A stretch of DNA of 64,000 bases from Mycolicibacterium porcinum (GTDB taxonomy: Bacteria; Actinomycetota; Actinomycetes; Mycobacteriales; Mycobacteriaceae), in contig MSTD01000007.1 in the NCBI GenBank assembly GCA_001942045.1, positions 44,399-108,398 on the forward strand, in the 5' to 3' direction. The notes below the pieces were generated by a model, which saw nothing but the letters and a program-made list of their open reading frames with translations, did no database searches and was not told the DNA's origin. Positions 1-64,000 of this stretch are shown piece by piece; within the stretch, counting starts at the first letter, position 1, and every line of letters begins with the position of its first letter. The position numbers and the translations under genes are program-made.

Positions 1-153
1 GAACTGACCGCGCGGGGCATCGTGTTCGCGATGGCGCGGGTCAAGTCCGATCTGCGGGATGACCTGATGGCTGCGGGCTTTGTCGACCGCGTCGGCACCG
101 ACCGGATCTTTCCGACGCTGCCGACGGCCGTCGAGGCCTTCCGCAATCGCTAG
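1..153 (+). CDS. SulP-family anion permease, C-terminal end (STAS domain), 5' truncated by window edge
   Basis: The last 50 codons of a gene read in frame 1 and stop at TAG 151-153. The peptide resembles the end of the cytoplasmic STAS domain that closes SulP/SLC26 sulfate permeases, including the segment [14 protein letters not shown]. The membrane part lies outside the window, so the substrate cannot be judged. The gene is convergent with the RpiB-type gene and the two stop regions overlap by four bases, so it is probably not part of the neighbouring polyol locus. Confidence 0.7.
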
Positions 154-611
154 GCGTCCTGCGGTTCATAGCCGCAGATTGCCGCCACCTTGTCCGCGGA
201 GGCCGAGGCCGGATCGAACGTGTAGCCCAGCCATTCCCGGGCCAGCCGACGGGCCAACTCGAGCCCGATGACCCGCTGGCCGAAGCACAGTACCTGGGCG
301 TCGTTGGACAGGATGGCTCGTTCCACAGAGAAGCTGTCGTGTGCGGTGACGGCACGGATGCCAGGTACCTTGTTGGCGCTGATGGCCACTCCGAGTCCGG
401 TGCCGCACACCAGGAGTGCCCGGTCGGCCTTCCTCTCGGCCACCATGCGGGCCGCGGCGACCGCGACGTGGGGGTAGGCGGTGTGCTCGTCGGCGCGGAC
501 TCCCACGTCGACGACGGACTCGACCCGGTTGTCGGCCTCCAGGTCGGCGCGCAGGGCATCCTTGTACAGCAGGCCGGCGTCGTCACTTCCGACGACGATG
601 CGCAACGTCAT
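150..611 (-). CDS. RpiB/LacA-type sugar-phosphate isomerase, probable D-erythrulose-4-phosphate isomerase
   Basis: A 153-residue protein of the RpiB/LacAB family, normal length for it. The family aldose/ketose isomerase signature is visible: the catalytic Cys in LLVCGTGLG (C69), then NKVPGIRA and NDAQVLCFG. In Mycolicibacterium smegmatis a paralogue (DerI) converts D-erythrulose 4-phosphate to D-erythrose 4-phosphate. The neighbouring Dak kinase and SDR make that the best guess here, and true ribose-5-phosphate isomerase is the alternative. The start is the ATG at 611, which overlaps the kinase stop by four bases (ATGA), so translation is probably coupled. It is the last gene of the minus-strand operon. 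Confidence 0.85.
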
Positions 612-2329
612 TTCGTGTGCTCCTCGATCAGGTCGGCGACGGTGTGGATGCACATCGCCAGGGATATCGCTCCGGCGTCGGGGGTTCCGACGCTTCGTTC
701 GGCCAGCGGACGGGCCCGGCCCACGCGGGGCCGAAGCTCAGCGGTATCCGCGGCGGCCTTTTCGGCGACTTCGGCGGCGGCCAACCAGGCTGTACGCCAA
801 TCAGTTCCGCCCTCGACGGCGGATGACAGCGCCGACACGAAGGGCGCCAACGCGTCGAGCATGGTCTTGTCGCCGGGCTGGGCCCCGCCCAGCGACATCA
901 ACGCGTCGTGGCCGGCCCGGAGGGCGTCGGTCACTTCCCGGTCGCCGGGGATACCGAGATTGCCGAGCCGGCGGCCGGCCGCGGCCAGCGCGGCACCCCA
1001 CAGCACGCCTGAGGTGCCGCCCGCTTTGGCGGCCCACGCGTCGCCGGCTGCGGTCAGCACCGCCTGGGTGCCGCCGCCCTGCGCGAGCGCTGAAGCGGCC
1101 GCGGTATCGGCCGCCCGTGTGCCCTTGACCATGCCGCGGCCGTGGTCGCCGTCGCCGGCTACCGCATCGATGCGGCCGAGTTCGGCTTCGGCCGCGACCA
1201 TTTGCGCGGCAATGGCCGAAATACCTTGGGCGACGAGTTGGGCCGCCACGGCTCCGGCGGTGTCGGCCTGGCCGATCTGGGCGGTGGCGGCCGGAGCCGT
1301 CACCGTAGCGCGAGTCTTCGCCTCGGCCGTGGTGATCTGGCCCTTGCGGTAGGCCGGGGTGTCGGCGGGGGAGGTCCACAGCCGCTCGAGTTCGTCGTCG
1401 AGCCACATCACGGTCAGTGAGCAGCCGGCCATGTCCAGACTGGTGACGAGTTCACCGACCTCGGGCTGCACCACGGTGTAGCCAGCCTTGGTCAGAAGGG
1501 CTGCAACGGTTTTCCACACCACGAACAGTTCTTCGTACTTGGTGCGGCCGAGTCCGTTGAGAATCACCGCGATTCGGTTGCCGGTACCAGCGGGCTTCTC
1601 GGCGAGCACACCGGTCACGAGGAGTTCGGCGAGTTCTGCCGCGGTGGGCATGATGTGGCTGGACACGCCCGGTTCGCCGTGGATGCCCAGACCCAGGTCC
1701 ATGGTGCCCGCATCGACGGTGAACAGCGGTCGGTCCGCCCCGGGCATGGTGCAGCCGTCGAATGCCACGCCCAGCGTGCGGGTGCGGTCGTTGGACTTGC
1801 GCGCCACGGACTCGACGCCTGCGATGTCGCGCCCCTCCTCGGCGGCCGCACTGGCGCAACGGAATACGGTGAAGTCACCGGCAATGCCGCGTCTCTTCGC
1901 GATGTCGTCCGCCGATGCGCTGGCGATGTCGTCGGTTACCGCGAGATAGCGCGCGTCGATGCCCTCGGACTGCAACTGCGCCACGGCCAGGCCGAAGTTC
2001 ATCACGTCACCCGCGTAATTGCCCGTGATCAGCAGGACGCCGGCATCCCCGTGCGCGGCTCGCGCGACGGCGGCGGCTTCCTGCGTCGACGGTGAGGTGA
2101 AGATGTTGCCGACGACCGCTCCGTCGGCGAACCCGGGGCCGACCACACCGCAGAAGGCCGGGTAGTGCCCGGAGCCGCCGCCGACGACCACAGCGACCTT
2201 CCCCGAAGGGGTTTCGGTGGCGCGCACCACGCCGCCGGGTACCCCGGTCACGTAGTGCGCGTTCGCGTCGAGGAATCCGGCGAGCATGTCTTCGGTGAAG
2301 GTGGCCGGATCGTTGAACAGGCGTGTCAT
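608..2329 (-). CDS. Fused DhaK-DhaL (dihydroxyacetone kinase family) kinase, probable erythrulose kinase
   Basis: A 573-residue ATP-dependent Dak kinase with both domains in one chain. The DhaK part (about 1-330) contains [10 protein letters not shown] and the substrate-binding His217 in GLGIHGEPG, which in DhaK forms a covalent hemiaminal with the keto substrate. The DhaL part (about 360-570) has the Mg-ATP aspartates in GDGDHG (392-397) and the GGTSGVLWG loop. The family phosphorylates short ketoses such as dihydroxyacetone and D- or L-erythrulose. The RpiB gene downstream and the SDR upstream (12-base gap) favour a C4 ketose. The alternative substrate is dihydroxyacetone itself. Confidence 0.88.
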
Positions 2330-2341
2330 GGCGGCGTCCCG

Positions 2342-3112
2342 TCAGTGCATGTGGCTGCCACCGTTGATGTCAACGGTGGTTCCGGTGAGGTAGCTGGCGT
2401 CCTGGCTCGACAGGAACGTCATGACGGCGGCGATTTCGTCGGTGGTGGCGGTGCGGCCGACCGGGATGTCGGCGGCGAGCTTGGCCTCCTGCTCATCGGT
2501 GGAACCGACGCGGATGTTGGTGTCGACCGCACCCGGGGTGACGGCATTGACCGTGACGCCGGTGTCGGCGATCTCGCGGGCCAGCGACTTGGTGAAGCCC
2601 AGGATCGCGGCCTTGGCCGACGAGTAGGGCACCTTGCCGAAGACTCCGCCGCCGCGCTGCGCGGACACCGAGCTCATGTTGACGATGCGGCCCCATCCGG
2701 CGTCGATCATGTCGGGCAGGAAAGCCTTTGTCACCAAATAGGTCCCGGTGGCGTTGACTGCCATGACCCGGTTCCACAGCTCCAGCGTGGTCTCCAGGAA
2801 CGGCACCGGTGAGGTGATGCCGGCGATGTTGGCGAGGGCGCCGACGACGGGCAGGTTGCCGGATGCCACCTCTGCGGCGACCGCGTCGTAGGCCGTGGTG
2901 ACGGACTCCTCGGAGGTGACGTCGATGGCGTGGCCGAAGGCGGGAACGCCGAACTGGTTGCCGATCTCGGCGGCGACCTTGGCGGACTTCTCGCCGTCCA
3001 GGTCGAGGACTACGACGGCCCAGCCTTCCTTGGCATAGCGCTGCGCGACGGCCATGCCGATGCCCTTGTCGGAGGTGGCGCCGGTGACGACGGCGGTGCG
3101 GGTGACAGACAT
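2342..3112 (-). CDS. SDR-family polyol dehydrogenase (D-threitol dehydrogenase-like)
   Basis: A 256-residue classical short-chain dehydrogenase. The N-terminal cofactor loop is TGATSDKGIG (about 11-20), the NAG-equivalent is ANIAG, and the catalytic Ser/Tyr/Lys lie in MSSVSAQ and YSSAK. It ends in VDINGGSHMH. The operon position between a TIM-barrel isomerase and a Dak kinase resembles DthD of M. smegmatis, which oxidises D-threitol to D-erythrulose with NAD. A strong Shine-Dalgarno (AAAGGA) sits before the ATG at 3112. The substrate is inferred from context only. Confidence 0.82.
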   Translation of the reverse strand: MSVTRTAVVTGATSDKGIGMAVAQRYAKEGWAVVVLDLDGEKSAKVAAEIGNQFGVPAFGHAIDVTSEESVTTAYDAVAAEVASGNLPVVGALANIAGITSPVPFLETTLELWNRVMAVNATGTYLVTKAFLPDMIDAGWGRIVNMSSVSAQRGGGVFGKVPYSSAKAAILGFTKSLAREIADTGVTVNAVTPGAVDTNIRVGSTDEQEAKLAADIPVGRTATTDEIAAVMTFLSSQDASYLTGTTVDINGGSHMH

Positions 3113-3130
3113 GTGGTGGTTCCTTTCGGG

Positions 3131-3961
3131 TCAGATCAGCGAAGAGATGAAGTTGCCGGCCGCGGCGGCAGCGGCGGGACGTTCGTCGTGTGTGACGTCG
3201 CGGGTTTCGAGTTCCAGCGAGAAATGGCCCGCATAGCCGGCATCGGCGAGGGTTTTGAGTCCGGTCGCGAAATCGACGTCGCCGTTGCCGACCGACAGGT
3301 TGATGTTGCCGGGGGCGGCGTCCCGGATGTGTACGTGGCGGATACGTGGGCCGAACCTGCCGACGAAGTCCGCGGGATCGCCGCCCGAGGCCACGATGTG
3401 GCTGAAATCCATGACGATCCCGACGTTTTCGTCGAGGCGGTCGGCCAGCAGCTGGGCGCGTTCGATATCGCAGCACAGCCGGAAGAAGTGCAGGGACTCG
3501 GTCCAGACTTCGACGCCGCGGGCGGCGGCAACCTGTGCGGCCACCGCGAGTTCGCTCGCCACGGTGGCCAGATCCTCGTCGAGTGAGGCGACCGGCTCGT
3601 GGTCCAGCGCGCCGCACGGCAGCACCAGGGCCTCGGCGCCGGTGGTCGCGGTCAGTTCGACCAGCATGGCCAGGTGCCGGTTCCGGGCGGTGCGGCCCGC
3701 ACCGTCGAGCGCGACGTTGAGGTCGCCGATATCGCCGTTGATCGAGCGAACCCGGATACCTGACGCCGTGACGGTGGCCGCCACCTCGCGCACGGCGTCC
3801 TCGTCGAGGACGAAGGGCACGTGATCGCAGACGCCGGGCAGCGCTCCCAGGTCGATCTCGGTGAAGCCCAGACCGGCAATGGTGTCCAGGGCGTGCGCCA
3901 GAGGCTGGTGGCGGAAGCTGATCGTCGAACAGCCCAGCCGGGTGTGGAACGAATCTGGCAT
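3131..3961 (-). CDS. Xylose-isomerase-like TIM-barrel sugar isomerase/epimerase
   Basis: A 276-residue AP-endonuclease-2/xylose-isomerase-like TIM barrel of the kind found in hydroxypyruvate isomerase, tagatose epimerase and IolE/IolI proteins. Metal-ligand candidates are the Glu in EVWTESLHFF, the Asp-His pair in IVMDFSHIV, the HVHIRD strand and the final Glu in FSLELE. It is the first gene of the minus-strand operon, 18 bases before the SDR. I start it at the ATG at 3961, which has a GGGAG ribosome site; the frame stays open upstream through the palindromic promoter region, but that is unlikely to be coding. It could interconvert the imported sugar and a ketose, for example a C4 or branched sugar. 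Confidence 0.78.
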   Translation of the reverse strand: MPDSFHTRLGCSTISFRHQPLAHALDTIAGLGFTEIDLGALPGVCDHVPFVLDEDAVREVAATVTASGIRVRSINGDIGDLNVALDGAGRTARNRHLAMLVELTATTGAEALVLPCGALDHEPVASLDEDLATVASELAVAAQVAAARGVEVWTESLHFFRLCCDIERAQLLADRLDENVGIVMDFSHIVASGGDPADFVGRFGPRIRHVHIRDAAPGNINLSVGNGDVDFATGLKTLADAGYAGHFSLELETRDVTHDERPAAAAAAGNFISSLI

Positions 3962-4020
3962 GTGGCGCTGCTTTCTCCCGAGCCTCACGGCGTTGTGATC
4001 GTGCCCACAGTACGTCAGTC

Positions 4021-4034
4021 GACTGTTAACAGTC
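4021..4034. promoter_or_regulatory. Palindrome GACTGTTAACAGTC, likely GntR operator
   Basis: A perfect 14-base palindrome in the 222-bp divergent promoter region between the TIM-barrel gene and the MHS transporter gene, followed by GTCAAC. It shares the TGTTNAC core with the other elements in this gap and with those before gntR. Confidence 0.6.
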
Positions 4035-4054
4035 AACGGGCGGCAAGAAATTTC

Positions 4055-4068
4055 TGTTGACTGTTGAC
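4055..4068. promoter_or_regulatory. Tandem TGTTGAC repeat, likely operator half-sites
   Basis: TGTTGAC occurs twice head to tail (4055-4061 and 4062-4068), then AGT follows. The same heptamer forms the arms of the palindrome at 4109-4127. Confidence 0.5.
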
Positions 4069-4108
4069 AGTGGCATGTGTTCGGGCTCACACTGAGTCCA
4101 TCCGCCGC

Positions 4109-4127
4109 ACTGTTGACCGTCAACAGT
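4109..4127. promoter_or_regulatory. 19-bp palindrome, likely GntR operator of the transporter operon
   Basis: ACTGTTGACCGTCAACAGT is a perfect palindrome around a single central base, 57 bases before the transporter start codon. It has the size and symmetry expected for a GntR/FCD dimer site. Confidence 0.65.
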
Positions 4128-4183
4128 TACTGGGTTTCCCCAGGTGGGCACGGATTTGAACGGGATTTGAAAGGATGACGCCC

Positions 4184-5515
4184 ATGAGCGACGACGCTCT
4201 GAAAATGCGGGGTCCCGTACTCGGTACCAAGGACGCCAAGCGGGTCGCAGTCGGCTCCGCCGTCGGCGCGGTGATCGAAACCTATGACTTCATCGGATTC
4301 GGGACCGCCGCCGCGCTCTACTTCGGCCACGCGTTCTTCCCGAACTCCAGCCCTGTCGCCGGAACCCTGGCTGCGTTCGCGACCCTCGGCGTGGGCTTCG
4401 CCGCCCGGCCGCTCGGCGGCATCATCGGCGGCCACCTCGGTGACAAGCTCGGCCGCAAGCCGGTGCTGGTGGCGTCGTTGCTCATCATGGGCCTGGCCAC
4501 GTTCGCCATCGGACTGCTGCCCACCTACGCCGCGGTCGGCGTCCTGGCCCCGATTCTCTTGGTGACCGTGCGGATCATCCAGGGCCTGGCCTTCGGTGCG
4601 GAGTGGGGCGGCGCCATCCTCATGAGCTACGAACACGCACCGTGGAAGGAGAAGGGCCGCTACACCGGCATCGTGCAGGCCGGATTCCCGGTGGGACTGC
4701 TGCTGGCCAACCTGGTGTTCCTGGGCAGCGTGCACATCGGCGGTGACTGGGCCTGGCGGCTGCCGTTCCTGGCCAGCATCGTCCTCGTCGCGGTCGGGCT
4801 GATCATCCGGGCCAAGGTGCCCGAGTCGCCGGTATTCGAAGACGTCAAGGACGAGGGCAAGATCGTCAAGGCGCCGATCGTCGAGGTGATCAAGAACGAC
4901 TGGCGAAACATCCTGCGTGGCATCGGCCTTCGTGTCGCCGAGACCGCCGGCTATGCCGTCTCGATCACCTACATGATCTCCTACCTCAAGACCGCGAAGC
5001 TGGCCACTGCCACCGAAACCCTTGTGGCACTGTGCATCGCGGCCGCACTCGGGATCTTCGCGACCGCGGGTTGGGCACGGTTGACCGACCGGGTGGGTCG
5101 GCGACCCGTCTATCTGTGGGTGTGCGCGTTCGGTATCCCGTTCGGTGTGCTGATGTTCGTGCTCGTCAACACCGGACTGGTCCTGCTGATCATCGCGACG
5201 TTCGTGATCGCCTACGGCGTGTGCCAGAACGCCCTCGCCGGGGCGCAGGGTGCGTGGTTCCCGGAACTGTTCACCGCCAACACCCGTGCTTCGGGAGCCT
5301 CACTGGCCTACCAGATTTCGGCGATGGTCTCGGGCTTCACCCCCTTCATCACGACGCTCCTGTTCGAGTCGATGGGCTGGATGGGGCCGGCCCTGCTCTT
5401 CTCCGCGTATGCCGCGATCGGACTGTGGGCCGCCCTCGTGACCCGCGAGACCTGGGGCCCAACCGAACGTCAGGCCGCTGAGAAGGCCGTCGCCGACCAC
5501 GCTCTGGCCGCCTGA
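4184..5515 (+). CDS. MHS-type major facilitator sugar/metabolite:H+ symporter
   Basis: A 443-residue membrane protein of the metabolite:H+ symporter branch of the major facilitator superfamily, with about twelve hydrophobic segments. The family loop-2 motif is visible as GGHLGDKLGRKPVL, and RIIQGLAFGAEWGGA is typical of ProP/ShiA/KgtP-like proteins. I chose the ATG at 4184 because GAAAGGA lies eight bases before it; the upstream ATG at 4175 overlaps that site. The stop and the next ATG overlap by one base (TGATG), so it is in an operon with the split transketolase. It probably imports the polyol or sugar used by this locus. Confidence 0.88.
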   Translation: MSDDALKMRGPVLGTKDAKRVAVGSAVGAVIETYDFIGFGTAAALYFGHAFFPNSSPVAGTLAAFATLGVGFAARPLGGIIGGHLGDKLGRKPVLVASLLIMGLATFAIGLLPTYAAVGVLAPILLVTVRIIQGLAFGAEWGGAILMSYEHAPWKEKGRYTGIVQAGFPVGLLLANLVFLGSVHIGGDWAWRLPFLASIVLVAVGLIIRAKVPESPVFEDVKDEGKIVKAPIVEVIKNDWRNILRGIGLRVAETAGYAVSITYMISYLKTAKLATATETLVALCIAAALGIFATAGWARLTDRVGRRPVYLWVCAFGIPFGVLMFVLVNTGLVLLIIATFVIAYGVCQNALAGAQGAWFPELFTANTRASGASLAYQISAMVSGFTPFITTLLFESMGWMGPALLFSAYAAIGLWAALVTRETWGPTERQAAEKAVADHALAA

Positions 5516-6333
5516 TGCGCGCGGCGAAAGTGCGTGACGCTGCCTACCGGATGCGTCACCACGTACTGAACATGGGCGAGGCGCAGGGGCAGGGCTATGT
5601 CGGGCAGGCGCTCGGCGCGGCCGACATGCTCGCCGTCGTCTACGCGGACCAGTTGCGCTACCGCGCCGATGATCCGCACTGGGACGGGCGGGACCGGTTC
5701 CTGCTGTCGACGGGCCACTACGCGATCGGCCTGTATGCGGCGCTGGCCGAGGCCGGGATCATCGACATCGCCGAACTCGGCACGTACGGTTCTGACGAGT
5801 CCCGGCTTCCGATGTCCGGAATGGCCAGCTACACACCGGGAATGGAGATCTCAGGCGGGTCGCTGGGACACGGTCTGACGGTGGCTGTCGGGATGGCGCT
5901 GGGCCTGCGGCACCAGGGCAACCAGGCTCGGGTGATCAACTTCCTCTCCGACGGTGAGCTCGACGAGGGTTCCACATGGGAGGCCGCGATGGGCGCCTCG
6001 CATCACGGGCTCGGGAACCTGATCGCGATGGTCGACATCAACGCACTGCAGGCCGACGGGCCTACCGCGGGGGTGCTGCGCACCGAGCCGGTGGCCGACA
6101 AGTGGGCGGCGTGTGGCTGGCATGTGCAGCGAGTCGACGGCAACGACGTCGATGCGCTGCTGCGGGCCTTCGATTCCGTGGCCCCCGACCGGCCCTCGGT
6201 CATCTTGTGTGACACCAAGGTCGGCAGGGGAGTGCCGCTGCTGGAAACCCGCGAGAAGGCGCACTTCATGCGCATCGATGCCGACGAGTGGCAGCTCTGC
6301 CGCGACCAACTCACTGAAGGGGCTTCAGCATGA
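5515..6333 (+). CDS. Transketolase, N-terminal (thiamine diphosphate) subunit
   Basis: A 272-residue protein equal to the first third of a transketolase, with the catalytic domain that binds the pyrophosphate of thiamine diphosphate. The TPP motif reads SDGELDEGSTWEAAM with the second half in DINALQADG; the usual first Gly of GDG is Ser. LSTGHYAIGLYAAL and MEISGGSLGHGL are further transketolase hallmarks. The C-terminal half is the next gene (ATGA overlap), so the enzyme is a two-subunit heteromer. In context it may use the D-erythrose 4-phosphate made by the divergent operon, or act directly on an unusual keto-sugar phosphate as AptAB does in apiose catabolism. Confidence 0.88.
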   Translation: MRAAKVRDAAYRMRHHVLNMGEAQGQGYVGQALGAADMLAVVYADQLRYRADDPHWDGRDRFLLSTGHYAIGLYAALAEAGIIDIAELGTYGSDESRLPMSGMASYTPGMEISGGSLGHGLTVAVGMALGLRHQGNQARVINFLSDGELDEGSTWEAAMGASHHGLGNLIAMVDINALQADGPTAGVLRTEPVADKWAACGWHVQRVDGNDVDALLRAFDSVAPDRPSVILCDTKVGRGVPLLETREKAHFMRIDADEWQLCRDQLTEGASA

Positions 6334-7307
6334 GCACCAAACTGCGTACCTCGGCGATGATCGCGTCGTTCGCCGATCCTGGTCAGAAGACCACGCCCGC
6401 TCCCTTCGGACACGCACTGGTGCAGGCCGCGCAAGCCGATGACCGGATCGTCGGGCTCACGGCGGATCTGGGCAAGTACACCGACATGCACATCTTCGCC
6501 CAGGCCTTCCCGGAACGGTTCTTCCAGATGGGCATGGCCGAGCAGCTGCTGTTCGGCGCGGCGGCGGGGATGGCGGAAACCGGCCTGATTCCTTTTGCCT
6601 CAACGTATTCGGTGTTCGCAGCGCGGCGCGCTTACGACTTCATCTGCCTCGACATCGCCGAGCCGGGTCTCAACGTCAACATCGTCGGTGGGCTTCCCGG
6701 CCTGACCACGGGCTACGGGCCGTCCCATCAGGCCACCGAAGACGTCGCGATCTTCCGCGGAATGCCGGGTCTGACCATCGTCGATCCGTGCGATTCGGTC
6801 GATATCGAGCAGGCCGTGCCGCAGCTGGCCGAACATCCTGGACCGACGTATCTGCGCCTGTTACGCGGGCAGGTTCCGACGGTGCTGGACGAGTACGGCT
6901 ATACCTTCGAACTCGGCAAGGCCAAGGTGGTGCGGCCCGGCAATGATGTCGTGTTCGTGTCCAGTGGGCTGATGACGATGCGGGCGTTGCTGGCCGCAGA
7001 GGAACTGGCCTCCCACCATGTCGACGCCGCCGTGGTGCACGCGCCGACTCTCAAGCCGTTCGACGCCGAAACGGTGCTACGCGAACTTGATTCGGACCGG
7101 CTGGCGCTGACGCTGGAGAACCACACCGTCGTCGGAGGGTTGTTCGAAACCGTCGCGGCGGCGATGGTGCAGCGCGGGGTCGGTCGGCAAGTCACGCCGA
7201 TTGCACTGCCCGACGAGTTCCTGGCGGCCGGGGCCCTGCCGACCCTGCACGACCGCTACGGCCTGTCGACCCAGCGAATCGTCGCATCGGTCCTGAGGCG
7301 GTTGTAG
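6330..7307 (+). CDS. Transketolase, C-terminal (Pyr + C-terminal domain) subunit
   Basis: A 325-residue protein with the pyrimidine-binding domain and the C-terminal domain of transketolase. The conserved Glu that activates thiamine lies in FFQMGMAEQLLFGAAAG, followed by TYSVFAARRAYDFI and a GYGPSHQATEDV segment. It pairs with the upstream TPP-binding subunit, whose stop it overlaps by four bases. Housekeeping actinobacterial transketolase is a single chain of about 700 residues, so this split pair is a specialised copy. The regulator gene follows after 43 bases. Confidence 0.88.
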   Translation: MSTKLRTSAMIASFADPGQKTTPAPFGHALVQAAQADDRIVGLTADLGKYTDMHIFAQAFPERFFQMGMAEQLLFGAAAGMAETGLIPFASTYSVFAARRAYDFICLDIAEPGLNVNIVGGLPGLTTGYGPSHQATEDVAIFRGMPGLTIVDPCDSVDIEQAVPQLAEHPGPTYLRLLRGQVPTVLDEYGYTFELGKAKVVRPGNDVVFVSSGLMTMRALLAAEELASHHVDAAVVHAPTLKPFDAETVLRELDSDRLALTLENHTVVGGLFETVAAAMVQRGVGRQVTPIALPDEFLAAGALPTLHDRYGLSTQRIVASVLRRL

Positions 7308-7313
7308 GATCAG

Positions 7314-7338
7314 TGTTGACAAACAAATGTTGACAGTC
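7314..7338. promoter_or_regulatory. Two TGTTGAC elements in the gntR promoter
   Basis: TGTTGAC at 7314-7320 and TGTTGACAGTC at 7328-7338 are direct repeats spaced 14 bases start to start, just before the gntR ribosome site. They match the half-sites in the divergent promoter region at 4021-4127, which suggests autoregulation. Confidence 0.55.
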
Positions 7339-7350
7339 AGGGAGCGGTCA

Positions 7351-8019
7351 ATGTCGGTCGAGGCCCCGTCGCTGCTGCGACTTGAGAAAACCAGCCTGCG
7401 CGAGCAGGCGCTCTCGGCGCTGCGCCGTGCGATCACCTCGGGCCAGCTCCAGCCCGGTACCCACCTCGTGGAGACCGATCTGTCCGATGCCCTGCAGATC
7501 AGTCGAGGCACGCTGCGCGAGGCCATGCGGCAACTCCAGCAGGAGGGGCTGATCTCGGCGGGGGCCCGGGGGCGCCTGTCGGTCCGGCATCTTGATGCCA
7601 AGGAAATCAAGGACATGTTCGACGTCCGCGGTGCCCTGGAATCCTTGGCTGCCGGCGAACTCGCCTCGCGGGAGGATCGCGGCGACGCCGTGTCGGCCTT
7701 GCGTGCCGCCGTCGCCGACATGGAGCGGTGGGCGGCCTCGAATCTGGAGGATCGCATCGAGGCGGATCTCAAATTCCATCGCACGATGTGCCATCTGAGC
7801 GGTAACGAGACCCTGCTGCACGTGTGGTCGTCGCTGGAGGGCAGTATCCGGATGTCGATCATGTACGCCGGGGTGGATCGGGCGCTCAAGAACATGGACG
7901 CCAAGCGGCATCTGGACATCGTCGATGCCATCGAATCCGGCGACGCCGCTGCTGCCGCCGCCACCGTGCGTGAGCACATGTGCACTGCCGCAGCGGTTTT
8001 GGTGGAGGATGCCGGCTAG
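7351..8019 (+). CDS. GntR-family (FadR/FCD subfamily) transcriptional regulator
   Basis: A 222-residue regulator. The N-terminal winged helix-turn-helix (about 10-80) contains TDLSDALQISRGTLREAMRQLQ. The C-terminal alpha-helical FCD ligand domain (about 90-215) contains D/H metal-type residues, for example in FHRTMCHLSGN and in HLDIVDAIESGD. The ATG at 7351 follows AGGGAG by six bases; an ATG at 7327 would place the first codons over the operator-like repeat and has no ribosome site. It probably controls the sugar locus through the TGTTGAC elements. Its stop overlaps that of the convergent permease gene by four bases. Confidence 0.87.
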   Translation: MSVEAPSLLRLEKTSLREQALSALRRAITSGQLQPGTHLVETDLSDALQISRGTLREAMRQLQQEGLISAGARGRLSVRHLDAKEIKDMFDVRGALESLAAGELASREDRGDAVSALRAAVADMERWAASNLEDRIEADLKFHRTMCHLSGNETLLHVWSSLEGSIRMSIMYAGVDRALKNMDAKRHLDIVDAIESGDAAAAAATVREHMCTAAAVLVEDAG

Positions 8020-9245
8020 CGGCGGCGCACACCGTAGACCGCCGCGCCGACCGCCACCACCGCCAGCCCGGCGAGCACCGAAGTCAGGGGCAGCGAGAAC
8101 CCCAGCACCAGGCAGCCGAGGAGGCCGACCGCCGGGATCACGCGACGACGGACGAGCGGTTCCAATGTCCACGCCGACACATTCGCGATCGCGTAGTACA
8201 GCAGCACCGCGAACGACGAAAACCCGATGGCCCCACGGAGATCGGCCACCGCGGCCAGGACCGCCACCACGACACCGACCAGCAGCTCGGCGCGGTGTGG
8301 CACGTTGAACCGGGGATGCACTGCGGCCAGCCAGTGCGGCAGGTGATGGTCTCGGGCCATCGCCAAGGTGGTGCGCGACACCCCGAGGATCAGGGCCAGC
8401 AACGAGCCCAGAGCCGCCACCGCCGCCCCGGCGCGCACCACCGGCTGCCACCCCGGCGCGCCGGCCGCCGCCACCGCATCGGCCAGCGGCGCGGGTGCCG
8501 ACGCCAATCCGGAACCGCCGAGCACGGAGAGCACCGCGACCGCGACCACCGCGTAGACCACCAGCGCGATACCCAGTGCGATCGGGATCGCCCGCGGGAT
8601 GGTGCGGGCCGGGTCGCGCACCTCCTCACCAAGGGTGGCGATCCGGGCGTACCCGGCGAAAGCGAAGAACAACAGCCCGGCGGCCTGCAGGACCCCACCG
8701 GCGCCGACGTCGTCACCGATCGCCAGGCGCGCGGGATCGGCCGCGCCGGAACCGGCGATGATCACTACGACCGCGGCCAGGACCGCGAGCACGCACGCCA
8801 CGATGATGCGAGTCAGCAAGGCGGACTTCTGAATTCCGGCGTAGTTCACCGCAGTCAGGGCCACCACCGCGGCCACCGCAACGGCGTGCGCTCCCTGGGG
8901 CCACGCATACAACCCGACCGTCAACGCCATCGCCGCACACGACGCGGTCTTGCCGACGATGAAACTCCACCCGGCCGTGTAGCCCCAGAACTCGCCGAGC
9001 CGTTCGCGGCCGTATATATAGGTGCCGCCGGATTGCGGATAGCGTGCCGCCAGCCGGGCCGACGAGGTCGCATTGCAGTAGGCGACGACGGCCGCGGCGG
9101 CCAGTCCGATCAGCAGTCCGGTTCCGGCTGCGGCGGCTGCGGGGGCCAGGGCGGCGAAGATACCCGCGCCCACCATGGATCCCAGGCCGATCACGACGGC
9201 GTCAGTGGTCCCGAGCCTGCGCTGCAGCCCGCCGGGCGTGGTCAC
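8016..9245 (-). CDS. APC-superfamily amino acid/polyamine permease
   Basis: A 409-residue, very hydrophobic protein with about twelve membrane segments. The N-terminus has the APC signature GLGSMVGAGIFAALAPAAAAAG, and RYPQSGGTYIYGRERLGEFWGY is the usual segment after TM2. It starts at a GTG (9245) and stands alone, convergent with gntR and 24 bases from the thioesterase stop. The substrate cannot be told from sequence; it shares no obvious promoter with either adjoining locus. Confidence 0.85.
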   Translation of the reverse strand: MTTPGGLQRRLGTTDAVVIGLGSMVGAGIFAALAPAAAAAGTGLLIGLAAAAVVAYCNATSSARLAARYPQSGGTYIYGRERLGEFWGYTAGWSFIVGKTASCAAMALTVGLYAWPQGAHAVAVAAVVALTAVNYAGIQKSALLTRIIVACVLAVLAAVVVIIAGSGAADPARLAIGDDVGAGGVLQAAGLLFFAFAGYARIATLGEEVRDPARTIPRAIPIALGIALVVYAVVAVAVLSVLGGSGLASAPAPLADAVAAAGAPGWQPVVRAGAAVAALGSLLALILGVSRTTLAMARDHHLPHWLAAVHPRFNVPHRAELLVGVVVAVLAAVADLRGAIGFSSFAVLLYYAIANVSAWTLEPLVRRRVIPAVGLLGCLVLGFSLPLTSVLAGLAVVAVGAAVYGVRRR

Positions 9246-9269
9246 GACGAGATACTAGTGCGGTACCCG

Positions 9270-9872
9270 CTATGGGGCAGGTTGGCGAGGATGGAAGAAG
9301 ACACCTTCTGCGCGGACCGTGACGCCGTCCGAGGTAGAGAGGTGGCCGACGGCGAAGGTTTTCACGCCTTCCACCCGGTCGATGCGTGCCTCGGCGTGAA
9401 CGGGACCGAGTGGGGTGCCGGCCTCGTAACGAAGGGTGAGTGTCCCGGTCACCGCGGGCCGCCCCGGCTTGTGGGCGGTGGCACCGAGAACGTGGTCGAG
9501 AAGGAGGGCGCAGATTCCACCGTGCACATGACCGGCGGGTCCTTCGTAGGCCGCGCCGAGCGTCACGTCGGCCCATACCCGGCCATCGGGTTCATGGTGG
9601 ACCGCCAACGGCGGCGCCAGGGCGTTGCGCAATCCGATGACGGCGTTTCCCCACGCGAGGGACTGCCCGTCGACGGCCTGCTGGACGCCGAATGAACCCG
9701 GGATCAGCGACAGGCTTAGCTCATCGGCTGCCGCATCGATCTTGGCCTTGGCGGCCACGATGGAGTCCAGGTCGGCCCGGCTGCGGATGGTTGCGTCGAC
9801 GAGTCGGCGAACAGATTCGGTAAGGGAGGCGTAAAGCGCTTCTGGCACTTCGGTTTTGCTGTATGTGGACAA
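9270..9872 (-). CDS. Hotdog-fold acyl-CoA thioesterase (PaaI-like)
   Basis: A 200-residue protein whose C-terminal 130 residues form a hotdog domain: GPAGHVHGGICALLLDHVLG carries the HGG segment on the hot-dog helix that PaaI-type thioesterases use. The N-terminal 70 residues are helical and of unknown role. The only suitable start is the TTG at 9872, four bases after the flavin reductase stop and preceded by AGGTGA, so the two genes are cotranscribed. It may release acyl or steroid acids from CoA to balance the CoA pool of the catabolic island. Confidence 0.8.
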   Translation of the reverse strand: MSTYSKTEVPEALYASLTESVRRLVDATIRSRADLDSIVAAKAKIDAAADELSLSLIPGSFGVQQAVDGQSLAWGNAVIGLRNALAPPLAVHHEPDGRVWADVTLGAAYEGPAGHVHGGICALLLDHVLGATAHKPGRPAVTGTLTLRYEAGTPLGPVHAEARIDRVEGVKTFAVGHLSTSDGVTVRAEGVFFHPRQPAP

Positions 9873-9876
9873 CTGA

Positions 9877-10413
9877 TCACCTAGGTACCAGGTCGGCCCG
9901 CCGGTCGGCGAAGCCGCCGTAATCGCCGCGGTAGAACAGCAATGGCTTTCCGCCGTGGGCGTCGAGCGCCGTGACGTGGGCGACGGCGATGGTGTGGTCT
10001 CCGGCTCCGTGTTCGAACTCCAGGTCGGCTTCGATCGTTGCGAGCGTTCCGTGCAATCGCGGGGCCCCGTTGGCGGCCGGGCTCCATTCGACTCCCGCGA
10101 ACTTGTCGTCCGAGCGGCGTGCGAACTGTGCGCACACCGATTCCTGATGGTCGGCCAAGATACTGATGCACATCCGACCGCCGGCGCGAATCACCGGCCA
10201 CGTTGCCGAGCCTCGCGAAGGACAGAACGACACATACGGTGGATCCAGCGACACGGAGGTGATCGATTGGCAAGTGAAACCCACCGGCCGTCGCCCGTCC
10301 CGACCGGTGATCACAGCGATACCGGTGCAGAAGTGACCGAGCACCGTGCGCATGTCTTGCGGCCCCGGTCGCCGGGTTGTCGTACCGGGCGTCCCGGTGT
10401 TATCGAGCCCCAT
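9877..10413 (-). CDS. hsaB: Flavin reductase, HsaB-like component of a two-component flavin hydroxylase
   Basis: A 178-residue FMN-reductase-domain protein. GHFCTGIAVITG, PVGFTCQSITSVSLDPPYV and PLLFYRGDYGGF follow the pattern of HsaB, the NADH:FMN reductase that feeds reduced flavin to the 3-HSA hydroxylase HsaA. The matching oxygenase is encoded 28 kb away at 38391-39581. The ATG at 10413 has the strong site AGGAAGGA; an in-frame ATG at 10431 has none. It is divergent from the PadR gene, which may control it. Other partner oxygenases are possible. Confidence 0.75.
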   Translation of the reverse strand: MGLDNTGTPGTTTRRPGPQDMRTVLGHFCTGIAVITGRDGRRPVGFTCQSITSVSLDPPYVSFCPSRGSATWPVIRAGGRMCISILADHQESVCAQFARRSDDKFAGVEWSPAANGAPRLHGTLATIEADLEFEHGAGDHTIAVAHVTALDAHGGKPLLFYRGDYGGFADRRADLVPR

Positions 10414-10528
10414 TGCTGCGTCCTTCCTCATCTCGTGTTGTGAACCAGATTCGTCCAGCTGAGTGGGTCGCAGCAACGGAGGCTCCCGGCCAGCGGTTCA
10501 TCGGCATCGGCCTGGTGACCTCGATTGT

Positions 10529-10534
10529 TACGCT
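10529..10534 (+). promoter_or_regulatory. -10 element TACGCT of padR, probable leaderless start
   Basis: TACGCT fits the mycobacterial TANNNT consensus and ends six bases before the padR ATG, with no Shine-Dalgarno. This spacing places the transcript start at the start codon. GGTGACC, the core of the shared palindrome described at 16259-16275, lies just upstream at 10514-10520. Confidence 0.45.
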
Positions 10535-10540
10535 TGGGGC

Positions 10541-11215
10541 ATGGGTGACTCCGAGCAGACAGCCAAGCCGGCGCTGGCCGCGAATAGCTGGGCGCTGCTC
10601 GGGTTGCTGTCCTATGAGCAGGAACTCTCCGGCTACGACATTCGCAAATGGCTCGGCTGGAGCATGCGCTTTTACCATGGAAGCCCGGCCTTCAGCCAGA
10701 TCTACTCGGATCTGAAGAAGCTGGAGAAAATGGGTTACCTGACGTCGCGGGTGGACGGCACCGGGACGCGGAACCGTCGTCTCTACAAGATCACCCAGTC
10801 CGGTCTGGATGCTGTCACGCAGTGGGCCCGGGAGACACCGCCGGATCCTCCGTCGTTGAAGCACCCGGCGCTCATGCGGGTGACAATGGGCCATCTCAGT
10901 GACCCAGCCACGCTCAAGCAGATGCTCCAGGAGCATCTTGCCTATGTCGATGGGATGCAACGCGACGCGGCCAAGGAAGCTCGTTGGTCCGCGGCCGATC
11001 CGGCGTGGGCATACGCCAAGATCGCACTTGATTGGGCGGTTCGCTACTACGCGTCCGAGCGGGAACTCACCCTCCAACTGATCAAGGACCTCGACGAGGC
11101 TGAGGCCAACTTCCCCAAAGTCGGTGAAGGAGCCAAGATTCCTTGGCCAGATCCGGCGTATTGGTACGAAATCGAGAGGAAAGCCGACGCCGAGGACTTG
11201 GAAGGCACGGTCTGA
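10541..11215 (+). CDS. PadR-family transcriptional regulator
   Basis: A 224-residue PadR regulator. The N-terminal winged helix (about 15-100) reads NSWALLGLLSYEQELSGYDI then a Q(I)YSDLKKLEKMGYLTS recognition segment. The C-terminal Vir-like helical domain (about 110-200) would mediate dimerisation and ligand response. Start: the ATG at 10541, which seems leaderless; the 26 preceding in-frame codons would run into the divergent hsaB-like promoter. It sits between the flavin reductase and the kstD-like gene, and it probably regulates one or both. Confidence 0.82.
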   Translation: MGDSEQTAKPALAANSWALLGLLSYEQELSGYDIRKWLGWSMRFYHGSPAFSQIYSDLKKLEKMGYLTSRVDGTGTRNRRLYKITQSGLDAVTQWARETPPDPPSLKHPALMRVTMGHLSDPATLKQMLQEHLAYVDGMQRDAAKEARWSAADPAWAYAKIALDWAVRYYASERELTLQLIKDLDEAEANFPKVGEGAKIPWPDPAYWYEIERKADAEDLEGTV

Positions 11216-11219
11216 GGGC

Positions 11220-12923
11220 CTATTGCCTCGCGGCGTCGAGTGCGGCGATGTAGCCGTATACCAACCCCTGTGCGATGGTCGCGCCGGCGCCCGGATAGGT
11301 GCGTCCGAAGGCATTGGCGGCTGTGTTGCCGATCGCATAGAGCCCGTCGATCACCGTGCCGTCTTCGCGAAGCACGCGCGCGTGGTCGTCGGCGCGTAGG
11401 CCGCCGCAAGTACCAAGGTCGCTGAGCACCATCTTCACCGCGTAGTAGGGACCCTTGAAGAGTGGCCGCAGGTTCGGGTTCGGCGTGATCGTGGGATCGC
11501 CGTAGTAACGGTCGTAGGCACTGCGGCCCCGCTCGAAGTCGGGATCCTCTCCAGCGAAGGCATTTTCGTTGAAGCGGGCCACAGTCGACGTGAAATTCTC
11601 GACCGGAACCTGCATCTTGGTCGCCAGCTCCTCGAAGCTGTCCGCCTTGACGGCAATTCCGGCGTCATACCACGACTGCGGGACGGGCATGCGCGGAAAC
11701 AATTCGGCGGCGAACACATAGCTGTTGCGGTATTTCTGATCGAAGACGATCCACATGCTTTCCACGGGGGTGCCCGCAGCCTCGAGTTGGAGTACGCATT
11801 GCCCGAAGCTCATGTAATCGGCCGATTCGTTGGCGAATCGGTGACCGTTGTGGTCGACGATGAACGACCCGGGCAGCGACCGCTCGGCCAGCATCACCGC
11901 CGGGGCCGACCCCGGAAGCGGGGCAACGGCGGGGAACCACCAGGATTGATCCATCAAGGCGATGTCCGCGCCGACTTCCTGCCCCAACCGGATGGCGTCG
12001 CCCGTGTTCGATTCCGCGCCGAGGCTGAGATTGTTTTCGAGAGACTCGGATTGGAACTTGTGACGCATGTCCATGTGGTGATCGAAACCGCCCGCGGCGA
12101 GTATGACTCCACGCCGGGCGGTGACGGTGAACCGCTGTCCGCCGTGTTCCATGATTGCTCCGGTCACACGGCCATCCCCGGTGACCAGTTCGGTCAGTGA
12201 GGTTTCGAGCCAGATCGGGATCCCGGCACGGATCGCCCCGGCGAACAGGCCCGCCGCCAGCGCCTGACCACCGGCGGCGTAACGGCGCCCGAGAGCCAGG
12301 CCGCCGAGACCTTGCGCAAGCCGTTTGAGCACGGTGGGCAACCCCTTGCGGGGTACCCGGCTCATCAGGTTCAGCCAACGGTAATCGGCACCGGTGGTCG
12401 GCATCGGAATGCTGACCTCCATGACTCCGGGGCGCAGGTCAGGAAGGTATTCGCCGAGGATCGAGGTGTCGAGCGGACGGCATTCGCAGGTGCGGCCGGC
12501 CGCGGATCCACCTGGAGCCTCGGGGTGGTAGTCGGAGTATTCCTCGGCCCAGAACAGTTTCATCGGCGTGGTTCGACGCAGCATGTCGACCGTCGCAGGC
12601 AGGTTGTCCAGGTACGCCGCGGTACGCTGCTGCGGCGCCGAGTCCGCCACGACGGCATCGAGATAGGTCTGCGCGCGCCGCGAGGAATCAGCGCCGCCGC
12701 ATTCTTCGATCACCTGGCTGCCCGGCAGCCACAGTGCACCACCGGACCGGGCCGTCGAACCGCCTACGTACGACGACTTTTCGATGACGAGAACCGCCAG
12801 CCCCCGTTCATGTGCCGCCAGAGCGGCGGCGAGCCCGGTACCGGACCCGACGACGAGAAGGTCTACTTCCACGTCGGCAACGGTGAGTCCGGCGGGGATT
12901 GTCTTGTGGCTGGTGGTGGTCAC
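11220..12923 (-). CDS. kstD: 3-ketosteroid delta-1-dehydrogenase-like flavoprotein
   Basis: A 567-residue FAD-dependent dehydrogenase of the KstD family. The dinucleotide fold GSGTGLAAAL begins near residue 26, followed by GGSTARSGGALWLPG. Near the C-terminus TYPGAGATIAQG carries a Tyr-PGA-Gly spacing (Y543, G547) like the Tyr487/Gly491 that polarise the 3-keto group in KstD. KstD introduces the 1,2 double bond into ring A of 3-ketosteroids. The GTG at 12923 is preferred because the longest frame would overlap the divergent kshA start. Whether the substrate is a C19 ketosteroid or a side-chain-bearing one is open. Confidence 0.85.
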   Translation of the reverse strand: MTTTSHKTIPAGLTVADVEVDLLVVGSGTGLAAALAAHERGLAVLVIEKSSYVGGSTARSGGALWLPGSQVIEECGGADSSRRAQTYLDAVVADSAPQQRTAAYLDNLPATVDMLRRTTPMKLFWAEEYSDYHPEAPGGSAAGRTCECRPLDTSILGEYLPDLRPGVMEVSIPMPTTGADYRWLNLMSRVPRKGLPTVLKRLAQGLGGLALGRRYAAGGQALAAGLFAGAIRAGIPIWLETSLTELVTGDGRVTGAIMEHGGQRFTVTARRGVILAAGGFDHHMDMRHKFQSESLENNLSLGAESNTGDAIRLGQEVGADIALMDQSWWFPAVAPLPGSAPAVMLAERSLPGSFIVDHNGHRFANESADYMSFGQCVLQLEAAGTPVESMWIVFDQKYRNSYVFAAELFPRMPVPQSWYDAGIAVKADSFEELATKMQVPVENFTSTVARFNENAFAGEDPDFERGRSAYDRYYGDPTITPNPNLRPLFKGPYYAVKMVLSDLGTCGGLRADDHARVLREDGTVIDGLYAIGNTAANAFGRTYPGAGATIAQGLVYGYIAALDAARQ

Positions 12924-13025
12924 GGGCGTTGACGATAAATGTGCGGTCGACAGTCCTGAATCCAACCTCCTGTTGAGCGGAACACCGACCTTCCGGTGCA
13001 CCTGTAGGCGCAGTTCAATGGGGCC

Positions 13026-14171
13026 ATGACGACGCACTCAGATACCGACGAAATTCGGTTGATCGAGGCCGGTTCGGTACCCACCAGGTTCGCCCGCGGT
13101 TGGCATTGCCTGGGACTGATCCGTGACTTCGGCGATGGAAAGCCGCATCAGATCAACGCATTCGGGCAGAAGCTGGTGGTTTTCCGGGGTGAGGACGGCT
13201 CCATCAACGTGCTCGATGGGTACTGCCGGCACATGGGCGGAGATCTCTCGCAGGGGACGGTGAAGGGCAATGAAATCGCTTGTCCGTTCCACGATTGGCG
13301 GTGGGGTGGTGACGGTCGCTGTAAGAACGTGCCGTACGCCAAGCGCACACCGCGTCTGGCCCGTACTGCTGCCTGGCCCACACTCCAACAGGACGGCATG
13401 CTGTTCGTCTGGAACGACCCCGAGCGCAAGGCGCCTCCCGCCGATGTGACGATCCCGCGCATCGAGGGAGCCACCAGTAGCGGGTGGACGGACTGGCACT
13501 GGTACACCACGGTGGTCAACACCAACTGCCGCGAGATCATCGACAACGTCGTCGACATGGCACACTTCTTCTACATCCACGGTTCGCTTCCCACGCACTT
13601 CAAGAACATCTTCGAAGGCCATGTCGCGACCCAGTACATGAAGAGTGCCGGTCGGCCCGACCTCGGTGACCCCGAGGGGCCCAAGATGCTCGGCACCACC
13701 TCATTGGCGTCCTACCACGGACCGTCGTTCATGATCGACGATCTGACCTACCACTACCAGGAGTTCGACCAGCGCACGGTGTTGATCAACTGCCATTACC
13801 CGATCGACGCCAATTCATTTGTGCTGCAGTACGGCATCGTGGTGGAGAAAAACGCGGCGATGCCGGAGGAACTCGCCATGGAGACCGCGATCGCGCTCGG
13901 CGATTTCGTGGAGATGGGATTCGAGCAAGATGTCGAGATCTGGCGCAACAAGACCCGGATCGACAATCCACTGCTCGTCGAAGAGGACGGACCGGTCTAT
14001 CAGCTCAGGCGCTGGTACGAGCAGTTCTATGTCGACGCGGTGGACGTCACGCCGGACATGGTGGACCGCTTCGAGTTCGAGCTGGACACCACCCAGCCGT
14101 ATGAGGCCTGGATGAGGGAAGTGGAAGCCAATCTGGCCGCCCGCGCTGCCACCTCCCGGCCGGTGGGATGA
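13026..14171 (+). CDS. kshA: Rieske oxygenase component, 3-ketosteroid 9alpha-hydroxylase KshA-like
   Basis: A 381-residue Rieske non-heme iron oxygenase. The 2Fe-2S ligands are C67, H69, C86 and H89 (CRH...CPFH), and the mononuclear iron ligands are H180 and H185 in VVDMAHFFYIH plus a distal Asp. Length and the EIIDNVVDMAHFFYIHG segment match KshA, which hydroxylates C9 and, with KstD, breaks ring B. Its reductase partner is probably the KshB-like protein at 39682-40746. It is divergent from kstD; TTCAAT lies six bases before the ATG and could be a -10 for a leaderless transcript. Confidence 0.9.
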   Translation: MTTHSDTDEIRLIEAGSVPTRFARGWHCLGLIRDFGDGKPHQINAFGQKLVVFRGEDGSINVLDGYCRHMGGDLSQGTVKGNEIACPFHDWRWGGDGRCKNVPYAKRTPRLARTAAWPTLQQDGMLFVWNDPERKAPPADVTIPRIEGATSSGWTDWHWYTTVVNTNCREIIDNVVDMAHFFYIHGSLPTHFKNIFEGHVATQYMKSAGRPDLGDPEGPKMLGTTSLASYHGPSFMIDDLTYHYQEFDQRTVLINCHYPIDANSFVLQYGIVVEKNAAMPEELAMETAIALGDFVEMGFEQDVEIWRNKTRIDNPLLVEEDGPVYQLRRWYEQFYVDAVDVTPDMVDRFEFELDTTQPYEAWMREVEANLAARAATSRPVG

Positions 14172-14452
14172 GGATGGCTGTCCGATCGGACAATCGCCTC
14201 GACGATGCGCCGATGGTGCCGGTGACGTGCGCACGATGCGGCGCCGGCGTCGAGGTGCGCAAGAGCAGTTGGAACCAGACCAGCGTCCAATGGACCGGCG
14301 CGGCCCTGGACCGTTGTGAAGAGCGTTGCACTGCAGCGGAGTTGGCCGGCAGGGGTGCGCGAGGCCTGTTCCTTGCCTGCTCGGCGTTGAGCGGATCGAT
14401 CGTAGACGCAGTGCGTTCGGGAGAGCTGCGGGTGGTCGAAGAGCGTTCGTGA
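14168..14452 (+). CDS. Small Cys-rich protein cotranscribed with kshA, function unknown
   Basis: A 94-residue soluble protein I do not recognise. It has a CxxC pair (C21, C24), a CxxxC pair (C50, C54) and C71, separated by a Trp-containing segment (SSWNQTSVQW). The pairs could hold zinc or an iron-sulfur cluster, but no ferredoxin motif is present. Its ATG overlaps the kshA stop by four bases, which strongly suggests translational coupling and a role with this oxygenase, such as assembly, electron delivery or stability. It is convergent with the TetR gene. Confidence 0.7.
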   Translation: MRMAVRSDNRLDDAPMVPVTCARCGAGVEVRKSSWNQTSVQWTGAALDRCEERCTAAELAGRGARGLFLACSALSGSIVDAVRSGELRVVEERS

Positions 14453-14469
14453 AGCCCGGAAACCTCCGG

Positions 14470-15069
14470 CTACCTCTTCAGGAGGCTGACGGTACGGGCG
14501 AGCCGTTCTGACAGTTCGCCCACAGAGATGCGCCGCTGCGCGAATGCGGCGACGTTCGCCATCCAGACGTCGGAGAGTATTTCGGCGGCGCCGGTTTCCC
14601 TCGCGGCTGCATTTCCCTCATCGACGGAGCCAATGAAGATCCGGACTGTCTGCTGTCGCACCAGATCGGCTTGGATCGCCGCAGTGCCGTCTGCGTAAAG
14701 GTAGGGCCGGATCATCGCCTCGGCCAATTGCGTTGACGCGCAGAGCCTATTGGTGAGGGTCAGGGCGACCCGCAGCAGGCGCTGAAACGGGTCCGTTTCG
14801 TCGGCGACTCCGCGGTACTCCGTTTCGAAATCCCACAGCCATTCGTAGAAGCACGCGAGCAGCAGCTCATCCTTCGACGGGAAGTACTGGTACACAGTGC
14901 CGGCCGACATGCCGGCCGCTGCGGCGACTGAACGGATCTGGCACGAGTCATAGCCCAGGACCGCCAGTTCCGTCGCGGCCGCGATGATTCGATCACGCCG
15001 TTGGCCTCGCCGTGAGTGGATACTCGTTGTCTGCACGTCGGGCTCGGGATGGGAGAGACTGCGCAACAC
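14470..15069 (-). CDS. TetR-family regulator
   Basis: A 199-residue TetR protein. The helix-turn-helix (about 20-65) includes RRDRIIAAATELAVLGYDSCQIRSVAAAAGMSAG, here named by its ends only: GYDSCQIRSVAAAAG and TVYQYFPSKDEL. The C-terminal part is a typical variable ligand domain. The GTG at 15069 has AAGGAG six bases upstream; the frame continues far upstream without a plausible start. It lies downstream of the unknown 309-residue protein on the same strand with a 143-bp gap that contains a hairpin and the near-palindrome GAGCACGGGTGTTCTC (15131-15146). Confidence 0.85.
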   Translation of the reverse strand: MLRSLSHPEPDVQTTSIHSRRGQRRDRIIAAATELAVLGYDSCQIRSVAAAAGMSAGTVYQYFPSKDELLLACFYEWLWDFETEYRGVADETDPFQRLLRVALTLTNRLCASTQLAEAMIRPYLYADGTAAIQADLVRQQTVRIFIGSVDEGNAAARETGAAEILSDVWMANVAAFAQRRISVGELSERLARTVSLLKR

Positions 15070-15165
15070 TGCCCACTCCTTAGGTACGCGTGTTCGGGCA
15101 ACGAGAAGGCTAAGCCGGGACTGACAGTTTGAGCACGGGTGTTCTCGCTGACCGGACAGTCGTGT

Positions 15166-15198
15166 ACCCAGCCACCGAACGGTCTTCGATGGCTGGGT
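15166..15198 (-). terminator. Hairpin after the 309-residue protein gene
   Basis: ACCCAGCCA (15166-15174) and TGGCTGGGT (15190-15198) form a 9-bp stem with a 15-base loop 14 bases past the stop at 15213. There is no U-tract, so it may be a weak or Rho-type terminator, or an RNA structure before tetR. Confidence 0.4.
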
Positions 15199-15212
15199 GG
15201 CGCAGGGGCGTT

Positions 15213-16142
15213 CTATGTGGATGACACCGGCATGATCGGAATCTTCTTCATCGCGCTGGCCCGAGGATCTGGTGCCGCGGCCGCGGCCGCGTGGTTCTCT
15301 TCTCCTCTGGTGTACGTCCACACGCAGAAGGGCTCGCCTTCGGCGAACTTGAAGTCCTTGGGTGGCAGGTTGATGGCGAGCTTGCAGCCCGGAAAGAAGG
15401 GCGCCGAAATACGTTGCTCGAAAGTGCAATTCATCCATGCGCGCGCCGGTGGGTAGAGGCCCTCATCGGTGTATTTCTGGAGCACCTCACAGCGGCGCAT
15501 GTTCAAGACCACGTGATCGGGGTTGTACACGATGTACTCGCCGCCATAGCCCAGAGTCCCATCGATACTCAGCACCGCCAGCTTGAGGAAATCTACGACG
15601 TGGACGGGCTCGATCTTGAAGACCTTCGCCAGCTTCGGGTACTGGTAGTCGATGATGAGCTGGTACATGTCGGGCAACCCGAGCCAGACCTCTTCCTCGG
15701 GGATGATCTTTGTCCACTGGTCGATGAAGTAGTTGTGGCCCTTGAGATACTGATCCCAGTAGGTCTTGATCAGGCGAATCAATGCGGGCTTCGTGAGGTC
15801 TTCGGTCTGCACGTCGAACGGGATGGCTTGGTACTGGGCGTTCTTCCAGTCCCAGCCCGGAGGCGCGATGAACCGTCCCATTGGCATCACCTGCCGCATG
15901 CCGGCCCGGGAGACCTCCGCGGCAATGTCCATGGCCGCGTTGATGCCGACCTTCTGTGAGTAGATCTGGACGTGGGCGTAGGGGACGAAGTTCAGCACGT
16001 CTTCGAACACCTTGGCCAAGCCGAGAAGAAAATCACGCGAGAAGTCTTGGATGTTACCGACTTTGCCCATGAAGTCGTGGGTGTAATCGTCGTAGTTGAG
16101 TTCCTCGCCCTCGGCGGTGAGGCCTTCGGTTTCCGTTGTCAT
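15213..16142 (-). CDS. Conserved protein of unknown function (309 aa)
   Basis: I do not recognise this protein. It is 309 residues, acidic at the N-terminus, without signal peptide or membrane segments, rich in Tyr, Trp and Phe, and ends in an Ala-rich tract (about 285-292). Conserved-looking stretches include PPGWDWKNAQYQAIPF, YGGEYIVYNPDHVVLNMRRC and CTFEQRISAPFFPGCK; the Cys residues at the latter two could bind metal. A strong AGGAGG precedes the ATG at 16142. Its promoter region is packed with TGGCAG palindromes shared with the divergent tetR gene, so it is probably that regulator's main target. Confidence 0.75.
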   Translation of the reverse strand: MTTETEGLTAEGEELNYDDYTHDFMGKVGNIQDFSRDFLLGLAKVFEDVLNFVPYAHVQIYSQKVGINAAMDIAAEVSRAGMRQVMPMGRFIAPPGWDWKNAQYQAIPFDVQTEDLTKPALIRLIKTYWDQYLKGHNYFIDQWTKIIPEEEVWLGLPDMYQLIIDYQYPKLAKVFKIEPVHVVDFLKLAVLSIDGTLGYGGEYIVYNPDHVVLNMRRCEVLQKYTDEGLYPPARAWMNCTFEQRISAPFFPGCKLAINLPPKDFKFAEGEPFCVWTYTRGEENHAAAAAAPDPRASAMKKIPIMPVSST

Positions 16143-16170
16143 GGGTTCCTCCTATTGCTGCGTCAGTGCG

Positions 16171-16214
16171 TGCCAGAGTGCTGGCAGAAACTGCACATAT
16201 GGCAGAATCTGCCA
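16171..16214. promoter_or_regulatory. Cluster of TGGCAG palindromes, likely TetR operators
   Basis: TGCCAGAGTGCTGGCA (16171-16186) and TGGCAGAATCTGCCA (16200-16214) are perfect inverted repeats, with a TGGCAGAAACTGCA half-match (16182-16195) between them. All use the same TGGCAG arm. They start 29 bases upstream of the 309-residue protein gene, where promoter repression would act. Confidence 0.6.
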
Positions 16215-16258
16215 ATCCACAGAATGGTAGGCAGCGCGAGGTGTAGATCACGGGTTGT

Positions 16259-16275
16259 CTCCCGGTGACCGGGAG
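16259..16275. promoter_or_regulatory. 17-bp palindrome with CCGGTGACCGG core
   Basis: CTCCCGGTGACCGGGAG is a perfect palindrome about one central G, 79 bases before the tetR ATG. The same core recurs in the gaps at 21747-21759 and 40823-40833, and partly at 48857-48868. Confidence 0.5.
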
Positions 16276-16353
16276 GAAGGCGAACATGCGGACCGGCCCG
16301 GCGGTCGCCGAACGCTAATATCGAAAATGCAGGTCAGAGAGGGGGCGAAACAC

Positions 16354-16968
16354 ATGCAGGTGGCGCACAATCCGACCTCGCTGACCGAGCGTCGCGCCGA
16401 GGACCTTCGGTTCGAAATCGCAGTGGCCGCGCGTGATCTGTTCCTTGCCGAAGGTTCGACCTCGGTCACCGTGGAGCGGATCTGTACCGCGGCGGGGGTC
16501 GCGCCACGGACCTTTCATCGCCATTTTCCGGTGAAGGAGGATGTCGTCCTGCCGCTCTTCCGCCGGTTCGGCACCTTGAGTGTCGAGGTGCTTGCGGACG
16601 CCGGACCCGGAGGTGACGTTGTCGACATCCTGGTCGAAGCGTTCAGCACCGAAGTGCCGAAACGCGGCACGGTCGAATTCGACCGCACGTTCATGGCATT
16701 GGTGGTCAACGATCCCCAGTACCGGCTGCGCTGGCTGGACTGGGGGCAGGACCTCATCGGGCCGATTACCGAGTTCTTGGGCAACAGATTTGAGCTCGGC
16801 GACAACTCGCACACGCGAGAATTGCCGGCACAGTTGGTGATTCAGGTGTGTCGGCACGCATACCTGCGCTGGGTCACCGACGGTGACTTCGCCGGCCTGC
16901 GATCCACCTTGCGGGTCGGGATGCAGATGGTGGTGGAAGCCCTGCCGGTGCTATCGCGGCAGGACTGA
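16354..16968 (+). CDS. TetR-family regulator (paralogue of the one at 47265)
   Basis: A 204-residue TetR protein with TLTERRAE-type N-terminus (SLTERRAEDLRFEIAVAARD), helix-turn-helix ending RTFHRHFPVKEDVV, and a helical effector domain with DPQYRLRWLDWGQDL. The ATG at 16354 has GAGGGGG eight bases upstream; an earlier ATG (16327) would need a leaderless start. It is closely similar in layout and motif to the protein at 47265-47927, so the two probably arose by duplication and may share sites. It probably represses the divergent 309-residue protein gene. Confidence 0.86.
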   Translation: MQVAHNPTSLTERRAEDLRFEIAVAARDLFLAEGSTSVTVERICTAAGVAPRTFHRHFPVKEDVVLPLFRRFGTLSVEVLADAGPGGDVVDILVEAFSTEVPKRGTVEFDRTFMALVVNDPQYRLRWLDWGQDLIGPITEFLGNRFELGDNSHTRELPAQLVIQVCRHAYLRWVTDGDFAGLRSTLRVGMQMVVEALPVLSRQD

Positions 16969-16994
16969 CCCACAGGCAGTAGGAGTGGATTTCG

Positions 16995-17438
16995 CTAGCC
17001 GCCGAAGATCTCCAGTGACCCGACGTACGCCCGGTTGGCTTTGATTCGTTCCGCGATGCGCCACCGGCCGTCGACGTCTCGCCGCCAGGTGTCGTGGTAG
17101 TCGCCCATTGTGTAGAAGCGGGTCGACGGGTCGCCGGCTGAATTCAGATGAACGTCTCGGATGTAGGCCTTACTCGTGGCGGTGTCTTCGAGGACGTCGA
17201 TGACAACGTTGCCCAGCAGATGCTGAGTGGGCCCGCAGTTGTCGAGGAAACCGCGAATCATGTCGATGATCGCCGCGGCTCCCACCAAGCGCCCGGTCCC
17301 GAAATCGCCTTCCGCGTCGGGAAAGAGAATCTCGGCCATCGTCGCCCAGTCCCGAGCGTCCATCGCGCGGGCAAAGATATTCAGCGCCCGTTCGATGTCT
17401 CGCTCATCGCGCATCACTCGCAGGGCGACTGAATCCAC
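16995..17438 (-). CDS. NTF2-fold (SnoaL-like) protein
   Basis: A 147-residue SnoaL/NTF2-like cone fold, recognised by ERALNIFARAMDARDWATMAEIL and the closing DVDGRWRIAER segment. The fold includes delta5-3-ketosteroid isomerase, polyketide cyclases and scytalone dehydratase. A catalytic role on a steroid or aromatic intermediate is plausible but unproven. It is the last gene of the long minus-strand operon, 21 bases after the SDR. The GTG at 17438 lies eight bases after AAGGAG; another GTG at 17444 is too close to that site. Confidence 0.75.
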   Translation of the reverse strand: MDSVALRVMRDERDIERALNIFARAMDARDWATMAEILFPDAEGDFGTGRLVGAAAIIDMIRGFLDNCGPTQHLLGNVVIDVLEDTATSKAYIRDVHLNSAGDPSTRFYTMGDYHDTWRRDVDGRWRIAERIKANRAYVGSLEIFGG

Positions 17439-17459
17439 GCCCACAACTCCTTCTACTGC

Positions 17460-18242
17460 TCAGGCGTGCGCGCCACCATCAACCCGGATCTCGGTGCCGG
17501 TGATGAACGCGCCATCGTCGGAGGCGACCATGGCAATAACCGATGCTACTGCGCTCGGGTCACCGAGGATTTCGCTCTCGGCACCGTGCAGCAACGGAGT
17601 CTGCTTGGCCCAGAGGCCTAGATCATAGCCTTCCGGCATCTTGTCCAGGGTGCTGTTGGCCAGGGCTGTCGAGACGCCGCCCGGCTGGATGTTGACTGCG
17701 CGCAGGCCCTGCTTGGAGTACTCCAGTGCCAGAGAATGGGTGAAGCTGAGGATGCCGCCCTTGCTGGCTGCGTACGCCGCCATGTACGGGTGGGCGAACG
17801 TCGCGGCGGTGGAGGTGAAGTTCACCACGACGCCCCGCCCCGACTGCAGTAGGGCCGGGAGTGCCTGGCGGGTCATCAGGAAGGTGCCGGTGAGATTCAC
17901 CGCCAGGGTGCGGTTCCAATCCTCGAGGCTGGTCTCGTGCGTGTGCGAACACGTCTGCATGGCAGCCACATTGACCAGAACCTCAAGGTCTCCGAGCTCG
18001 GCCACAGCCGCGTCAACCGCGGCGATCACGTCCTCTTCACGGGAGATGTCGAGGATGGCTGTGGTGAGTCGTTTGGCATTGCCGGCGTCCTCCGCGGCTG
18101 CGGCGGTCCTGGCCAGTCCGTCGGCGGAGATGTCGTACCCCACCACCGTGGCACCTTCGTCCAGCAGGCGGGCCACCGTGGCGGCGCCGATACCCGACCC
18201 TGCGCCGGTGACGATGACCCGGCGATCTGAGAAGCGATTCAC
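17460..18242 (-). CDS. Classical SDR oxidoreductase
   Basis: A 260-residue classical short-chain dehydrogenase: TGAGSGIG cofactor loop (12-19), the NNAG-equivalent NVAAM is degenerate, catalytic Tyr/Lys in YAASK, and a C-terminal IRVDGGAHA. The Asp in GYDIS after the second strand favours NAD(H). GTG start at 18242 with GAGAGG upstream, 16 bases after the preceding gene. It is likely to oxidise or reduce a hydroxyl of the island's substrate. Confidence 0.82.
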   Translation of the reverse strand: MNRFSDRRVIVTGAGSGIGAATVARLLDEGATVVGYDISADGLARTAAAAEDAGNAKRLTTAILDISREEDVIAAVDAAVAELGDLEVLVNVAAMQTCSHTHETSLEDWNRTLAVNLTGTFLMTRQALPALLQSGRGVVVNFTSTAATFAHPYMAAYAASKGGILSFTHSLALEYSKQGLRAVNIQPGGVSTALANSTLDKMPEGYDLGLWAKQTPLLHGAESEILGDPSAVASVIAMVASDDGAFITGTEIRVDGGAHA

Positions 18243-18258
18243 TGAATACCTCTCGGAG

Positions 18259-19335
18259 TTAGGCGAATTGAAAGGCGGAGATCGGAGCCTCGTCCGGGTA
18301 GCTGCTGGGGCCGCCGAGGTCGTAGGCGGCGTTCAGGGCTCCGATGAACTCTGCGTCGTGCAGTGGGTCGCCTGGCACGTCGAGCTTGATGCCCTTGCTC
18401 TTGAGGTCGTCGACCATCATTCCGATGGCGCGTTCGACCGTGATGTCGTCGGACCCCTCCATGTTCTTCTTGAGTTCGTCGTAGTCGGAGAACACCTCGG
18501 CGGACCAGTGGACGAGGAACCGCAGCTCGTCGGTGTGGTGGCGAGCGATCACGTCTTCACCGTTCTTCAGTAGCCATTGATCGCGGTCCGCCGGGTCTCC
18601 GGTGAACACGGTGTCGAACGCCAGACCACGCGGAACCTGCTGCTCCAGTGGGCCGTTGGCTTCTCCGCGGTGCACCATCATCTCGTTCTGCACGACGACG
18701 CCACGGTTGTTGATCGGCGGCAGCACCCGGGCAGGCGGCTTGAGCGGACCGTCTGGCCAGTAGGTGAAGCCCGAACCCTCGTCGAGGGAGAACCAGGTGA
18801 TCACCTGGGCCATCTTGATCAGGTAGTCGGTGAACAGGCCGGACTTGCCCATCACGCTGCACAGCCAGGTGGGGGCGTTCTCGTGGCGGACGCCGCGGAA
18901 GCTCGGGGAGTCCAGGTGGCCGGGATCGCGGTTGGCGCACGGGCCGTTGATGTTGAACAGCATCATCTCCGGCTTGGCGTACTCGGCGTTCCAGTAACTC
19001 TTGGCCTGCTCGATGAAGCCGGCGTTGTAGAAGCAGTCATGCAGCTCGGGGTAGAGAACAGTGCCGTAGTTGGCGAGGTAGCCGCGGAACGTCGGGGTGA
19101 GGAACAGGTCCAGCGACGGGGTGAATCCCTCGGGGAAGGCGCCGCTCATCGTGGCCATCAACTCGTCGGCGGAGGCGAAGTGCTGGGCGATGATCAGCTT
19201 CCACGGACCCTGCGTGTGTACGACGTCGAGCAGCCTGCGCTTCTGATCTTCGGTGTAGATGTCGGACAGCTCGCGCGGTGGGGCGACGGGACGCAGGATG
19301 TCGGACAACTCAAGTCGCTGCTCATCGGTCAGCAT
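18259..19335 (-). CDS. Unrecognised protein with possible Fe(II)/2-oxoglutarate dioxygenase facial triad
   Basis: A 358-residue soluble protein I cannot assign with confidence. It has an HxD element (H140, D142 in DPGHLDSPSFRG) and a distal His (H222 in MMVHRGEANG) 80 residues later, with an Arg nearby. This is the spacing of the 2-His-1-Asp iron triad in Fe(II)/2-oxoglutarate and PhyH-type dioxygenases. It also has the aromatic-rich core VITWFSLDEGSGFTYWPDG. AAGGAG precedes the ATG at 19335. It sits inside the long catabolic operon between an HSL esterase and an SDR, so an oxygenase role would fit. Confidence 0.6.
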   Translation of the reverse strand: MLTDEQRLELSDILRPVAPPRELSDIYTEDQKRRLLDVVHTQGPWKLIIAQHFASADELMATMSGAFPEGFTPSLDLFLTPTFRGYLANYGTVLYPELHDCFYNAGFIEQAKSYWNAEYAKPEMMLFNINGPCANRDPGHLDSPSFRGVRHENAPTWLCSVMGKSGLFTDYLIKMAQVITWFSLDEGSGFTYWPDGPLKPPARVLPPINNRGVVVQNEMMVHRGEANGPLEQQVPRGLAFDTVFTGDPADRDQWLLKNGEDVIARHHTDELRFLVHWSAEVFSDYDELKKNMEGSDDITVERAIGMMVDDLKSKGIKLDVPGDPLHDAEFIGALNAAYDLGGPSSYPDEAPISAFQFA

Positions 19336-19378
19336 GGTGATCTCCTTCGATGGTGTGGGTCTCGATTGTGGACAGCAC

Positions 19379-20359
19379 TCAGCCTGGCGAAGCCGCCGTC
19401 GCCCGTTGATCGGGAGACTCGTTGTCGCCCAAGGGATGGTCGAATTTGGCCCGAAGTAGCGCGCCGGTTTCGGCCAGTGCCAAGCGACCACGCGCGGTGG
19501 CGTCTGAGCGCATCAGAAAGCCGTGGTACATACCGGGATAACGCGTGACGGTGGTTTGCACTCCGGCGTCACGCAGCCTTTGGGCGTAGCGCTCGCCCCA
19601 ATCGCGGATCGGGTCGCACTCGCCGGTCACGACGATGGCCGGCGGCAGGCCACGAAGATCGGTCGCATACGCCGGGACCTGGTACGGGTCTCGCGGTGAT
19701 CCGCCACGGTCGACCAGTTCGTGCATGTAGACGATGTCCTCGTGCCGAAGCAGTGGGGCATCGGGCATCGAGGTGATGGATGCCGCTCCCATGTCGCGAT
19801 CCAGACCCGGATACAGCAACACCTGGGCGGAGATTCGTGGACCGGCGTGATCGCGGGCTGCCAGTGCCACTGCGGCAGCGAGCGATCCGCCAGCACTGTC
19901 GCCGACAACTGCCAGCCGGCTTACATCGAGGTTCAGTTCGTCGGCATGGGCGGCAACCCATTCGGTGGCCGCATAGGCGTCGTCGAATTGCGCGGGTGGC
20001 GGTGATTCCGGTGCCAGTCGGTACTCGACCGCCGCCACCGCCGCGCCGCTGGCATGTGCCAGTTCGCGCGCGAGCGGCTCGAACGAATGATTCGAACCCA
20101 TCACGAGCCCGCCGCCATGCAGGTAAACGAGCACGGGCAGCCCGGGCTCGGGGCTGGGCCGATAGAGGCGTAGCGGTATCGGACCGCCCGGGCCCGAGGC
20201 CGTCAGGTCTTCGATGCCCGCCATGGCCGGCATCTCGGGCAGCGGTGCGGATTCGAGGCCGGCCCGCACGGACTGCAGCCCGCGGGCCCGCATGGGAGCG
20301 ATCTCACCGAACGACGAAACTCGTGCGGCCGCATCGGGATCAAGTGGTGGATAGGTCAT
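19379..20359 (-). CDS. Alpha/beta hydrolase, hormone-sensitive-lipase family esterase
   Basis: A 326-residue HSL-type (type IV) esterase. The oxyanion motif HGGG is at 81-84, the nucleophile S155 is in GDSAGG, and D249 (ECDP) and H279 (GMYHG) complete the triad. It may cleave ester or lactone products, such as those made by the Baeyer-Villiger enzymes of the island. It overlaps nothing but is spaced one base from the SDR stop upstream. A paralogue with the catalytic residues at the same positions lies at 34046-34969. Confidence 0.87.
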   Translation of the reverse strand: MTYPPLDPDAAARVSSFGEIAPMRARGLQSVRAGLESAPLPEMPAMAGIEDLTASGPGGPIPLRLYRPSPEPGLPVLVYLHGGGLVMGSNHSFEPLARELAHASGAAVAAVEYRLAPESPPPAQFDDAYAATEWVAAHADELNLDVSRLAVVGDSAGGSLAAAVALAARDHAGPRISAQVLLYPGLDRDMGAASITSMPDAPLLRHEDIVYMHELVDRGGSPRDPYQVPAYATDLRGLPPAIVVTGECDPIRDWGERYAQRLRDAGVQTTVTRYPGMYHGFLMRSDATARGRLALAETGALLRAKFDHPLGDNESPDQRATAASPG

Positions 20360-20360
20360 T

Positions 20361-21224
20361 TCAGCTCTGTGCCGGGTCGAAGCGGCGCTCGGTCGGTAAC
20401 CGGGGCGCCTCCTGGTTGCTCAACACGCGGGCCCGTTCGGTCATCGCGGATCCGACGTAATCAGGTTGGGTGAGCAGGTAGAACCGGCCTTCTGCGGCCT
20501 GCTCGAACACCACCTCGGCTGCGGCCAGCGGATCCATCGCCTCGGCCTTGATGTCGAGCATGGCTGCGCGTTGTCCTTCGGCGGCGCCGGTGTCCCCGGA
20601 ATCCACCCCGCCGGCCGATTCGAAGATGTCGGACACCACGGCACCCGGTAGCACCGCCTGCACGTGCACATGGTGGTCATGGCCGGCGGATTGCACTTCC
20701 AGGTGCAGACATTCGGTCAGGGCCAGAACTGCATGCTTGCTCATGATGTAGGGCGCCTGCAACGGGACAACGGCCACACCACCGATCGAGGACAGGTTCC
20801 ACACCCAGGCCGGCGCATCGGTGGCCATCATCTTCGGCAGGAATGCCTTGACGCCGTGGAACACTCCGCTGATGTTGACGTCGACGACGCGTTGCCAGTT
20901 GTCGACCGGGGTGTCCCACAGATATCCGAACTGCTCGATACCCGCGTTGTTCACCAACAGGCGTATCGGACCGAGTTCGCGGTAGACCTGATCGGCCATC
21001 GCTTGCACCGCAGCGGCATCCCGCACATCGCACACCACTTCGGTTGCCATCCCGCCTGCGGCCACAATTTCGTCGCGCAGATCCGCGACGGCGTCGGCGT
21101 TGATGTCGACCAGCACCACCGTCATGCCCAACCGGCTGGCATACCGCGCGAGGCCGGCGCCGATCCCGGCGCCGGCTCCCGTGATGACGGCGACTCCGCC
21201 GCCGAAGACCTCTGCGGCGTTCAC
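20361..21224 (-). CDS. Classical SDR oxidoreductase
   Basis: A 287-residue short-chain dehydrogenase with TGAGAGIG near the N-terminus, NNAG, catalytic Tyr/Lys in YIMSK, and a C-terminal extension with PTERRFD. The Asp in LVDINAD after strand two points to NAD(H). The GTG at 21224 overlaps the upstream stop by four bases (GTGA), so the frame's longer N-terminal extension is not real. The DAPAWVWNLSS segment and long C-terminus resemble SDRs found beside Baeyer-Villiger monooxygenases. Substrate unknown. Confidence 0.82.
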   Translation of the reverse strand: MNAAEVFGGGVAVITGAGAGIGAGLARYASRLGMTVVLVDINADAVADLRDEIVAAGGMATEVVCDVRDAAAVQAMADQVYRELGPIRLLVNNAGIEQFGYLWDTPVDNWQRVVDVNISGVFHGVKAFLPKMMATDAPAWVWNLSSIGGVAVVPLQAPYIMSKHAVLALTECLHLEVQSAGHDHHVHVQAVLPGAVVSDIFESAGGVDSGDTGAAEGQRAAMLDIKAEAMDPLAAAEVVFEQAAEGRFYLLTQPDYVGSAMTERARVLSNQEAPRLPTERRFDPAQS

Positions 21225-21709
21225 GCCGAGTGGACTCCGGCGGCGGCCTTCGCGGTGTGCTCGGCGAACGGGACGGAGTCCTCGGCGTCGAGTACGACAT
21301 TCAGCGAGGTGAAGACCAGGCCGTCTTCCGACTGCCGGATCCCGGCATCGACGACTCCGCTGGACACCGCGAACGGAACGTTGTTGGTGATCTGGTTGAC
21401 GAACAGATAGAAGCGGACGTTGGTGACCGCGCCGTCGACACCGGTGCGGAACACGTTGGTCGCGTGATGACGGCACGGGTACGGGTTCTCGTTGCGGTGC
21501 TCGATGAGCCAGGCCAAAGTCTCGGCCTTACCGTGCAATTCTGCGGCCAACAGGTGCTCGAACGGGCAGGCACCGGAGTCCGAGCGGCTCAGGTACTCCA
21601 TCTCGTCGGCGAGGCGGGCGCCTACCTCGTCGAAGTGGCCCTGGTCGTAGTGGTACCAGAAACCGGAGATGAACTCTTGGACATCGGGCAGGGCGATCTG
21701 GTTGCTCAT
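21221..21709 (-). CDS. NTF2-fold (SnoaL-like) protein
   Basis: A 162-residue SnoaL-like protein with the ATG at 21709. The core shows VQEFISGFWYHYDQGHFDEV and, later, CRHHATNVF with strand-rich C-terminal half, as in ring-hydroxylating dioxygenase beta subunits and SnoaL-like proteins. It lacks obvious catalytic motifs. It begins a sub-block of the operon after a 68-bp gap that contains a perfect ACCGGT-G-ACCGGT palindrome, so it may have its own regulated promoter. Confidence 0.75.
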   Translation of the reverse strand: MSNQIALPDVQEFISGFWYHYDQGHFDEVGARLADEMEYLSRSDSGACPFEHLLAAELHGKAETLAWLIEHRNENPYPCRHHATNVFRTGVDGAVTNVRFYLFVNQITNNVPFAVSSGVVDAGIRQSEDGLVFTSLNVVLDAEDSVPFAEHTAKAAAGVHSA

Positions 21710-21746
21710 GCCGGCAGTCAACCTGGGATGTGGCGCCGGTAACAGC

Positions 21747-21759
21747 ACCGGTGACCGGT
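21747..21759. promoter_or_regulatory. 13-bp palindrome ACCGGTGACCGGT in the operon gap
   Basis: A perfect palindrome around a central G in the gap between the FadE gene (stop at 21778) and the NTF2-fold gene (start 21709). It shares CCGGTGACCGG with the sites at 16259-16275 and 40823-40833. Confidence 0.5.
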
Positions 21760-21777
21760 CAGCGGAACACCAAACCG

Positions 21778-22839
21778 CTAGGCGCCGGCGATCAACGCCC
21801 AGAGCTGTTGTCCGCCTGCCCCAACGGCTGCCGCCGCAACCCGTCCGTCCCAGAAACGCACCGAACCGAATTCCGAGCGCCAGGCCAGAGCTGCGCGGGT
21901 GAACTCGTGCAGTCGATGCTCGTGGGTGGTGCCGATCGCGCCGTGCACCTGGTGTGCGTTGCGGGTCACGACCGAGGCGGCATGCCCGACACACGATCGC
22001 GCGGTCGCGATCTGGAAATCCAGTTGGGCTGACTGCCAGTCCGTTCCGATGGCTGTGTGCAGTGCGGCTTCCGTGGCCGCCCGCGCCAGGGCTGACTCTG
22101 CTGCCGCATCCGAGATCAGGTTCTGAATCGCCTGGAACTTCGCCAGCGGACGCCCGAACTGCACCCGTGACGCCACGTGTTCGATGGACAGCGCCACAGC
22201 TCGATCGAGTGCCGTGCACACCTGGATCGCCCGTACCATCGCCGATTTGCGGCCGAGCTGGTCCACCAGGTTGGTGGGCACCGGATGGCCGGCGAATCCG
22301 GTGGTGTCGATGCTGACGGTGTCGCGTGGCTCGCCGATCAGGTTGGTGCCGACGTCGAGCGACAGTTTCGTGGTGTCGAACTCGGTGAGCCGGTATTCGT
22401 CTCCGGCGGGCCAGAGCACGACGATTCGTTCCGCGTCGGTGGCCCAGGGCACCGCGGTGGCGGCACCGCCGCCGGGCGGCAGCACACACATCGTTCGCAC
22501 GGCGTCATCGACGGGTTGCCCGGCAGCCTCCAACAGCCAACAGGCCAGCAGGTCGTGTTCGGCCAGTGGGATACGGACACCGTGACGGACTGCGGCACTG
22601 AGCAACTCAGCCGCCTCGAGCCAACCGGCGCCGCTGCCGCCAGATTCCTCGGCCCCGGTCAGGCGGACAAGTCCGAGGGAGTCGAGCCGCCGCCACAGTG
22701 CGCGGTCGTACTCGACGCGTTCGCCGGGGCTCCCGGCGGGTGCGGTCTGGCTGTAATCGGAGAAGACGCCGTCCATCATGGCCGCCAGGTCACGGTCCAC
22801 GGCGGACCGCGTGCTCGGGGCGAGTTCCGTGGTGCTCAT
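21778..22839 (-). CDS. Acyl-CoA dehydrogenase, second (non-catalytic-type) subunit of a FadE pair
   Basis: A 353-residue divergent acyl-CoA dehydrogenase. The C-terminal half keeps RVQFGRPLAKFQAIQ and the helix pack that binds FAD in the partner, whereas the middle lacks the flavin-contacting motifs and the catalytic Glu position of the adjacent subunit. Steroid-degrading actinobacteria use such pairs as alpha2beta2 heterotetramers (for example FadE26-FadE27). ATG at 22839 overlaps the partner's stop by four bases. It probably dehydrogenates a steroid or cyclic acyl-CoA thioester with the partner. Confidence 0.82.
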   Translation of the reverse strand: MSTTELAPSTRSAVDRDLAAMMDGVFSDYSQTAPAGSPGERVEYDRALWRRLDSLGLVRLTGAEESGGSGAGWLEAAELLSAAVRHGVRIPLAEHDLLACWLLEAAGQPVDDAVRTMCVLPPGGGAATAVPWATDAERIVVLWPAGDEYRLTEFDTTKLSLDVGTNLIGEPRDTVSIDTTGFAGHPVPTNLVDQLGRKSAMVRAIQVCTALDRAVALSIEHVASRVQFGRPLAKFQAIQNLISDAAAESALARAATEAALHTAIGTDWQSAQLDFQIATARSCVGHAASVVTRNAHQVHGAIGTTHEHRLHEFTRAALAWRSEFGSVRFWDGRVAAAAVGAGGQQLWALIAGA

Positions 22840-23939
22840 CGCATACCCAATCCCCGCGCGATGACACCGCGCAGTACTTCGTTGGTTCCACCGCGCAACG
22901 TGAAGCCGGGGCGCTGGTCCACCGCGGTGGCGACCAGGTGCGCCCACTCGGGGTCCCAGGGGGCGTCGTCTCCGGTATGCCGGTCTGCGTAGTCGGCGAT
23001 GTCGCCTTCGAGCGTGGTGCCGAGTACCTTGACGACCGCCGCCGGAACATCGGGATTCTCACCGCGCTCCAGAGCGCCGGCCACCGCAGTTGACATGTGA
23101 TGTAGCCCGGCCACTCGCGCGACCAGACGGCCCAATTCGGCGTCACCTGACGTGTTTTCGAGTGCGAGGGTCAACAGCGGGAACGTCGACAGGAATCTCT
23201 CCGGACCGCTGCGCTCGAAGCTCAGCTCTGAGGTGACCTGGGTCCAGCCGTGGCCGATCTCGCCGAAGACCATGGCATCGGGAACGAACACCTCGTCGAG
23301 CACGACCTCGTTGAAGTGATGACCGCCGTTCATCGAGATGATCGGCCGGACGTCAACCCCCGGCGTGTGTAGGTCGACGATGAACTGGCTCAATCCGGCA
23401 TGCCGGTGCGACGGGTCGACCGGTTCGGTGCGGGCCAGCACGATGAAGGCATGCGCGCGGTGCGCGCCCGAGGTCCACACCTTGGTTCCGGTGATCGACC
23501 AGCCGCCGTCGACCCGTACCGCACGGGTGCGGACGCTCGCCAGATCGGAGCCGGAATCCGGTTCGCTCATCCCGATGCCGAAGAAGCATTCGCCGCGCAC
23601 GATGCGAGGTAGGAACTCTGACTTCTGTTCTTCGGTACCGTATTTCAGGAGCGACGGCACGATCTGGCGGTCGGCGATCCAGTGGGCGGCAACCGGTGCG
23701 CCCGCGGCCAGCAGTTCCTCGGTCACCACGAACCGTTCCTGAAACGAGCGGCCATGACCGCCGTAGTGCACGGGAACCGTCATGCCCAGCCAGCCCTGCT
23801 TTGCCAGGGATGCAGTGAAGTTCTCGTCCCACCCGCACAGCCAGGCATCAAGCGACGGCTTGAATGCACCGGCGGCCAACTGTTCGGCCAGGAACCTACG
23901 GACCTCGCGGCGTAACTGCCCCAGGTCGGCGCCGCTCAC
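22836..23939 (-). CDS. Acyl-CoA dehydrogenase, catalytic subunit of a FadE pair
   Basis: A 367-residue acyl-CoA dehydrogenase with the flavin motifs GIGMSEPDSGSDL and GTKVWTSGAH, and a candidate catalytic Glu in SFERSGPERF (about residue 242), the position used in FadE26-type subunits. TLRGGTNEVLR near the end binds FAD. It is followed with a four-base overlap by the second subunit. I place the start at GTG 23939, which overlaps the crotonase stop as GTGA like its neighbours; GTG 23951 is also possible. It introduces a 2,3 double bond in a CoA thioester. Confidence 0.86.
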   Translation of the reverse strand: MSGADLGQLRREVRRFLAEQLAAGAFKPSLDAWLCGWDENFTASLAKQGWLGMTVPVHYGGHGRSFQERFVVTEELLAAGAPVAAHWIADRQIVPSLLKYGTEEQKSEFLPRIVRGECFFGIGMSEPDSGSDLASVRTRAVRVDGGWSITGTKVWTSGAHRAHAFIVLARTEPVDPSHRHAGLSQFIVDLHTPGVDVRPIISMNGGHHFNEVVLDEVFVPDAMVFGEIGHGWTQVTSELSFERSGPERFLSTFPLLTLALENTSGDAELGRLVARVAGLHHMSTAVAGALERGENPDVPAAVVKVLGTTLEGDIADYADRHTGDDAPWDPEWAHLVATAVDQRPGFTLRGGTNEVLRGVIARGLGMR

Positions 23940-24712
23940 GATGTCCGCCACTTCGCGATCCGCTGCTGGTGCTCGGCGTCATGGTGGGCCAGCGGCTGCA
24001 TCGCCGCCGCCATGGAGAGCGTCGATTCCAGGGAGCCGGTTGTCGATTCCTGCAACAGGCGCTTGGCCATCCGCAGCGCATGCGGAGGGTTGGCCGCGAT
24101 CCGCTCTGCCAGCACTCGCGCCTCGGTCAGGAGGTCTTCGTGGGGTACCACTCGGCTGACGAGTCCCCATTCCAACGCCGTTGCGGCATCGATCCGTTCG
24201 CCGGTGAACGTGAGCTCAGCGGCACGGGCATAGCCGATGGCCCGCGGTAGGAACCAGGTCCCGCCGTCACCCGGGATGAGGCCGAGTTGTACAAAGCTCT
24301 CGGCGAAGGATGCACGCTCGGAGGCAATCCTGATGTCGCACATCATCGCCAGATCGCACCCGGCACCGATGGCGGCGCCGTTGACCGCAGCGATCAGAGG
24401 CACTTCGAACCGACCCAGGGCACGTGGGATCCGTTGGATCCCATCGATGTAGGCCCGTCGCTGGTCGATGGCGTCCAGACCGAACATGCCCTGACGGTCG
24501 GCCATCTCCTTGACGTTGCCGCCGGCGGAGAAGATCTTGCCCGCACCGGTGAGGATGACCGCACCCACGGTGTTGTCGGCGTTGACCGCATCGACGTTGT
24601 CCTCGAAAGCGGCGATGACGTCCTTGCCGGTGATGGCGTTACCGACGTCGGGCAGGGTGATCGTCCAGATTTGCACCGGTCCGTCGGTGTGGACGTCCAG
24701 CGGTGAATTCAC
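23936..24712 (-). CDS. Crotonase-superfamily protein (enoyl-CoA hydratase/isomerase-like)
   Basis: A 258-residue crotonase. The oxyanion-hole segments are KIFSAGGNVKEM and NGAAIGAGCDLAMMCD. The two Glu residues used by classical enoyl-CoA hydratase (Glu144 and Glu164 in rat) align with D120 and F140 here, so simple hydration is doubtful; isomerase or hydrolase activity is possible. GTG 24712 overlaps the aldehyde dehydrogenase stop as GTGA. The operon order ALDH-crotonase-FadE-FadE places it in acyl-CoA processing. Confidence 0.84.
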   Translation of the reverse strand: MNSPLDVHTDGPVQIWTITLPDVGNAITGKDVIAAFEDNVDAVNADNTVGAVILTGAGKIFSAGGNVKEMADRQGMFGLDAIDQRRAYIDGIQRIPRALGRFEVPLIAAVNGAAIGAGCDLAMMCDIRIASERASFAESFVQLGLIPGDGGTWFLPRAIGYARAAELTFTGERIDAATALEWGLVSRVVPHEDLLTEARVLAERIAANPPHALRMAKRLLQESTTGSLESTLSMAAAMQPLAHHDAEHQQRIAKWRTS

Positions 24713-26133
24713 GCATGCTCCTTGAGCTGAAGGGATTTGGTCTGCAGGTATTCCTCGAACCCGAACCGTCCCAGTTCGCGGCCGATCCCGGATTTCTTGT
24801 AGCCACCGAATGGCGCGGTGGGGTTGTAGGCGCCGCCGTTGATGTCGAGTTGTCCGGTCTGCACCTTCCGGGCGAAAGCCATGGCTTCGTCGTCGGTCGC
24901 GGCCCAGACCGCGCCGGAAAGCCCGTAGTGCGTGCCGTTGGCGATCCGCAACGCATCGTCGGCATCGGCGTAGGGGATGACCGCGAGCACCGGACCGAAC
25001 ACCTCTTCCTGGCCGAGTTCCGAGTCGGGATCGACGTCCGCGAAAACCGTTGGTGCCACGAAATACCCGGTGTCGGTGATCTGCTCGGCACCTCCGGTCA
25101 GCAAGCGGGCGCCGTCGCGCTGGGCCCGCTCGATGAATCCGCGAACCGTCTCGAACTGCGACCGCGACGCCGACGGTCCGATACGGGTCGCAGGGTCGCG
25201 CGGATCTCCCACGGTGTAACGGGCCACTGCGGACTTGATCAGGTCCAGCGCTTCGCCGTAGCGGCTCTGCGGCACCAGCATCCTGGTCCACGCCATGCAG
25301 GTCTGCCCACCGTTGAGGAAGGCATTGCCCACTCCGACCTTCACCGCGGTGGCCAGGTCGGCGCCGTCGAGGATCACGTTGGCCGATTTGCCGCCGAGCT
25401 CCAGCGCGACCTTCTTGATCGATCGTCCGGCCAGTTCTCCGACGCGGGCGCCGACCCCGGTCGATCCGGTGAACGAGACGAAATCGACGTCGGGATGTGC
25501 CGCGAGGCGTTCGCCGATCACCCGACCGGGACCTGAGACCAGGTTGACCGTCCCGGACGGCAGCCCGGCGTCCTCACAGGCTTCGACGAACGCGAACACC
25601 GACAGCGGGGCTTCGTTGCTGGGTTTCAGCACGACGGTGCAGCCGGCGGCGATGGCCGGCAACACCTTGGCGACCACCTGGTACAGCGGGTAATTCCACG
25701 GGGTGATGGCCCCGACGACGCCGTAGGGCTCACGCAGGACCAGCGAATTGCCGATGCGCTCTTCGAATTCGAAGGTCTCCAGCACATCGGCGAAGCCCTT
25801 GGCCACCGCCAGTGGCACTTGCGTTTGCACCGTCTGCGCGATGCGTACGGGGGCGCCCATCTCGGCAGTGATGAGATCGGCGATGTCGGGTAGGCGCTTC
25901 TCCATCGCGGCGATGACCCGCTGCACGCGATCCTGGCGCTCGGCAACGGAGATCAGCGGATCGAACGCGCGTCGGGCCGCGGCGACGGCGGCGTCGACAT
26001 CGGCGGCGCTGCCGTTGGGCACGTGGCCGATCACGGCTTCGGTGGCGGGGTCGATGACGTCGATCAGGCCGTTCCCTGATGGTGTGGTCCAGCTGCCGTC
26101 GATGAACAGTCTGTTGTGTTCGAAATTGGGCAC
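24709..26133 (-). CDS. NAD(P)-dependent aldehyde dehydrogenase
   Basis: A 474-residue aldehyde dehydrogenase. Catalytic residues are N147 (PWNYP), E245 (LELGGKS) and C279 (NGGQTCMA), and the C-terminus has [15 protein letters not shown]. It oxidises an aldehyde to the acid, probably taking the product of the neighbouring zinc alcohol dehydrogenase before CoA activation by the FadD. I start it at GTG 26133 with TGAGGA six bases upstream; GTG 26145 is an alternative adding four residues. The 26-base gap to the ADH gene supports one operon. Confidence 0.9.
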
Positions 26134-26159
26134 GGTCGTCCTCACTGTCGTTGAATGGC

Positions 26160-27266
26160 TCAGGGAATCAGGCTGGCGCGAACATCGCGCTTGCCGTCCG
26201 TCGCGGCGAAGACCTCGTTGATCTGGTCGAGCGAATACGACGCTGCCGCAAGCCGATCGAAGGGCAGCTGGTGTTGGTGTCGGTCGAGGAAGTCCAGCGC
26301 CCGGGACAGCACCGCCGGGTCATACAGGGAGACACCTACCATCGTCTTGTTGGTGAAGACGAACCGTGACGGGTCGAATGCGAACGTCTTGCCGATGTTG
26401 ATGTTTCCGATCTCGACGTAGCGTCCGAATTGCGCGAGCATCTGCAGCCCTTCGTCGATCGCCGACGGGTGGCCGACGACCTCGACCACGACGTCGGCGC
26501 CCTGGCCGTCGGTCAATGCCCGCACCGCCTTCGCCCGGTCTTTCGGGGTCGGTATCTCGTTGAGGTCGATCACCGAATCGGCACCGAAAGCTTCTGCCAA
26601 CGCGAGCCGTTCGGGCACCCCGTCGATCGCGATCACGTTGGCCGCACCTCGCGCCTTGGCCACGGCAACTGCATAGAGACCGAGTGCGCCGGCTCCCTGA
26701 ACCACGACGTGCTCACCGAGCTGCAGGTCGACGCGCTCAAGTCCGTACATGACCTGGGACAGGGCGCAGTTCGCGCCTGCGGCGATATCGTCGCTCAGCG
26801 TGTCGGGAACCGTGTACACCACGGCCCCGGCCGGGAGCAGGTAGTAGTCGCCGTAGCCGCCGACGAAATAGGGCGGTTGGTCGGCGCGACCCAGCATCGC
26901 CATTTTCAGGTTCAGGCAGGCGTTGCGGCGGCCCGCCAGGCAGTTGCGACAGCGGTGACACGAGTAGAAGTACGGGAACACGATTCGGGTTCCTGCGGTC
27001 AACGGTTTGCCGTTGGAGTCGGTAGACACGCCGTCGCCCAGAACTTCGACGGCGCCGACCATCTCATGGCCCAACACGGTGGGTAGCTGCCCGCCCAGGC
27101 CGCGGGTGGCGAAGGTGCCATGCCAGGCGTGCACGTCCGACCCGCAGATGTTCGCGCGTAGGACGCGGATGAGTATCTCTCCTGGCCCGACGTCGGGCAG
27201 GGAGACCGTCTGAATCTCAAATGGTTTGCCTGGTTCGTCGAAGCGCGCAATGCGGCCGGTGTACAC
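26160..27266 (-). CDS. Zinc-dependent alcohol dehydrogenase (MDR family)
   Basis: A 368-residue medium-chain dehydrogenase. The catalytic zinc ligand C41 (NICGSDVH) with H67-E68 (GHE), the structural-zinc cysteines C103, C106, C109 and C117, and the nucleotide loop GAGALG are all present. It oxidises an alcohol with NAD(P). GTG start at 27266 with GAAGGGA upstream, 11 bases after the FadD stop. In context it converts a primary side-chain alcohol to the aldehyde used by the next enzyme, but a secondary sterol alcohol cannot be excluded. Confidence 0.9.
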   Translation of the reverse strand: MYTGRIARFDEPGKPFEIQTVSLPDVGPGEILIRVLRANICGSDVHAWHGTFATRGLGGQLPTVLGHEMVGAVEVLGDGVSTDSNGKPLTAGTRIVFPYFYSCHRCRNCLAGRRNACLNLKMAMLGRADQPPYFVGGYGDYYLLPAGAVVYTVPDTLSDDIAAGANCALSQVMYGLERVDLQLGEHVVVQGAGALGLYAVAVAKARGAANVIAIDGVPERLALAEAFGADSVIDLNEIPTPKDRAKAVRALTDGQGADVVVEVVGHPSAIDEGLQMLAQFGRYVEIGNINIGKTFAFDPSRFVFTNKTMVGVSLYDPAVLSRALDFLDRHQHQLPFDRLAAASYSLDQINEVFAATDGKRDVRASLIP

Positions 27267-27277
27267 GGCGATTCCCT

Positions 27278-28864
27278 TCAGTTGCTGGTGAATTCGAGGC
27301 CGAACCGCTCCCGAAGGTCGCGTTTGAGCAGTTTGCCACTGGGGTTCTTCGGCAGCGATTCGACGAAGAACACCTGTTTGGGGGTCTTGAATCCGGCGAG
27401 ATGCTCACGGCAGTGTGCGAGCACGTCGTCTTCGGTCACGGTGGTACCGGCGCGCGTCACCACCGCGGCGACGACGGCTTCCACCCAGATTGGGTGTGCC
27501 ACACCGAAGACCGCGGCCTCTTCTATCCCGCTGTGCCGGTACAGAACTTCTTCGACCTCGCGGCTTGCGACGTTCTCACCGCCGGTCTTGATCATGTCCT
27601 TCTTGCGGTCGACGACGTGTAGCAGGCCGTGTTCGTCGTAGAAGCCCAGATCGCCGGAATGGAACCAGCCACCGGCGAAAGCCTGCCCGGTCTTGTCTTC
27701 ATCGTCGAGGTATCCCAGCATCAAATGCGGGCTGCGGTGGGCGATTTCACCGACGGTGCCGGATTCGACCGGGACGTCGTTGTCGTCGAGGATGACGGTT
27801 TCGACGTTGACCACAGGCCGCCCCGCAGCCCCGGCGTGAGCATCCTGCTCATCGGGCCCGAGGGCGGAGGCCAGCGGGGCCATCTCGGTCTGGCCGTAGA
27901 AGTTCCACAGGCGCAGATTGGGCAGACGCCTGCGCATCTCGTGCAGGATCTCGCTCGGCATCGGCGAGGCGCCGTAATAACCCTTGCGCAGGCTCGAGAG
28001 ATCCACCTCGTCGAACACCGGGCTGCGCAGGAGGCTTATCCATACCGTTGGTGGGGCAAAGTAATTGGTCACACCGTGCCGTTCGATCGTGCGAAGCACC
28101 AGTTCCGGATCCGGGCGCGGCAGGATGATGCTGGTAGCACCCAGGTAGATGTCGGTGGCCAGGAAGTTGTCCAATTGCGCGCAGTGATACAGCGGAAGTG
28201 AATGGATCTCCACGTCGTCCCCGGACATTGAGCCGGCCACGATGGTGCTGATGTACTGCCACATCAAGCTGCGGCTGCTGTGCATCACGCCCTTGGGTCG
28301 GGATTCGGTGCCGCTGGTGTACATCACCCGCAGCAGTTGATCGTCGTCGATCCGGCAATCGGGCACGTCCGCAGCAGTGGTGAGCCAATCCGCGAAATCC
28401 GTCCAGCCCGAGGGGCTGGATTGGCCGGCGGGGACGATCGCTGCCTTGGTGCGGACCGCTGTCCCGGTAGTCAAGGCCTGTTCGGCCACCGGCACGAGAG
28501 CACCCTCGACGATGAACCCCGCGGCTCGGCTATGCCCGAGGATGTAGGAGATCTCCTCCGGCTTCAGCATGAAGTTGATGGGCACCAGCACCACCCCGGC
28601 GCGGGCAGTGGCGAACGCCAATACCGCGTACTGCCAGCAGTTGCGCGACAGCAGTGCGACCCGGTCGCCGGGATGTAGCCCTTCCTCGTGCAACGCAGCA
28701 GCGGCACGATCCACCAGGCGATCGAATTCGGCGAAGCTCAGGACTACGCCGCCATCGATGATGGCTGCCTTGTCTGGTTGCCTGCGCGCCGACCGGCGGG
28801 GGATATCGGCGAGGCTGTGGCTGCGGGCCCGGGCGATGACCGCGGCCAGGTCGTCGGAATGCAT
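27278..28864 (-). CDS. Acyl-CoA synthetase (FadD-type), first gene of the long operon
   Basis: A 528-residue adenylate-forming ligase. The P-loop YTSGTESRPKG (182-192), the SGDLGFYDEHG motif, the hinge DRKKDMIKTGGENV and the C-terminal catalytic K511 (PSGKLLK) are intact. It activates a carboxylic acid to the acyl-CoA. It heads the minus-strand run and shares a 103-bp promoter region with the divergent Baeyer-Villiger gene. ATG 28864 is the best start; no good ribosome site is visible. The gene set suggests a steroid side-chain or ring-derived acid. Confidence 0.88.
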   Translation of the reverse strand: MHSDDLAAVIARARSHSLADIPRRSARRQPDKAAIIDGGVVLSFAEFDRLVDRAAAALHEEGLHPGDRVALLSRNCWQYAVLAFATARAGVVLVPINFMLKPEEISYILGHSRAAGFIVEGALVPVAEQALTTGTAVRTKAAIVPAGQSSPSGWTDFADWLTTAADVPDCRIDDDQLLRVMYTSGTESRPKGVMHSSRSLMWQYISTIVAGSMSGDDVEIHSLPLYHCAQLDNFLATDIYLGATSIILPRPDPELVLRTIERHGVTNYFAPPTVWISLLRSPVFDEVDLSSLRKGYYGASPMPSEILHEMRRRLPNLRLWNFYGQTEMAPLASALGPDEQDAHAGAAGRPVVNVETVILDDNDVPVESGTVGEIAHRSPHLMLGYLDDEDKTGQAFAGGWFHSGDLGFYDEHGLLHVVDRKKDMIKTGGENVASREVEEVLYRHSGIEEAAVFGVAHPIWVEAVVAAVVTRAGTTVTEDDVLAHCREHLAGFKTPKQVFFVESLPKNPSGKLLKRDLRERFGLEFTSN

Positions 28865-28954
28865 GATCGGCAGGGTAGGCACGTGGCCGACGGCTGCGGT
28901 GGTTCGTCTCCCGCTCAGTAGACAGGACAGGCGCGGACAGGGCCCAAGCCCTTC

Positions 28955-28960
28955 GATACT
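28955..28960 (+). promoter_or_regulatory. -10-like GATACT of the Baeyer-Villiger operon, probable leaderless start
   Basis: GATACT ends seven bases before the ATG at 28968, and no ribosome site is seen. This spacing fits a leaderless mycobacterial transcript. Confidence 0.4.
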
Positions 28961-28967
28961 CGAATCC

Positions 28968-30893
28968 ATGACCGCTACCACTGAATCCTCGTCACGCGCG
29001 GATCGTGCCCCAGACCCCGCTGTCCTGCGCGCCCATCTCCTGGAGGCGGACCCCGGTGTTCTGGTCGCGGTGTTGGCTCAGATGACCGGCGACGCATCGG
29101 TGGTCGATCGGTATGCCGCCAAGATCGATCACGTGCCCGACCCGCCCGAGCGGGCCGGATCGACCGACCCTCAGACCGCCGAGACACTGGCCGATGAGAT
29201 CATCGCCGCGTTGGGCCGACCACGCCGTGACGATGCGATTGCGGCCGACGACCGTGCTTTCTTCGCCAGCCTGCTGCCGATCGCGCTGGGCGGCCCGGTC
29301 GACGACGAACAGGTCGATCTGCTGTTGGAGCAGGGCGGATTCCGCCCGTCTCAGCCCACCTTGCCGCGCACCACGCCGATTCCCGAGACCACCACCGTGG
29401 CGATCATCGGTGCCGGCATCGCCGGTCTGGCCGTGGCGCTGGCGGCAGCCGAGGAAGGTGTGCAGTTCCAGATCTTCGACCGCAACCGGGAGGTTGGCGG
29501 CACCTGGCTGACCACCACCTATCCAGGCATCGGCGTCGACACGCCATCGGCGTACTACTCGTTGTCGCGGGAGGTGAATCCGGATTGGTCGAACTACTAT
29601 CCGCAGGGCGCGGAGTACCAGGCGTATCTGGTTTCGCTGGCCGACAAACACGATCTGCGTCGCCACATCCGGTTCGGCACCGAGGTCGAGGCCTTGTGGT
29701 GGGACGAAGCGCGACGGCAGTGGCAGATCCGCTCGCGCACTGCCGACGGCACCCAGGACGTCGACTACGCCAGCGTCGTGGTGACCGCTGCCGGCTATCT
29801 GAACCGGCCCAGGTTCCCCGAGATTGACGGACGAGACAGCTTCGCGGGCACCAGTATTCACTCAGCTCAATGGGATCCGGAACTGGATCTTGCGGGTAAG
29901 AAGGTCGCGGTGATCGGCGCCGGTTGCACGGCGGTGCAGATCGTCGATGCCTGTGTCGACGAGGTTGAGCACCTGACCGTGTTCCAACGCCAGCCGCACT
30001 GGGTGGCGCCGCGCAAGCGGATCTCCGACGAGGTTCCCGAACACCGTCGCTACCTGGGACGGATGCTGCCCTATTACGCGATGTGGCACCGGCTCAAGTC
30101 GTACTGGGGTACCGCCGACAACAACTACCCGATCATCCTGCAGGACCCCGAGTGGTCCAAGACGCACCTGTCGATCTCGCCGACCAACGACGTGCTGCTG
30201 CAGCTGTGCCTGGATTACATCGATCGGATGTTCGGCACTGGAAGCGAATTGGCGAAGAAGGTCACTCCGGATTTCGCGCCGTACGGCAAGCGGATCATCC
30301 GCGATCCCGGCGGCTACTACGCGGCGCTCACCCGCGAACATGTCGACGTCGAAGCCAGTGAACCCGCGGCGATCAACGAGCGCGGCATCGTCACGGCCGA
30401 CGGCAGGCAGATCGATCTCGACGTGATCATCTACGCCACCGGCTACCACTTGGATTTCCTGTCCACGGTCGACATCCGGGGGCGTGACGACAAGACCCTG
30501 GCCCAGGAATGGGGTGACAGCCCGCGCGCATACCGCGGCGGCACGGTGCCGGGCTTCCCGAACCTCTTCATCACCTCGGCACCGAACTACAGCCCCGGAC
30601 ATGGTGCGGGGGCCAACTTCTCGATGGAGGTGCTGGCGCACTACATCGTGGAGTGCCTGCAGCTGATGGCGTTGCGCGGCGCATCGACGATGGAAGTCAC
30701 CCAATCCGCGTTCCAGGATTACGTCGACGGGATCGACCAGACCATGCAGGGCACGGTGTGGTGCCATACGCCCAACGCCCACACCTATTACCGCTCGGGG
30801 TCCGGTCGCGTCGTGGTGGCCACGCCATACCGCCTGGTGGACCTGTGGCACCAGCACCGTGCCCCGATCGAAGAGGATTTCATTCTCCGATGA
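28968..30893 (+). CDS. Type I Baeyer-Villiger monooxygenase with N-terminal extension (HAPMO-like)
   Basis: A 641-residue FAD/NADPH monooxygenase. The first Rossmann motif GAGIAGL is at 148-154, the Baeyer-Villiger fingerprint FAGTSIHSAQW at 292-302, and the NADPH motif GAGCTA at 317-322. About 130 residues of helical sequence precede the flavin domain, as in 4-hydroxyacetophenone monooxygenase (about 640 residues). The enzyme inserts oxygen next to a ketone to give an ester or lactone. Its stop overlaps the next SDR's ATG by four bases, suggesting that the SDR makes the ketone. Substrate not determinable. Confidence 0.9.
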   Translation: MTATTESSSRADRAPDPAVLRAHLLEADPGVLVAVLAQMTGDASVVDRYAAKIDHVPDPPERAGSTDPQTAETLADEIIAALGRPRRDDAIAADDRAFFASLLPIALGGPVDDEQVDLLLEQGGFRPSQPTLPRTTPIPETTTVAIIGAGIAGLAVALAAAEEGVQFQIFDRNREVGGTWLTTTYPGIGVDTPSAYYSLSREVNPDWSNYYPQGAEYQAYLVSLADKHDLRRHIRFGTEVEALWWDEARRQWQIRSRTADGTQDVDYASVVVTAAGYLNRPRFPEIDGRDSFAGTSIHSAQWDPELDLAGKKVAVIGAGCTAVQIVDACVDEVEHLTVFQRQPHWVAPRKRISDEVPEHRRYLGRMLPYYAMWHRLKSYWGTADNNYPIILQDPEWSKTHLSISPTNDVLLQLCLDYIDRMFGTGSELAKKVTPDFAPYGKRIIRDPGGYYAALTREHVDVEASEPAAINERGIVTADGRQIDLDVIIYATGYHLDFLSTVDIRGRDDKTLAQEWGDSPRAYRGGTVPGFPNLFITSAPNYSPGHGAGANFSMEVLAHYIVECLQLMALRGASTMEVTQSAFQDYVDGIDQTMQGTVWCHTPNAHTYYRSGSGRVVVATPYRLVDLWHQHRAPIEEDFILR

Positions 30894-31777
30894 GCCAGAT
30901 ACTGGCCGGCAGAACGGCATTGGTCACCGGCAGCAGCCGCGGCATCGGGCGTGCCATCGCGCAACGCCTGGCGGCGGAAGGCGCGACGGTTGCGGTGACC
31001 GCCCGCGCCTACGCCCCGACTCCGTCCACCCGTGCCGGGATCACCGAGGCGATCCCCGGCACGATCGAGGAGACGATCGGCCTCATCGAAGGAGCCGGGG
31101 GCTCGGCCTTCGGCCTGGCTGCCGACCTGGAGGACGCCACCGCCCGCGACGGCTTGGTCCAAGCCGTCATCGAGCGCACGGGCCGACTCGACATCCTGGT
31201 CAACAACGCCGGCTATGCCGACTATTCGGTGATCGAAGAGATGCCGGTCGAGACGTTCGACCGCACCGTGGAGCACTACCTCAAGACGCCGTTCGCGTTG
31301 ACGAAAGCCGCTGTGCCGCATATGCGTGCCCAGGGTGCGGGGTGGATCGTCAACATCGGATCGGTAACCGGCGTGGCCCCGGTACGCCCCTACCGGGATT
31401 ACAACAAGACCGCGGGCGACGTGATCTACGCATCGTGTAAGGCTGCCCTGCACCGGTTCACCCAGGGGGTCGCGGCTGAGCTGCTCGACGCCAACATCGC
31501 GGTGAACTGCGTCGGCCCGTCTACCGCGGTGCGCACCCCCGGCGCGGCGTCGCTGATTCCGGACACGTTTCCGACCGAACCCGTTGAGTACCTTGCGGAA
31601 ACAGTGCTCGCGATGTGCCACCTGCCCGCCGCCGACCGGACCGGACTGGTGGCGTTCAGCCTGCACTACCCGTGGTCACAGCAACTTTCGGTGCACTCAT
31701 TGGACGGCGGCACGATTTTGCCGCCGCTGGAGCCGCCTGCTGCGGCGAATCCCAACATCCTGCCCGCGGGGGTTTAG
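30890..31777 (+). CDS. SDR oxidoreductase paired with the Baeyer-Villiger enzyme
   Basis: A 295-residue short-chain dehydrogenase: TGSSRGIG (14-21), NNAG, and catalytic Tyr/Lys in YASCK. After the second strand an Arg (TARAY) favours NADP(H), which would also suit recycling with the NADPH-dependent monooxygenase. The C-terminal 50 residues, with HSLDGGTILPPLEPP, are longer than in classical SDRs. Convergent with the Dabb-type gene, eight bases between stops. Confidence 0.83.
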   Translation: MSQILAGRTALVTGSSRGIGRAIAQRLAAEGATVAVTARAYAPTPSTRAGITEAIPGTIEETIGLIEGAGGSAFGLAADLEDATARDGLVQAVIERTGRLDILVNNAGYADYSVIEEMPVETFDRTVEHYLKTPFALTKAAVPHMRAQGAGWIVNIGSVTGVAPVRPYRDYNKTAGDVIYASCKAALHRFTQGVAAELLDANIAVNCVGPSTAVRTPGAASLIPDTFPTEPVEYLAETVLAMCHLPAADRTGLVAFSLHYPWSQQLSVHSLDGGTILPPLEPPAAANPNILPAGV

Positions 31778-31785
31778 GCGTCGGA

Positions 31786-32763
31786 TCAGGAGAGCACGGG
31801 GGCGGGCAGCTCGCAGAAGCTGTGGCATACCCGGTCACGGACGATGACGTCGGTGGTCTCGGGGTCGAACCAGCGGTCGACCACCGCCCAATGGATCGGA
31901 TGCATGAGGTAGGGGCCCATCAGACCGTCGACGTCGGTGAACTCCTGCTCGAACACATGGGTCCAGTCGGTGGATCCCATGGCCTGCTCGACGCGACTCA
32001 GTTGCCACGCGGCGATGGTCGAGACATACCGCGGCATCATCGCGAGCTCGCGTTCGAATGACGCGACAGTCTCGGCCTCCACCTCGGCAGGGATTCGCAG
32101 CAGCAGCGCGCGGTACACGGTGCCAGTGCCCCTCCGGTTCGGAGTGCCCTGGTAGGTGATCCCGTTTACCTGGGTGATCGCGGGATCGGTCAGAGCTGCA
32201 TCGAAATCGCTGTTCTGCCAGTCATTTTCACAGGAAAACCGCAGATGGACAAGTATGTCGCCACCGTTGCGGGATCCCGCCAACGTCGGCTCCACCACTG
32301 CCCGCAGCGCACCGCTGCGTTGAGCGGCGTCGCGTAGGTTTGTCAGGACGCGGCTGCGTTCGGACTCGGCGACGTCGACCAGACGGGTGACCCCCAACGT
32401 CGCCGGTCCGGTCGACGCGACAGCCGATGGGGAGTCGGGGTCCACATCCTCAGCTGCAGACGCGACGCTGCGGTCGCGCTCGACCACCAGATCGGCAACG
32501 CTGTCCCACCACTGCGCCAAGGTCTGATCGGGTCGCCCTTGCCAGGTCATCTGCCACCAGGCTTGAGGACTCGGCAGCGTCCAGGTGATCGTGACGACGT
32601 TGGACCGGTCGTCGAACCAGATGGGCGGGCTGACCAGAACATCGCGCAGCGTCATGCCTCGGTCGCGTGCCCCCGGGGCATATCTGGCCAGGTAGGCGTC
32701 GATGAACTCCTGAGCACAGCCCGGCGCGGTGACCACCCGGTCGATGACGAAAACCTCAGCCAT
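31786..32763 (-). CDS. Duplicated dimeric alpha/beta-barrel (Dabb-like) protein
   Basis: A 325-residue protein with two ferredoxin-like barrel units: residues about 1-105 (MAEVFVIDRVVTAPG... then the Trp-rich WWQMTWQGRPDQTLAQWW) and about 120-325, which ends in a Dabb-type segment (HVFEQEFTDVDGLMGPYLMHPIHWAVVDRWFDP, named here by its parts HVFEQEFTDVDG and MHPIHWAVVDRW). Such folds occur in stress-responsive A/B barrel proteins, olivetolic-acid-type cyclases and EthD proteins. A cyclase or dehydratase role is possible but not shown. Single gene, divergent from the flavin oxidoreductase. Confidence 0.7.
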   Translation of the reverse strand: MAEVFVIDRVVTAPGCAQEFIDAYLARYAPGARDRGMTLRDVLVSPPIWFDDRSNVVTITWTLPSPQAWWQMTWQGRPDQTLAQWWDSVADLVVERDRSVASAAEDVDPDSPSAVASTGPATLGVTRLVDVAESERSRVLTNLRDAAQRSGALRAVVEPTLAGSRNGGDILVHLRFSCENDWQNSDFDAALTDPAITQVNGITYQGTPNRRGTGTVYRALLLRIPAEVEAETVASFERELAMMPRYVSTIAAWQLSRVEQAMGSTDWTHVFEQEFTDVDGLMGPYLMHPIHWAVVDRWFDPETTDVIVRDRVCHSFCELPAPVLS

Positions 32764-32863
32764 ACCGCGAGATTACGACCGCCTACGGCGATGGGCGGTC
32801 CGCATTCCCGGCCATCGGGATATCACCGTTGACGACGGGGGAGGACAGCGCGAAGGTGTGCCG

Positions 32864-34069
32864 ATGACCGATCCGTTCAGCCCCGCCCAGTTGGGTCCGG
32901 TGACCCTACGTAACCGAGTGATCAAGGCAGCCACTTCGGAAGGCCGCTCACCGGACGGATTGGTCACCGATGACCTCATCGACTTCCATCGCAGCTTCGC
33001 CGAGGGCGGTGTCGGGATGACCACTGTCGCCTATTGCTGTGTGTCTCCCCAGGGGGCGAGCGCGCCTGGCCAGATCGTGATGGACAGCAAGGCGCTGCCG
33101 GGCCTGCGCCGGCTCACCGATGTGGTCCACGGCGCGGGAGCGGCCATTTCGGCGCAACTCGGGCACGCCGGGGTGGTGGCGCAGAAAAGGCTGACCGGTG
33201 TCACCGCGGTGGCACCGAGCCGATTCGTCAACCCGACCTCCTTCGCCTATTGCCGCGAGATCACCCGCGCCGAGATCGCCCGCGTGATCGACCAGTTCGG
33301 TGCGGCGGCCCAAGTAGCGGTCGACGCCGGATTCGACGCCGTCGAACTGCACTTCGGCCACCTCTATCTGCCCAGCTCCTTCCTGAGTCCACTGATCAAC
33401 CGACGCAAGGACTCCTACGGCGGTGACATCGACAACCGATCGCGGCTCGTGCGCGAAATCGCGGCACGAGTCCGCGAGGTGATCGGTGACCAGATCGCGG
33501 TGATCGCCAAGCTGGATATGGACGACGGACTTCCCGGCAGCATCTGGATCGACGAGGCGCTGCGGACAGCGCAACTCCTCGATGTCGATGCCACCCTCGA
33601 TGCGATCGAGCTGACTCAGGGTTCGTCGGTGTACAAGCCCATGTACCTGTTCTGCGGCGACGTCCCAGTCAAGGAATTCGCGAAGGTGATGCCGCCGGCC
33701 TTACGCCCGGCTGTCAGGCTGGTGGGCAAGCAGACGATGGGTGTCTACCCGTATCGAGACCTCTACATGCTCGAGGCGGCCCGGCAGTTCGTGCCGTTGA
33801 TGCGCAACACGAAACTGATTCTGCTGGGCGGCATCAACGATCGGGAACACCTTGAGATAGGCATGCGAGAAGGGTTCGACTTCTTCGCCATGGGACGGGC
33901 CTTGCTGCGGGAACCGGACCGGGTCAACACGATGATCGCCGAGCCCACGTCCCGCGGCCGCTGCAATCACAACAACAAGTGCATGGTGACGGTCTTCAGC
34001 CGAACCCACTGCGTGCTCGACCCCGAGCAACGGTACGGCGCCGTGCTACCGGCCGAGCAACTCACCTAG
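32864..34069 (+). CDS. Old-yellow-enzyme/NADH:flavin oxidoreductase family protein
   Basis: A 401-residue TIM-barrel FMN enzyme of the OYE/2,4-dienoyl-CoA-reductase branch: NRVIKAATSEGRSPDG at the start, QLGHAG, ELHFGHLYLPSSFLSPLINRR (given by its ends ELHFGH and SPLINRR), and GGINDREHLEIGMREGFDFFAMGR (phosphate site, ends GGINDRE and FAMGR). Near the C-terminus C367, C373 and C383 recall the iron-sulfur cysteines of dienoyl-CoA reductase, but only three are seen. It lacks the second flavin domain of the long enzymes. It may reduce an activated C=C bond of the substrate. The ATG at 32864 has GAAGGTG upstream. Confidence 0.84.
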   Translation: MTDPFSPAQLGPVTLRNRVIKAATSEGRSPDGLVTDDLIDFHRSFAEGGVGMTTVAYCCVSPQGASAPGQIVMDSKALPGLRRLTDVVHGAGAAISAQLGHAGVVAQKRLTGVTAVAPSRFVNPTSFAYCREITRAEIARVIDQFGAAAQVAVDAGFDAVELHFGHLYLPSSFLSPLINRRKDSYGGDIDNRSRLVREIAARVREVIGDQIAVIAKLDMDDGLPGSIWIDEALRTAQLLDVDATLDAIELTQGSSVYKPMYLFCGDVPVKEFAKVMPPALRPAVRLVGKQTMGVYPYRDLYMLEAARQFVPLMRNTKLILLGGINDREHLEIGMREGFDFFAMGRALLREPDRVNTMIAEPTSRGRCNHNNKCMVTVFSRTHCVLDPEQRYGAVLPAEQLT

Positions 34070-34969
34070 TCCACGGCTGGCCTGTCGCCTCGCCTGGTGC
34101 GCGATGTCGAGCATCGGCATCGTCATGAATCCGTGGATGCCACCGTCGAACGCGCACCGGGTGATCGGTACCCCGGCCGCCTCGAGGGCATCGGTGTATG
34201 CGATGCCCTCGTCCCGCAGCGGATCGTGGCCGGCGACCACCACGACAGCCGGTGGTAGCCCGTGAAGATCGCCGTGTAGCGGTGAGGCATAGGGGTTTTC
34301 GCGATCAGCGACGGCGGGGACGTACTGGTCCCAGTACCACTGCAATGCCGGTCGGGGGTTGTAGAACCCTTGCCCGAACAGCTGGTAGGACTCGGTGTCG
34401 AAATTCGCGCCGATCACCGGGTACAGCAGGAGTTGTGCCGCCAAGTCCGGTCCACCGCGATCACGGGCCATCAGCGTCGTCACGGCCGCGAGATTGCCGC
34501 CAGCGCTGTCGCCGCCCACCGCCACCCGGGCCGGGTCGGCTCCGAGATCGGCGGCGTGCTGTACGGCCCAGCAGGTGGCGACGTAGAGGTCTTCGGCAGC
34601 GGTGGGCCAGCGGTGCTCAGGGGCCAGCCGGTAGCCGACCGAAACCACCACGGCAGGAATGAGATTGGCCAGGTTGCGGCACAGTCCGTCGTGGCTGTCG
34701 AGGTCGCAGAACACGAACCCGCCACCATGGGCGTAGACCAGCATGGGAAGCGGTCCGGGCACATCGGGGCGGTAGATGCGGACGTCGATGCGGCCGTTGT
34801 CGACCGGCACCCGATCGTCGGCCACGGAGGCGACCGGCTCGGGCTGAGGATTTGCGACGAAGCGGGAGCGGATCGCCGCACGGGCTTGTGCGCCAGTCAT
34901 CGTGTGCACCGGAGGGAAGCCCGAATCCAGGGTTTCGATCAGGTCCGCGATCTGAGGATCGAGGGTCAT
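34046..34969 (-). CDS. Alpha/beta hydrolase, hormone-sensitive-lipase family esterase
   Basis: A 307-residue HSL-type esterase with HGGG (81-84), S155 in GDSAGG, D249 in GHDP and H279 in GIHG. The catalytic positions equal those of the esterase at 19379-20359, so the two are paralogues. The ATG at 34969 overlaps the IclR stop by four bases, so regulator and esterase form one transcript. The stop end overlaps that of the convergent oxidoreductase gene by 24 bases. It could hydrolyse an ester formed by a Baeyer-Villiger reaction. Confidence 0.87.
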   Translation of the reverse strand: MTLDPQIADLIETLDSGFPPVHTMTGAQARAAIRSRFVANPQPEPVASVADDRVPVDNGRIDVRIYRPDVPGPLPMLVYAHGGGFVFCDLDSHDGLCRNLANLIPAVVVSVGYRLAPEHRWPTAAEDLYVATCWAVQHAADLGADPARVAVGGDSAGGNLAAVTTLMARDRGGPDLAAQLLLYPVIGANFDTESYQLFGQGFYNPRPALQWYWDQYVPAVADRENPYASPLHGDLHGLPPAVVVVAGHDPLRDEGIAYTDALEAAGVPITRCAFDGGIHGFMTMPMLDIAHQARRQASRGLGELLGR

Positions 34970-35817
34970 GCGGGCAGCAGGGCGGTCGAGGCCCGCAGCC
35001 CGGTGGGGGCTGAGGCGGCGTTGGTGACGCGCAGCGGCCGCAGGGGTTGCAAAGTAGGTGCCACTTGCCGCGGACCGACTTCGGCGTTGCGCCAGATGCC
35101 CATCGCGGTCATCCGTACCGGCGCCGCCAACCTGTGGTCGAAGGTCATCCGGCTCATCGGGCCGCATACCGACACCGCCGCGACGGCGCCACCGATCGGA
35201 CCGATCGGCGCTGCGACACAACCGAATCCGGCCAGCGATTCCTCGCGCTCGAACGCCACCCCGTGTGCGCGGACCTTGGACAACTCGGTGACCAGCTGCC
35301 GCTCAGTGCTGATCGAGAACCGTGTCTTACGTTCGGTGAGGTCGACCTCGGCCGACGGATTGTCGGCCAGGATCGCCTTGCCGACCGCCGTACAGTGCGC
35401 GGGTTGGCGCCCCCCGATTCGGGTCGGGATGGCTGCCACCATCTGGTCCCCGATCTTCTCCAGGTACACCACATCGGAACCGTCGAGCACCGCGAGGTGC
35501 ACAACCAGTCCGGTGGCCCGGTGCAGATCACGGAGCAAGGGAATCGCCGCTTGATGGATACGGTCTTGATGCAGGGCCAGTGAGCCCAGCTCGACAAGCC
35601 GCATGCCCAGCTCGTAGTCGCGGCCGTCGCGGCGCAGCCACCGTAGGTGGACGAGGCGTTCAAGGATCCGGTGGGCCGACGAACGCGGCAGCCCGGTGCG
35701 CCGCACGATCTCGGCCAACGTCAGCCGGCCCGGCCCGTCAAAGACATCGAGAACCAGCGAAACCCGGTCAATGACGGCGCTGGGCGTCTCGCCGGCCTTC
35801 TCGACAGCCATTGTCAT
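34966..35817 (-). CDS. IclR-family transcriptional regulator
   Basis: A 283-residue IclR protein: winged helix-turn-helix (about 10-75) with LTLAEIVRRTGLPRSSAHRIL (ends LTLAEIV and SSAHRIL), then the effector domain with HLAVLDGSDVVYLEKIG and AHCTAVGKAILA. The ATG at 35817 follows GGGAGG; ATGs at 35811 and 35841 are alternatives. A 31-bp perfect palindrome lies 32-62 bases upstream and is the obvious operator. It is cotranscribed with the HSL esterase and is homologous to the IclR at 46287-47138. Confidence 0.87.
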   Translation of the reverse strand: MTMAVEKAGETPSAVIDRVSLVLDVFDGPGRLTLAEIVRRTGLPRSSAHRILERLVHLRWLRRDGRDYELGMRLVELGSLALHQDRIHQAAIPLLRDLHRATGLVVHLAVLDGSDVVYLEKIGDQMVAAIPTRIGGRQPAHCTAVGKAILADNPSAEVDLTERKTRFSISTERQLVTELSKVRAHGVAFEREESLAGFGCVAAPIGPIGGAVAAVSVCGPMSRMTFDHRLAAPVRMTAMGIWRNAEVGPRQVAPTLQPLRPLRVTNAASAPTGLRASTALLPA

Positions 35818-35848
35818 GAGGACCTCCCACTCTGGAGTCATGTGCCCG

Positions 35849-35879
35849 ACAGGCATATGACTATTAGTCATATGCCTGT
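35849..35879. promoter_or_regulatory. 31-bp perfect palindrome, likely IclR operator
   Basis: Arms of 15 bases, ACAGGCATATGACTA and its reverse complement, flank a single central T. The element is AT-rich in a GC-rich genome and lies just upstream of the iclR start, so it probably overlaps the promoter and mediates autoregulation. A role as a stem-loop RNA is less likely because there is no U-tract. Confidence 0.75.
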
Positions 35880-35937
35880 TTGTAGCATATTTGTGTGGGT
35901 GCTGTCACATGAACTGTCGAATGCGATCCGGGGCATG

Positions 35938-35966
35938 AAAAACCCCCGCCGCGGAGCGGCGGGGGT
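35938..35966 (-). terminator. Intrinsic terminator of the hsaA-hsaC-dehydrogenase operon
   Basis: On the minus strand an 11-bp perfect stem (ACCCCCGCCGC / GCGGCGGGGGT, 35942-35952 with 35956-35966) with a 3-base loop is followed by a run of five T (35938-35942). It lies 40 bases past the stop of the flavoprotein gene. Confidence 0.85.
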
Positions 35967-36005
35967 CGATGGGTCTGACAATGCCGGTAAGCCCGTGAGC
36001 AGCGG

Positions 36006-37472
36006 CTACGCCTGAGAAGCGGCCCGTCCGGCCCGACGACCGTAGAAGCTGCCGTCGCCAAGGGATACCCCGCTGGCATATCCCCAGGCGGCCAGGCCGG
36101 CGGTGCAGCGCCCGGCTGCGAACAGTCCCGGGATCGGCTCGCCGCTGACGTGCAGCACCTCGGCGTCGAGAGTCGTGTGCAGACCACCGAGGGTGAAGCC
36201 GCCGGTGCTCTCCCTCAGGTCGATGGCGCCCACCGGAGACTTGATCGGCTTGAGCCACTGAGCTTTCTTGTGCAGCAGTGGATCCTCGCCGCGGGCAGCG
36301 CCTTCGTTGTAGGCATCGACGGTGGCCTGCAACGAGGTCGGCGGAAGCCCGATTTCGGCCTCCAGATCGGCGACGGTGTCGGCCACCCACGTCGGCGGCC
36401 GAAGCATCAGCTGTGGTGTCAGGGAGGCCATCGCCTCATCTTGGGCATCGCCGTCGATGATCAGGTAGGCGGTGTTGTTCTGGTGGTACAACGTCAGCTG
36501 GCCGGCCCGGCCGGGATAGGTGTCCTCGGCGACATAGCGCTGACCACGCTCGTTCACCAGGATCCCGCGCACCAACTGTTGAGGGTCGATGAAAAGGGCG
36601 ACCTCGGTGGCGTCCATATGGGCCAGATCGGCGCCGAGCGCCTGTGCCATCCGGATGGCCTGCCCGTCGTGCTGCTCGATCGAGGCGGCCGGCCGGCCGG
36701 CGATCCGCGGGGCATAACGAGCCACCATGGCTTCGTTGTAGGCGAAACTTCCGGTGGCCAACACCACCCCTCGTCGGGCCCGGATGTCCATCGTGGTGCC
36801 ATAGCGCCGGGTCCGGATCCCGACGACTCGGCCGTCCGACTCCACGATCAAGGCCTGCACGCGCACGTCATACAGCGACCGTGCCCCGGCCGCGGTGGCG
36901 GTGTCGACCAGGCCCTTCATCAGCATGTACCCCGCGCTGGACTCGCCCTGCTTCTTGTTCTGCATCTGTGGCACGTGTCCGCGCGGAGCCGGCGCGGCGA
37001 TGGTGTTGAACGGGTACGAGTTCTCCCCGCCGCTGTACATGAGCCCCTGGTCACCCATCGGCTCCCAGCCGGGCTCTCCGAAGAACTCGGCTTTGAAGGG
37101 CACCCCGCAGCTCACCAGCCAGTTGAAGTGCGCGACGCTTCCCTCGCAGTAATCGGCGATGCGCTGCGAATCTGCGCCCGGTCCCATGGCTACATTGAGG
37201 AAGGCGGCCATGTTGTCGACGGAATCCTCAAATCCGCAGGCTTTTTGGAGATCGGTGCCCCCGCCGAGATAGATGAAGCCACCGGCCATGGAGGCGGCGC
37301 CGCCCCACGAGCCGGTGCGTTCGAGCACCAGTACGTCGGCCCCGGCGCGAGTCGCCTCCACCGCAGCGGCCGCGCCGGCAACGCCGTAACCGGCGATCAC
37401 CACGTCGGCTTCGTCCGCCCACTCGGTGACCTCGCTGATGGGGATCGGCCGGATGTCGTCGGCGAGTGTCAC
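36006..37472 (-). CDS. 3-ketosteroid delta-4(5alpha)-dehydrogenase-like flavoprotein
   Basis: A 488-residue FAD dehydrogenase of the fumarate-reductase/KstD fold: GYGVAGAAAAVEATRAGA, then GGAASMAGGF. Counting from the GTG at 37472, Tyr319 (EDTY), Tyr465 and Ser467 (WGYASG) fall almost exactly where the Rhodococcus delta-4(5alpha)-KSTD has its catalytic Tyr319, Tyr466 and Ser468. That enzyme introduces the 4,5 double bond into 5alpha-3-ketosteroids. The GTG overlaps the hsaC stop by four bases. It is the last gene of this operon and is followed by a strong terminator. A related substrate other than a steroid is possible. Confidence 0.83.
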   Translation of the reverse strand: MTLADDIRPIPISEVTEWADEADVVIAGYGVAGAAAAVEATRAGADVLVLERTGSWGGAASMAGGFIYLGGGTDLQKACGFEDSVDNMAAFLNVAMGPGADSQRIADYCEGSVAHFNWLVSCGVPFKAEFFGEPGWEPMGDQGLMYSGGENSYPFNTIAAPAPRGHVPQMQNKKQGESSAGYMLMKGLVDTATAAGARSLYDVRVQALIVESDGRVVGIRTRRYGTTMDIRARRGVVLATGSFAYNEAMVARYAPRIAGRPAASIEQHDGQAIRMAQALGADLAHMDATEVALFIDPQQLVRGILVNERGQRYVAEDTYPGRAGQLTLYHQNNTAYLIIDGDAQDEAMASLTPQLMLRPPTWVADTVADLEAEIGLPPTSLQATVDAYNEGAARGEDPLLHKKAQWLKPIKSPVGAIDLRESTGGFTLGGLHTTLDAEVLHVSGEPIPGLFAAGRCTAGLAAWGYASGVSLGDGSFYGRRAGRAASQA

Positions 37473-38377
37473 GGCTGCATAGCCTTCGGTAGATCGGTTA
37501 CCCACTGGTGGCCCCAGTAGCTGTCGGCGGTGATTTCCTCAGCGGTGTAATAGGTTTCGTCGACGCGCATGCCGTCGGTGCCGAACTCGATGTCCCAGTC
37601 GCCGGGGGCGCGGACATAGAAGGACACCATCTTGTCGTTGGTGTGGCGGCCCAAGGTGGACGACAGTTGGAAGCCTTCGGCATTGACCCGGTCCAGGGCC
37701 TGGCCCACCGCATCGAGGGTGTCGACCTCGACCATGAGGTGGATCAACCCCGGGTCGCGCAGTGTCTGTGCGGGGCAGATCGCAAGGCTGTGATGCCGCT
37801 GGTTGACTCCCATGAATCGCACCCGGACGGGCCCGAACTCGGGCGGCACGGGCACGCGGAAGGCGCCGCGCGACTTGAAACCTAGTACCTGCGTGTAAAA
37901 CTCGAATAATCCGTTGACGTCGAGTGCGGGCAGCACTACGTGTCCCAGGCCCTGCTCGCCGGTGACGAACTTCGCACCGTGCGTTGTGATGACGGGGGAA
38001 TGGTCGAGGACCGCGCCGTGGAACACCTCCAGAGCGGTGCCGGCCGGATCCTCGAAGGCAATGACTTCCTCGACCCGACGCGCATCGGCCTCGTCGAGAG
38101 AGAGCTGCTTGAACGGCACTCCCGCGGCATCGAGAGCAGCCTTGACCTGCTCAAGGTCCGCGTGGTCTCGCACCTCCCAGCCGACGGTCAGGATCTTGTC
38201 GACGTCGCCGGGCACGACGATGATGCGGGCGGCGCGCTCGTCCATCCGTAGATACAGCGCGGACTCGTCGGGCCCATTGCCTTTCGCAAAGCCCAGCACA
38301 TCGAAGGCGAACTGCCGCCAACGTTCGATGTCGGAGGCGGCAACGGTGACGTAGCCCAGGCTCTTGATCAGTCCCAT
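37469..38377 (-). CDS. hsaC: Extradiol catechol dioxygenase, HsaC-like
   Basis: A 302-residue type I extradiol dioxygenase with two vicinal-oxygen-chelate domains. Iron ligands H146, H213 and E264, and second-shell residues H195/H196 and Y254, match BphC/HsaC. HsaC cleaves the catecholic ring A of 3,4-DHSA to the substrate of HsaD. It lies 13 bases after hsaA and overlaps the downstream flavoprotein by four bases. Bicyclic or biphenyl catechols are alternative substrates. Confidence 0.9.
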   Translation of the reverse strand: MGLIKSLGYVTVAASDIERWRQFAFDVLGFAKGNGPDESALYLRMDERAARIIVVPGDVDKILTVGWEVRDHADLEQVKAALDAAGVPFKQLSLDEADARRVEEVIAFEDPAGTALEVFHGAVLDHSPVITTHGAKFVTGEQGLGHVVLPALDVNGLFEFYTQVLGFKSRGAFRVPVPPEFGPVRVRFMGVNQRHHSLAICPAQTLRDPGLIHLMVEVDTLDAVGQALDRVNAEGFQLSSTLGRHTNDKMVSFYVRAPGDWDIEFGTDGMRVDETYYTAEEITADSYWGHQWVTDLPKAMQP

Positions 38378-38390
38378 ATGAAGTGCCCTC

Positions 38391-39581
38391 TCAGATCATC
38401 GCCCGCAGCGGGCCCTGCGGGTCCACACCCAACGAGCTCAGGGCCGAAGCGTGATAGACCGTGCCCGGAACGTGGATCGCATGCGCCTGGCCGACGTGTA
38501 CATCGCGCCAATATCGTTGCAGCGGTTTGTCCATCCGGGCGGCGTTGCCGCCGCAGCGGGCGAAGATCTCGTCGACGGCCGACACCGCGCGCCACACCGC
38601 ACGCACCTGGGTCCGGCGCCCGGCGGCGCGATCCTCAAAGGACACTTCGTCGCCCGAGTCGACGATGTCGTAGATGCGGTCGGCGTTGGCCAACAACTCC
38701 TGCCGCGCGGCGTTGATGTCGGCCGCGGCCTCGCCGATCGCGTACATCACGTAGGGGTCGTCCTTGATTGCCACACCGCTCGAGTTCACCCGCTCACGCT
38801 GGTAGCCGAGTGCGGCCGCCAGCGCGCCCTCGGCGATGCCGATGGTGGCCGCGCTGATACCGAGCGGGAACATCGTCGACCAGGGCATCAGGTACAGGGT
38901 GTCGGTCATCCCGGCTTCCCGCTGGGCCGTGCCGTCCATCACCTTCGTCGCGTCCATGGTCCGGTAGGACGGTACGAAGGCATCCTTGACGATGACGTCC
39001 TTGGACCCGGTTCCGCGCAACCCCACCACATTCCACGAGTCCTCGACGATCTCGTAGTCCTTGCGCGGCAGGATCATGTGCAACATCTGCGGCGGCATCA
39101 ACGGTTTACCGTCGGCATCGCCGAGCATCGCGCCCAGGAAAATCCAATCACAGTGGTCGGTGCCCGAGCTGAACTGCCAGCGGCCGTTGAAGATGTAGCC
39201 GCCGGCTCCCCCTTCAATGGGCTTGGCCACTCCCTGCGGAGCGTAGGGAGAAGCGACCCAGGTGTCCACATCGTCGGCCCAGATCTCCGCCGCGACCCTG
39301 GGATCGGCGTAGGCGAGCTGGTAGGGGTGCACGCCCACCACACCGTTGATCCAGCCGGCCGACGGATCCAGCGCCGCAGTGGCCATGACGGTCTCGGCGA
39401 ACTCGCGCGGATGGACCTCCAAGCCGCCGTGTGCTTTCGGTTGCAGGAGGCGGATATTGCCCGCCGCCTTCATCATCTTGACGGTCTCGTCGGTGAGCTT
39501 GCCGATCTTCTCGGCTTCGGCGCCCTGGTTGCGCAGCTGTTCGGCGAGGTCGTGCACCCGGTCGATTACGCGCTCAGTCAT
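38391..39581 (-). CDS. hsaA: Flavin-dependent hydroxylase oxygenase, HsaA-like
   Basis: A 396-residue group D flavin monooxygenase (acyl-CoA dehydrogenase fold), the length of HsaA. Visible features are PKAHGGLEVHPREF, FNGRWQFSSGTDHCDW, GTGSKDVIV and a C-terminal segment with ARCGGNAARMDKPLQRYWRD (ends ARCGGNA and LQRYWRD). HsaA hydroxylates the phenolic ring of 3-HSA with reduced FMN from HsaB, giving the catechol that HsaC cleaves. The next gene is hsaC, 13 bases on. The likely reductase partner is at 9877-10413. Confidence 0.9.
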   Translation of the reverse strand: MTERVIDRVHDLAEQLRNQGAEAEKIGKLTDETVKMMKAAGNIRLLQPKAHGGLEVHPREFAETVMATAALDPSAGWINGVVGVHPYQLAYADPRVAAEIWADDVDTWVASPYAPQGVAKPIEGGAGGYIFNGRWQFSSGTDHCDWIFLGAMLGDADGKPLMPPQMLHMILPRKDYEIVEDSWNVVGLRGTGSKDVIVKDAFVPSYRTMDATKVMDGTAQREAGMTDTLYLMPWSTMFPLGISAATIGIAEGALAAALGYQRERVNSSGVAIKDDPYVMYAIGEAAADINAARQELLANADRIYDIVDSGDEVSFEDRAAGRRTQVRAVWRAVSAVDEIFARCGGNAARMDKPLQRYWRDVHVGQAHAIHVPGTVYHASALSSLGVDPQGPLRAMI

Positions 39582-39681
39582 TGTTCGGTCCTATCGTCGA
39601 GGGCTGTACTGATGGTGTACCGCTTTGATACCGATGGCGGGGCCTAATCCCGGTCAGTGGAAATGTGCCGACCACACCGGC

Positions 39682-40746
39682 TCAGAACTCGATGTGGATG
39701 TCATCGGAGACGGGCCGGGCCTGGCAGCCGAGGATGACGCCGTCGGCGAGGTCCTCGGGTTCCAGGATGTCGCAGTTGGCCATGTCCACATCGCCACGCA
39801 CCACCATGGCCGCACAGGATCCGCACTGGCCTTCTCTGCAGGAGTAGGGCACGTCGACGCCGAAGCTGATCAAGGCGTCGACCAGCGTCGCGCGCCGGGG
39901 CCACCGAAGGCGGTGACTCTCTCCGTCCAGGTCGACCTGGAGCGCGACGGCGTCACCGTCGTCAGAATCGATTGCCGCTGAGGGGATGTCATCCGCAAAC
40001 GGATCGCCGGACAGGGATTGGAACACTTCGAGGTGAACCCGCTCTCGTGGCAGACCGGCCTCAGCGAGCGTCTCCTTGATCACCGACATGAACGGTGCGG
40101 GACCACAGACGAAGGACTCGAAACCCGTCGACCCGGCAAATACGGTCCGCGCGAATCCGCTCAACTGGGCCCGGGTGGGCAGGCCCTGGATCGATTCCAG
40201 CCAGTGCAGGACCGTGAGGCGGCCCGCGTAGCGCGCAGCAAGTTCGCGCAGTTCGCCGGCGAAGATCACTGAGCGTTCGTCCCGATTGGCGTAGCACAGG
40301 ACCACCCGTCCGGTCCCTGCCGACAACACCGATTTCAGGATCGACATCACCGGCGTGATACCGCTACCTGCCGCCCACAGCAGGAAGTCGGCGTCGAGGG
40401 TGGCCGGAGTGAACACACCCGATGGGGGCAGGACTTCAATGGTGTCACCAGCAGTGATGTTGTCGCACAACCAATTCGAGGCGTACCCGTCTGCGGTGCG
40501 CTTGATGGTCACCTTTGGTGCAGGGTCGGTGTACGGCGAGCTTGCCAGCGAATAGCAGCGGGCGACGGATCCGGTCAGCTCGCTGGGGACCCGCAGTGTC
40601 AAGAACTGCCCGGGCAGATAGGAGAACCGCTCACGCTGGTCCTCGGGGATCGTGAAGACCAGCGAACGGGCATCGGGGCTTTCATCGATGACGTCAGCCA
40701 CCGTGACAAGAACACCACGGCTGGTCTGAATGCTCGCATCGGTCAT
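39682..40746 (-). CDS. kshB: Ferredoxin-NAD(P) reductase-like electron-transfer protein, KshB-like
   Basis: A 354-residue iron-sulfur flavoprotein: FAD domain with RCYSLASS (63-70), NAD domain with GSGITP (127-132) and CGPAPFM (214-220), and a C-terminal plant-type 2Fe-2S domain with C303, C308, C311 and C341. The order matches KshB/HmpX/PaaE reductases that supply KshA. It is the first gene of the minus-strand set; a 100-bp gap separates it from hsaA, so hsaA may have its own promoter. It probably reduces the KshA-like oxygenase at 13026. Confidence 0.88.
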   Translation of the reverse strand: MTDASIQTSRGVLVTVADVIDESPDARSLVFTIPEDQRERFSYLPGQFLTLRVPSELTGSVARCYSLASSPYTDPAPKVTIKRTADGYASNWLCDNITAGDTIEVLPPSGVFTPATLDADFLLWAAGSGITPVMSILKSVLSAGTGRVVLCYANRDERSVIFAGELRELAARYAGRLTVLHWLESIQGLPTRAQLSGFARTVFAGSTGFESFVCGPAPFMSVIKETLAEAGLPRERVHLEVFQSLSGDPFADDIPSAAIDSDDGDAVALQVDLDGESHRLRWPRRATLVDALISFGVDVPYSCREGQCGSCAAMVVRGDVDMANCDILEPEDLADGVILGCQARPVSDDIHIEF

Positions 40747-40822
40747 GGGCCGAGATTCTGGCGCTAGGAGCCCATGGCGCCAACCCGTCAGTTCCGGTGG
40801 TCGGGACGTCGGGTCTGTCCGT

Positions 40823-40833
40823 CCGGTGACCGG
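40823..40833. promoter_or_regulatory. Palindrome CCGGTGACCGG between kshB and the second BVMO operon
   Basis: An 11-bp palindrome around a central G in the 132-bp divergent promoter region, with a degenerate copy (CCGGTGGTCGGGA) at 40794-40806. GTCGGGACG is also repeated directly at 40800-40808 and 40851-40859. It shares its core with 16259-16275 and 21747-21759. Confidence 0.5.
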
Positions 40834-40865
40834 GAACTTCGAAGGTCAACGTCGGGACGGACGCC

Positions 40866-40871
40866 TACCGT
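40866..40871 (+). promoter_or_regulatory. -10 element TACCGT, probable leaderless promoter of the second BVMO operon
   Basis: TACCGT fits TANNNT and ends seven bases before the GTG at 40879, which lacks a Shine-Dalgarno site. The transcript would start at the first base of the coding sequence. Confidence 0.5.
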
Positions 40872-40878
40872 ACGCCGT

Positions 40879-42492
40879 GTGAGCAGTGGATCGAAGAGCG
40901 TTGTGGATGTGGTGGTGGTCGGCGCGGGCTTCGGTGGCCTGTACGCGCTGCACAAGTTCCGGTCGCAGGGAATGTCGGTGCGGGTCTTTGAGGCCGCGCC
41001 TGAAGTGGGTGGCACCTGGTACTTCAACCGCTACCCCGGCGCCCGGTGCGACGTCGAGAGTGTGGACTACTGCTACTCGTTCTCCGAAGAGCTCCAACAA
41101 GAGTGGACGTGGACCGAGAAGTACGCCACGCAAGGAGAGATTCTCCGATACATCAACTGGGTCGCCGACAAGCTCGACCTACGCCGGGACGTCACCTTCG
41201 AGACCAGGGTGACTGCGGCGGTACTCGACGAGCAGAGGCTGCGCTGGCGCATCACCACCGACACGGGCGAAACTGTCGACGCGAGGTTCGTGGTGATGGC
41301 CACCGGCCCGCTGTCGGCGGCCATGACACCCGACTTTCCGGGTCTGGATACCTTCGGCGGGGAGGTCTACCACACCGCCCACTGGCCGCATGAGGATGTG
41401 GATTTCACCGGAAAGCGCGTCGCTGTGATCGGCACCGGATCGTCAGGAATACAGTCGATTCCGATCATCGCTGAACAGGCCGAACAGCTCTACGTGTTTC
41501 AGCGGACGCCCAACTACAGTGTGCCGGCGGGTAACCGGCTGCTGACTGCCGACGAGATTGCCGATATCAAGGCCAACTACGCCGAGCGCCGCCGGATGTC
41601 CTGGCGGAGCGGCGGCGGTTCGCCGCATGTGCCGCACCCCAAGCTGACCATGGACGCTACGCCCGAGGAACGGGAGCAGGCGTTCGAAAAGCGTTGGGCA
41701 CTGGGCGGAGTGCTGTTCTCGAAGACTTTCAGCGACCAGATGATCTCGCTGGAGGCCAACGAAGAAGCTCGTAAGTTCTACGAGACCAAGATTCGTGCCG
41801 TGATCGATGATCCGAACGTGGCCGAATTGCTGATACCCGACGATCATCCGATCGGCACGAAGCGGATCTGCACCGACACCAATTACTTTCAGACGTTCAA
41901 CCGGAGCAATGTCCGGCTGGTCAGCGTCCGCAACACTCCCATCGAGTCGATCGATGACACCGGAATCAACACCTCCGACGCGCATTACGACATCGATGCG
42001 TTGGTGCTGGCCACCGGATTCGACGCGATGACCGGCACGCTGGCCAAGATCGACATCGTGGGCCGCGGCGGCGAGAAGCTGGTCGACGACTGGGCGCACG
42101 GGCCGCGCACCTATCTCGGACTGGGCACCGACGGCTTCCCCAACCTGTTTCTGGTATCGGGTCCCGGGGCGCCGGCTGTGTTGGCGAACATGGTGTTGCA
42201 TGCCGAAGCGCATGTGAACTGGATCGCCGATGCCATCGACTATCTGGACCGTCATGGCTACGCCGCGATCGAGCCCACACCCGAGGCCGTGAACAGCTGG
42301 ATCACCGAGTGCGCACAACGGGCCGAAGCGACGCTGTTCACCAGAGCGAACTCGTGGTACATGGGTGCCAACGTGCCCGGCAAGCCTCGGATGTTCATGC
42401 TGTTCATCGGGGGCTTCGGGGTGTACCTCGAGATCTGTGACGATGTCGCGGCGGCCGGGTACAAGGGATTCGATCTGCTGAAGGTGCGGTAG
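40879..42492 (+). CDS. Type I Baeyer-Villiger monooxygenase (cyclohexanone/steroid-monooxygenase type)
   Basis: A 537-residue FAD/NADPH monooxygenase with GAGFGGL at 15-21, the Baeyer-Villiger fingerprint FGGEVYHTAHWP at 159-170 and the NADPH motif GTGSSG. Length and layout match CHMO, CPDMO and steroid monooxygenases. It inserts oxygen beside a ring ketone to give a lactone. The GTG at 40879 fits a leaderless start. It leads a six-gene operon with two SDRs, an F420-type oxidoreductase, an NTF2-fold protein and a Dabb-like protein. Confidence 0.9.
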   Translation: MSSGSKSVVDVVVVGAGFGGLYALHKFRSQGMSVRVFEAAPEVGGTWYFNRYPGARCDVESVDYCYSFSEELQQEWTWTEKYATQGEILRYINWVADKLDLRRDVTFETRVTAAVLDEQRLRWRITTDTGETVDARFVVMATGPLSAAMTPDFPGLDTFGGEVYHTAHWPHEDVDFTGKRVAVIGTGSSGIQSIPIIAEQAEQLYVFQRTPNYSVPAGNRLLTADEIADIKANYAERRRMSWRSGGGSPHVPHPKLTMDATPEEREQAFEKRWALGGVLFSKTFSDQMISLEANEEARKFYETKIRAVIDDPNVAELLIPDDHPIGTKRICTDTNYFQTFNRSNVRLVSVRNTPIESIDDTGINTSDAHYDIDALVLATGFDAMTGTLAKIDIVGRGGEKLVDDWAHGPRTYLGLGTDGFPNLFLVSGPGAPAVLANMVLHAEAHVNWIADAIDYLDRHGYAAIEPTPEAVNSWITECAQRAEATLFTRANSWYMGANVPGKPRMFMLFIGGFGVYLEICDDVAAAGYKGFDLLKVR

Positions 42493-43295
42493 TGACGGGT
42501 CTGGCGGACAAGGTCGTCCTGGTCACCGGCGCGGGCGGTGGTACCGGGCGCGTGCATTGTGAGCGTTTCGCCGACGCCGGAGCTGACGTGATCGCGCTCG
42601 ACCGCTCGGAGGCGGCAGACGGCCTCCGCGAGACGGCCGAGCGGGTCCGGCAGCGCGGCAGACGATGTGTCACCGGGCTGGCCGATATCAGCATTCTCGC
42701 CGACGTCACGGCTGCGGTGGACGCGGGAGTCCGGACGTTCGGCCGCCTCGACGTCATCGTCGCCAATGCGGGCACCCACACGCCGAACCGCCCGACGTGG
42801 GAGATCACCAGCCAAGAGTGGCAACGCAATCTGGACATCAACCTCACCGGGGTCTGGCACACCGTCAAGGCCGGCGTTCCCCACCTCGGCACCGACGGAG
42901 GGTCGGTGGTGATCATCAGCTCCACCAACGGTTTACGCGGCACTGCCGGCACGGCGGCCTACACCGCCGGCAAGCATGCGGTGGTAGGCCTGGCCCGTAC
43001 GCTGGCCAACGAGCTGGGACCACAACGTATCCGGGTCAACACTGTGCACCCGGGGGCGGTCGCCACACCGATGGTGCGCAATCCCGAGGCCTACAAGCGG
43101 TTGCGGCCAGATCTGGACGACCCCACCGAGGCCGACGCGATCGAGGTCCTCACTGCCCGCAACCTGCTTCCGGTGCCGTGGGTCGAACCCGTCGATGTGG
43201 CCAACGCCGCCCTCTTCCTGGCCTCCGATCAAGCCCGCTACATCACCGGGACACAACTCGTGGTCGACGCCGGCCTCACCCAGAAGACGGCATGA
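42492..43295 (+). CDS. Mycofactocin-type SDR dehydrogenase
   Basis: A 267-residue short-chain dehydrogenase: TGAGGGTGRVHCERFADAGADVI (ends TGAGGGTG and GADVI), YTAGK active site, and the C-terminal stretch YKRLRPDLDDPTEADA then NLLPVPWVEPVDVANAALFL (ends NLLPVPW and VANAALFL). This C-terminal insert is the mark of the mycofactocin-coupled SDR family (TIGR03971-like), which carries a non-exchangeable NAD reoxidised by mycofactocin. It would oxidise an alcohol to the ketone used by the upstream Baeyer-Villiger enzyme; the genes overlap by one base. Confidence 0.84.
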   Translation: MTGLADKVVLVTGAGGGTGRVHCERFADAGADVIALDRSEAADGLRETAERVRQRGRRCVTGLADISILADVTAAVDAGVRTFGRLDVIVANAGTHTPNRPTWEITSQEWQRNLDINLTGVWHTVKAGVPHLGTDGGSVVIISSTNGLRGTAGTAAYTAGKHAVVGLARTLANELGPQRIRVNTVHPGAVATPMVRNPEAYKRLRPDLDDPTEADAIEVLTARNLLPVPWVEPVDVANAALFLASDQARYITGTQLVVDAGLTQKTA

Positions 43296-43328
43296 CCGGA
43301 CCGCTGAGGAACAACGCTAGGAGCAACA

Positions 43329-44123
43329 GTGACTGATTTGGCCAAGTACGGGCCGTGGGCGGTGATCGCCGGAGGTTCGGAAGGAGTCGGCGCCGAGTTC
43401 GCCCACCAACTCGCCGAAGAGGGGTTCAACCTGGTACTCATCGCCCGTAAGCCCGGGCCGTTGACCGACACCGCCGACCGGTGCCGTGAGCTAGGCGCCG
43501 AGGTGCGCGCGATATCGGTGGACCTGCTTGATCCGCAGTCGGTCTCGCGGATCGCCGAGGGCACAGCCGATCTCGACGTGGGCCTGCTGATCTACAACGC
43601 CGGCGCCAGTACGTGCAACGAGTTGTTCCTCGACACCGACCTCTCCGAGTTCCAGAAGGTCACCGACCTCAACGTGACTCGCATGCTTGAGATGCTGCAG
43701 CACTACGGAAGATTGATGGCCGACCGAGGCAGCGGCGGAATCTTGATCGTCGGCTCGCTGTCGGGGTACATGGGCGCCTGGCGGCACTCCATTTATGCCG
43801 GGGCCAAGGCGTTCTCCCGGATGTTCGCCGAAAGCCTGTGGCTGGAGCTGCGTGAGCGCAATGTCGACGTCCTCGAGCTGGTGTTGGGTGTGACGCGTAC
43901 GCCGGCGATGGAGCGCGTCGGGCTGAATTTCGACGCTCCCGGGATCCTCGTCAACGAGCCTGCCGAGGTAGCCGCCGAGGGCCTCGAGCATCTGGCGGAC
44001 GGCCCGGTATGGGTGGCCGGCGGCAACGCGGACCGCGCCGAAGCCAACAGTGCACCGGATCGAAGCCGCGTGGTGCTGGAAACTCATCGGGCAATCGCGG
44101 CGCTCATCGCGGGGGCGCACTGA
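43329..44123 (+). CDS. SDR-family oxidoreductase
   Basis: A 264-residue short-chain dehydrogenase related to the 17-beta-HSD12/KAR-like group: AGGSEGVG cofactor loop (Gly-rich but without the TG), YNAG in place of NNAG, and Tyr/Lys in YAGAK. Arg after strand two (LIARK) points to NADP(H). GTG start at 43329 with AGGAGC four bases upstream. Third gene of the plus-strand operon. Substrate unknown; a ketone or 3-keto group is likely. Confidence 0.82.
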   Translation: MTDLAKYGPWAVIAGGSEGVGAEFAHQLAEEGFNLVLIARKPGPLTDTADRCRELGAEVRAISVDLLDPQSVSRIAEGTADLDVGLLIYNAGASTCNELFLDTDLSEFQKVTDLNVTRMLEMLQHYGRLMADRGSGGILIVGSLSGYMGAWRHSIYAGAKAFSRMFAESLWLELRERNVDVLELVLGVTRTPAMERVGLNFDAPGILVNEPAEVAAEGLEHLADGPVWVAGGNADRAEANSAPDRSRVVLETHRAIAALIAGAH

Positions 44124-44125
44124 CC

Positions 44126-44974
44126 GTGCGGATGGGCCTGTCGACGCCTGTGGTGGTACAGGTTCCGGGTGTCGCGTCGGCTTGGGAGGCCGAAGCCGGG
44201 ATCGACGATCTGGCCCGGATCGCGGATGTGGCCGATAACCTCGGGTTCGACTACCTGACTTGTTCAGAGCACGTCGCCATTCCGTCGGCCGACGCCGCCA
44301 CGCGCGGGGCGGTGTACTGGGATCCGCTGGCCACCCTGGGTTTCCTTGCCGCGCATACTCGACGGATCCGGCTCGCCACGTCGGTTCTCGTTCTCGGATA
44401 TCACCACCCGCTGGAGATCGCCAAACGCTACGGAACCCTGGACCGGGTCAGCGCGGGCCGCCTGGTTCTCGGCGTCGGAATCGGGTCTCTCACAGAGGAA
44501 TTCGATCTTCTCGGCGCGGCCTGGTCAGGAAGGGCCGCACGAGCCGACGATGCCCTTCGCGCATTGCGGGCGTCGTTGTCCACCGCGACGCCGCGCTACC
44601 ACGGGACGTTCTACGACTTCCAGGGTATGACGGTGCTTCCTCACGCCGAGCAGTCGCAGGTGCCGATCTGGGTCGGCGGTCGCAGCGCCGGATCATTGCG
44701 CCGGGCCGTCGAGCTGGCCGACGGCTGGATGCCGATCGGCTTGTCATCGCGAGAGGTGCGCGACCTGCTCGCCGCCGTCGATCTGCCCGCTGGATTCGAG
44801 GTACTCCTCTCGGCGAGCGTCGATCCCGAAGCCGATCCGGTGGGTACCCGGGCGCATCTCGCGACCCTTCGTAGTGCGGGCGCCACCGCGATCACCTACG
44901 CGGTACGCGCCGACAATGCGCACCATTACTGCGACCAACTCGCCCGGTTGCGTGACATTCAGGAGAAACAATGA
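44126..44974 (+). CDS. Luciferase-like (F420-dependent) oxidoreductase
   Basis: A 282-residue LLM-domain protein (TIM barrel without insertions): IADVADNLGFDYLTCSEHVAIP, LGFLAAHTRRIRLATSV, LVLGVGIG and VPIWVGGRS. In mycobacteria this type normally uses coenzyme F420H2 rather than FMN, and it oxidises or reduces alcohols, ketones or C=C bonds. GTG 44126 and ATG 44132 are both possible starts. It lies two bases after the SDR stop. Confidence 0.82.
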   Translation: MRMGLSTPVVVQVPGVASAWEAEAGIDDLARIADVADNLGFDYLTCSEHVAIPSADAATRGAVYWDPLATLGFLAAHTRRIRLATSVLVLGYHHPLEIAKRYGTLDRVSAGRLVLGVGIGSLTEEFDLLGAAWSGRAARADDALRALRASLSTATPRYHGTFYDFQGMTVLPHAEQSQVPIWVGGRSAGSLRRAVELADGWMPIGLSSREVRDLLAAVDLPAGFEVLLSASVDPEADPVGTRAHLATLRSAGATAITYAVRADNAHHYCDQLARLRDIQEKQ

Positions 44975-45465
44975 GTACTGAACAGGAGATTCTGACCCGG
45001 CTGCAACGCCTCGAGGACGAATTGGCCATCGCGAAACTCCTCGCCTCATACGGCCCGTCAGTCGATGCCGGCAATGCCGACCGCGCAGCCGCGCTGTGGG
45101 CGAACGACGGCACATACGATGTCGAGGACTGGATGATGGCGGGTCGACGAGGCGTGCGCGAGATGGTCAGTTCGGCCGGCCACCAGGACCTGGTGGCCAA
45201 TGGCTGCTGCCATTTTCTCGGGCCGGCCGTGGTCACCGTCGACGGCGACAGCGCCGTCGCAGTATGCGAATCGCTGGTTCTGTTACGCGATGGCGAGAGT
45301 GGCTATCGAGTGTGGCGGGCGACCGCCAACCACTTCACGCTGGAACGTCTTGACGGGCGATGGCAGATAATGACCCGCACCAGCAGGTTGCTCAACGGCA
45401 ATCCGTACGCACATACCCTGCTCAACCTCGGACTGGCTGGAACAGCTGTCCCCGAACAGATCTGA
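44971..45465 (+). CDS. NTF2-fold (SnoaL-like) protein
   Basis: A 164-residue SnoaL-like protein: DELAIAKLLASYGPSVDAGNADRAAALW, the DGTYDVEDW strand with acidic residues in the cone, and ANHFTLERLDGRWQIMTRTSR. Proteins of this type (for example limonene-epoxide-hydrolase and dehydratase relatives) often sit in catabolic operons and may isomerise or dehydrate. ATG overlaps the upstream stop by four bases. Function not determined. Confidence 0.76.
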   Translation: MSTEQEILTRLQRLEDELAIAKLLASYGPSVDAGNADRAAALWANDGTYDVEDWMMAGRRGVREMVSSAGHQDLVANGCCHFLGPAVVTVDGDSAVAVCESLVLLRDGESGYRVWRATANHFTLERLDGRWQIMTRTSRLLNGNPYAHTLLNLGLAGTAVPEQI

Positions 45466-45474
45466 GAGATCGGC

Positions 45475-46251
45475 ATGTCTGCTTCCGAGTGTCCGTTGGT
45501 ATTCTTCTCCTTCGTCGCCCTGGACGAGGGCGGACCAGAAGAACACCGGCGCTACAACGAATGGCATCAACTCGACCATCGGCCGGAGAACCTCGCATTA
45601 CCCGGTATCGCTTGGGGTGACCGGTGGAGTCGCCCCACCGCGTTCCGGGAAATGTCAACGGCCGAACCCGAACAAGCCGATACCGACTACGTGGCGATGT
45701 ACTGGTTCCGTCCTCCGGTCGGGCAATCGGTGCGCGCGTGGGAACAACTCGGCGCCGACTCGTTCCAGTGGGGTCGCGGACCCATGATTCCCGGCGTGCG
45801 CCGCACGGTGTTGGCTTTCTTCCGGCCGGTCAAGGGCTACGCGGCAGCCTCGGCGCTGGTATCGCCTGGCGTCATCCCGTACCGGCCCAACCGCGGTCTG
45901 CACCTGACGATGACCCGGTTCACCGAACCCTACGGCGCCGATGCTCACGAGCACCACCAATGGGAGGACCGGGTGGCGATTCCCGCATTGTTGGATGTCG
46001 ATGGTGTGGCCGGGGCGTGGACGTTCACACTGGATCATCATCAGAACAATGGGCTCGGTCTCCGCTCCGTGGCGGCCGCAGATCCACCCGGCGGACTGCG
46101 GATTCGGCTGCTCTACCTCGACGACGACCCGGTCCGTGTCACCGGACTCATCGGTGAATGCTTGAAGCGGAACGACTCTGGCGCACCGGCGACCGGAGCA
46201 TGCGTCATCGAGACGCCGCTGAGAACGATCGTTCCCTGGCAGGACTGGTGA
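45475..46251 (+). CDS. Dabb/EthD-like ferredoxin-barrel protein
   Basis: A 258-residue protein with two alpha/beta-barrel-like repeats. The first has VFFSFVALDEGGPEEHRRYNEWHQLDHRPE (ends VFFSFVA and NEWHQLDHRPE), a YNEWHxxDH pattern common to EthD/Dabb proteins; the second starts near RGLHLTMTRFTEPYG. Last gene of the plus-strand operon, nine bases after the NTF2-fold gene. It may act on a polycyclic intermediate. The convergent iclR stop is 35 bases away. Confidence 0.65.
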   Translation: MSASECPLVFFSFVALDEGGPEEHRRYNEWHQLDHRPENLALPGIAWGDRWSRPTAFREMSTAEPEQADTDYVAMYWFRPPVGQSVRAWEQLGADSFQWGRGPMIPGVRRTVLAFFRPVKGYAAASALVSPGVIPYRPNRGLHLTMTRFTEPYGADAHEHHQWEDRVAIPALLDVDGVAGAWTFTLDHHQNNGLGLRSVAAADPPGGLRIRLLYLDDDPVRVTGLIGECLKRNDSGAPATGACVIETPLRTIVPWQDW

Positions 46252-46286
46252 ACATGGCGCCTATGTGGTGACCCGGGATCTGGACG

Positions 46287-47138
46287 TCACCGGCCTCCGA
46301 CCGCTAGCACAGCGGCCTCGGCGGTTCGATGGATCATGGCGGGCGTCACCGCGCGATGCGCCGCGCGTACTTGTCTGGCGCCGTTGCGTGGCACGCTGGA
46401 CAGGCTGTGGCAGATGGCCCACGCTGCGCTGTGTACGGCGGCGGCGACGGGTTCGATGCGAGTGGTCCTCGTTGGTCCGCACAGCGACAACGCGAACCGG
46501 TTGCCACCCTCGCTCACTCCGATGGGGGCTGCCACGACGGTGACGCCCAACTCGCAACCCTCGGCGTCGACGGCGACGCCGCCACGGGCGCGCACGGTGG
46601 CCAGGTTTCGATCGAGCTCTGCCCGGTTCCGAATGCCGTATGGCGACGTCACCGCATACCGCAACTCCGGCCAGACTGACTCGTCGAGCTGCGCCAGCAG
46701 AGCCCGCCCGGCCGCGCTCTGCTCGAGGGGCTGTTTGGATCCGACCTGCCAACAATTGCCTTGGCTGGGCCACCCACCGAAGCGTTCGATATGCAGCACG
46801 TGCGTGTCCGCGAGGACGCTCAGATGTGCCGTCAGGCCGGTGCGCCGGTGCAGGTCCGCCATCACCGGCAGGGCTGCTTCGGGGATCCGACGCTGCCGTA
46901 CTGCCTGGCTGCCGAGTTCGAACATCCTCAGTCCGAGAGCGTATTTGGCGCCTTGACGTTCAACCCAACCCAGCTGCACCAGGCCCTGGAGGATGCGATG
47001 AGCTGATGAGCGGGGCACGTTTGAATACCGGCTGATCTCCGCCAGTGAGAGCGCTTGTCGTGCACCGAAGACGTCGAGAAGTGAAGCCACCCGATCGAGC
47101 ATCGCTATGGGAGTTCCGTCGTCGTTCGATGTTGGCAC
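46287..47138 (-). CDS. IclR-family transcriptional regulator (paralogue of 34966)
   Basis: A 283-residue IclR protein: LSLAEISRYSNVPRSSAHRIL (ends LSLAEIS and SSAHRIL), then MADLHRRTGLTAHLSVL and the effector domain with SAAGRALLAQ. The GTG at 47138 has GGAGG four bases upstream; the frame runs on over the promoter but has no better start. It is homologous to the IclR at 34966-35817. It is convergent with the second BVMO operon and divergent from tetR; TGTCAC-AAC-GTGACA (47171-47185) lies 33 bases upstream. Confidence 0.86.
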   Translation of the reverse strand: MPTSNDDGTPIAMLDRVASLLDVFGARQALSLAEISRYSNVPRSSAHRILQGLVQLGWVERQGAKYALGLRMFELGSQAVRQRRIPEAALPVMADLHRRTGLTAHLSVLADTHVLHIERFGGWPSQGNCWQVGSKQPLEQSAAGRALLAQLDESVWPELRYAVTSPYGIRNRAELDRNLATVRARGGVAVDAEGCELGVTVVAAPIGVSEGGNRFALSLCGPTRTTRIEPVAAAVHSAAWAICHSLSSVPRNGARQVRAAHRAVTPAMIHRTAEAAVLAVGGR

Positions 47139-47170
47139 CACACCTCCATGCCTGTCATACTCTGCATATG

Positions 47171-47185
47171 TGTCACAACGTGACA
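47171..47185. promoter_or_regulatory. Palindrome TGTCACAACGTGACA between iclR and tetR
   Basis: Six-base arms around AAC; an outer inverted pair CCTGTCA (47151-47157) and TGACAGG (47181-47187) repeats the TGTCA half-site. It may be an IclR or TetR operator. Confidence 0.5.
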
Positions 47186-47264
47186 GGTGTGAGTCTAGGC
47201 ACATTCCCGCTGCGAAGTAAAGGAGGCCACGTGCCTCACGGCCTGTTGCACGGACAATCATCGA

Positions 47265-47927
47265 ATGCCCAGAGGTAAGGGGCCGACGCTCACCGAGCGT
47301 CGCGCTGAAGAATTGCGGCTCGATATCGCCAGGACCGCATGCGATATCTTCATCGCCGACGGAGATACCACGGCGACCGTGGAGCGCATCTGCGCCGAGG
47401 TGGGCATCGCGACGCGTACGTTCTACCGCCACTTCCCGGTCAAAGAAGACGTCCTGGGGCCATTGTTCCGGCGAAGCGAGAACAATATGCGCGGTCTATT
47501 GTCCTGCGCTGCAGCGGATTCGGACCCGGTAGACGTGCTCGTCGATATGTTCACAGTCGAAGTCCGGCACCGGCAGTCGGCCGGCGCCCAGCATCGGCAG
47601 TCGGTAGAGACCGCTCGGAAACTGATGGCGCTCGTTGCCGAGACACCGCAGTACCGCTTGCGATGGATGGAATGGAGCGAGAACCTTGCCGACGCCATCA
47701 CCGAGTTCCTGGCGCGGCACTTCGATTTGGGTGACGACGCGTTCATGCGCGCACTGCCGAGCAGGTTGATCGTCCACGTCAGCAGTAACGCGTACATCTG
47801 GTGGACCGACGCCAAGGAACCGCACGAACTTGACGAGCTCATCGCGGCGCACCGGTCTGGCATCGGCATGGTGCTGGCCGGTCTCCAGCGGTTGGACGTC
47901 AGTCGCCTCGTGTCAGGAACGTCGTAA
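47265..47927 (+). CDS. TetR-family regulator (paralogue of 16354)
   Basis: A 220-residue TetR protein: LTERRAEELRLDIARTAC, helix-turn-helix with ATVERICAEVGIATRTFYRHFPVKEDVL (ends ATVERIC and RHFPVKEDVL), and an effector domain with TPQYRLRWMEWSENL. Similar from end to end to the protein at 16354-16968, which implies duplication. No ribosome site precedes the ATG; GACAAT ends six bases upstream and fits a leaderless promoter. Its end overlaps the convergent hsaD by 29 bases. Confidence 0.85.
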   Translation: MPRGKGPTLTERRAEELRLDIARTACDIFIADGDTTATVERICAEVGIATRTFYRHFPVKEDVLGPLFRRSENNMRGLLSCAAADSDPVDVLVDMFTVEVRHRQSAGAQHRQSVETARKLMALVAETPQYRLRWMEWSENLADAITEFLARHFDLGDDAFMRALPSRLIVHVSSNAYIWWTDAKEPHELDELIAAHRSGIGMVLAGLQRLDVSRLVSGTS

Positions 47928-48780
47928 CCACCGACTCGAAGGCGGATTTCGCCTCGATCATGGCCCAGTGCCCGCAGTTCGGAAACACATGAAGTTCCGC
48001 GTTGGGGATCGTGCGCATCGGAATCAGGGCCATGTCAAGAGGACTCACGCGATCGTCGCGTCCCCACGTCAACAACGTCGGCGCCGCCACCTTGTGCATC
48101 CTGGCCCATGGCATGGGCAGATCCGAAGCCGCCATGGCCGCCGTCATCGCCGCGAACGCGGCCTTGCCGTACATTCGACGCGCGGCGGCCAACGTCTCGG
48201 GATCGGTCGCCAGGGTCCAGCGCTCCTCGATGAGTTCATCGGTGACCAGCGACTGGTCATAGACCATGGACCGCAACCAGGCGACCAGGCGCGCACGCGT
48301 CGGGTCCTCGGTGAACTCCTGGAGTAGGCGGATACCCTCGCTGGGACCGGGGGAGAAGATCGTCGTGCCGATCCCGCCGATCGTCACCAGGCGACCGACC
48401 CGGTCCGGCGAGTCGATCGCTGTATTGATACCGACACCGCCGCCCATGGAATTGCCGACGATGTCCACTCGTTCGACCCCGAGGGCATCGAGGAACGGCG
48501 TGACCGCTCCCTGCGCAGTGACCATGGGGTGTCCGCCCCAGTCATCGGAGACGCCGAAGCCGGGGAATTCCAGAACCAGACACCGGAAGTTCTCGGCGAA
48601 CGTCGGCAGCACGCCGCGGAAGTTGCGCCATCCCGTGACGCCAGGACCCGAACCGTGCAGGAACAGCACGGTCGGACCAGTGCCGACGTCGTAGTAATGA
48701 AGTGCGCCCGCGCTCGTCCGGACCTCGCGTAAGGCGTCGGGCGCACAGGTGTGATGGGTGACCGAAGCAGATTGCGACAC
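47899..48780 (-). CDS. hsaD: C-C bond (meta-cleavage product) hydrolase, HsaD-like
   Basis: A 293-residue alpha/beta hydrolase: oxyanion HGSGPG (42-47), nucleophile S111 in GNSMGGG, Asp242/243 in GRDDRV and H271 in NCGHWAM. These positions agree with HsaD (Ser114, Asp241, His269) and BphD. HsaD hydrolyses the C-C bond of the meta-cleavage product made by HsaC. GTG start at 48780 with an AGAAGA ribosome site. It is divergent from the mce operon across 237 bp. The only other hsa genes here are at 37-39.6 kb. Confidence 0.88.
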   Translation of the reverse strand: MSQSASVTHHTCAPDALREVRTSAGALHYYDVGTGPTVLFLHGSGPGVTGWRNFRGVLPTFAENFRCLVLEFPGFGVSDDWGGHPMVTAQGAVTPFLDALGVERVDIVGNSMGGGVGINTAIDSPDRVGRLVTIGGIGTTIFSPGPSEGIRLLQEFTEDPTRARLVAWLRSMVYDQSLVTDELIEERWTLATDPETLAAARRMYGKAAFAAMTAAMAASDLPMPWARMHKVAAPTLLTWGRDDRVSPLDMALIPMRTIPNAELHVFPNCGHWAMIEAKSAFESVVTTFLTRGD

Positions 48781-48856
48781 GGATCTTCTTTCGTCTCGAT
48801 GGCTCGACACCTCGAGGCTCACACGTGGTCTACGGGTGGGCAACGACGTGTTCCGC

Positions 48857-48868
48857 TCACCGGTGACC
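48857..48868. promoter_or_regulatory. TCACCGGTGACC in the hsaD-mce divergent promoter region
   Basis: A 10-bp palindrome (48857-48866) that contains ACCGGTGACC, ten bases of the palindrome seen at 21747-21759. The 237-bp gap otherwise holds a TATACA-like box near 49003 and GGAGA before yrbE. Confidence 0.35.
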
Positions 48869-49017
48869 AGCGAGAAATTACCGCCGAAAGGTTGTTTTCC
48901 CGGTGGGCGGGACAGCCGATGGTGGACCCAGAAATTAACTGCGATTGTTCCCGGTCGAGACGAGTGGTCTGGGTCATACCAACCCCCCTCGTGTGAGCTA
49001 TACAGAACGGAGACCCG

Positions 49018-49788
49018 ATGCTGCAGCGACAGCTCGCCGGCCCACTCGAGGGGGTGGGTGGGTTGTTCGCCATGTCGGTGGATGCCGCCAGATTCGTGGT
49101 GCGCAGACCCTTCCAATGGCGCGAATTTCTGGACCAATCCTGGTTCGTGGCACGGGTGTCCATGGCGCCGACACTGCTGGTGGCGATCCCGTTCACTGTG
49201 CTGGTGTCGTTCACCTTGAACATCCTGCTTCGCGAACTCGGTGCGGCGGACCTTTCCGGGGCGGGTGCGGCCTTCGGCGCCGTCACCCAGGTCGGACCGA
49301 TGGTGACCGTGCTGATCGTCGCCGGCGCCGGCGCCACCGCGATGTGTGCCGACCTCGGGTCGCGCACCGTCCGCGAAGAGATCGACGCCATGGAGGTGCT
49401 GGGCATCAACCCGATCCAGCGGTTGGTCACCCCGCGGATGCTGGCGTCCGGACTCGTGGCGCTGTTGCTCAACAGCGTCGTCGTGATCATCGGAATCCTT
49501 GGCGGATACCTGTTCTCGGTGTTCGTCCAAGACGTCAACCCCGGTGCGTTCGCCGCCGGTATCACCCTGCTCACCGGCATTCCGGAGGTCGTCATCTCCT
49601 GTGTCAAAGCGGCCTTGTTCGGCCTGATCGCCGGCCTGGTCGCGTGCTATCGCGGTCTGACCGTCTCGGGTGGAGGCGCCAAGGCAGTGGGCAATGCCGT
49701 CAACGAGACGGTGGTCTACGCCTTCATGGCGTTGTTCGTGGTCAACGTGGTGGTCACCGCCATCGGCATCCAGATGACGACCCGATGA
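49018..49788 (+). CDS. yrbEA: YrbE/MlaE-type permease A of an Mce transporter
   Basis: A 256-residue integral membrane protein of the MlaE/YrbE family, with about five or six membrane helices and the EExDAMEVLGINP loop (REEIDAMEVLGINPIQRLV) that contacts the ATPase. It forms the inner-membrane permease of the Mce lipid/sterol importer with the next protein. The ATPase (MceG/Mkl) is not encoded here, as usual in mycobacteria. First gene of the mce operon; the YrbE A and B genes overlap by four bases. Confidence 0.93.
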   Translation: MLQRQLAGPLEGVGGLFAMSVDAARFVVRRPFQWREFLDQSWFVARVSMAPTLLVAIPFTVLVSFTLNILLRELGAADLSGAGAAFGAVTQVGPMVTVLIVAGAGATAMCADLGSRTVREEIDAMEVLGINPIQRLVTPRMLASGLVALLLNSVVVIIGILGGYLFSVFVQDVNPGAFAAGITLLTGIPEVVISCVKAALFGLIAGLVACYRGLTVSGGGAKAVGNAVNETVVYAFMALFVVNVVVTAIGIQMTTR

Positions 49789-50645
49789 CCGCGACCACGG
49801 CGGTACTCCAGTCGGCCTACCCGCGCCTGTCCCGTGCCGTGCGCCGGCCCGGGGCCGTGCTCGGAGGCATCGGTGACCATGTCCTGTTCTACGGCCGGGC
49901 CCTGGCGGGCATGCCCCACGCGGCAATGCACTACCGCAAGGAAGTCATTCGGTTGGTTGCCGAAATCAGCATGGGCGCAGGCACATTGGCGATGATCGGC
50001 GGAACCGTCGTGATCGTGGGGTTCCTGACGCTGGCCACCGGCGGGGTCCTGGCGATCCAGGGTTACAGCTCGTTGGGCAACATCGGCATCGAAGCGCTGA
50101 CCGGGTTCCTGGCCGCCTTCATCAACGTACGGATCTCGGCGCCCATCGTCGCCGGCATCGGCCTGGCTGCCACCTTCGGCGCCGGTGTCACCGCGCAGCT
50201 CGGGGCGATGCGGATCAACGAGGAGATCGACGCCCTGGAATCGATGGCGATCCGGCCGGTCGAGTACTTGGTGTCCAGCCGCATCGTGGCCGGGATGATC
50301 GCGATTACGCCGCTGTACTCGATCGCGGTGATCCTGTCGTTCCTGGCCAGCCAGTTCACCACCGTCGTGCTGCTCGGGCAGTCGGGTGGGCTGTACGGCC
50401 ACTACTTCAGTACGTTCCTCAACCCGATCGATCTGCTCTGGTCATTCCTGCAGGCGCTGCTGATGGCCCTGGCGATCCTGCTGGTGCACACCTACTACGG
50501 CTTCTTCGCCACCGGTGGTCCCGCCGGCGTGGGCGTGGCGGTCGGCAACGCGGTGCGGACCTCGCTGATCGTCGTCGTGTCGATCACGCTGCTGGTCTCC
50601 CTGGCCGTCTACGGCTCCAACGGCAACTTCAACCTCTCCGGCTAG
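49785..50645 (+). CDS. yrbEB: YrbE/MlaE-type permease B of an Mce transporter
   Basis: A 286-residue MlaE-family permease with several membrane helices and the loop INEEIDALESMAIRPVEYLV. The ATG at 49785 overlaps the preceding stop (ATGA); the frame remains open upstream but that part is a shadow of yrbEA. It pairs with YrbEA. MceA follows after 12 bases. Confidence 0.93.
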   Translation: MTATTAVLQSAYPRLSRAVRRPGAVLGGIGDHVLFYGRALAGMPHAAMHYRKEVIRLVAEISMGAGTLAMIGGTVVIVGFLTLATGGVLAIQGYSSLGNIGIEALTGFLAAFINVRISAPIVAGIGLAATFGAGVTAQLGAMRINEEIDALESMAIRPVEYLVSSRIVAGMIAITPLYSIAVILSFLASQFTTVVLLGQSGGLYGHYFSTFLNPIDLLWSFLQALLMALAILLVHTYYGFFATGGPAGVGVAVGNAVRTSLIVVVSITLLVSLAVYGSNGNFNLSG

Positions 50646-50657
50646 AGAAGGTATCTG

Positions 50658-51845
50658 ATGTCGCGTGACGCTAAACGTCAACTGAGCGGACTGATCACGG
50701 TCCTCGTGATCGCCGCGATCGTGGTCGGGGCCATCGTGCTGTTCCGCGGAGGGGTCGCGCCCACCGCGTCGGTGACCGTGATCTCGCCGCGCGCCGGCCT
50801 GGTAATGAACCCCGATGCCAAGGTCAAACTGCACGGTGCGCAGGTCGGCAAGGTCGTGGCGATCGAGACCCTGCCCGATGGGCAGGCCGCGCTCAAGCTG
50901 GCGATGAATCCCGATGATCTGCAGCTGATTCCGGAGAACACCGGTGTCGAGATCGCCTCGACCACCGTGTTCGGCGCCAAGTTCGTCCAACTCGTCCCGC
51001 CGGCCGATCCATCGCCGAAGACGATGTACGCCGGCCAGGTCCTGGACGCGACGCACACCACCGTCGAGATCAACACGGTGTTCGAGCAACTTGTTTCGGT
51101 GCTGGCGCAGATTCAGCCGGAGAAGCTGAACGAGACGCTGGGCGCGATGGCCCAAGCGATCGACGGCCGCGGCGACAAGATGGGCCAGACGATGGTCGAT
51201 CTGGATGCCCTGCTGGCCAAGATCGCCCCCAGCCTTCCGACGATGAGCCATGAGATCGCCGTCGCACCACAGGTGTTCAACGCCTACGCAGATATTGCGC
51301 CCGAGTTGATGGACACCGTTCGCAACGCGACCACCATCAGTGACACGGTGTTCGATCGGCAAAACGATCTCGATGCGGCGCTCCTCAGCGCGATCGGCCT
51401 GGCCGATATCGGCAACGATGTGATCGCGACGAACAGCGCCGGGATGACCGACGCCATGCGCCTGCTGGTGCCGACCACGAATCTCACCAATCAGTACAAC
51501 GCGGCACTCAACTGCGCGCTCAAAGGCATGGAGCCATTGGCGCTCGGCCCGCCGCAGCCGCTGCCGGGCGTCATGCTCCTGGACTCTTTCCTGCTGGGTA
51601 CCGAGCGTTACCGCTACCCGAGCAACCTGCCGAAGGTGGCCGCCACCGGCGGGCCGCAGTGCCAGGGCCTGCCCGAGGTCGGTTTCGAAAAGCGGCCGCC
51701 GTTCATCGTCACCGATATCGATGCCAACCCGGCGCAGTACGGCAATCAGGGCATCCTGCTGAACTCCGACGCACTCAAGCAAGCGCTGTACGGCCCACTC
51801 GACGGCCCGCCGCGCAACACCACCCAGATAGGACAACCGGGATGA
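50658..51845 (+). CDS. mceA: Mce-family protein MceA
   Basis: A 395-residue Mce protein: an N-terminal membrane anchor (about 10-30), an MCE/MlaD domain (about 35-120, with GAQVGKVVAI and FGAKFVQLVPP), then a long helical region to residue 300. In Mce1/Mce4 the six MceA-F proteins assemble a hexameric needle through the periplasm. The four-base overlap with mceB supports cotranscription. Substrate unknown; the location next to hsaD favours a sterol-like lipid. Confidence 0.92.
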   Translation: MSRDAKRQLSGLITVLVIAAIVVGAIVLFRGGVAPTASVTVISPRAGLVMNPDAKVKLHGAQVGKVVAIETLPDGQAALKLAMNPDDLQLIPENTGVEIASTTVFGAKFVQLVPPADPSPKTMYAGQVLDATHTTVEINTVFEQLVSVLAQIQPEKLNETLGAMAQAIDGRGDKMGQTMVDLDALLAKIAPSLPTMSHEIAVAPQVFNAYADIAPELMDTVRNATTISDTVFDRQNDLDAALLSAIGLADIGNDVIATNSAGMTDAMRLLVPTTNLTNQYNAALNCALKGMEPLALGPPQPLPGVMLLDSFLLGTERYRYPSNLPKVAATGGPQCQGLPEVGFEKRPPFIVTDIDANPAQYGNQGILLNSDALKQALYGPLDGPPRNTTQIGQPG

Positions 51846-52873
51846 CGCGCACCCGAGGGACCGCAGTCAAGTTCGGCGTGTTCGGAGTGATCATGCTGCT
51901 CCTGACCGGAGCACTGTTCGCGATCATGGGCCAGTACCGGACAGGGGCGACCAACGGCTATTCGGCCGTGTTCAGCGACGCGTCCAGTCTCAAGGCCGGC
52001 GATTCGGTGCGGGTAGCGGGCATCCGCGTCGGCACCGTCAATGACGTTGCGCTGCAACCCGACAACACGGTGTTGGTGCACTTCGACTCGGACCGTGAAG
52101 TCGTCATGACGACTGCCACCAAGGTCGCGGTGCGGTACCTGGACCTGGTCGGCAACCGCTACCTGGAGCTGCTCGACAGCCCGGGATCGACCAAGCTCCA
52201 GCCGCCGGGCTCGCAGATCCCGGTGGAGCGCACCGAGCCGGCGTTGGACCTCGACCTGCTCCTCGGCGGCCTCAAGCCCGTCATCCAGGGGCTCAACGCC
52301 CAGAATGTCAACGCCCTGACGAACTCGCTGATCCAGATCCTGCAGGGCCAGAGCGGCACAGTGGAATCGCTGTTGTCCCATACGACTTCGTTCACCCAGG
52401 CGCTCGCTGACAACGGGCAGACCGTGCAACAGCTGATCGACAACCTGAAAACCACCGTGGCAACAGTGGCCAAGGACGGAGACAAGTTCTCCGGCGCCGT
52501 CGAGCAACTGCAACAGCTCATCACCGGTCTGTCGCAGGAACGCGATCCCATCGGAGAAGCCATCAACGCCCTCGACAACGGCACCGGCTCGCTGGCGGAC
52601 CTGATGACCCAGGCGCGACCGCCGCTGTCGGGTACCGTCGATCAGCTCACCAGGCTGGCGCCGTTGCTCTCCAATGAGGACGACATGGCGCGTCTGGACC
52701 TGTCGCTGCAGAACGCGCCCAAGAACTACCGCAAGCTGGTCCGGTTGGGTGCCTACGGCAGCTTCATCAACCAGTACGTGTGCGGCATGAACGTCAGAGT
52801 CACTGACCTGCAGGGGCGCACGGCGTACTTCCCGTGGATCATGCAGAACTCCGGACGCTGTGGGGAGCCCTGA
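51842..52873 (+). CDS. mceB: Mce-family protein MceB
   Basis: A 343-residue Mce protein with a hydrophobic N-terminus (about 10-28), an MCE domain (VRVAGIRVGTVNDVAL and DLVGNRYLELL) and a helical C-terminal part ending FINQYVCGMNVRV and RCGEP; the MceB group has such cysteines near the end. It starts at ATG 51842. It overlaps mceC by one base. Confidence 0.92.
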   Translation: MTRTRGTAVKFGVFGVIMLLLTGALFAIMGQYRTGATNGYSAVFSDASSLKAGDSVRVAGIRVGTVNDVALQPDNTVLVHFDSDREVVMTTATKVAVRYLDLVGNRYLELLDSPGSTKLQPPGSQIPVERTEPALDLDLLLGGLKPVIQGLNAQNVNALTNSLIQILQGQSGTVESLLSHTTSFTQALADNGQTVQQLIDNLKTTVATVAKDGDKFSGAVEQLQQLITGLSQERDPIGEAINALDNGTGSLADLMTQARPPLSGTVDQLTRLAPLLSNEDDMARLDLSLQNAPKNYRKLVRLGAYGSFINQYVCGMNVRVTDLQGRTAYFPWIMQNSGRCGEP

Positions 52874-53955
52874 TGCTGAAATACCGTGGATCGCACCTCA
52901 TTCGGAGCGGACTCATCGGCATCGTGCTGATCGCGATGATCATCGCGGTCGGGCTCCAGCCGCAGGCGCTGTGGTCGTGGGCCACCTCGGTCAAGTACAA
53001 CGCGTTGTTCGCCGAGGCGGGCGGGCTCACCACCGGTAACGACGTCAAGATCTCCGGGGTCACCAAGGGTCTGGTCACCGATGTCAGCCTGAGCCACGGC
53101 AAGGCCCTGGTGACCTTCACCCTCGACAGCAAGGTGCGGCTCGGCTCCGACACCACCGCGCACATCCGCACCGGGACCATGCTCGGTGCCCGGATGCTGA
53201 CTCTGGAACCGGCAGGCGCCGGCACGATGCGTGCCTCGGACACGATCCCCATCACCAGGACGGCGTCGCCGTATTCGTTGACCAACGCCGTAGGCGATTT
53301 CACCAACAACACCGCCGGCACGGACACGGCCGCGCTCACGCAGTCCCTGGATACGTTGTCGGACACCATCGACCGGATGGCACCCCAGCTGGGGCCGACG
53401 TTCGAAGGCCTGTCCCGGTTGTCGGAGACACTCAACAGCCGCAACGAGTCGCTGTCCAACCTGCTCAAGAGTGCCGCTGACGTGACCGGCATCCTGTCGA
53501 AGCGCAGTGAACAGGTCAACACGCTTCTGCTCGACGCGAACGCGCTGACCGGCGTGCTCGACCAACGCCGGTACGCGATCGTCAACCTGCTGGCCAACAC
53601 GTCGGCACTGTCGCAGCAGCTGTCCGGACTCGTCCACGACAACGAGGAAGAGCTAGCCCCCACCCTGAAGCAGCTCAACGCGGTGACGGCGATGCTGGAG
53701 AAGAACCGCGACAACATCGCCGGAGCTCTGGCGGGTCTGGCCAAATACCAGGTCACCCAAGGTGAATCGGTGAACAACGGCTTCTACTACAACGCCTTTG
53801 TCGCGAACCTCAATCCAGCGCAGACCATCCAGCCGTTCCTGGACTACGCATTCGGGTTCCGCCGCGGCACCAACGCCGGCCAACCGCCGGACAATGCCGG
53901 CCCACGCGCCGAATTCCCGTGGCCCCACAACGGCATTCCCGGAGGAAGTCGATGA
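52873..53955 (+). CDS. mceC: Mce-family protein MceC
   Basis: A 360-residue Mce protein: N-terminal anchor (about 10-28), MCE domain (VKISGVTKGLVTDVSL, GTMLGARMLTLEP), a long coiled helical stretch with many Leu/Ser/Asn repeats (about 150-300), and a Pro-rich tail. It begins at ATG 52873, directly on the mceB stop. Confidence 0.92.
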   Translation: MLKYRGSHLIRSGLIGIVLIAMIIAVGLQPQALWSWATSVKYNALFAEAGGLTTGNDVKISGVTKGLVTDVSLSHGKALVTFTLDSKVRLGSDTTAHIRTGTMLGARMLTLEPAGAGTMRASDTIPITRTASPYSLTNAVGDFTNNTAGTDTAALTQSLDTLSDTIDRMAPQLGPTFEGLSRLSETLNSRNESLSNLLKSAADVTGILSKRSEQVNTLLLDANALTGVLDQRRYAIVNLLANTSALSQQLSGLVHDNEEELAPTLKQLNAVTAMLEKNRDNIAGALAGLAKYQVTQGESVNNGFYYNAFVANLNPAQTIQPFLDYAFGFRRGTNAGQPPDNAGPRAEFPWPHNGIPGGSR

Positions 53956-55409
53956 TCGCCCGTAATCGCAAGCGGATCAGCAGCGCCGCGCTGGTGCTGC
54001 TGACCGTGCTGGCCCTGGCCGGCACGGTGATGATCGTCCGGCTGACCGCCTTCAAGCCCACCACCATCACCGCGTACTTCACCTCGGCCACTGCGATCTA
54101 CCCGGGTGACGAGGTTCGTGTCGCCGGGGTTAAGGTCGGCTCGATCAAGAGCATCGAACCGGTCGGCGGGCAGGCACGGATCACCCTCGCCGTCGATCAC
54201 GGTGTGAAGATCCCGGCCGACGCCAAGGCAATCCTCATGGCGCAGAACCTCGTTGCCGCCCGGTACGTCCAGCTGGCCCCTGCCTACGAAGACTCAGGCC
54301 CGACGATGGCCGACGGTGCGCAGATCGGGGTTGAGCGCACGGCGGTGCCCGTCGAGTGGGACCAGGTGAAGGATCAGCTGATGCGGTTGGCCTCCGATCT
54401 GGGGCCGATCAACGGAGCGTCGGCCACCTCGCTGAGCCGGTTCGTCGACAGCGCCGCCGCGGCGATGGACGGTAACGGCGAGAAGCTGCACGAGGCGATC
54501 AGCCAGTTATCCGGTGTCGCAAAGATCCTGGGCCAGGGGAGCGGCGACGTCGTCGGCATCATCAAGAACCTGCAGGTCTTCGTGACCGCACTGCGCGACA
54601 GCAACGCCCAGATCGTGGAATTTCAGGGGCGATTGGCCAACGTCACCAGTGTTGTCGACGAGAGCCGCTCCGATCTGGACGGCGCCCTGACCAACCTTGC
54701 GGACGCCGTCGGCAACGTTCGGCGGTTCGTGGCGGGCAGCCGCGACCAGACCGCCGAGCAACTGGAGCGGCTGAACAGCGTCACCCAGAATCTGGTGGAC
54801 AACAAGATCAAGCTCGAGAACGTCCTGCACGTGGCGCCCAATGCAATCGCAAACGGTTACAACATCTACAACCCCGACAGCGGCACCGCCGTCGGTGCGT
54901 TCGCACTGGCGAACTTCTCCGACCCGTTGTCGGTGGTGTGCTCGGCGATCGGGGCGGTCAAGAATGCGACAGCGGCGGAATCATCCAAGCTGTGCGCCCA
55001 ATATCTCGGGCCGGCCCTGTCGCTACTCAACTTCAACCATATGCCGATGCCGTTCAACGCCTATCTGAGGAAGTCGCCGAGTCCGGAGAATCTGGTGTAC
55101 ACCGATCCCAACCTGGCTCCCGGCGGGGCGGGTGGGCGTCCGCAGCCCTACCAGGATCTGCCGCCCGCCGTGTCGGCCTACACCGGTGCCAATGACGTGC
55201 CGCCGCCGGCCGGATGGGGTGCGCCCCCGGGGGCACCAGGTGCATACGCGCCCAACGGTTTGCCCGCGAACACCTCACCCGCGGCGTACCCCGGATCTCC
55301 GGTCGTCTCGGATCCACCGGTGCAAGCGCCAAAGACGTTGCACGACATGCTGCTACCCGCAGAAGCCGCACCGATCCCGGCACCGCCGGCCCCAGGAGGC
55401 ACCCCATGA
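53952..55409 (+). CDS. mceD: Mce-family protein MceD
   Basis: A 485-residue Mce protein with an N-terminal anchor (about 8-28), MCE domain (VRVAGVKVGSIKSIEPVG, QNLVAARYVQLAP), helical part, and a long Pro/Gly/Ala-rich C-terminal tail (about 385-485), which is usual for MceD. ATG 53952 overlaps the mceC stop by four bases. Confidence 0.92.
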   Translation: MIARNRKRISSAALVLLTVLALAGTVMIVRLTAFKPTTITAYFTSATAIYPGDEVRVAGVKVGSIKSIEPVGGQARITLAVDHGVKIPADAKAILMAQNLVAARYVQLAPAYEDSGPTMADGAQIGVERTAVPVEWDQVKDQLMRLASDLGPINGASATSLSRFVDSAAAAMDGNGEKLHEAISQLSGVAKILGQGSGDVVGIIKNLQVFVTALRDSNAQIVEFQGRLANVTSVVDESRSDLDGALTNLADAVGNVRRFVAGSRDQTAEQLERLNSVTQNLVDNKIKLENVLHVAPNAIANGYNIYNPDSGTAVGAFALANFSDPLSVVCSAIGAVKNATAAESSKLCAQYLGPALSLLNFNHMPMPFNAYLRKSPSPENLVYTDPNLAPGGAGGRPQPYQDLPPAVSAYTGANDVPPPAGWGAPPGAPGAYAPNGLPANTSPAAYPGSPVVSDPPVQAPKTLHDMLLPAEAAPIPAPPAPGGTP

Positions 55410-56722
55410 TCCCTCGGCGGTCGCTGACCCGCCTGACCGCGGTCGCCGCCTGTGCGGCGGCGACCCTGACCGGCTGTGCGTTCCACGGACTGAACTCGCT
55501 GCCACTGCCCGGCACGGTGGGGCGCGGTGCCGACGCCACGACCTATCACGTGGAACTCGCCAACATCGGTACGCTGGAAGCCAATTCGCCGGTCATGATG
55601 AGCGACGTCATCGTCGGCAGTGTCTCCCGCATGGTGGTGAAGGGCTGGCATGCCGACGTGGAGGTCTCGGTCAAGCCCGACGTCGTCATTCCGGCCAACG
55701 CGGTCGCCACAGTCGGGCAGACCAGCTTGCTGGGCTCCATGCACATCGCGCTCGATCCGCCGCTGGGACAAGCGCCATCCGGGCGGCTGTCCCCGGGAGC
55801 GACCCTCGAGCTCAACCAGACTTCGACATATCCGTCGACCGAACAGACCCTGTCGTCGCTGTCTGTACTCGTCAACGGGGGCGGGCTGGGCAAGATCGGT
55901 GACCTGGTAAGCGAATTCAACGCAGCGCTCAACGGCCGTGAAGACCAGATCCGGGACCTGCTCACCCGCCTCGATGACATCGTCGGGATGTTCGCCAACC
56001 AACGCGACGACATCAATGCCTCCATCACGGCGCTGAACCGCCTGGCCGGCACCCTGTCCGGACAGCAAGAAGTGATCACCACGGCGCTGCAGCGGATACC
56101 ACCGGCACTCGACGTCCTGGTGAAGGAACGTCCCCGCATCACCACCGCGTTGGAGAAGTTCGGGAAGTTCAGCGAGACCGCGACCAACCTCGTCAATGCG
56201 ACGCGCGAGGACCTGCTGACCAACCTGCGCAACCTCGAACCGACGGTCAAGGCGCTGGCCGACGTCGGCCCGAATTTGGGCACCGTGCTGGCCTACGCGC
56301 CGACATACCCCTACCCGCAGAACTTCATCGACCGGGCGATCCGCGGTGATTACCTCAACCAGTTCATCACCTTCGACTTCACCATTCCGAGGCTGAAGCG
56401 AGGGTTGTTCCTCGGCACCCGGTGGGGCCAGGAGGGTCTACCCCTCACCCCAGCTCCGGGTGATCCCTGGTACGCCAACTACACGAAGGACCCGCTTGGC
56501 ATGCCGCTGAATCCACCGCCGCCTGATTCGGTGGCCACGATGCCGCCGCTGATCGACCCGGCTCCGGCCGATGGTGAACCGGCACCGGCGGCCCCGGTTG
56601 CGCAGTCAGGTGAGACGGCACCGGCGGACCCGGCGGCGTCGCCCGCACCGGAACCGCAGCCCAGTTCTCCTGTGCCAGTGGTGCCTTCTGACCCTGCAGC
56701 GCCGAACGAAGGTGGCAACTGA
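55406..56722 (+). CDS. mceE: Mce-family lipoprotein MceE (LprK/LprN type)
   Basis: A 438-residue Mce protein with a lipoprotein signal: Arg-rich start, hydrophobic stretch and the lipobox LTGC with lipidated C24. The MCE domain follows (about 45-125), then helices and a Pro/Ala-rich tail (about 365-438). MceE is the lipoprotein subunit in mycobacterial Mce systems. Overlaps mceD by four and mceF by one base. Confidence 0.93.
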   Translation: MIPRRSLTRLTAVAACAAATLTGCAFHGLNSLPLPGTVGRGADATTYHVELANIGTLEANSPVMMSDVIVGSVSRMVVKGWHADVEVSVKPDVVIPANAVATVGQTSLLGSMHIALDPPLGQAPSGRLSPGATLELNQTSTYPSTEQTLSSLSVLVNGGGLGKIGDLVSEFNAALNGREDQIRDLLTRLDDIVGMFANQRDDINASITALNRLAGTLSGQQEVITTALQRIPPALDVLVKERPRITTALEKFGKFSETATNLVNATREDLLTNLRNLEPTVKALADVGPNLGTVLAYAPTYPYPQNFIDRAIRGDYLNQFITFDFTIPRLKRGLFLGTRWGQEGLPLTPAPGDPWYANYTKDPLGMPLNPPPPDSVATMPPLIDPAPADGEPAPAAPVAQSGETAPADPAASPAPEPQPSSPVPVVPSDPAAPNEGGN

Positions 56723-58290
56723 TGCTCACACGATTTGTTCGAATCCAGCTGGCCATCTTCGCGGTGGCCTCGGTGATCGGCATGGCCCTGATGGGCATCG
56801 TGTACCTGCAGGCCCCCACGCTGCTGGGCATCGGGCGGATGACGGTGACCCTGCAACTGCCGGGAACCGGTGGGCTATACCAGTTCTCGAACGTGACGTA
56901 CCGCGGTGTACAGATGGGGAAGGTCACCGAGGTGCGGCCCACCCGTGACGGGGCGGAAGCCACCCTGTCGCTGAACACGTCACCCAAGATTCCCGCCGAC
57001 CTGCACGCCGCGGTGCTGAGTGTGTCGGCAGTGGGCGAGCAATACGTCGACCTGCAGCCCCGCAACGACTCGGGACCGTATCTGCATGACGGGTCGGTCA
57101 TCCCGGCATCCAGCACGTCGATCCCGCAAGCCGTCGGGCCGATGCTCGATCAGGTCAGTTCACTCATGGGCAGCATCCCCAAGGACAAGATCAGCCCGCT
57201 GCTCGACGAGACCTTCAAAGCCTTCAACGGCACTGGAAACGACATGGGGGCATTGCTGGACTCCTCGTCGAGGCTGATCGCCGAGGCCAACGCGGCCTCC
57301 GATCAGTCGCGCGCGCTCATCGACGACGGAGCGCCGCTCCTCGACGGTCAGGCTGAGTCGGTCGAAGCGATCCGGACATGGGCCCGCAGCATGGCCGGCG
57401 TGACCAAGCAGGTCGCCGACAACGACCAGCACGTGCGCACTCTGCTCAAGGAAGGGTCGGGCGCAGCTGACGAAGCATCCCGTTTGTTCAATCAGGTCAA
57501 GCCGACCCTGCCGCTGCTGCTGGCGAACCTCACCAGTCTGGGTCAGGTCGGGGTGACGTACCATCCCTCGCTGGAGCAGCTCCTGGTCCTGCTGCCACCG
57601 TCCATCGCATCGACGCAGTCATACGGTGCGCCGAAGAACAATCCGATCGGGATGTCCTTGGGCGACTTCACACTTACGATGGGCGATCCACCGGCATGCA
57701 CCGTCGGATTCCTGCCGCCGTCATCGTGGCGGTCGCCGGAGGACACCAGCGACATCGACACCCCCGACGGGCTGTATTGCAAGCTTCCGCAGGATTCGGC
57801 GATCGGTGTCCGCGGCGCGCGCAACTACCCGTGCATGGGGAAGCCCGGCAAGCGCGCTCCCACCGTCGAAATCTGCAACAGCGACCAACCTTACGAGCCG
57901 TTGGCGATGCGTCAGCACGCCCTGGGTCCGTACCCGATCGATCCCAACCTGCTCGCGCAGGGGATCGCGCCGGATTCCCGCGTCGATCATGACAAGTTCA
58001 TCCACGGTCCCGTCGAGGGCACCCCGCGTCCGCCGGAAGCCGCACCTGCTGCGCCGCCGGCCGAGGCGCCTGCCGCACCCCCGCCGGGTGAGGCGCCACC
58101 GGTCCCGGATGCGCCGGTGATGGCGCCGAGTGCGTTTGCCCCCAACGAATCTGACGGCCCGTCGGTGGCGATCGCCACCTACGATCCGAGGACCGGACGC
58201 TACGCAACGCCGGACGGCAAGGTGTTCCGGCAGACCGACCTGGTGCCGCGCACCGGTGACCAGACCTGGCAGGACTTGTTCACCACCTGA
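56722..58290 (+). CDS. mceF: Mce-family protein MceF
   Basis: A 522-residue Mce protein: N-terminal membrane anchor (about 10-32), MCE domain (VTYRGVQMGKVTEV, LSVSAVGEQYVDL), helical region, and a C-terminal part with several Cys (PACTVGF, YPCMG) and a Pro/Ala-rich segment (about 435-485). Last gene of the mce operon; two strong hairpins follow. Confidence 0.92.
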   Translation: MLTRFVRIQLAIFAVASVIGMALMGIVYLQAPTLLGIGRMTVTLQLPGTGGLYQFSNVTYRGVQMGKVTEVRPTRDGAEATLSLNTSPKIPADLHAAVLSVSAVGEQYVDLQPRNDSGPYLHDGSVIPASSTSIPQAVGPMLDQVSSLMGSIPKDKISPLLDETFKAFNGTGNDMGALLDSSSRLIAEANAASDQSRALIDDGAPLLDGQAESVEAIRTWARSMAGVTKQVADNDQHVRTLLKEGSGAADEASRLFNQVKPTLPLLLANLTSLGQVGVTYHPSLEQLLVLLPPSIASTQSYGAPKNNPIGMSLGDFTLTMGDPPACTVGFLPPSSWRSPEDTSDIDTPDGLYCKLPQDSAIGVRGARNYPCMGKPGKRAPTVEICNSDQPYEPLAMRQHALGPYPIDPNLLAQGIAPDSRVDHDKFIHGPVEGTPRPPEAAPAAPPAEAPAAPPPGEAPPVPDAPVMAPSAFAPNESDGPSVAIATYDPRTGRYATPDGKVFRQTDLVPRTGDQTWQDLFTT

Positions 58291-58297
58291 GCCAGAA

Positions 58298-58336
58298 GAC
58301 CCCCGCGACGGAACCTTGGACGCCATCGCGGGGGTC
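58298..58336 (+). terminator. First hairpin after mceF
   Basis: GACCCCCGCGA (58298-58308) pairs perfectly with TCGCGGGGGTC (58326-58336) across a 17-base loop. No T-run follows directly; it is probably an accessory to the second hairpin. Confidence 0.6.
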
Positions 58337-58342
58337 GGACCG

Positions 58343-58378
58343 GCCTGACCGGGCAGCTGAGAAGCTGTCCGGTCAGGC
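58343..58378. terminator. Bidirectional terminator between mceF and the secreted-protein gene
   Basis: A 16-bp stem with one G.T wobble (58343-58358 with 58363-58378) and a GAGA loop. On the plus strand CGGTTTT follows. The right arm overlaps the stop codon of the convergent gene, so it can end both transcripts. Confidence 0.75.
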
Positions 58379-58888
58379 GGTTTTCACGAGTTTGAACGGC
58401 ATGGTGATGAATACGACCTTGCTGCTGCCGCACGAGCCGCTGACGCCGGTGGTCGAATCCTCGCCCAGCAGCGTCGTCGACGCCGGATCGACCGCGGTGG
58501 CGTGCTCGTTCGAGGGGAAGAAGCGGTAAACCTGCAGACCGGGGCCGGCGGTGCCATCGCCGCACGGTTGCCAGTTGTCCACCGTCTTCTTGACGTACCA
58601 GACGCCGCTCTTCTTGTAGATCGGTGCGCTCCAACCCCAGTCGGTGTCGACCGTGCCGGTGCACTCGCTCGGATAGCTGCACGTCGTCGAGATCGTCCAC
58701 GTGCCACGGATACTGGCCTCGTCGTGGAAGATGTCATTCGTTTTGGCCCACTCCCCGTTGGACGTGGCGACGTAGGTGCCGTTCAGGCCCCAATTACTCG
58801 GGGATGCCTCGGCCACGGGACTGCACAAGCCACCCACCGCAGCGGCGGTGACCACCCCTGCGCCGATGAACGCTTTCGACACCCGCAT
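58373..58888 (-). CDS. Secreted protein of unknown function
   Basis: A 171-residue exported protein with a Sec signal peptide (about 1-28, cleavage after VAEA). The mature part starts SPSNWGLNGTYVATSNGEW and has four Cys (TTCSYPSEC, QPCGDG, GSCGSS) that may form disulfides, and is rich in beta strand. This type is conserved in mycobacteria but I know no function. AGGAG precedes the ATG at 58888. It is inverted between mceF and the other small exported proteins, which interrupts the usual mce-mas order. Confidence 0.75.
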   Translation of the reverse strand: MRVSKAFIGAGVVTAAAVGGLCSPVAEASPSNWGLNGTYVATSNGEWAKTNDIFHDEASIRGTWTISTTCSYPSECTGTVDTDWGWSAPIYKKSGVWYVKKTVDNWQPCGDGTAGPGLQVYRFFPSNEHATAVDPASTTLLGEDSTTGVSGSCGSSKVVFITMPFKLVKTA

Positions 58889-59021
58889 GACCAAACTCCT
58901 CTGTACACGGGCCACCGGCGGTCGCCGCGGCTGTGCTAACTGTGCTACTTCTGTCGTTTTTTGACGAACAATGTCCCACCTAGTGGGCCATGGGCCGGCA
59001 ACCGGATTCAGCCGTGCCACA

Positions 59022-59411
59022 GTGTCGTACGTGCGGATACCGGTGGCAGTAACGGCAGGGTTGCTCGTCGCGGCGGCGATGACCGCCCCAGCCTCTGCGG
59101 GCGCAGAACCTCTCGGGTGTAGTGAACCGTCGTGCGTACCCGGGATCGCCGGCGGCGTCGTGCTCGGCGCCCCCTGTGGGGACACGGCGTACTACGTCTT
59201 CGGCACCACCTCGTGGGGCCGGCTGGTCTTCTGCGGATCACCGCGCCGCTACGAGCCGCGCTACTTCCGGTCACCGCCGTTGAAGGGTATTCGTGAGGAG
59301 AATTCGCCGTGCCAAGGTTTCGAGAACACCGTCGCGCAGGCGCCCGACGGACTCTTTCTGAGCTGTGTGGCCAGTGACGGAACGGCGAGGTGGCTCCGTG
59401 GCGACCTCTGA
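59022..59411 (+). CDS. Small secreted Cys-containing protein of unknown function
   Basis: About 129 residues with an N-terminal signal peptide (to about APASAGAE), then GCSEPSCVPG, CGDTAYYVFG, FCGSP and CQGF: six Cys likely in disulfides. The GTG at 59022 is the best start; GTG 59031 is an alternative, and the longer ATG (58971) frame overlaps the opposing promoter. It overlaps the next gene by 14 bases. Not recognised. Confidence 0.6.
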   Translation: MSYVRIPVAVTAGLLVAAAMTAPASAGAEPLGCSEPSCVPGIAGGVVLGAPCGDTAYYVFGTTSWGRLVFCGSPRRYEPRYFRSPPLKGIREENSPCQGFENTVAQAPDGLFLSCVASDGTARWLRGDL

Positions 59412-59829
59412 GCGAGCGGTCGCGGTGAGTGCATTGGTCGCGGCCCTCGGTGCGGGTATTGCGTTGGCGACACCGGCGCACGCCGACGAGGCCCCCATGA
59501 TGCACCGCGTGACCTACACGGTCACCGCCGAGCAGCCCACGACCGTCGGCATCTATTTCCGCGAGGTCGATCCGCCGACATGGGCGGATTACAGCCACAA
59601 TCCGTACGAATTCAGCCCCAAGGACGATCTGACGCTGGAACCGGGCAAGCCCTGGGTCCGCGAGACCATGCTCGCCGACCCGATGAAGTGGGCCATGGTC
59701 ACCGTCACCACCGCCGGACTCGCCCCGCAAACTCCGGCGACGCTGACGTGTGAAATGGCCATCGACGGAATCGTCGTCGACCGCGCTGCCGGGTCCAAAG
59801 GGGCGTTGTGTTCGCTGCGGAACTGGTGA
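59398..59829 (+). CDS. MmpS-like secreted protein
   Basis: A 143-residue exported protein: signal peptide to about THAHA-like TPAHADE, then a beta-sandwich with VTYTVTAEQPTTVGIYFREVD, an aromatic/acidic middle, and ATLTCEMAIDGIVVDR ending LCSLRNW. The strand pattern and paired Cys recall the soluble domain of MmpS proteins, but no MmpL transporter gene is present. GTG 59398 follows GAGGTGG. It precedes the Mce-associated genes and may belong to them functionally. Confidence 0.6.
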   Translation: MATSERAVAVSALVAALGAGIALATPAHADEAPMMHRVTYTVTAEQPTTVGIYFREVDPPTWADYSHNPYEFSPKDDLTLEPGKPWVRETMLADPMKWAMVTVTTAGLAPQTPATLTCEMAIDGIVVDRAAGSKGALCSLRNW

Positions 59830-59837
59830 GGAAGCAG

Positions 59838-59869
59838 CCCACCAGACGCGGATCTGTCCGCTGGGTGGG
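59838..59869 (+). terminator. Hairpin after the MmpS-like gene
   Basis: CCCACCAG pairs with CTGG-TGGG (one bulged G) around an internal GCGGA/TCCGC pairing, starting nine bases past the stop. No T-run. A second inverted repeat TGCTGCC / GGCAGCA lies at 59890-59896 and 59909-59915. Confidence 0.4.
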
Positions 59870-59988
59870 ACATCGGGCCGGGCACGCATTGCTGCCGCGC
59901 TACCGTGTGGCAGCAGTCACATCGGTCATGCGGCGCGCGCAGTAATCGGCGCCATGCGCGACGGGCCGATACCAACCGGAGGTGCACT

Positions 59989-60663
59989 ATGCGGTTACTC
60001 AGCCGCTCCGACCTGGAAACTGACCAGGAAACTGAGCCAGCCGTGCTCGACGAGGCCGTCGACGTCACGTCGTCGGCCAGTGACGACGACCCGGAGGTGT
60101 CGGATCAGGCGGACGCCGAAACCGATACCGACGATTCCGAGGACGCCGACGAGGCGCCGCGTGAAAAACGAAGCTGGCGCCCGAGACTCGCGCCGTTGCT
60201 CGCCGGCGTCGCCATCCTGGTCAGCGGCGCGCTGATCGCGGCAGGCGGATACGTGATCTGGTACCACCAGCAAGCCGACCGCGAACAGCAGCGTCGCGCG
60301 GAGTTCGCGGCCGCGGCCTCGCAAGCCGCGGTCACCTTGATGTCGATCGACAGCGCCACGGCCCAGGACAACGTCCGGCAGATCCTCGACAACTCGACCG
60401 GACAGTTCAAGGCGGACATCGAGTCCTCCTCCGAAGACCTGGTGAAAGCGGCGCAGGATTCGAAGGCGACGACGAAGGCCACGGTCGGAGCCTCGGCGGT
60501 GCAATCGATGGACGGGGACTCCGCCGTCGTCCTCGTCAGTACGTCGACCACGGTGAGCAATTCGGCCGGGGCGAATCAGCAGCCACGCAATTGGCGCCTG
60601 AGCGTGACCATGGTCAGAGACGGGGAACAGATCAAGATGTCGAAAGTGGAGTTCGTCCCGTGA
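59989..60663 (+). CDS. Mce-associated membrane protein (Mam)
   Basis: A 224-residue protein: acidic N-terminus (about 10-55, poly-Asp/Glu), a single membrane segment (about 65-90), and a periplasmic domain with the NTF2-like VKAAQDSKATTKATVGASAVQS part. This layout is that of Mce-associated proteins (Mam/Mas, compare Rv0177/Rv0178 or Mam4). They stabilise Mce complexes. ATG 59989 has GGAGG seven bases upstream. ATGA/GTGA-type overlap with the next gene. Confidence 0.82.
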   Translation: MRLLSRSDLETDQETEPAVLDEAVDVTSSASDDDPEVSDQADAETDTDDSEDADEAPREKRSWRPRLAPLLAGVAILVSGALIAAGGYVIWYHQQADREQQRRAEFAAAASQAAVTLMSIDSATAQDNVRQILDNSTGQFKADIESSSEDLVKAAQDSKATTKATVGASAVQSMDGDSAVVLVSTSTTVSNSAGANQQPRNWRLSVTMVRDGEQIKMSKVEFVP

Positions 60664-61274
60664 GCACAGCCACAGCAGAAGACACCGCAGAAGCCACACC
60701 AGAAGCCGAAGTCGATGTCGTCGAAGACATCTCGGACGGTGACGCCGTCGCCGAGGAGACTTCTCAGCCCCAGGAGCGGTGGATCCAGCGGGTGAGTCGG
60801 CGCTGGCGTCCGATCGCGGTCGTCGTCCTGCTGCTGGCCTCGGCGAGCTCAGCGGCAGCACTCTATTTCGGCATGTACCGCGTCGACCACGGCATCGCCG
60901 GTTCGTCCACGACTTTGATCGACGCGGCGTCCGAAGGTTCGGTGGCGCTGTTGTCTTATGCGCCAGACAGTTTGGACAAGGACTTCGCCGACGCACGATC
61001 CCGGTTGACGGGTGATTTCCTGACGTACTACAGCGAGTTCGCCGACAAGTTCGTCGCGCCCGCCGCAAAACAGAAGGACATCCGCGCCACCGCCACGGTC
61101 GTTCGCGCCGCGCCGATCACCGTGCAGGCCGACACCGCGGAGGTCCTGGTCTACCTGAACCAGGCAACGACCAGCCGCGACAACCCCGAACCGGCGCAAG
61201 CCGCCAGCGCGGTGAAAGTGGGACTCACGAAACTCGACGGGAAGTGGCTGATCTCGTCGTTCAACCCGATCTAG
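60660..61274 (+). CDS. Mce-associated membrane protein (Mam)
   Basis: A 204-residue Mam-type protein with an acidic N-terminus (about 5-45), one membrane segment (about 55-75) and a periplasmic domain with LTGDFLTYYSEFADKFVAPAAKQK (ends LTGDFLTYYSEFA and VAPAAK) and the terminal GKWLISSFNPI. The pair is the usual twin of Mam genes behind a mce operon. GTG 60660 overlaps the upstream stop by four bases. Confidence 0.83.
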   Translation: MSTATAEDTAEATPEAEVDVVEDISDGDAVAEETSQPQERWIQRVSRRWRPIAVVVLLLASASSAAALYFGMYRVDHGIAGSSTTLIDAASEGSVALLSYAPDSLDKDFADARSRLTGDFLTYYSEFADKFVAPAAKQKDIRATATVVRAAPITVQADTAEVLVYLNQATTSRDNPEPAQAASAVKVGLTKLDGKWLISSFNPI

Positions 61275-61311
61275 TCCCCGAACGGTAGGGTCGCGGCGAG
61301 GAGGTGACCCC

Positions 61312-62148
61312 GTGTCTGAGGTGGACGCGCTTGCCGCGAACCGGGCCAACTGGGACGACCGGGCCGATGTCCATGCCCGGTCCCAGATGTACGACGTAGC
61401 CGGGTTTCTGGCCGATCCCAGCGAGATCTCTCGGGTCGTGCGCAACGACCTGGAGGTGCTCGCGCCGCATCTGCCGGACACCGGCATGACGGGTCGGTCG
61501 TTGCTGCACCTGCAATGCCACATCGGCACCGACACGGTGTCCTGGGCCAGGCTGGGTGCCCGCGACGTACACGGAGTCGACCTGTCGCCGAACTCCCTGC
61601 GGCATGCGGCCCGGATCGCCGAGGCTGACGGCCGTGAGATCACCTGGGTCGAGGGCGATGCGCGATTCGCGTCGACCTTGATCCAGCGGCGCTTCGAGAC
61701 CGTGGTGACCAGCACCGGAACCATCGTGTGGCTACCGGAACTCGCCAACTGGGCCCGGTCCATCCACGACCTGCTGGAGCCGGGCGGGGTGTTCCTGATC
61801 CGCGACGACCATCCGATCCTGAGCGCGATGGACTTCGAGCCGTGGGATGTCACCGACGACTACCTCAGCGGCGGTGGCGCCCGAACCTACGACGACGCCG
61901 GGACGTACACCGAGAACTCTGACGGCCTGATCACGCACGTGCGCAACCACGAATGGCGCCATGATCTGTCCGAAGTAGTCACGTCCCTGCTGCGGGCCGG
62001 GCTCGTCATCGAGGCACTCGAGGAACTGCCGTACATGGACTGGCAGCCTTTCCCGGCGCTCGTGCCGTGCACCGAAGGCTGGGCCCTGCCACCGGGGACG
62101 CCGCGGATCCCGCTGAACTTCGCCGTCGTCGCTCGTCGTCCCCGCTGA
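61312..62148 (+). CDS. SAM-dependent methyltransferase (class I)
   Basis: A 278-residue protein with a Rossmann SAM fold: motif I LLHLQCHIGTDTVSWA, the acidic GVDLSP, and the post-motif WVEGDARF. The first 50 residues and the last 100 are helical extensions. Such enzymes methylate small metabolites or act as TPMT-like methyltransferases. GTG 61312 with GAGGAGGTGA upstream. No clear link with the mce operon. Confidence 0.82.
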   Translation: MSEVDALAANRANWDDRADVHARSQMYDVAGFLADPSEISRVVRNDLEVLAPHLPDTGMTGRSLLHLQCHIGTDTVSWARLGARDVHGVDLSPNSLRHAARIAEADGREITWVEGDARFASTLIQRRFETVVTSTGTIVWLPELANWARSIHDLLEPGGVFLIRDDHPILSAMDFEPWDVTDDYLSGGGARTYDDAGTYTENSDGLITHVRNHEWRHDLSEVVTSLLRAGLVIEALEELPYMDWQPFPALVPCTEGWALPPGTPRIPLNFAVVARRPR

Positions 62149-62159
62149 CTCACCGGTTC

Positions 62160-62178
62160 GTTGTATCCGAGATACAAC
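62160..62178. promoter_or_regulatory. Inverted repeat GTTGTATC-CGA-GATACAAC before the GMC gene
   Basis: Eight-base perfect arms with a three-base centre, AT-rich in a GC-rich background, 90 bases before the start codon. It looks like a TetR-type operator, but no TetR gene is adjacent in the window. Confidence 0.5.
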
Positions 62179-62267
62179 CGCGCTCCAAGAGTTGGTGACG
62201 TGGACATATCGGCATGAGGCTGCCCGCTCCGTAGTTTTCCCTCACATACCTGTGAGCGAGGAGAGAT

Positions 62268-64000
62268 ATGAGCGCGCCCATCAGCGATAACCACCGCGAC
62301 GTGCTGCGGGCACTGGCCGACGCGATTGTGCCGTCGATACAGCGCGACGAGGACCCGACCGGATTCTGGGCGCTGTCGGGCAGCGCCCTGCATGCCGATG
62401 CCGGGGTCGAGATGGCGCTCATGGCCATGCCGGAGGCGCAGCGTGCGGCACTGCTCGGTCTGCTCGACGCGCTGCACGGCCAGGGGTTCGTCACCGAATC
62501 CCCCGCCGTGCGTGAGCAGATCCTCGCCGGAGTGGCGCAGCTCGGGCTGCCGGCCGCCGCGGCGGTCAACGCGCTCGAGTCGCTGACCCTGGCTTTCGCC
62601 TACGCCGGCCCTGACCCGCAGACCGGCAGCAATCCCATGTGGGCCGAATTCGGTTATCCCGGTGCACCGGCCGTGACGCCTGGTGGCGACGGCGGATTCG
62701 CATCGTTCGTTCCCGACGGCCCGGTCCTCGAGGCCGACGGGTGTGTGGTGGGATCGGGTGGGGGTGGAGGCCTGATCGCCGGGGTGCTGGCCGGTGCGGG
62801 CCTGAACGTCGTGGTGCTCGAGGCCGGCGGCAACTTCCACGAAGCCGACTTCACCGGACTCGAACTGCCCTCGTTCCAGCAGCTGTTCTGGCACGGGGGC
62901 CCCACGCCCAGCGCAGATTTCAATGTTTCGCTGCTGGCCGGTTCCACGCTCGGCGGCGGACCGACCGTCAACTGGTCCAACTGCTTGAAGACACCCGATC
63001 ACGTGCGTGAGCAGTGGGCGCGCGAATTCGGCATGGAAGGCGTCGACGGCCCCGACTTCGACAAGCATCTCGACGCCGTGTGGACCCGGCTCGGCGTCAA
63101 TCCGGACTGCTCGGACCTCAACGGACCGCACGAGCGCATGCGCGACGGCGCAGCCGAACTCGGGTGGTCGTTCACCGAGCTGACCCGCAACGCGGATCCT
63201 GCCGCATACTCGCCGGACACCGCAGGCTACATCGGTCTGGGCGACCGTTCGGGCGCGAAACTCGACGTGCGGCGCACGTACCTGGCCGACGCGGTCGCCG
63301 CGGGCGCCCGGGTGATCGTGCGATGCAATGCCCAGCGCGTGCTCACCGAGCACGGCCGCGCGGCGGGGGTGGCGGCGACATACCTCGACCCGCGCACCGG
63401 CACGGCGACCGATCTGCAGGTCCGCGCCCCACGCGTCGTGGTGTCCTGTGGCTCTCTGGAATCGCCTGCGCTGCTGTTGCGTTCGGGCATCGGCGGCCCG
63501 GCCGTGGGAGAGAATCTGCATCTGCATCCGGTGGTGGCGACCCTTGCCTTGCACGACGAACCGCAGCGCGGCTGGTGGGGTGCGCCCATGACGGCGATGG
63601 TCGACGAGTTCGCCGACGCGGAGGACGGATACGGCATCCTGATCCAGGGTGTGCAGTGGTCGAACTCGATCATCGCCGGTGGCATGTCGCGTTCCTCCGC
63701 GCAGGAACTCAAGGAGACGATGGCCCAGCTGGAGAATGCCTCCTGGTTCGTCGGCATCGTGCGCGACCGCGGCCACGGTCGGGTGACCATCGACGACGAG
63801 GGCAACTCGGTGATCACCTATGACGTGACCGATGACGTCGACATCCGTAATGAGCAGCGGTCTCTGGAAGCCCAGATCCGGCTGCACGCCGCGAGTGGGG
63901 CCCGCGAGATCGTGCCGTTCGCCGCCACCACAACCCGCTGGCGCCGCGGCGAGGACCTCGACGCCTTCATCGAGACCATGAAGAACGTCCCGTTCCGGGC
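62268..64000 (+). CDS. GMC-family alcohol oxidase/dehydrogenase, 3' truncated by window edge
   Basis: At least 577 residues of an FAD-dependent GMC oxidoreductase with an N-terminal helical extension (about 1-160) as in long-chain fatty-alcohol oxidases. The dinucleotide motif GSGGGGGLIAGVLA (about 162-175), LGGGPTVNWSNCLKTP, VVVSCGSLESPALLLRSG and the HLHPVV segment are visible. It oxidises primary or secondary alcohols. ATG 62268 has GAGGAGAG upstream. The C-terminal catalytic His/Asn lies outside the window. Confidence 0.85.
   Translation, partial: MSAPISDNHRDVLRALADAIVPSIQRDEDPTGFWALSGSALHADAGVEMALMAMPEAQRAALLGLLDALHGQGFVTESPAVREQILAGVAQLGLPAAAAVNALESLTLAFAYAGPDPQTGSNPMWAEFGYPGAPAVTPGGDGGFASFVPDGPVLEADGCVVGSGGGGGLIAGVLAGAGLNVVVLEAGGNFHEADFTGLELPSFQQLFWHGGPTPSADFNVSLLAGSTLGGGPTVNWSNCLKTPDHVREQWAREFGMEGVDGPDFDKHLDAVWTRLGVNPDCSDLNGPHERMRDGAAELGWSFTELTRNADPAAYSPDTAGYIGLGDRSGAKLDVRRTYLADAVAAGARVIVRCNAQRVLTEHGRAAGVAATYLDPRTGTATDLQVRAPRVVVSCGSLESPALLLRSGIGGPAVGENLHLHPVVATLALHDEPQRGWWGAPMTAMVDEFADAEDGYGILIQGVQWSNSIIAGGMSRSSAQELKETMAQLENASWFVGIVRDRGHGRVTIDDEGNSVITYDVTDDVDIRNEQRSLEAQIRLHAASGAREIVPFAATTTRWRRGEDLDAFIETMKNVPFR

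Follow-up and report, generated by a model that had tools for sequence, protein, structure and literature searches.

A probable C-19+ type steroid gene cluster in Mycolicibacterium porcinum, with a conserved palindrome and a steroid-monooxygenase-like gene

The window, that is the whole stretch of 64,000 nucleotides analysed, contains a set of steroid ring-degradation genes. Comparison with NCBIfam, Pfam and PDB at 9.9–48.8 kb bears out the claim of the sequence-only reading that KstD, delta-4(5alpha)-dehydrogenase, KshA, KshB, HsaA, HsaB, HsaC and HsaD are all found within 39 kb. KstD, of the KstD2 type (11220-12923, minus strand), scores 1066 bits with PRK12845 (cut-off 793) and is matched at 66–91% in relatives. 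KshA, of the KshA2 type (13026-14171, plus strand), is recognized by KshA_C (301 bits) and PDB 4qdf (620 bits), and contains the Rieske motif CxH..CxxH; the delta-4(5alpha)-3-ketosteroid dehydrogenase (36006-37472, minus strand) matches PDB 4at0 at 735 bits. The HsaA-, HsaC- and HsaD-like proteins, all encoded on the minus strand, remain below the NCBIfam equivalog cut-offs: 358 of 450 bits for the oxygenase HsaA (38391-39581; PDB 2or0, 547 bits; 3afe, 294 bits), 361 of 450 for the extradiol dioxygenase HsaC (37469-38377; PDB 2zi8, 293 bits) and 289 of 400 for the hydrolase HsaD (47899-48780). The HsaC-like protein has H146, H213 and E264 at the positions expected for metal ligands, and the HsaD-like one has a GNSMG motif with candidate D and H; for the roles of these residues we rely on what we take to be the established assignments. 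The HsaB-like flavin reductase (9877-10413, minus strand; Flavin_Reduct, 137.9 bits) reaches 86 bits with the HsaB model (cut-off 230) on a shortened call, its ATG at 10413 being read by eye. The KshB-like reductase (39682-40746, minus strand) scores 238 bits with a PaaE-type model (cut-off 421), and is named KshB2 from its family and position.

Many other genes are interspersed. The left edge of the conserved block is a 4HBT thioesterase-like gene (9270-9848, minus strand; Pfam 4HBT), adjoining in relatives too. A PadR-like regulator (10541-11215, plus strand; PadR, 35 bits) is present in all six clusters compared gene by gene, while a weakly KstR-like TetR regulator (14470-15069, minus strand; KstR model 118 bits, cut-off 280) was not found in the clusters of litorale, neoaurum and G081, a genome close to M. 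smegmatis. A 309-aa protein assigned to no Pfam or NCBIfam family (15213-16142, minus strand), matched in 30 relatives, is followed by a second TetR regulator, assigned by its family model (16354-16968, plus strand). Three groups follow on the minus strand: a SnoaL-like protein, an SDR and a conserved 358-aa protein of no known family (18259-19335), together at 16995-19335; a LipP1-like esterase (GDSAG; 288 bits, cut-off 350), an SDR and another SnoaL-like protein (19379-21709); and a two-gene acyl-CoA dehydrogenase, FadE small and large, identified by NCBIfam (21778-23951), with the large subunit matching PDB 6wy9 (148 bits) and 4x28 (132 bits). EchA, an aldehyde dehydrogenase, a zinc alcohol dehydrogenase and FadD (23936-28882, minus strand) precede BVMO1 and an SDR (28968-31777, plus strand); BVMO1 has 641 aa, with the first GxGxxG at residue 148, which indicates an N-terminal extension. 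Next come a Dabb-domain protein (31786-32763, minus strand; Pfam), an old-yellow-enzyme-like (OYE) reductase (32858-34069, plus strand), and a LipP1-type esterase (394 bits, cut-off 350) with an IclR regulator (34046-35811, minus strand). Beyond KshB, on the plus strand, BVMO2 (40774-42492) is followed by a mycofactocin-type SDR, another SDR and an F420-type LLM oxidoreductase (42492-44974), and by an SgcJ-like protein and a protein without family (44971-46251); IclR (minus) and TetR (plus) regulators occupy 46287-47927. The admixture of two BVMOs, a FadE pair, FadD, ADH and ALDH, already noticed in the sequence-only reading, is confirmed, and EchA is also real.

Next to HsaD lies an mce operon of eight genes (49018-58290, plus strand), interpreted as two YrbE plus six Mce genes: of the two that were scanned, the first gene of the operon matches MlaE and the third Mce4_CUP1; the other six are assigned by position. 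In relatives the operon is found at the same or at the opposite end of the cluster, and it belongs to the steroid cluster. This operon, the PadR gene and the steroid-monooxygenase character of one BVMO had been omitted from the sequence-only reading.

HsaE, HsaF, HsaG and thiolase models were absent among the best 25 matches of each scanned protein (38 genes at 9.9–48.8 kb plus 13 flanking ones, or 51 of the 62 called genes, with eleven flanking genes outside the scan); within this scope, their reported absence holds.

Chance is excluded as an origin of the gene set by the nearly identical gene order in other species. The C-19+ cluster of Mycolicibacterium smegmatis, which we take to span MSMEG_2851-2901, and therefore not to include MSMEG_4862, reportedly stays silent until its PadR-type repressor is lost, according to a 2018 study. 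Genome G081 was used as a stand-in for M. smegmatis: its MspA agrees at 181 of 184 positions with what we presume to be the MspA sequence. Neither G081 nor G346 was accepted as M. smegmatis itself, given the three MspA differences in the former and the lack of a close HsaA match in the latter. In G081 the order is mce, 4HBT, KstD of 522 aa, PadR, KstD of 558 aa, KshA of 386 aa; the three lengths are those of MSMEG_2867, 2869 and 2870, listed as devoid of a KstR operator (PMC5270728 Table 1). The published C-19+ cluster, with gene order checked in G081, shares with the window the mce genes, the KstD region, PadR, KshA, KshB, the HsaA, HsaC and HsaD paralogues and the lack of a KstR operator. 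The window differs in some respects: the KstD-PadR-KstD-KshA neighbourhood is whole in G081, while the window features PadR-KstD-KshA, without the second KstD (522-aa type) beside PadR; the delta-4(5alpha)-dehydrogenase adjoins HsaC in the window, while G081 has none there and, at another place in the block, just a 32% relative; the mce genes of the window are at the HsaD end. In the compared clusters the KshB2, HsaA2, HsaC2 and HsaD2 paralogues fall inside one block; seven critical genes of the C-19+ cluster are named in a section of PMC6351609.

The order from the 4HBT gene to HsaD is also conserved in contig 21 of M. neoaurum ATCC 25795, which has an extra KstD, features no detected counterpart of several regulators and SDRs of the window, and ends on both sides. 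From its two KstD genes, contig 21 is likely to be the published KstD2/KstD3 locus, these genes being placed, in a passage of PMC5962712, in a cluster homologous to C-19+. Judged by gene order, and by protein lengths in G081, the cluster fits the published C-19+ cluster and its M. neoaurum homologue; it is not of an undescribed kind. The region at about 9.3–58.3 kb is, in our opinion, probably a C-19+ orthologue, serving as a second, KstR-independent regulon for steroids, with a common palindrome and a work flow that includes C21 steroids, as proposed below.

More distant paralogues are found elsewhere in the relatives searched, where these are not the only such genes: KstD copies, which in four genomes have an HsaF gene next to them; HsaA copies, 39–43% identical, with a weak one down to 33%; HsaC copies, at most 52% identical among the matches listed for 66 genomes. 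The canonical KstR-regulon genes hsaACDB, kshA and kstD include the same enzyme families, catalyzing the same reactions, but in another order, and the promoters of the window lack the KstR core. The description as a second steroid ring-opening set is upheld, its promoters lacking KstR-type operator cores and the set having no lower pathway of its own among the genes scanned.

The scattered units have a 17-bp palindrome in common, TTCCCGsTnAsCGGGAA. It was scored by a matrix that had three other clusters as training set, starting from a seed consensus written after the window's own sites had been seen. Nine of the ten top-scoring sites of the window are non-coding, against a mean of 0.76 in the null; when a simple consensus is used instead of the matrix, 15 of the 21 window matches are inside coding sequence. 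Sites are found at 12967-12983, in the KstD/KshA gap (score 14.5); 15142-15158, upstream of the TetR gene at 14470 (12.7); 16259-16275, between the 15213 gene and the following TetR gene (18.8), at the same location in porcinum, houstonense, setense and litorale; 21752-21768, between FadE small and SnoaL (16.5); and 59855-59871, downstream of the mce genes (14.7). For the others, positional conservation was counted in gaps of 30–500 nt with both flanking genes found, in related, not independent, loci other than the training loci L025 and L032: 28908-28924, in the FadD/BVMO1 gap (15.1; 44 of 44 loci); 32805-32821, in the Dabb/OYE gap (15.4; 43 of 46); 39647-39663, upstream of the HsaA-HsaC-dehydrogenase operon (18.9; 58 of 59); a pair at 40791-40836, KshB/BVMO2 (14.0 and 17.9; a site in the gap in 56 of 57); 48897-48913, in the HsaD/mce gap (16.8; 9 of 11). 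Two gaps served as negative controls, of which the OYE/esterase gap is convergent, so that no promoter is expected there. The palindrome also occurs outside the cluster, with 17 to 28 one-mismatch consensus sites present per genome.

Fifteen compact clusters of other family members, picked for having two genes within about 8 kb, were also fetched. KshA, HsaA and HsaC form one compact run in all of them, and the palindrome, looked for among the best four sites per stretch, is upstream of KshA in 15 out of 15. An IclR match is found in all 15 (four being only 38–45% identical), a PadR match in 10, so that both IclR and PadR, and not PadR alone, are candidates for the regulator acting on the palindrome. 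The KstR and KstR2 operator cores, presumably AACnnGTT and CAAGnnCTTG, were rejected as common operators: of nine KstR-like cores in the window none is in the listed promoter regions, and CAAGnnCTTG does not occur in the window. A 'Motif X' is described, in a passage of PMC6593523, as an Rv0767c-type site.

The genes had been called dispersed. They do form several transcription units, but the term is misleading, because of the common palindrome, the conserved order and the compact runs in other family members. Conservation of the palindrome at the promoters suggests that the units may be co-regulated through it and that their dispersal is only apparent; a common operator would account for genes that lie apart working as a single regulon.

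BVMO2 matches PDB 4aos, which we take to be the steroid monooxygenase of Rhodococcus rhodochrous, at 824 bits, against 636 bits for phenylacetone monooxygenase. The two proteins are identical at 354 of 533 residues (66%) and share the BVMO fingerprint FxGxxxHxxxW (FGGEVYHTAHWP in BVMO2). The BVMO2 gene is at most 35 kb from the HsaA gene in 62 of the 76 family genomes having both. This count rests on BVMO matches down to E 6.4e-200, from 79 of the 83 matching genomes, and on 92 HsaA matches from 82 genomes, the lower ones picked for genomes with a BVMO match; three of the 79 have no HsaA among the matches listed. In M. houstonense a 69% match to BVMO2 is about 40 kb away from KshB. In three of the 15 compact clusters (L136, L137, L139), the matched genes for monooxygenase, esterase and SDR come one after another.

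A BVMO sequence alone does not prove the substrate. The similarity of BVMO2 to steroid monooxygenase and its linkage to HsaA nevertheless point to C21 20-ketosteroids as possible substrates beside C19 steroids. The unusual steroid or other polycycle, feeding the main pathway, originally envisaged is narrowed by this to C19 steroids, as for the homologous cluster, and C21 20-ketosteroids feeding into them. KstD, KshA and the Hsa enzymes act on C19 skeletons, and the cluster might, in keeping with its published name, serve only C19 steroids such as androstenedione and testosterone, with BVMO2 and the esterases in side functions, for example D-ring lactone formation. A passage of PMC5962712, where the homologous cluster appears to be needed for efficient use of C19 steroids, is in favour of this reading, which we hold unlikely: BVMO2 is closest to a steroid monooxygenase, an enzyme reported, in a part of PMC12239570, to esterify progesterone and not to lactonise androstenedione; the BVMO2-HsaA linkage extends across the family; and phytosterol and C19 steroids, according to a passage of PMC10672877 where the natural activation of C-19+ type clusters is stated as not established, leave the cluster inactive. 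Against our own reading, a passage of PMC12239570 names a different gene, MSMEG_4862, as the one behind progesterone use (personal communication) in derepressed M. smegmatis. The same source describes a progesterone cluster, pdc of Caenibius tardaugens, where a BVMO and an LLM protein are beside regulators and testosterone acetate is made for the 9,10-seco route; this small gene cluster is of a different lineage.

Degradation of a non-steroid polycycle, e.g. a diterpenoid or hopanoid, would fit the scores of HsaA, HsaC and HsaD, under their equivalog cut-offs, and the HsaC-like protein passes a biphenyl-diol dioxygenase model (382 bits, cut-off 366); it is very improbable, since KstD is above its cut-off, KshA and the delta-4(5alpha)-dehydrogenase are near solved steroid enzymes, a steroid monooxygenase is present, and the homologous cluster is reported as active on C19 steroids in a passage of PMC5962712. 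Slightly less credible still is a KstR-controlled set of redundant paralogues, backing up cholesterol catabolism: the KstR-like TetR gene inside the cluster, the mce genes MSMEG_2854-2861, listed as cholesterol-induced relative to glycerol, and a slight rise in the reads of MSMEG_2867 and 2869 on steroids, in sections of PMC4881515 (RNA-seq without biological replicates, with qRT-PCR agreeing for most genes, not for MSMEG_2869), are outweighed by a TetR score far under the KstR cut-off, its absence from three clusters, promoter regions devoid of the KstR core, homologous kstD and ksh genes with neither KstR operators nor induction (PMC5270728), and the deep divergence from other HsaC copies.

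For the preferred reading, a C-19+ orthologue acting on C19 and C21 steroids, the following work flow may be proposed. The steroid would enter through the Mce proteins and be brought to the 3-keto-4-ene by SDRs and the delta-4(5alpha)-dehydrogenase. In 20-ketopregnanes, the steroid monooxygenase would insert oxygen between C17 and C20, converting progesterone into testosterone acetate, from which an esterase would release testosterone, in turn oxidised by an SDR to androstenedione. KstD and KshAB would then make and open the 9-hydroxy-dienone, HsaAB would hydroxylate, HsaC cleave the aromatic A ring and HsaD hydrolyse the product; the released fragments would be passed on to HsaEFG and a lower pathway of the KstR2 type, both with genes outside the cluster. 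Either PadR or IclR, as regulator of the cluster, would bind the palindrome, thereby co-regulating the units.

The linkage of the steroid-monooxygenase-like BVMO2 and the common palindrome, it is suggested, add to the known C-19+ picture; together, the operator and an embedded progesterone-type monooxygenase offer a handle on the purpose of the cluster and its inducer. A bolder proposal, to which we give slightly less than an even chance, is that C-19+ is basically a regulon for pregnanes (C21 20-ketosteroids), widespread in the family, controlled through one palindrome by PadR or IclR and induced by a pregnane. If so, steroid monooxygenase, esterase and SDR would convert progestogens to C19 steroids, on which the KstD/Ksh/Hsa set would then act, with a dedicated mce importer under the same control. 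According to a passage of PMC5962712, strains that produce steroid drugs from sterols may give higher yields once clusters of the C-19+ type are deleted.

Finally, the block of FadD, the FadE pair, EchA, ADH, ALDH and BVMO1 probably serves the removal of an oxidised side chain or an attack on the D ring, the least certain step of the flow. FadD scores 268 bits (cut-off 750) with the model of CasG, a Rhodococcus cholate-type side-chain gene and the sole Cas gene compared.

Genes in the window were called by a codon-usage script, which gave 62 calls, and were named by comparison with NCBIfam, Pfam and PDB. Homologues of KstD, delta-4(5alpha)-dehydrogenase, KshA, KshB, HsaA, HsaB, HsaC and HsaD are all found within 9.9–48.8 kb, where they are spread over at least six transcription units and mixed with two BVMOs, a FadE pair, FadD, EchA, ADH, ALDH, two LipP1-like esterases, several SDRs and six regulator genes (one PadR, three TetR, two IclR). 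The sequence-only reading, which listed these eight functions as dispersed among other enzymes, is confirmed by gene calls and family comparison; so is its remark that the set lacks HsaE/F/G and thiolases, as no such model is found among the NCBIfam and Pfam matches listed for the proteins scanned. HsaA, HsaC and HsaD score below the curated NCBIfam equivalog cut-offs (358, 361 and 289 bits, against 450, 450 and 400); these low scores identify them as paralogues of the canonical enzymes. An mce operon starts at 49.0 kb: models identify MlaE on its first gene and Mce4_CUP1 on the third, while the remaining six genes were assigned from position.

Judged by gene order and content, the window cluster is most likely the C-19+ cluster, the second steroid cluster described in M. 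smegmatis. The best comparison is with the M. smegmatis-like genome G081, whose MspA matches that of M. smegmatis in 181 of 184 residues. Here mce, 4HBT, a 522 aa KstD, PadR, a 558 aa KstD and a 386 aa KshA follow each other in order; KshB (353 aa), BVMO2 and HsaD are found further along. Table 1 of PMC5270728 reports, for M. smegmatis, KshA MSMEG_2870 (386 aa), KstD MSMEG_2869 (558 aa), KstD MSMEG_2867 (522 aa) and KshB MSMEG_2893 (351 aa), all four entered there with neither a KstR operator nor cholesterol induction. According to the review PMC5962712, M. neoaurum ATCC 25795 has a second cluster that contains KstD2 and KstD3 and is homologous to C-19+; C-19+ is described there as apparently required for efficient use of C19 steroids. 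A passage of PMC6351609 names seven critical genes (kstD2, kstD3, kshA2, kshB2, hsaA2, hsaC2 and hsaD2). The cluster is of a known type, to which two testable additions are made here: a route for C21 substrates and a common operator.

In the M. neoaurum ATCC 25795 contig carrying the HsaC orthologue, the window order is kept from the 4HBT gene to HsaD, and some window regulators and SDRs are not found. Nearly the whole cluster is common to M. porcinum (on two contigs), M. setense and M. houstonense, the last having neither BVMO2 nor the mycofactocin SDR next to its cluster; in the latter two species, insertions of several kb precede the position of delta-4(5alpha)-dehydrogenase. For M. litorale F4, no match was found in the cluster to the TetR gene at 14470, to the 17–18 kb SnoaL-SDR pair or, HsaD excepted, to the genes at 43–48 kb. 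Wherever the fetched stretch reaches far enough, the mce operon is seen to be linked to the cluster: it lies on the HsaD side in M. porcinum, M. setense and M. houstonense, and M. litorale and G081 have it on the KstD side. HsaC matches of at least 70% identity are present in 66 of 118 genus genomes, as tallied on the printed matches; the next ones listed do not exceed 52%, the sole exception being a second copy at 64%. In three genomes (G009, G057, G097) a single cluster holds two copies each of HsaA, HsaC and BVMO2, separated by about 10 kb, indicating that the ring-opening core is at times duplicated.

The HsaF-type domain DmpG_comm is present in all seven genomes searched, and never inside the fetched cluster stretches (G346 contributed no stretch). 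In four of them (G001, G002, G003, G005) a KstD gene 43–45% identical to that of the window is found some 3 kb away from one HsaF match, which is the canonical arrangement. Relatives also hold, beside the cluster copy, more distant HsaA matches, mostly 39–43% identical, which should include the canonical copy. These locations in relatives indicate that products of the set can enter a lower pathway whose genes lie elsewhere, which we infer also for the window's own genome. The proposal of the sequence-only reading, that the set handles an unusual steroid or other polycycle and feeds into the main pathway, is supported in part, such feeding being possible. In M. porcinum, at G001:C81:229691-234452, a 67% relative of BVMO2 lies about 2 kb from a 43% relative of HsaA, perhaps a further steroid set. 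At G003:C1:4154795-4155974 and G005:C1:2604859-2606036, the match to a second HsaA relative falls into two abutting pieces, resembling an interrupted reading frame.

BVMO2 (40774-42492, + strand) scores 824 bits against steroid monooxygenase 4aos (354 identities over 533 aligned residues), versus 636 bits against phenylacetone monooxygenase. According to passages of PMC12239570, the Rhodococcus steroid monooxygenase converts progesterone to testosterone acetate, while lactonisation of androstenedione was not observed; M. smegmatis with the derepressed cluster, there called ADD+ after a 2018 paper, uses progesterone (personal communication), an ability ascribed to the LLM gene MSMEG_4862. On the evidence gathered here, BVMO2 is offered as a possible alternative to MSMEG_4862. 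The latter gene lies outside the C-19+ range.

Among 201 family genomes, BVMO2 is matched in 83 (E <=1e-190) and HsaA in 107 (E <=1e-130). For the 76 genomes with both genes among the transcribed matches, the two lie on one contig within 35 kb in 62, on different contigs in 12 and farther apart in 2. Fifteen 20-kb stretches from family genomes, selected for close spacing of the two genes, were taken as compact clusters: KshA-HsaA-HsaC are contiguous in all 15, with nearby matches to IclR in 15, PadR in 10 and a LipP1-type esterase in 8. In three of them (L136, L137, L139) no other matched gene separates monooxygenase, esterase and SDR.

The block formed by FadD, the FadE pair, EchA, ADH, ALDH and BVMO1 (from 28968) is also kept in relatives. 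The closest structures to the FadE large subunit are 6wy9 and 4x28, two-subunit steroid acyl-CoA dehydrogenases. The block as a whole may serve to strip off an oxidised side chain or to carry out oxidation once a D-ring lactone has formed, both being possible.

The second addition, TCCCG-N5-CGGGA, was first noticed through exact palindromes common to window promoters. Allowing up to three mismatches, the first consensus has 21 window matches, 6 of them non-coding, the highest non-coding count when compared with 210 permuted half-sites (runner-up 5); other species have sites at the corresponding promoters. All inverted repeats of arm length 6 were then counted in 39 promoter gaps belonging to the M. 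litorale, M. neoaurum and G081 clusters, gene bodies serving as the background. Registers of one palindrome are among the leading motifs: TTCCCG-N5-CGGGAA in 8 gaps (0.47 expected) and CCCGCT-N1-AGCGGG in 11 (0.86 expected). By z-score, the unrelated AAGGCA-N2-TGCCTT is first and CTGTGA-N6-TCACAG third, each in 5 gaps; for the former, a further palindrome, 0.01 are expected.

A matrix trained solely on those three clusters, from a seed consensus written with the window's sites already seen, places in non-coding DNA 9 of its top 10 window matches, 11 of the top 13 and 12 of the top 20, the non-coding share left by the gene calls being 8.2%; for 200 column-permuted matrices the top 10 include a mean of 0.76 non-coding matches (maximum 5). 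At a score of at least 12, in relatives' loci other than the training ones, sites are present between FadD and BVMO1 (44/44 gaps), between Dabb and OYE (43/46), upstream of HsaA (58/59), between KshB and BVMO2 (56/57) and between HsaD and mce (9/11). Such sites are absent ahead of the IclR gene (0/47), from the convergent gap between OYE and the esterase (0/20) and from the matched coding segments, one per gap. All 15 compact clusters have such a site upstream of KshA.

The palindrome is not exclusive to the cluster: in four genomes, the consensus has 17–28 one-mismatch sites per genome (0–4 for the reversed consensus), hence the regulator may have other targets. PadR, as a candidate regulator, fits the genetics, since the constitutive mutants of the original C-19+ paper reportedly map to a PadR-like gene; IclR, the other candidate, is the more constant neighbour. 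A literature search, judged by titles, found no paper on this operator. Two further repeats were seen by eye: a perfect 15+1+15 inverted repeat, ACAGGCATATGACTA-T-TAGTCATATGCCTGT, at 35849-35879 upstream of the IclR gene, likely a separate regulator site; and a perfect palindrome, TGGCAGAATCTGCCA, at 16200-16214, in the divergent promoter beside the TetR gene at 16354.

The cluster adjoins, at 150-8019, catabolic genes of sugar-alcohol type (Dak1/Dak2 kinase, SDR, xylose-isomerase-like protein, MFS transporter, split transketolase, GntR), 95–100% conserved in M. porcinum from 608 onward and not found next to the steroid cluster in the other relatives compared. Two proteins are without family. 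The 309-aa protein at 15213-16142 has 30 relatives among 5.8 billion proteins, including one that its source labels uroporphyrinogen decarboxylase and one from Nitrospirillum. The 358-aa protein at 18259-19335, without Pfam domain, has 1056, including one from Sphingomonas and one from a gammaproteobacterial MAG; His, Asp and Trp residues are invariant across 48 aligned sequences.
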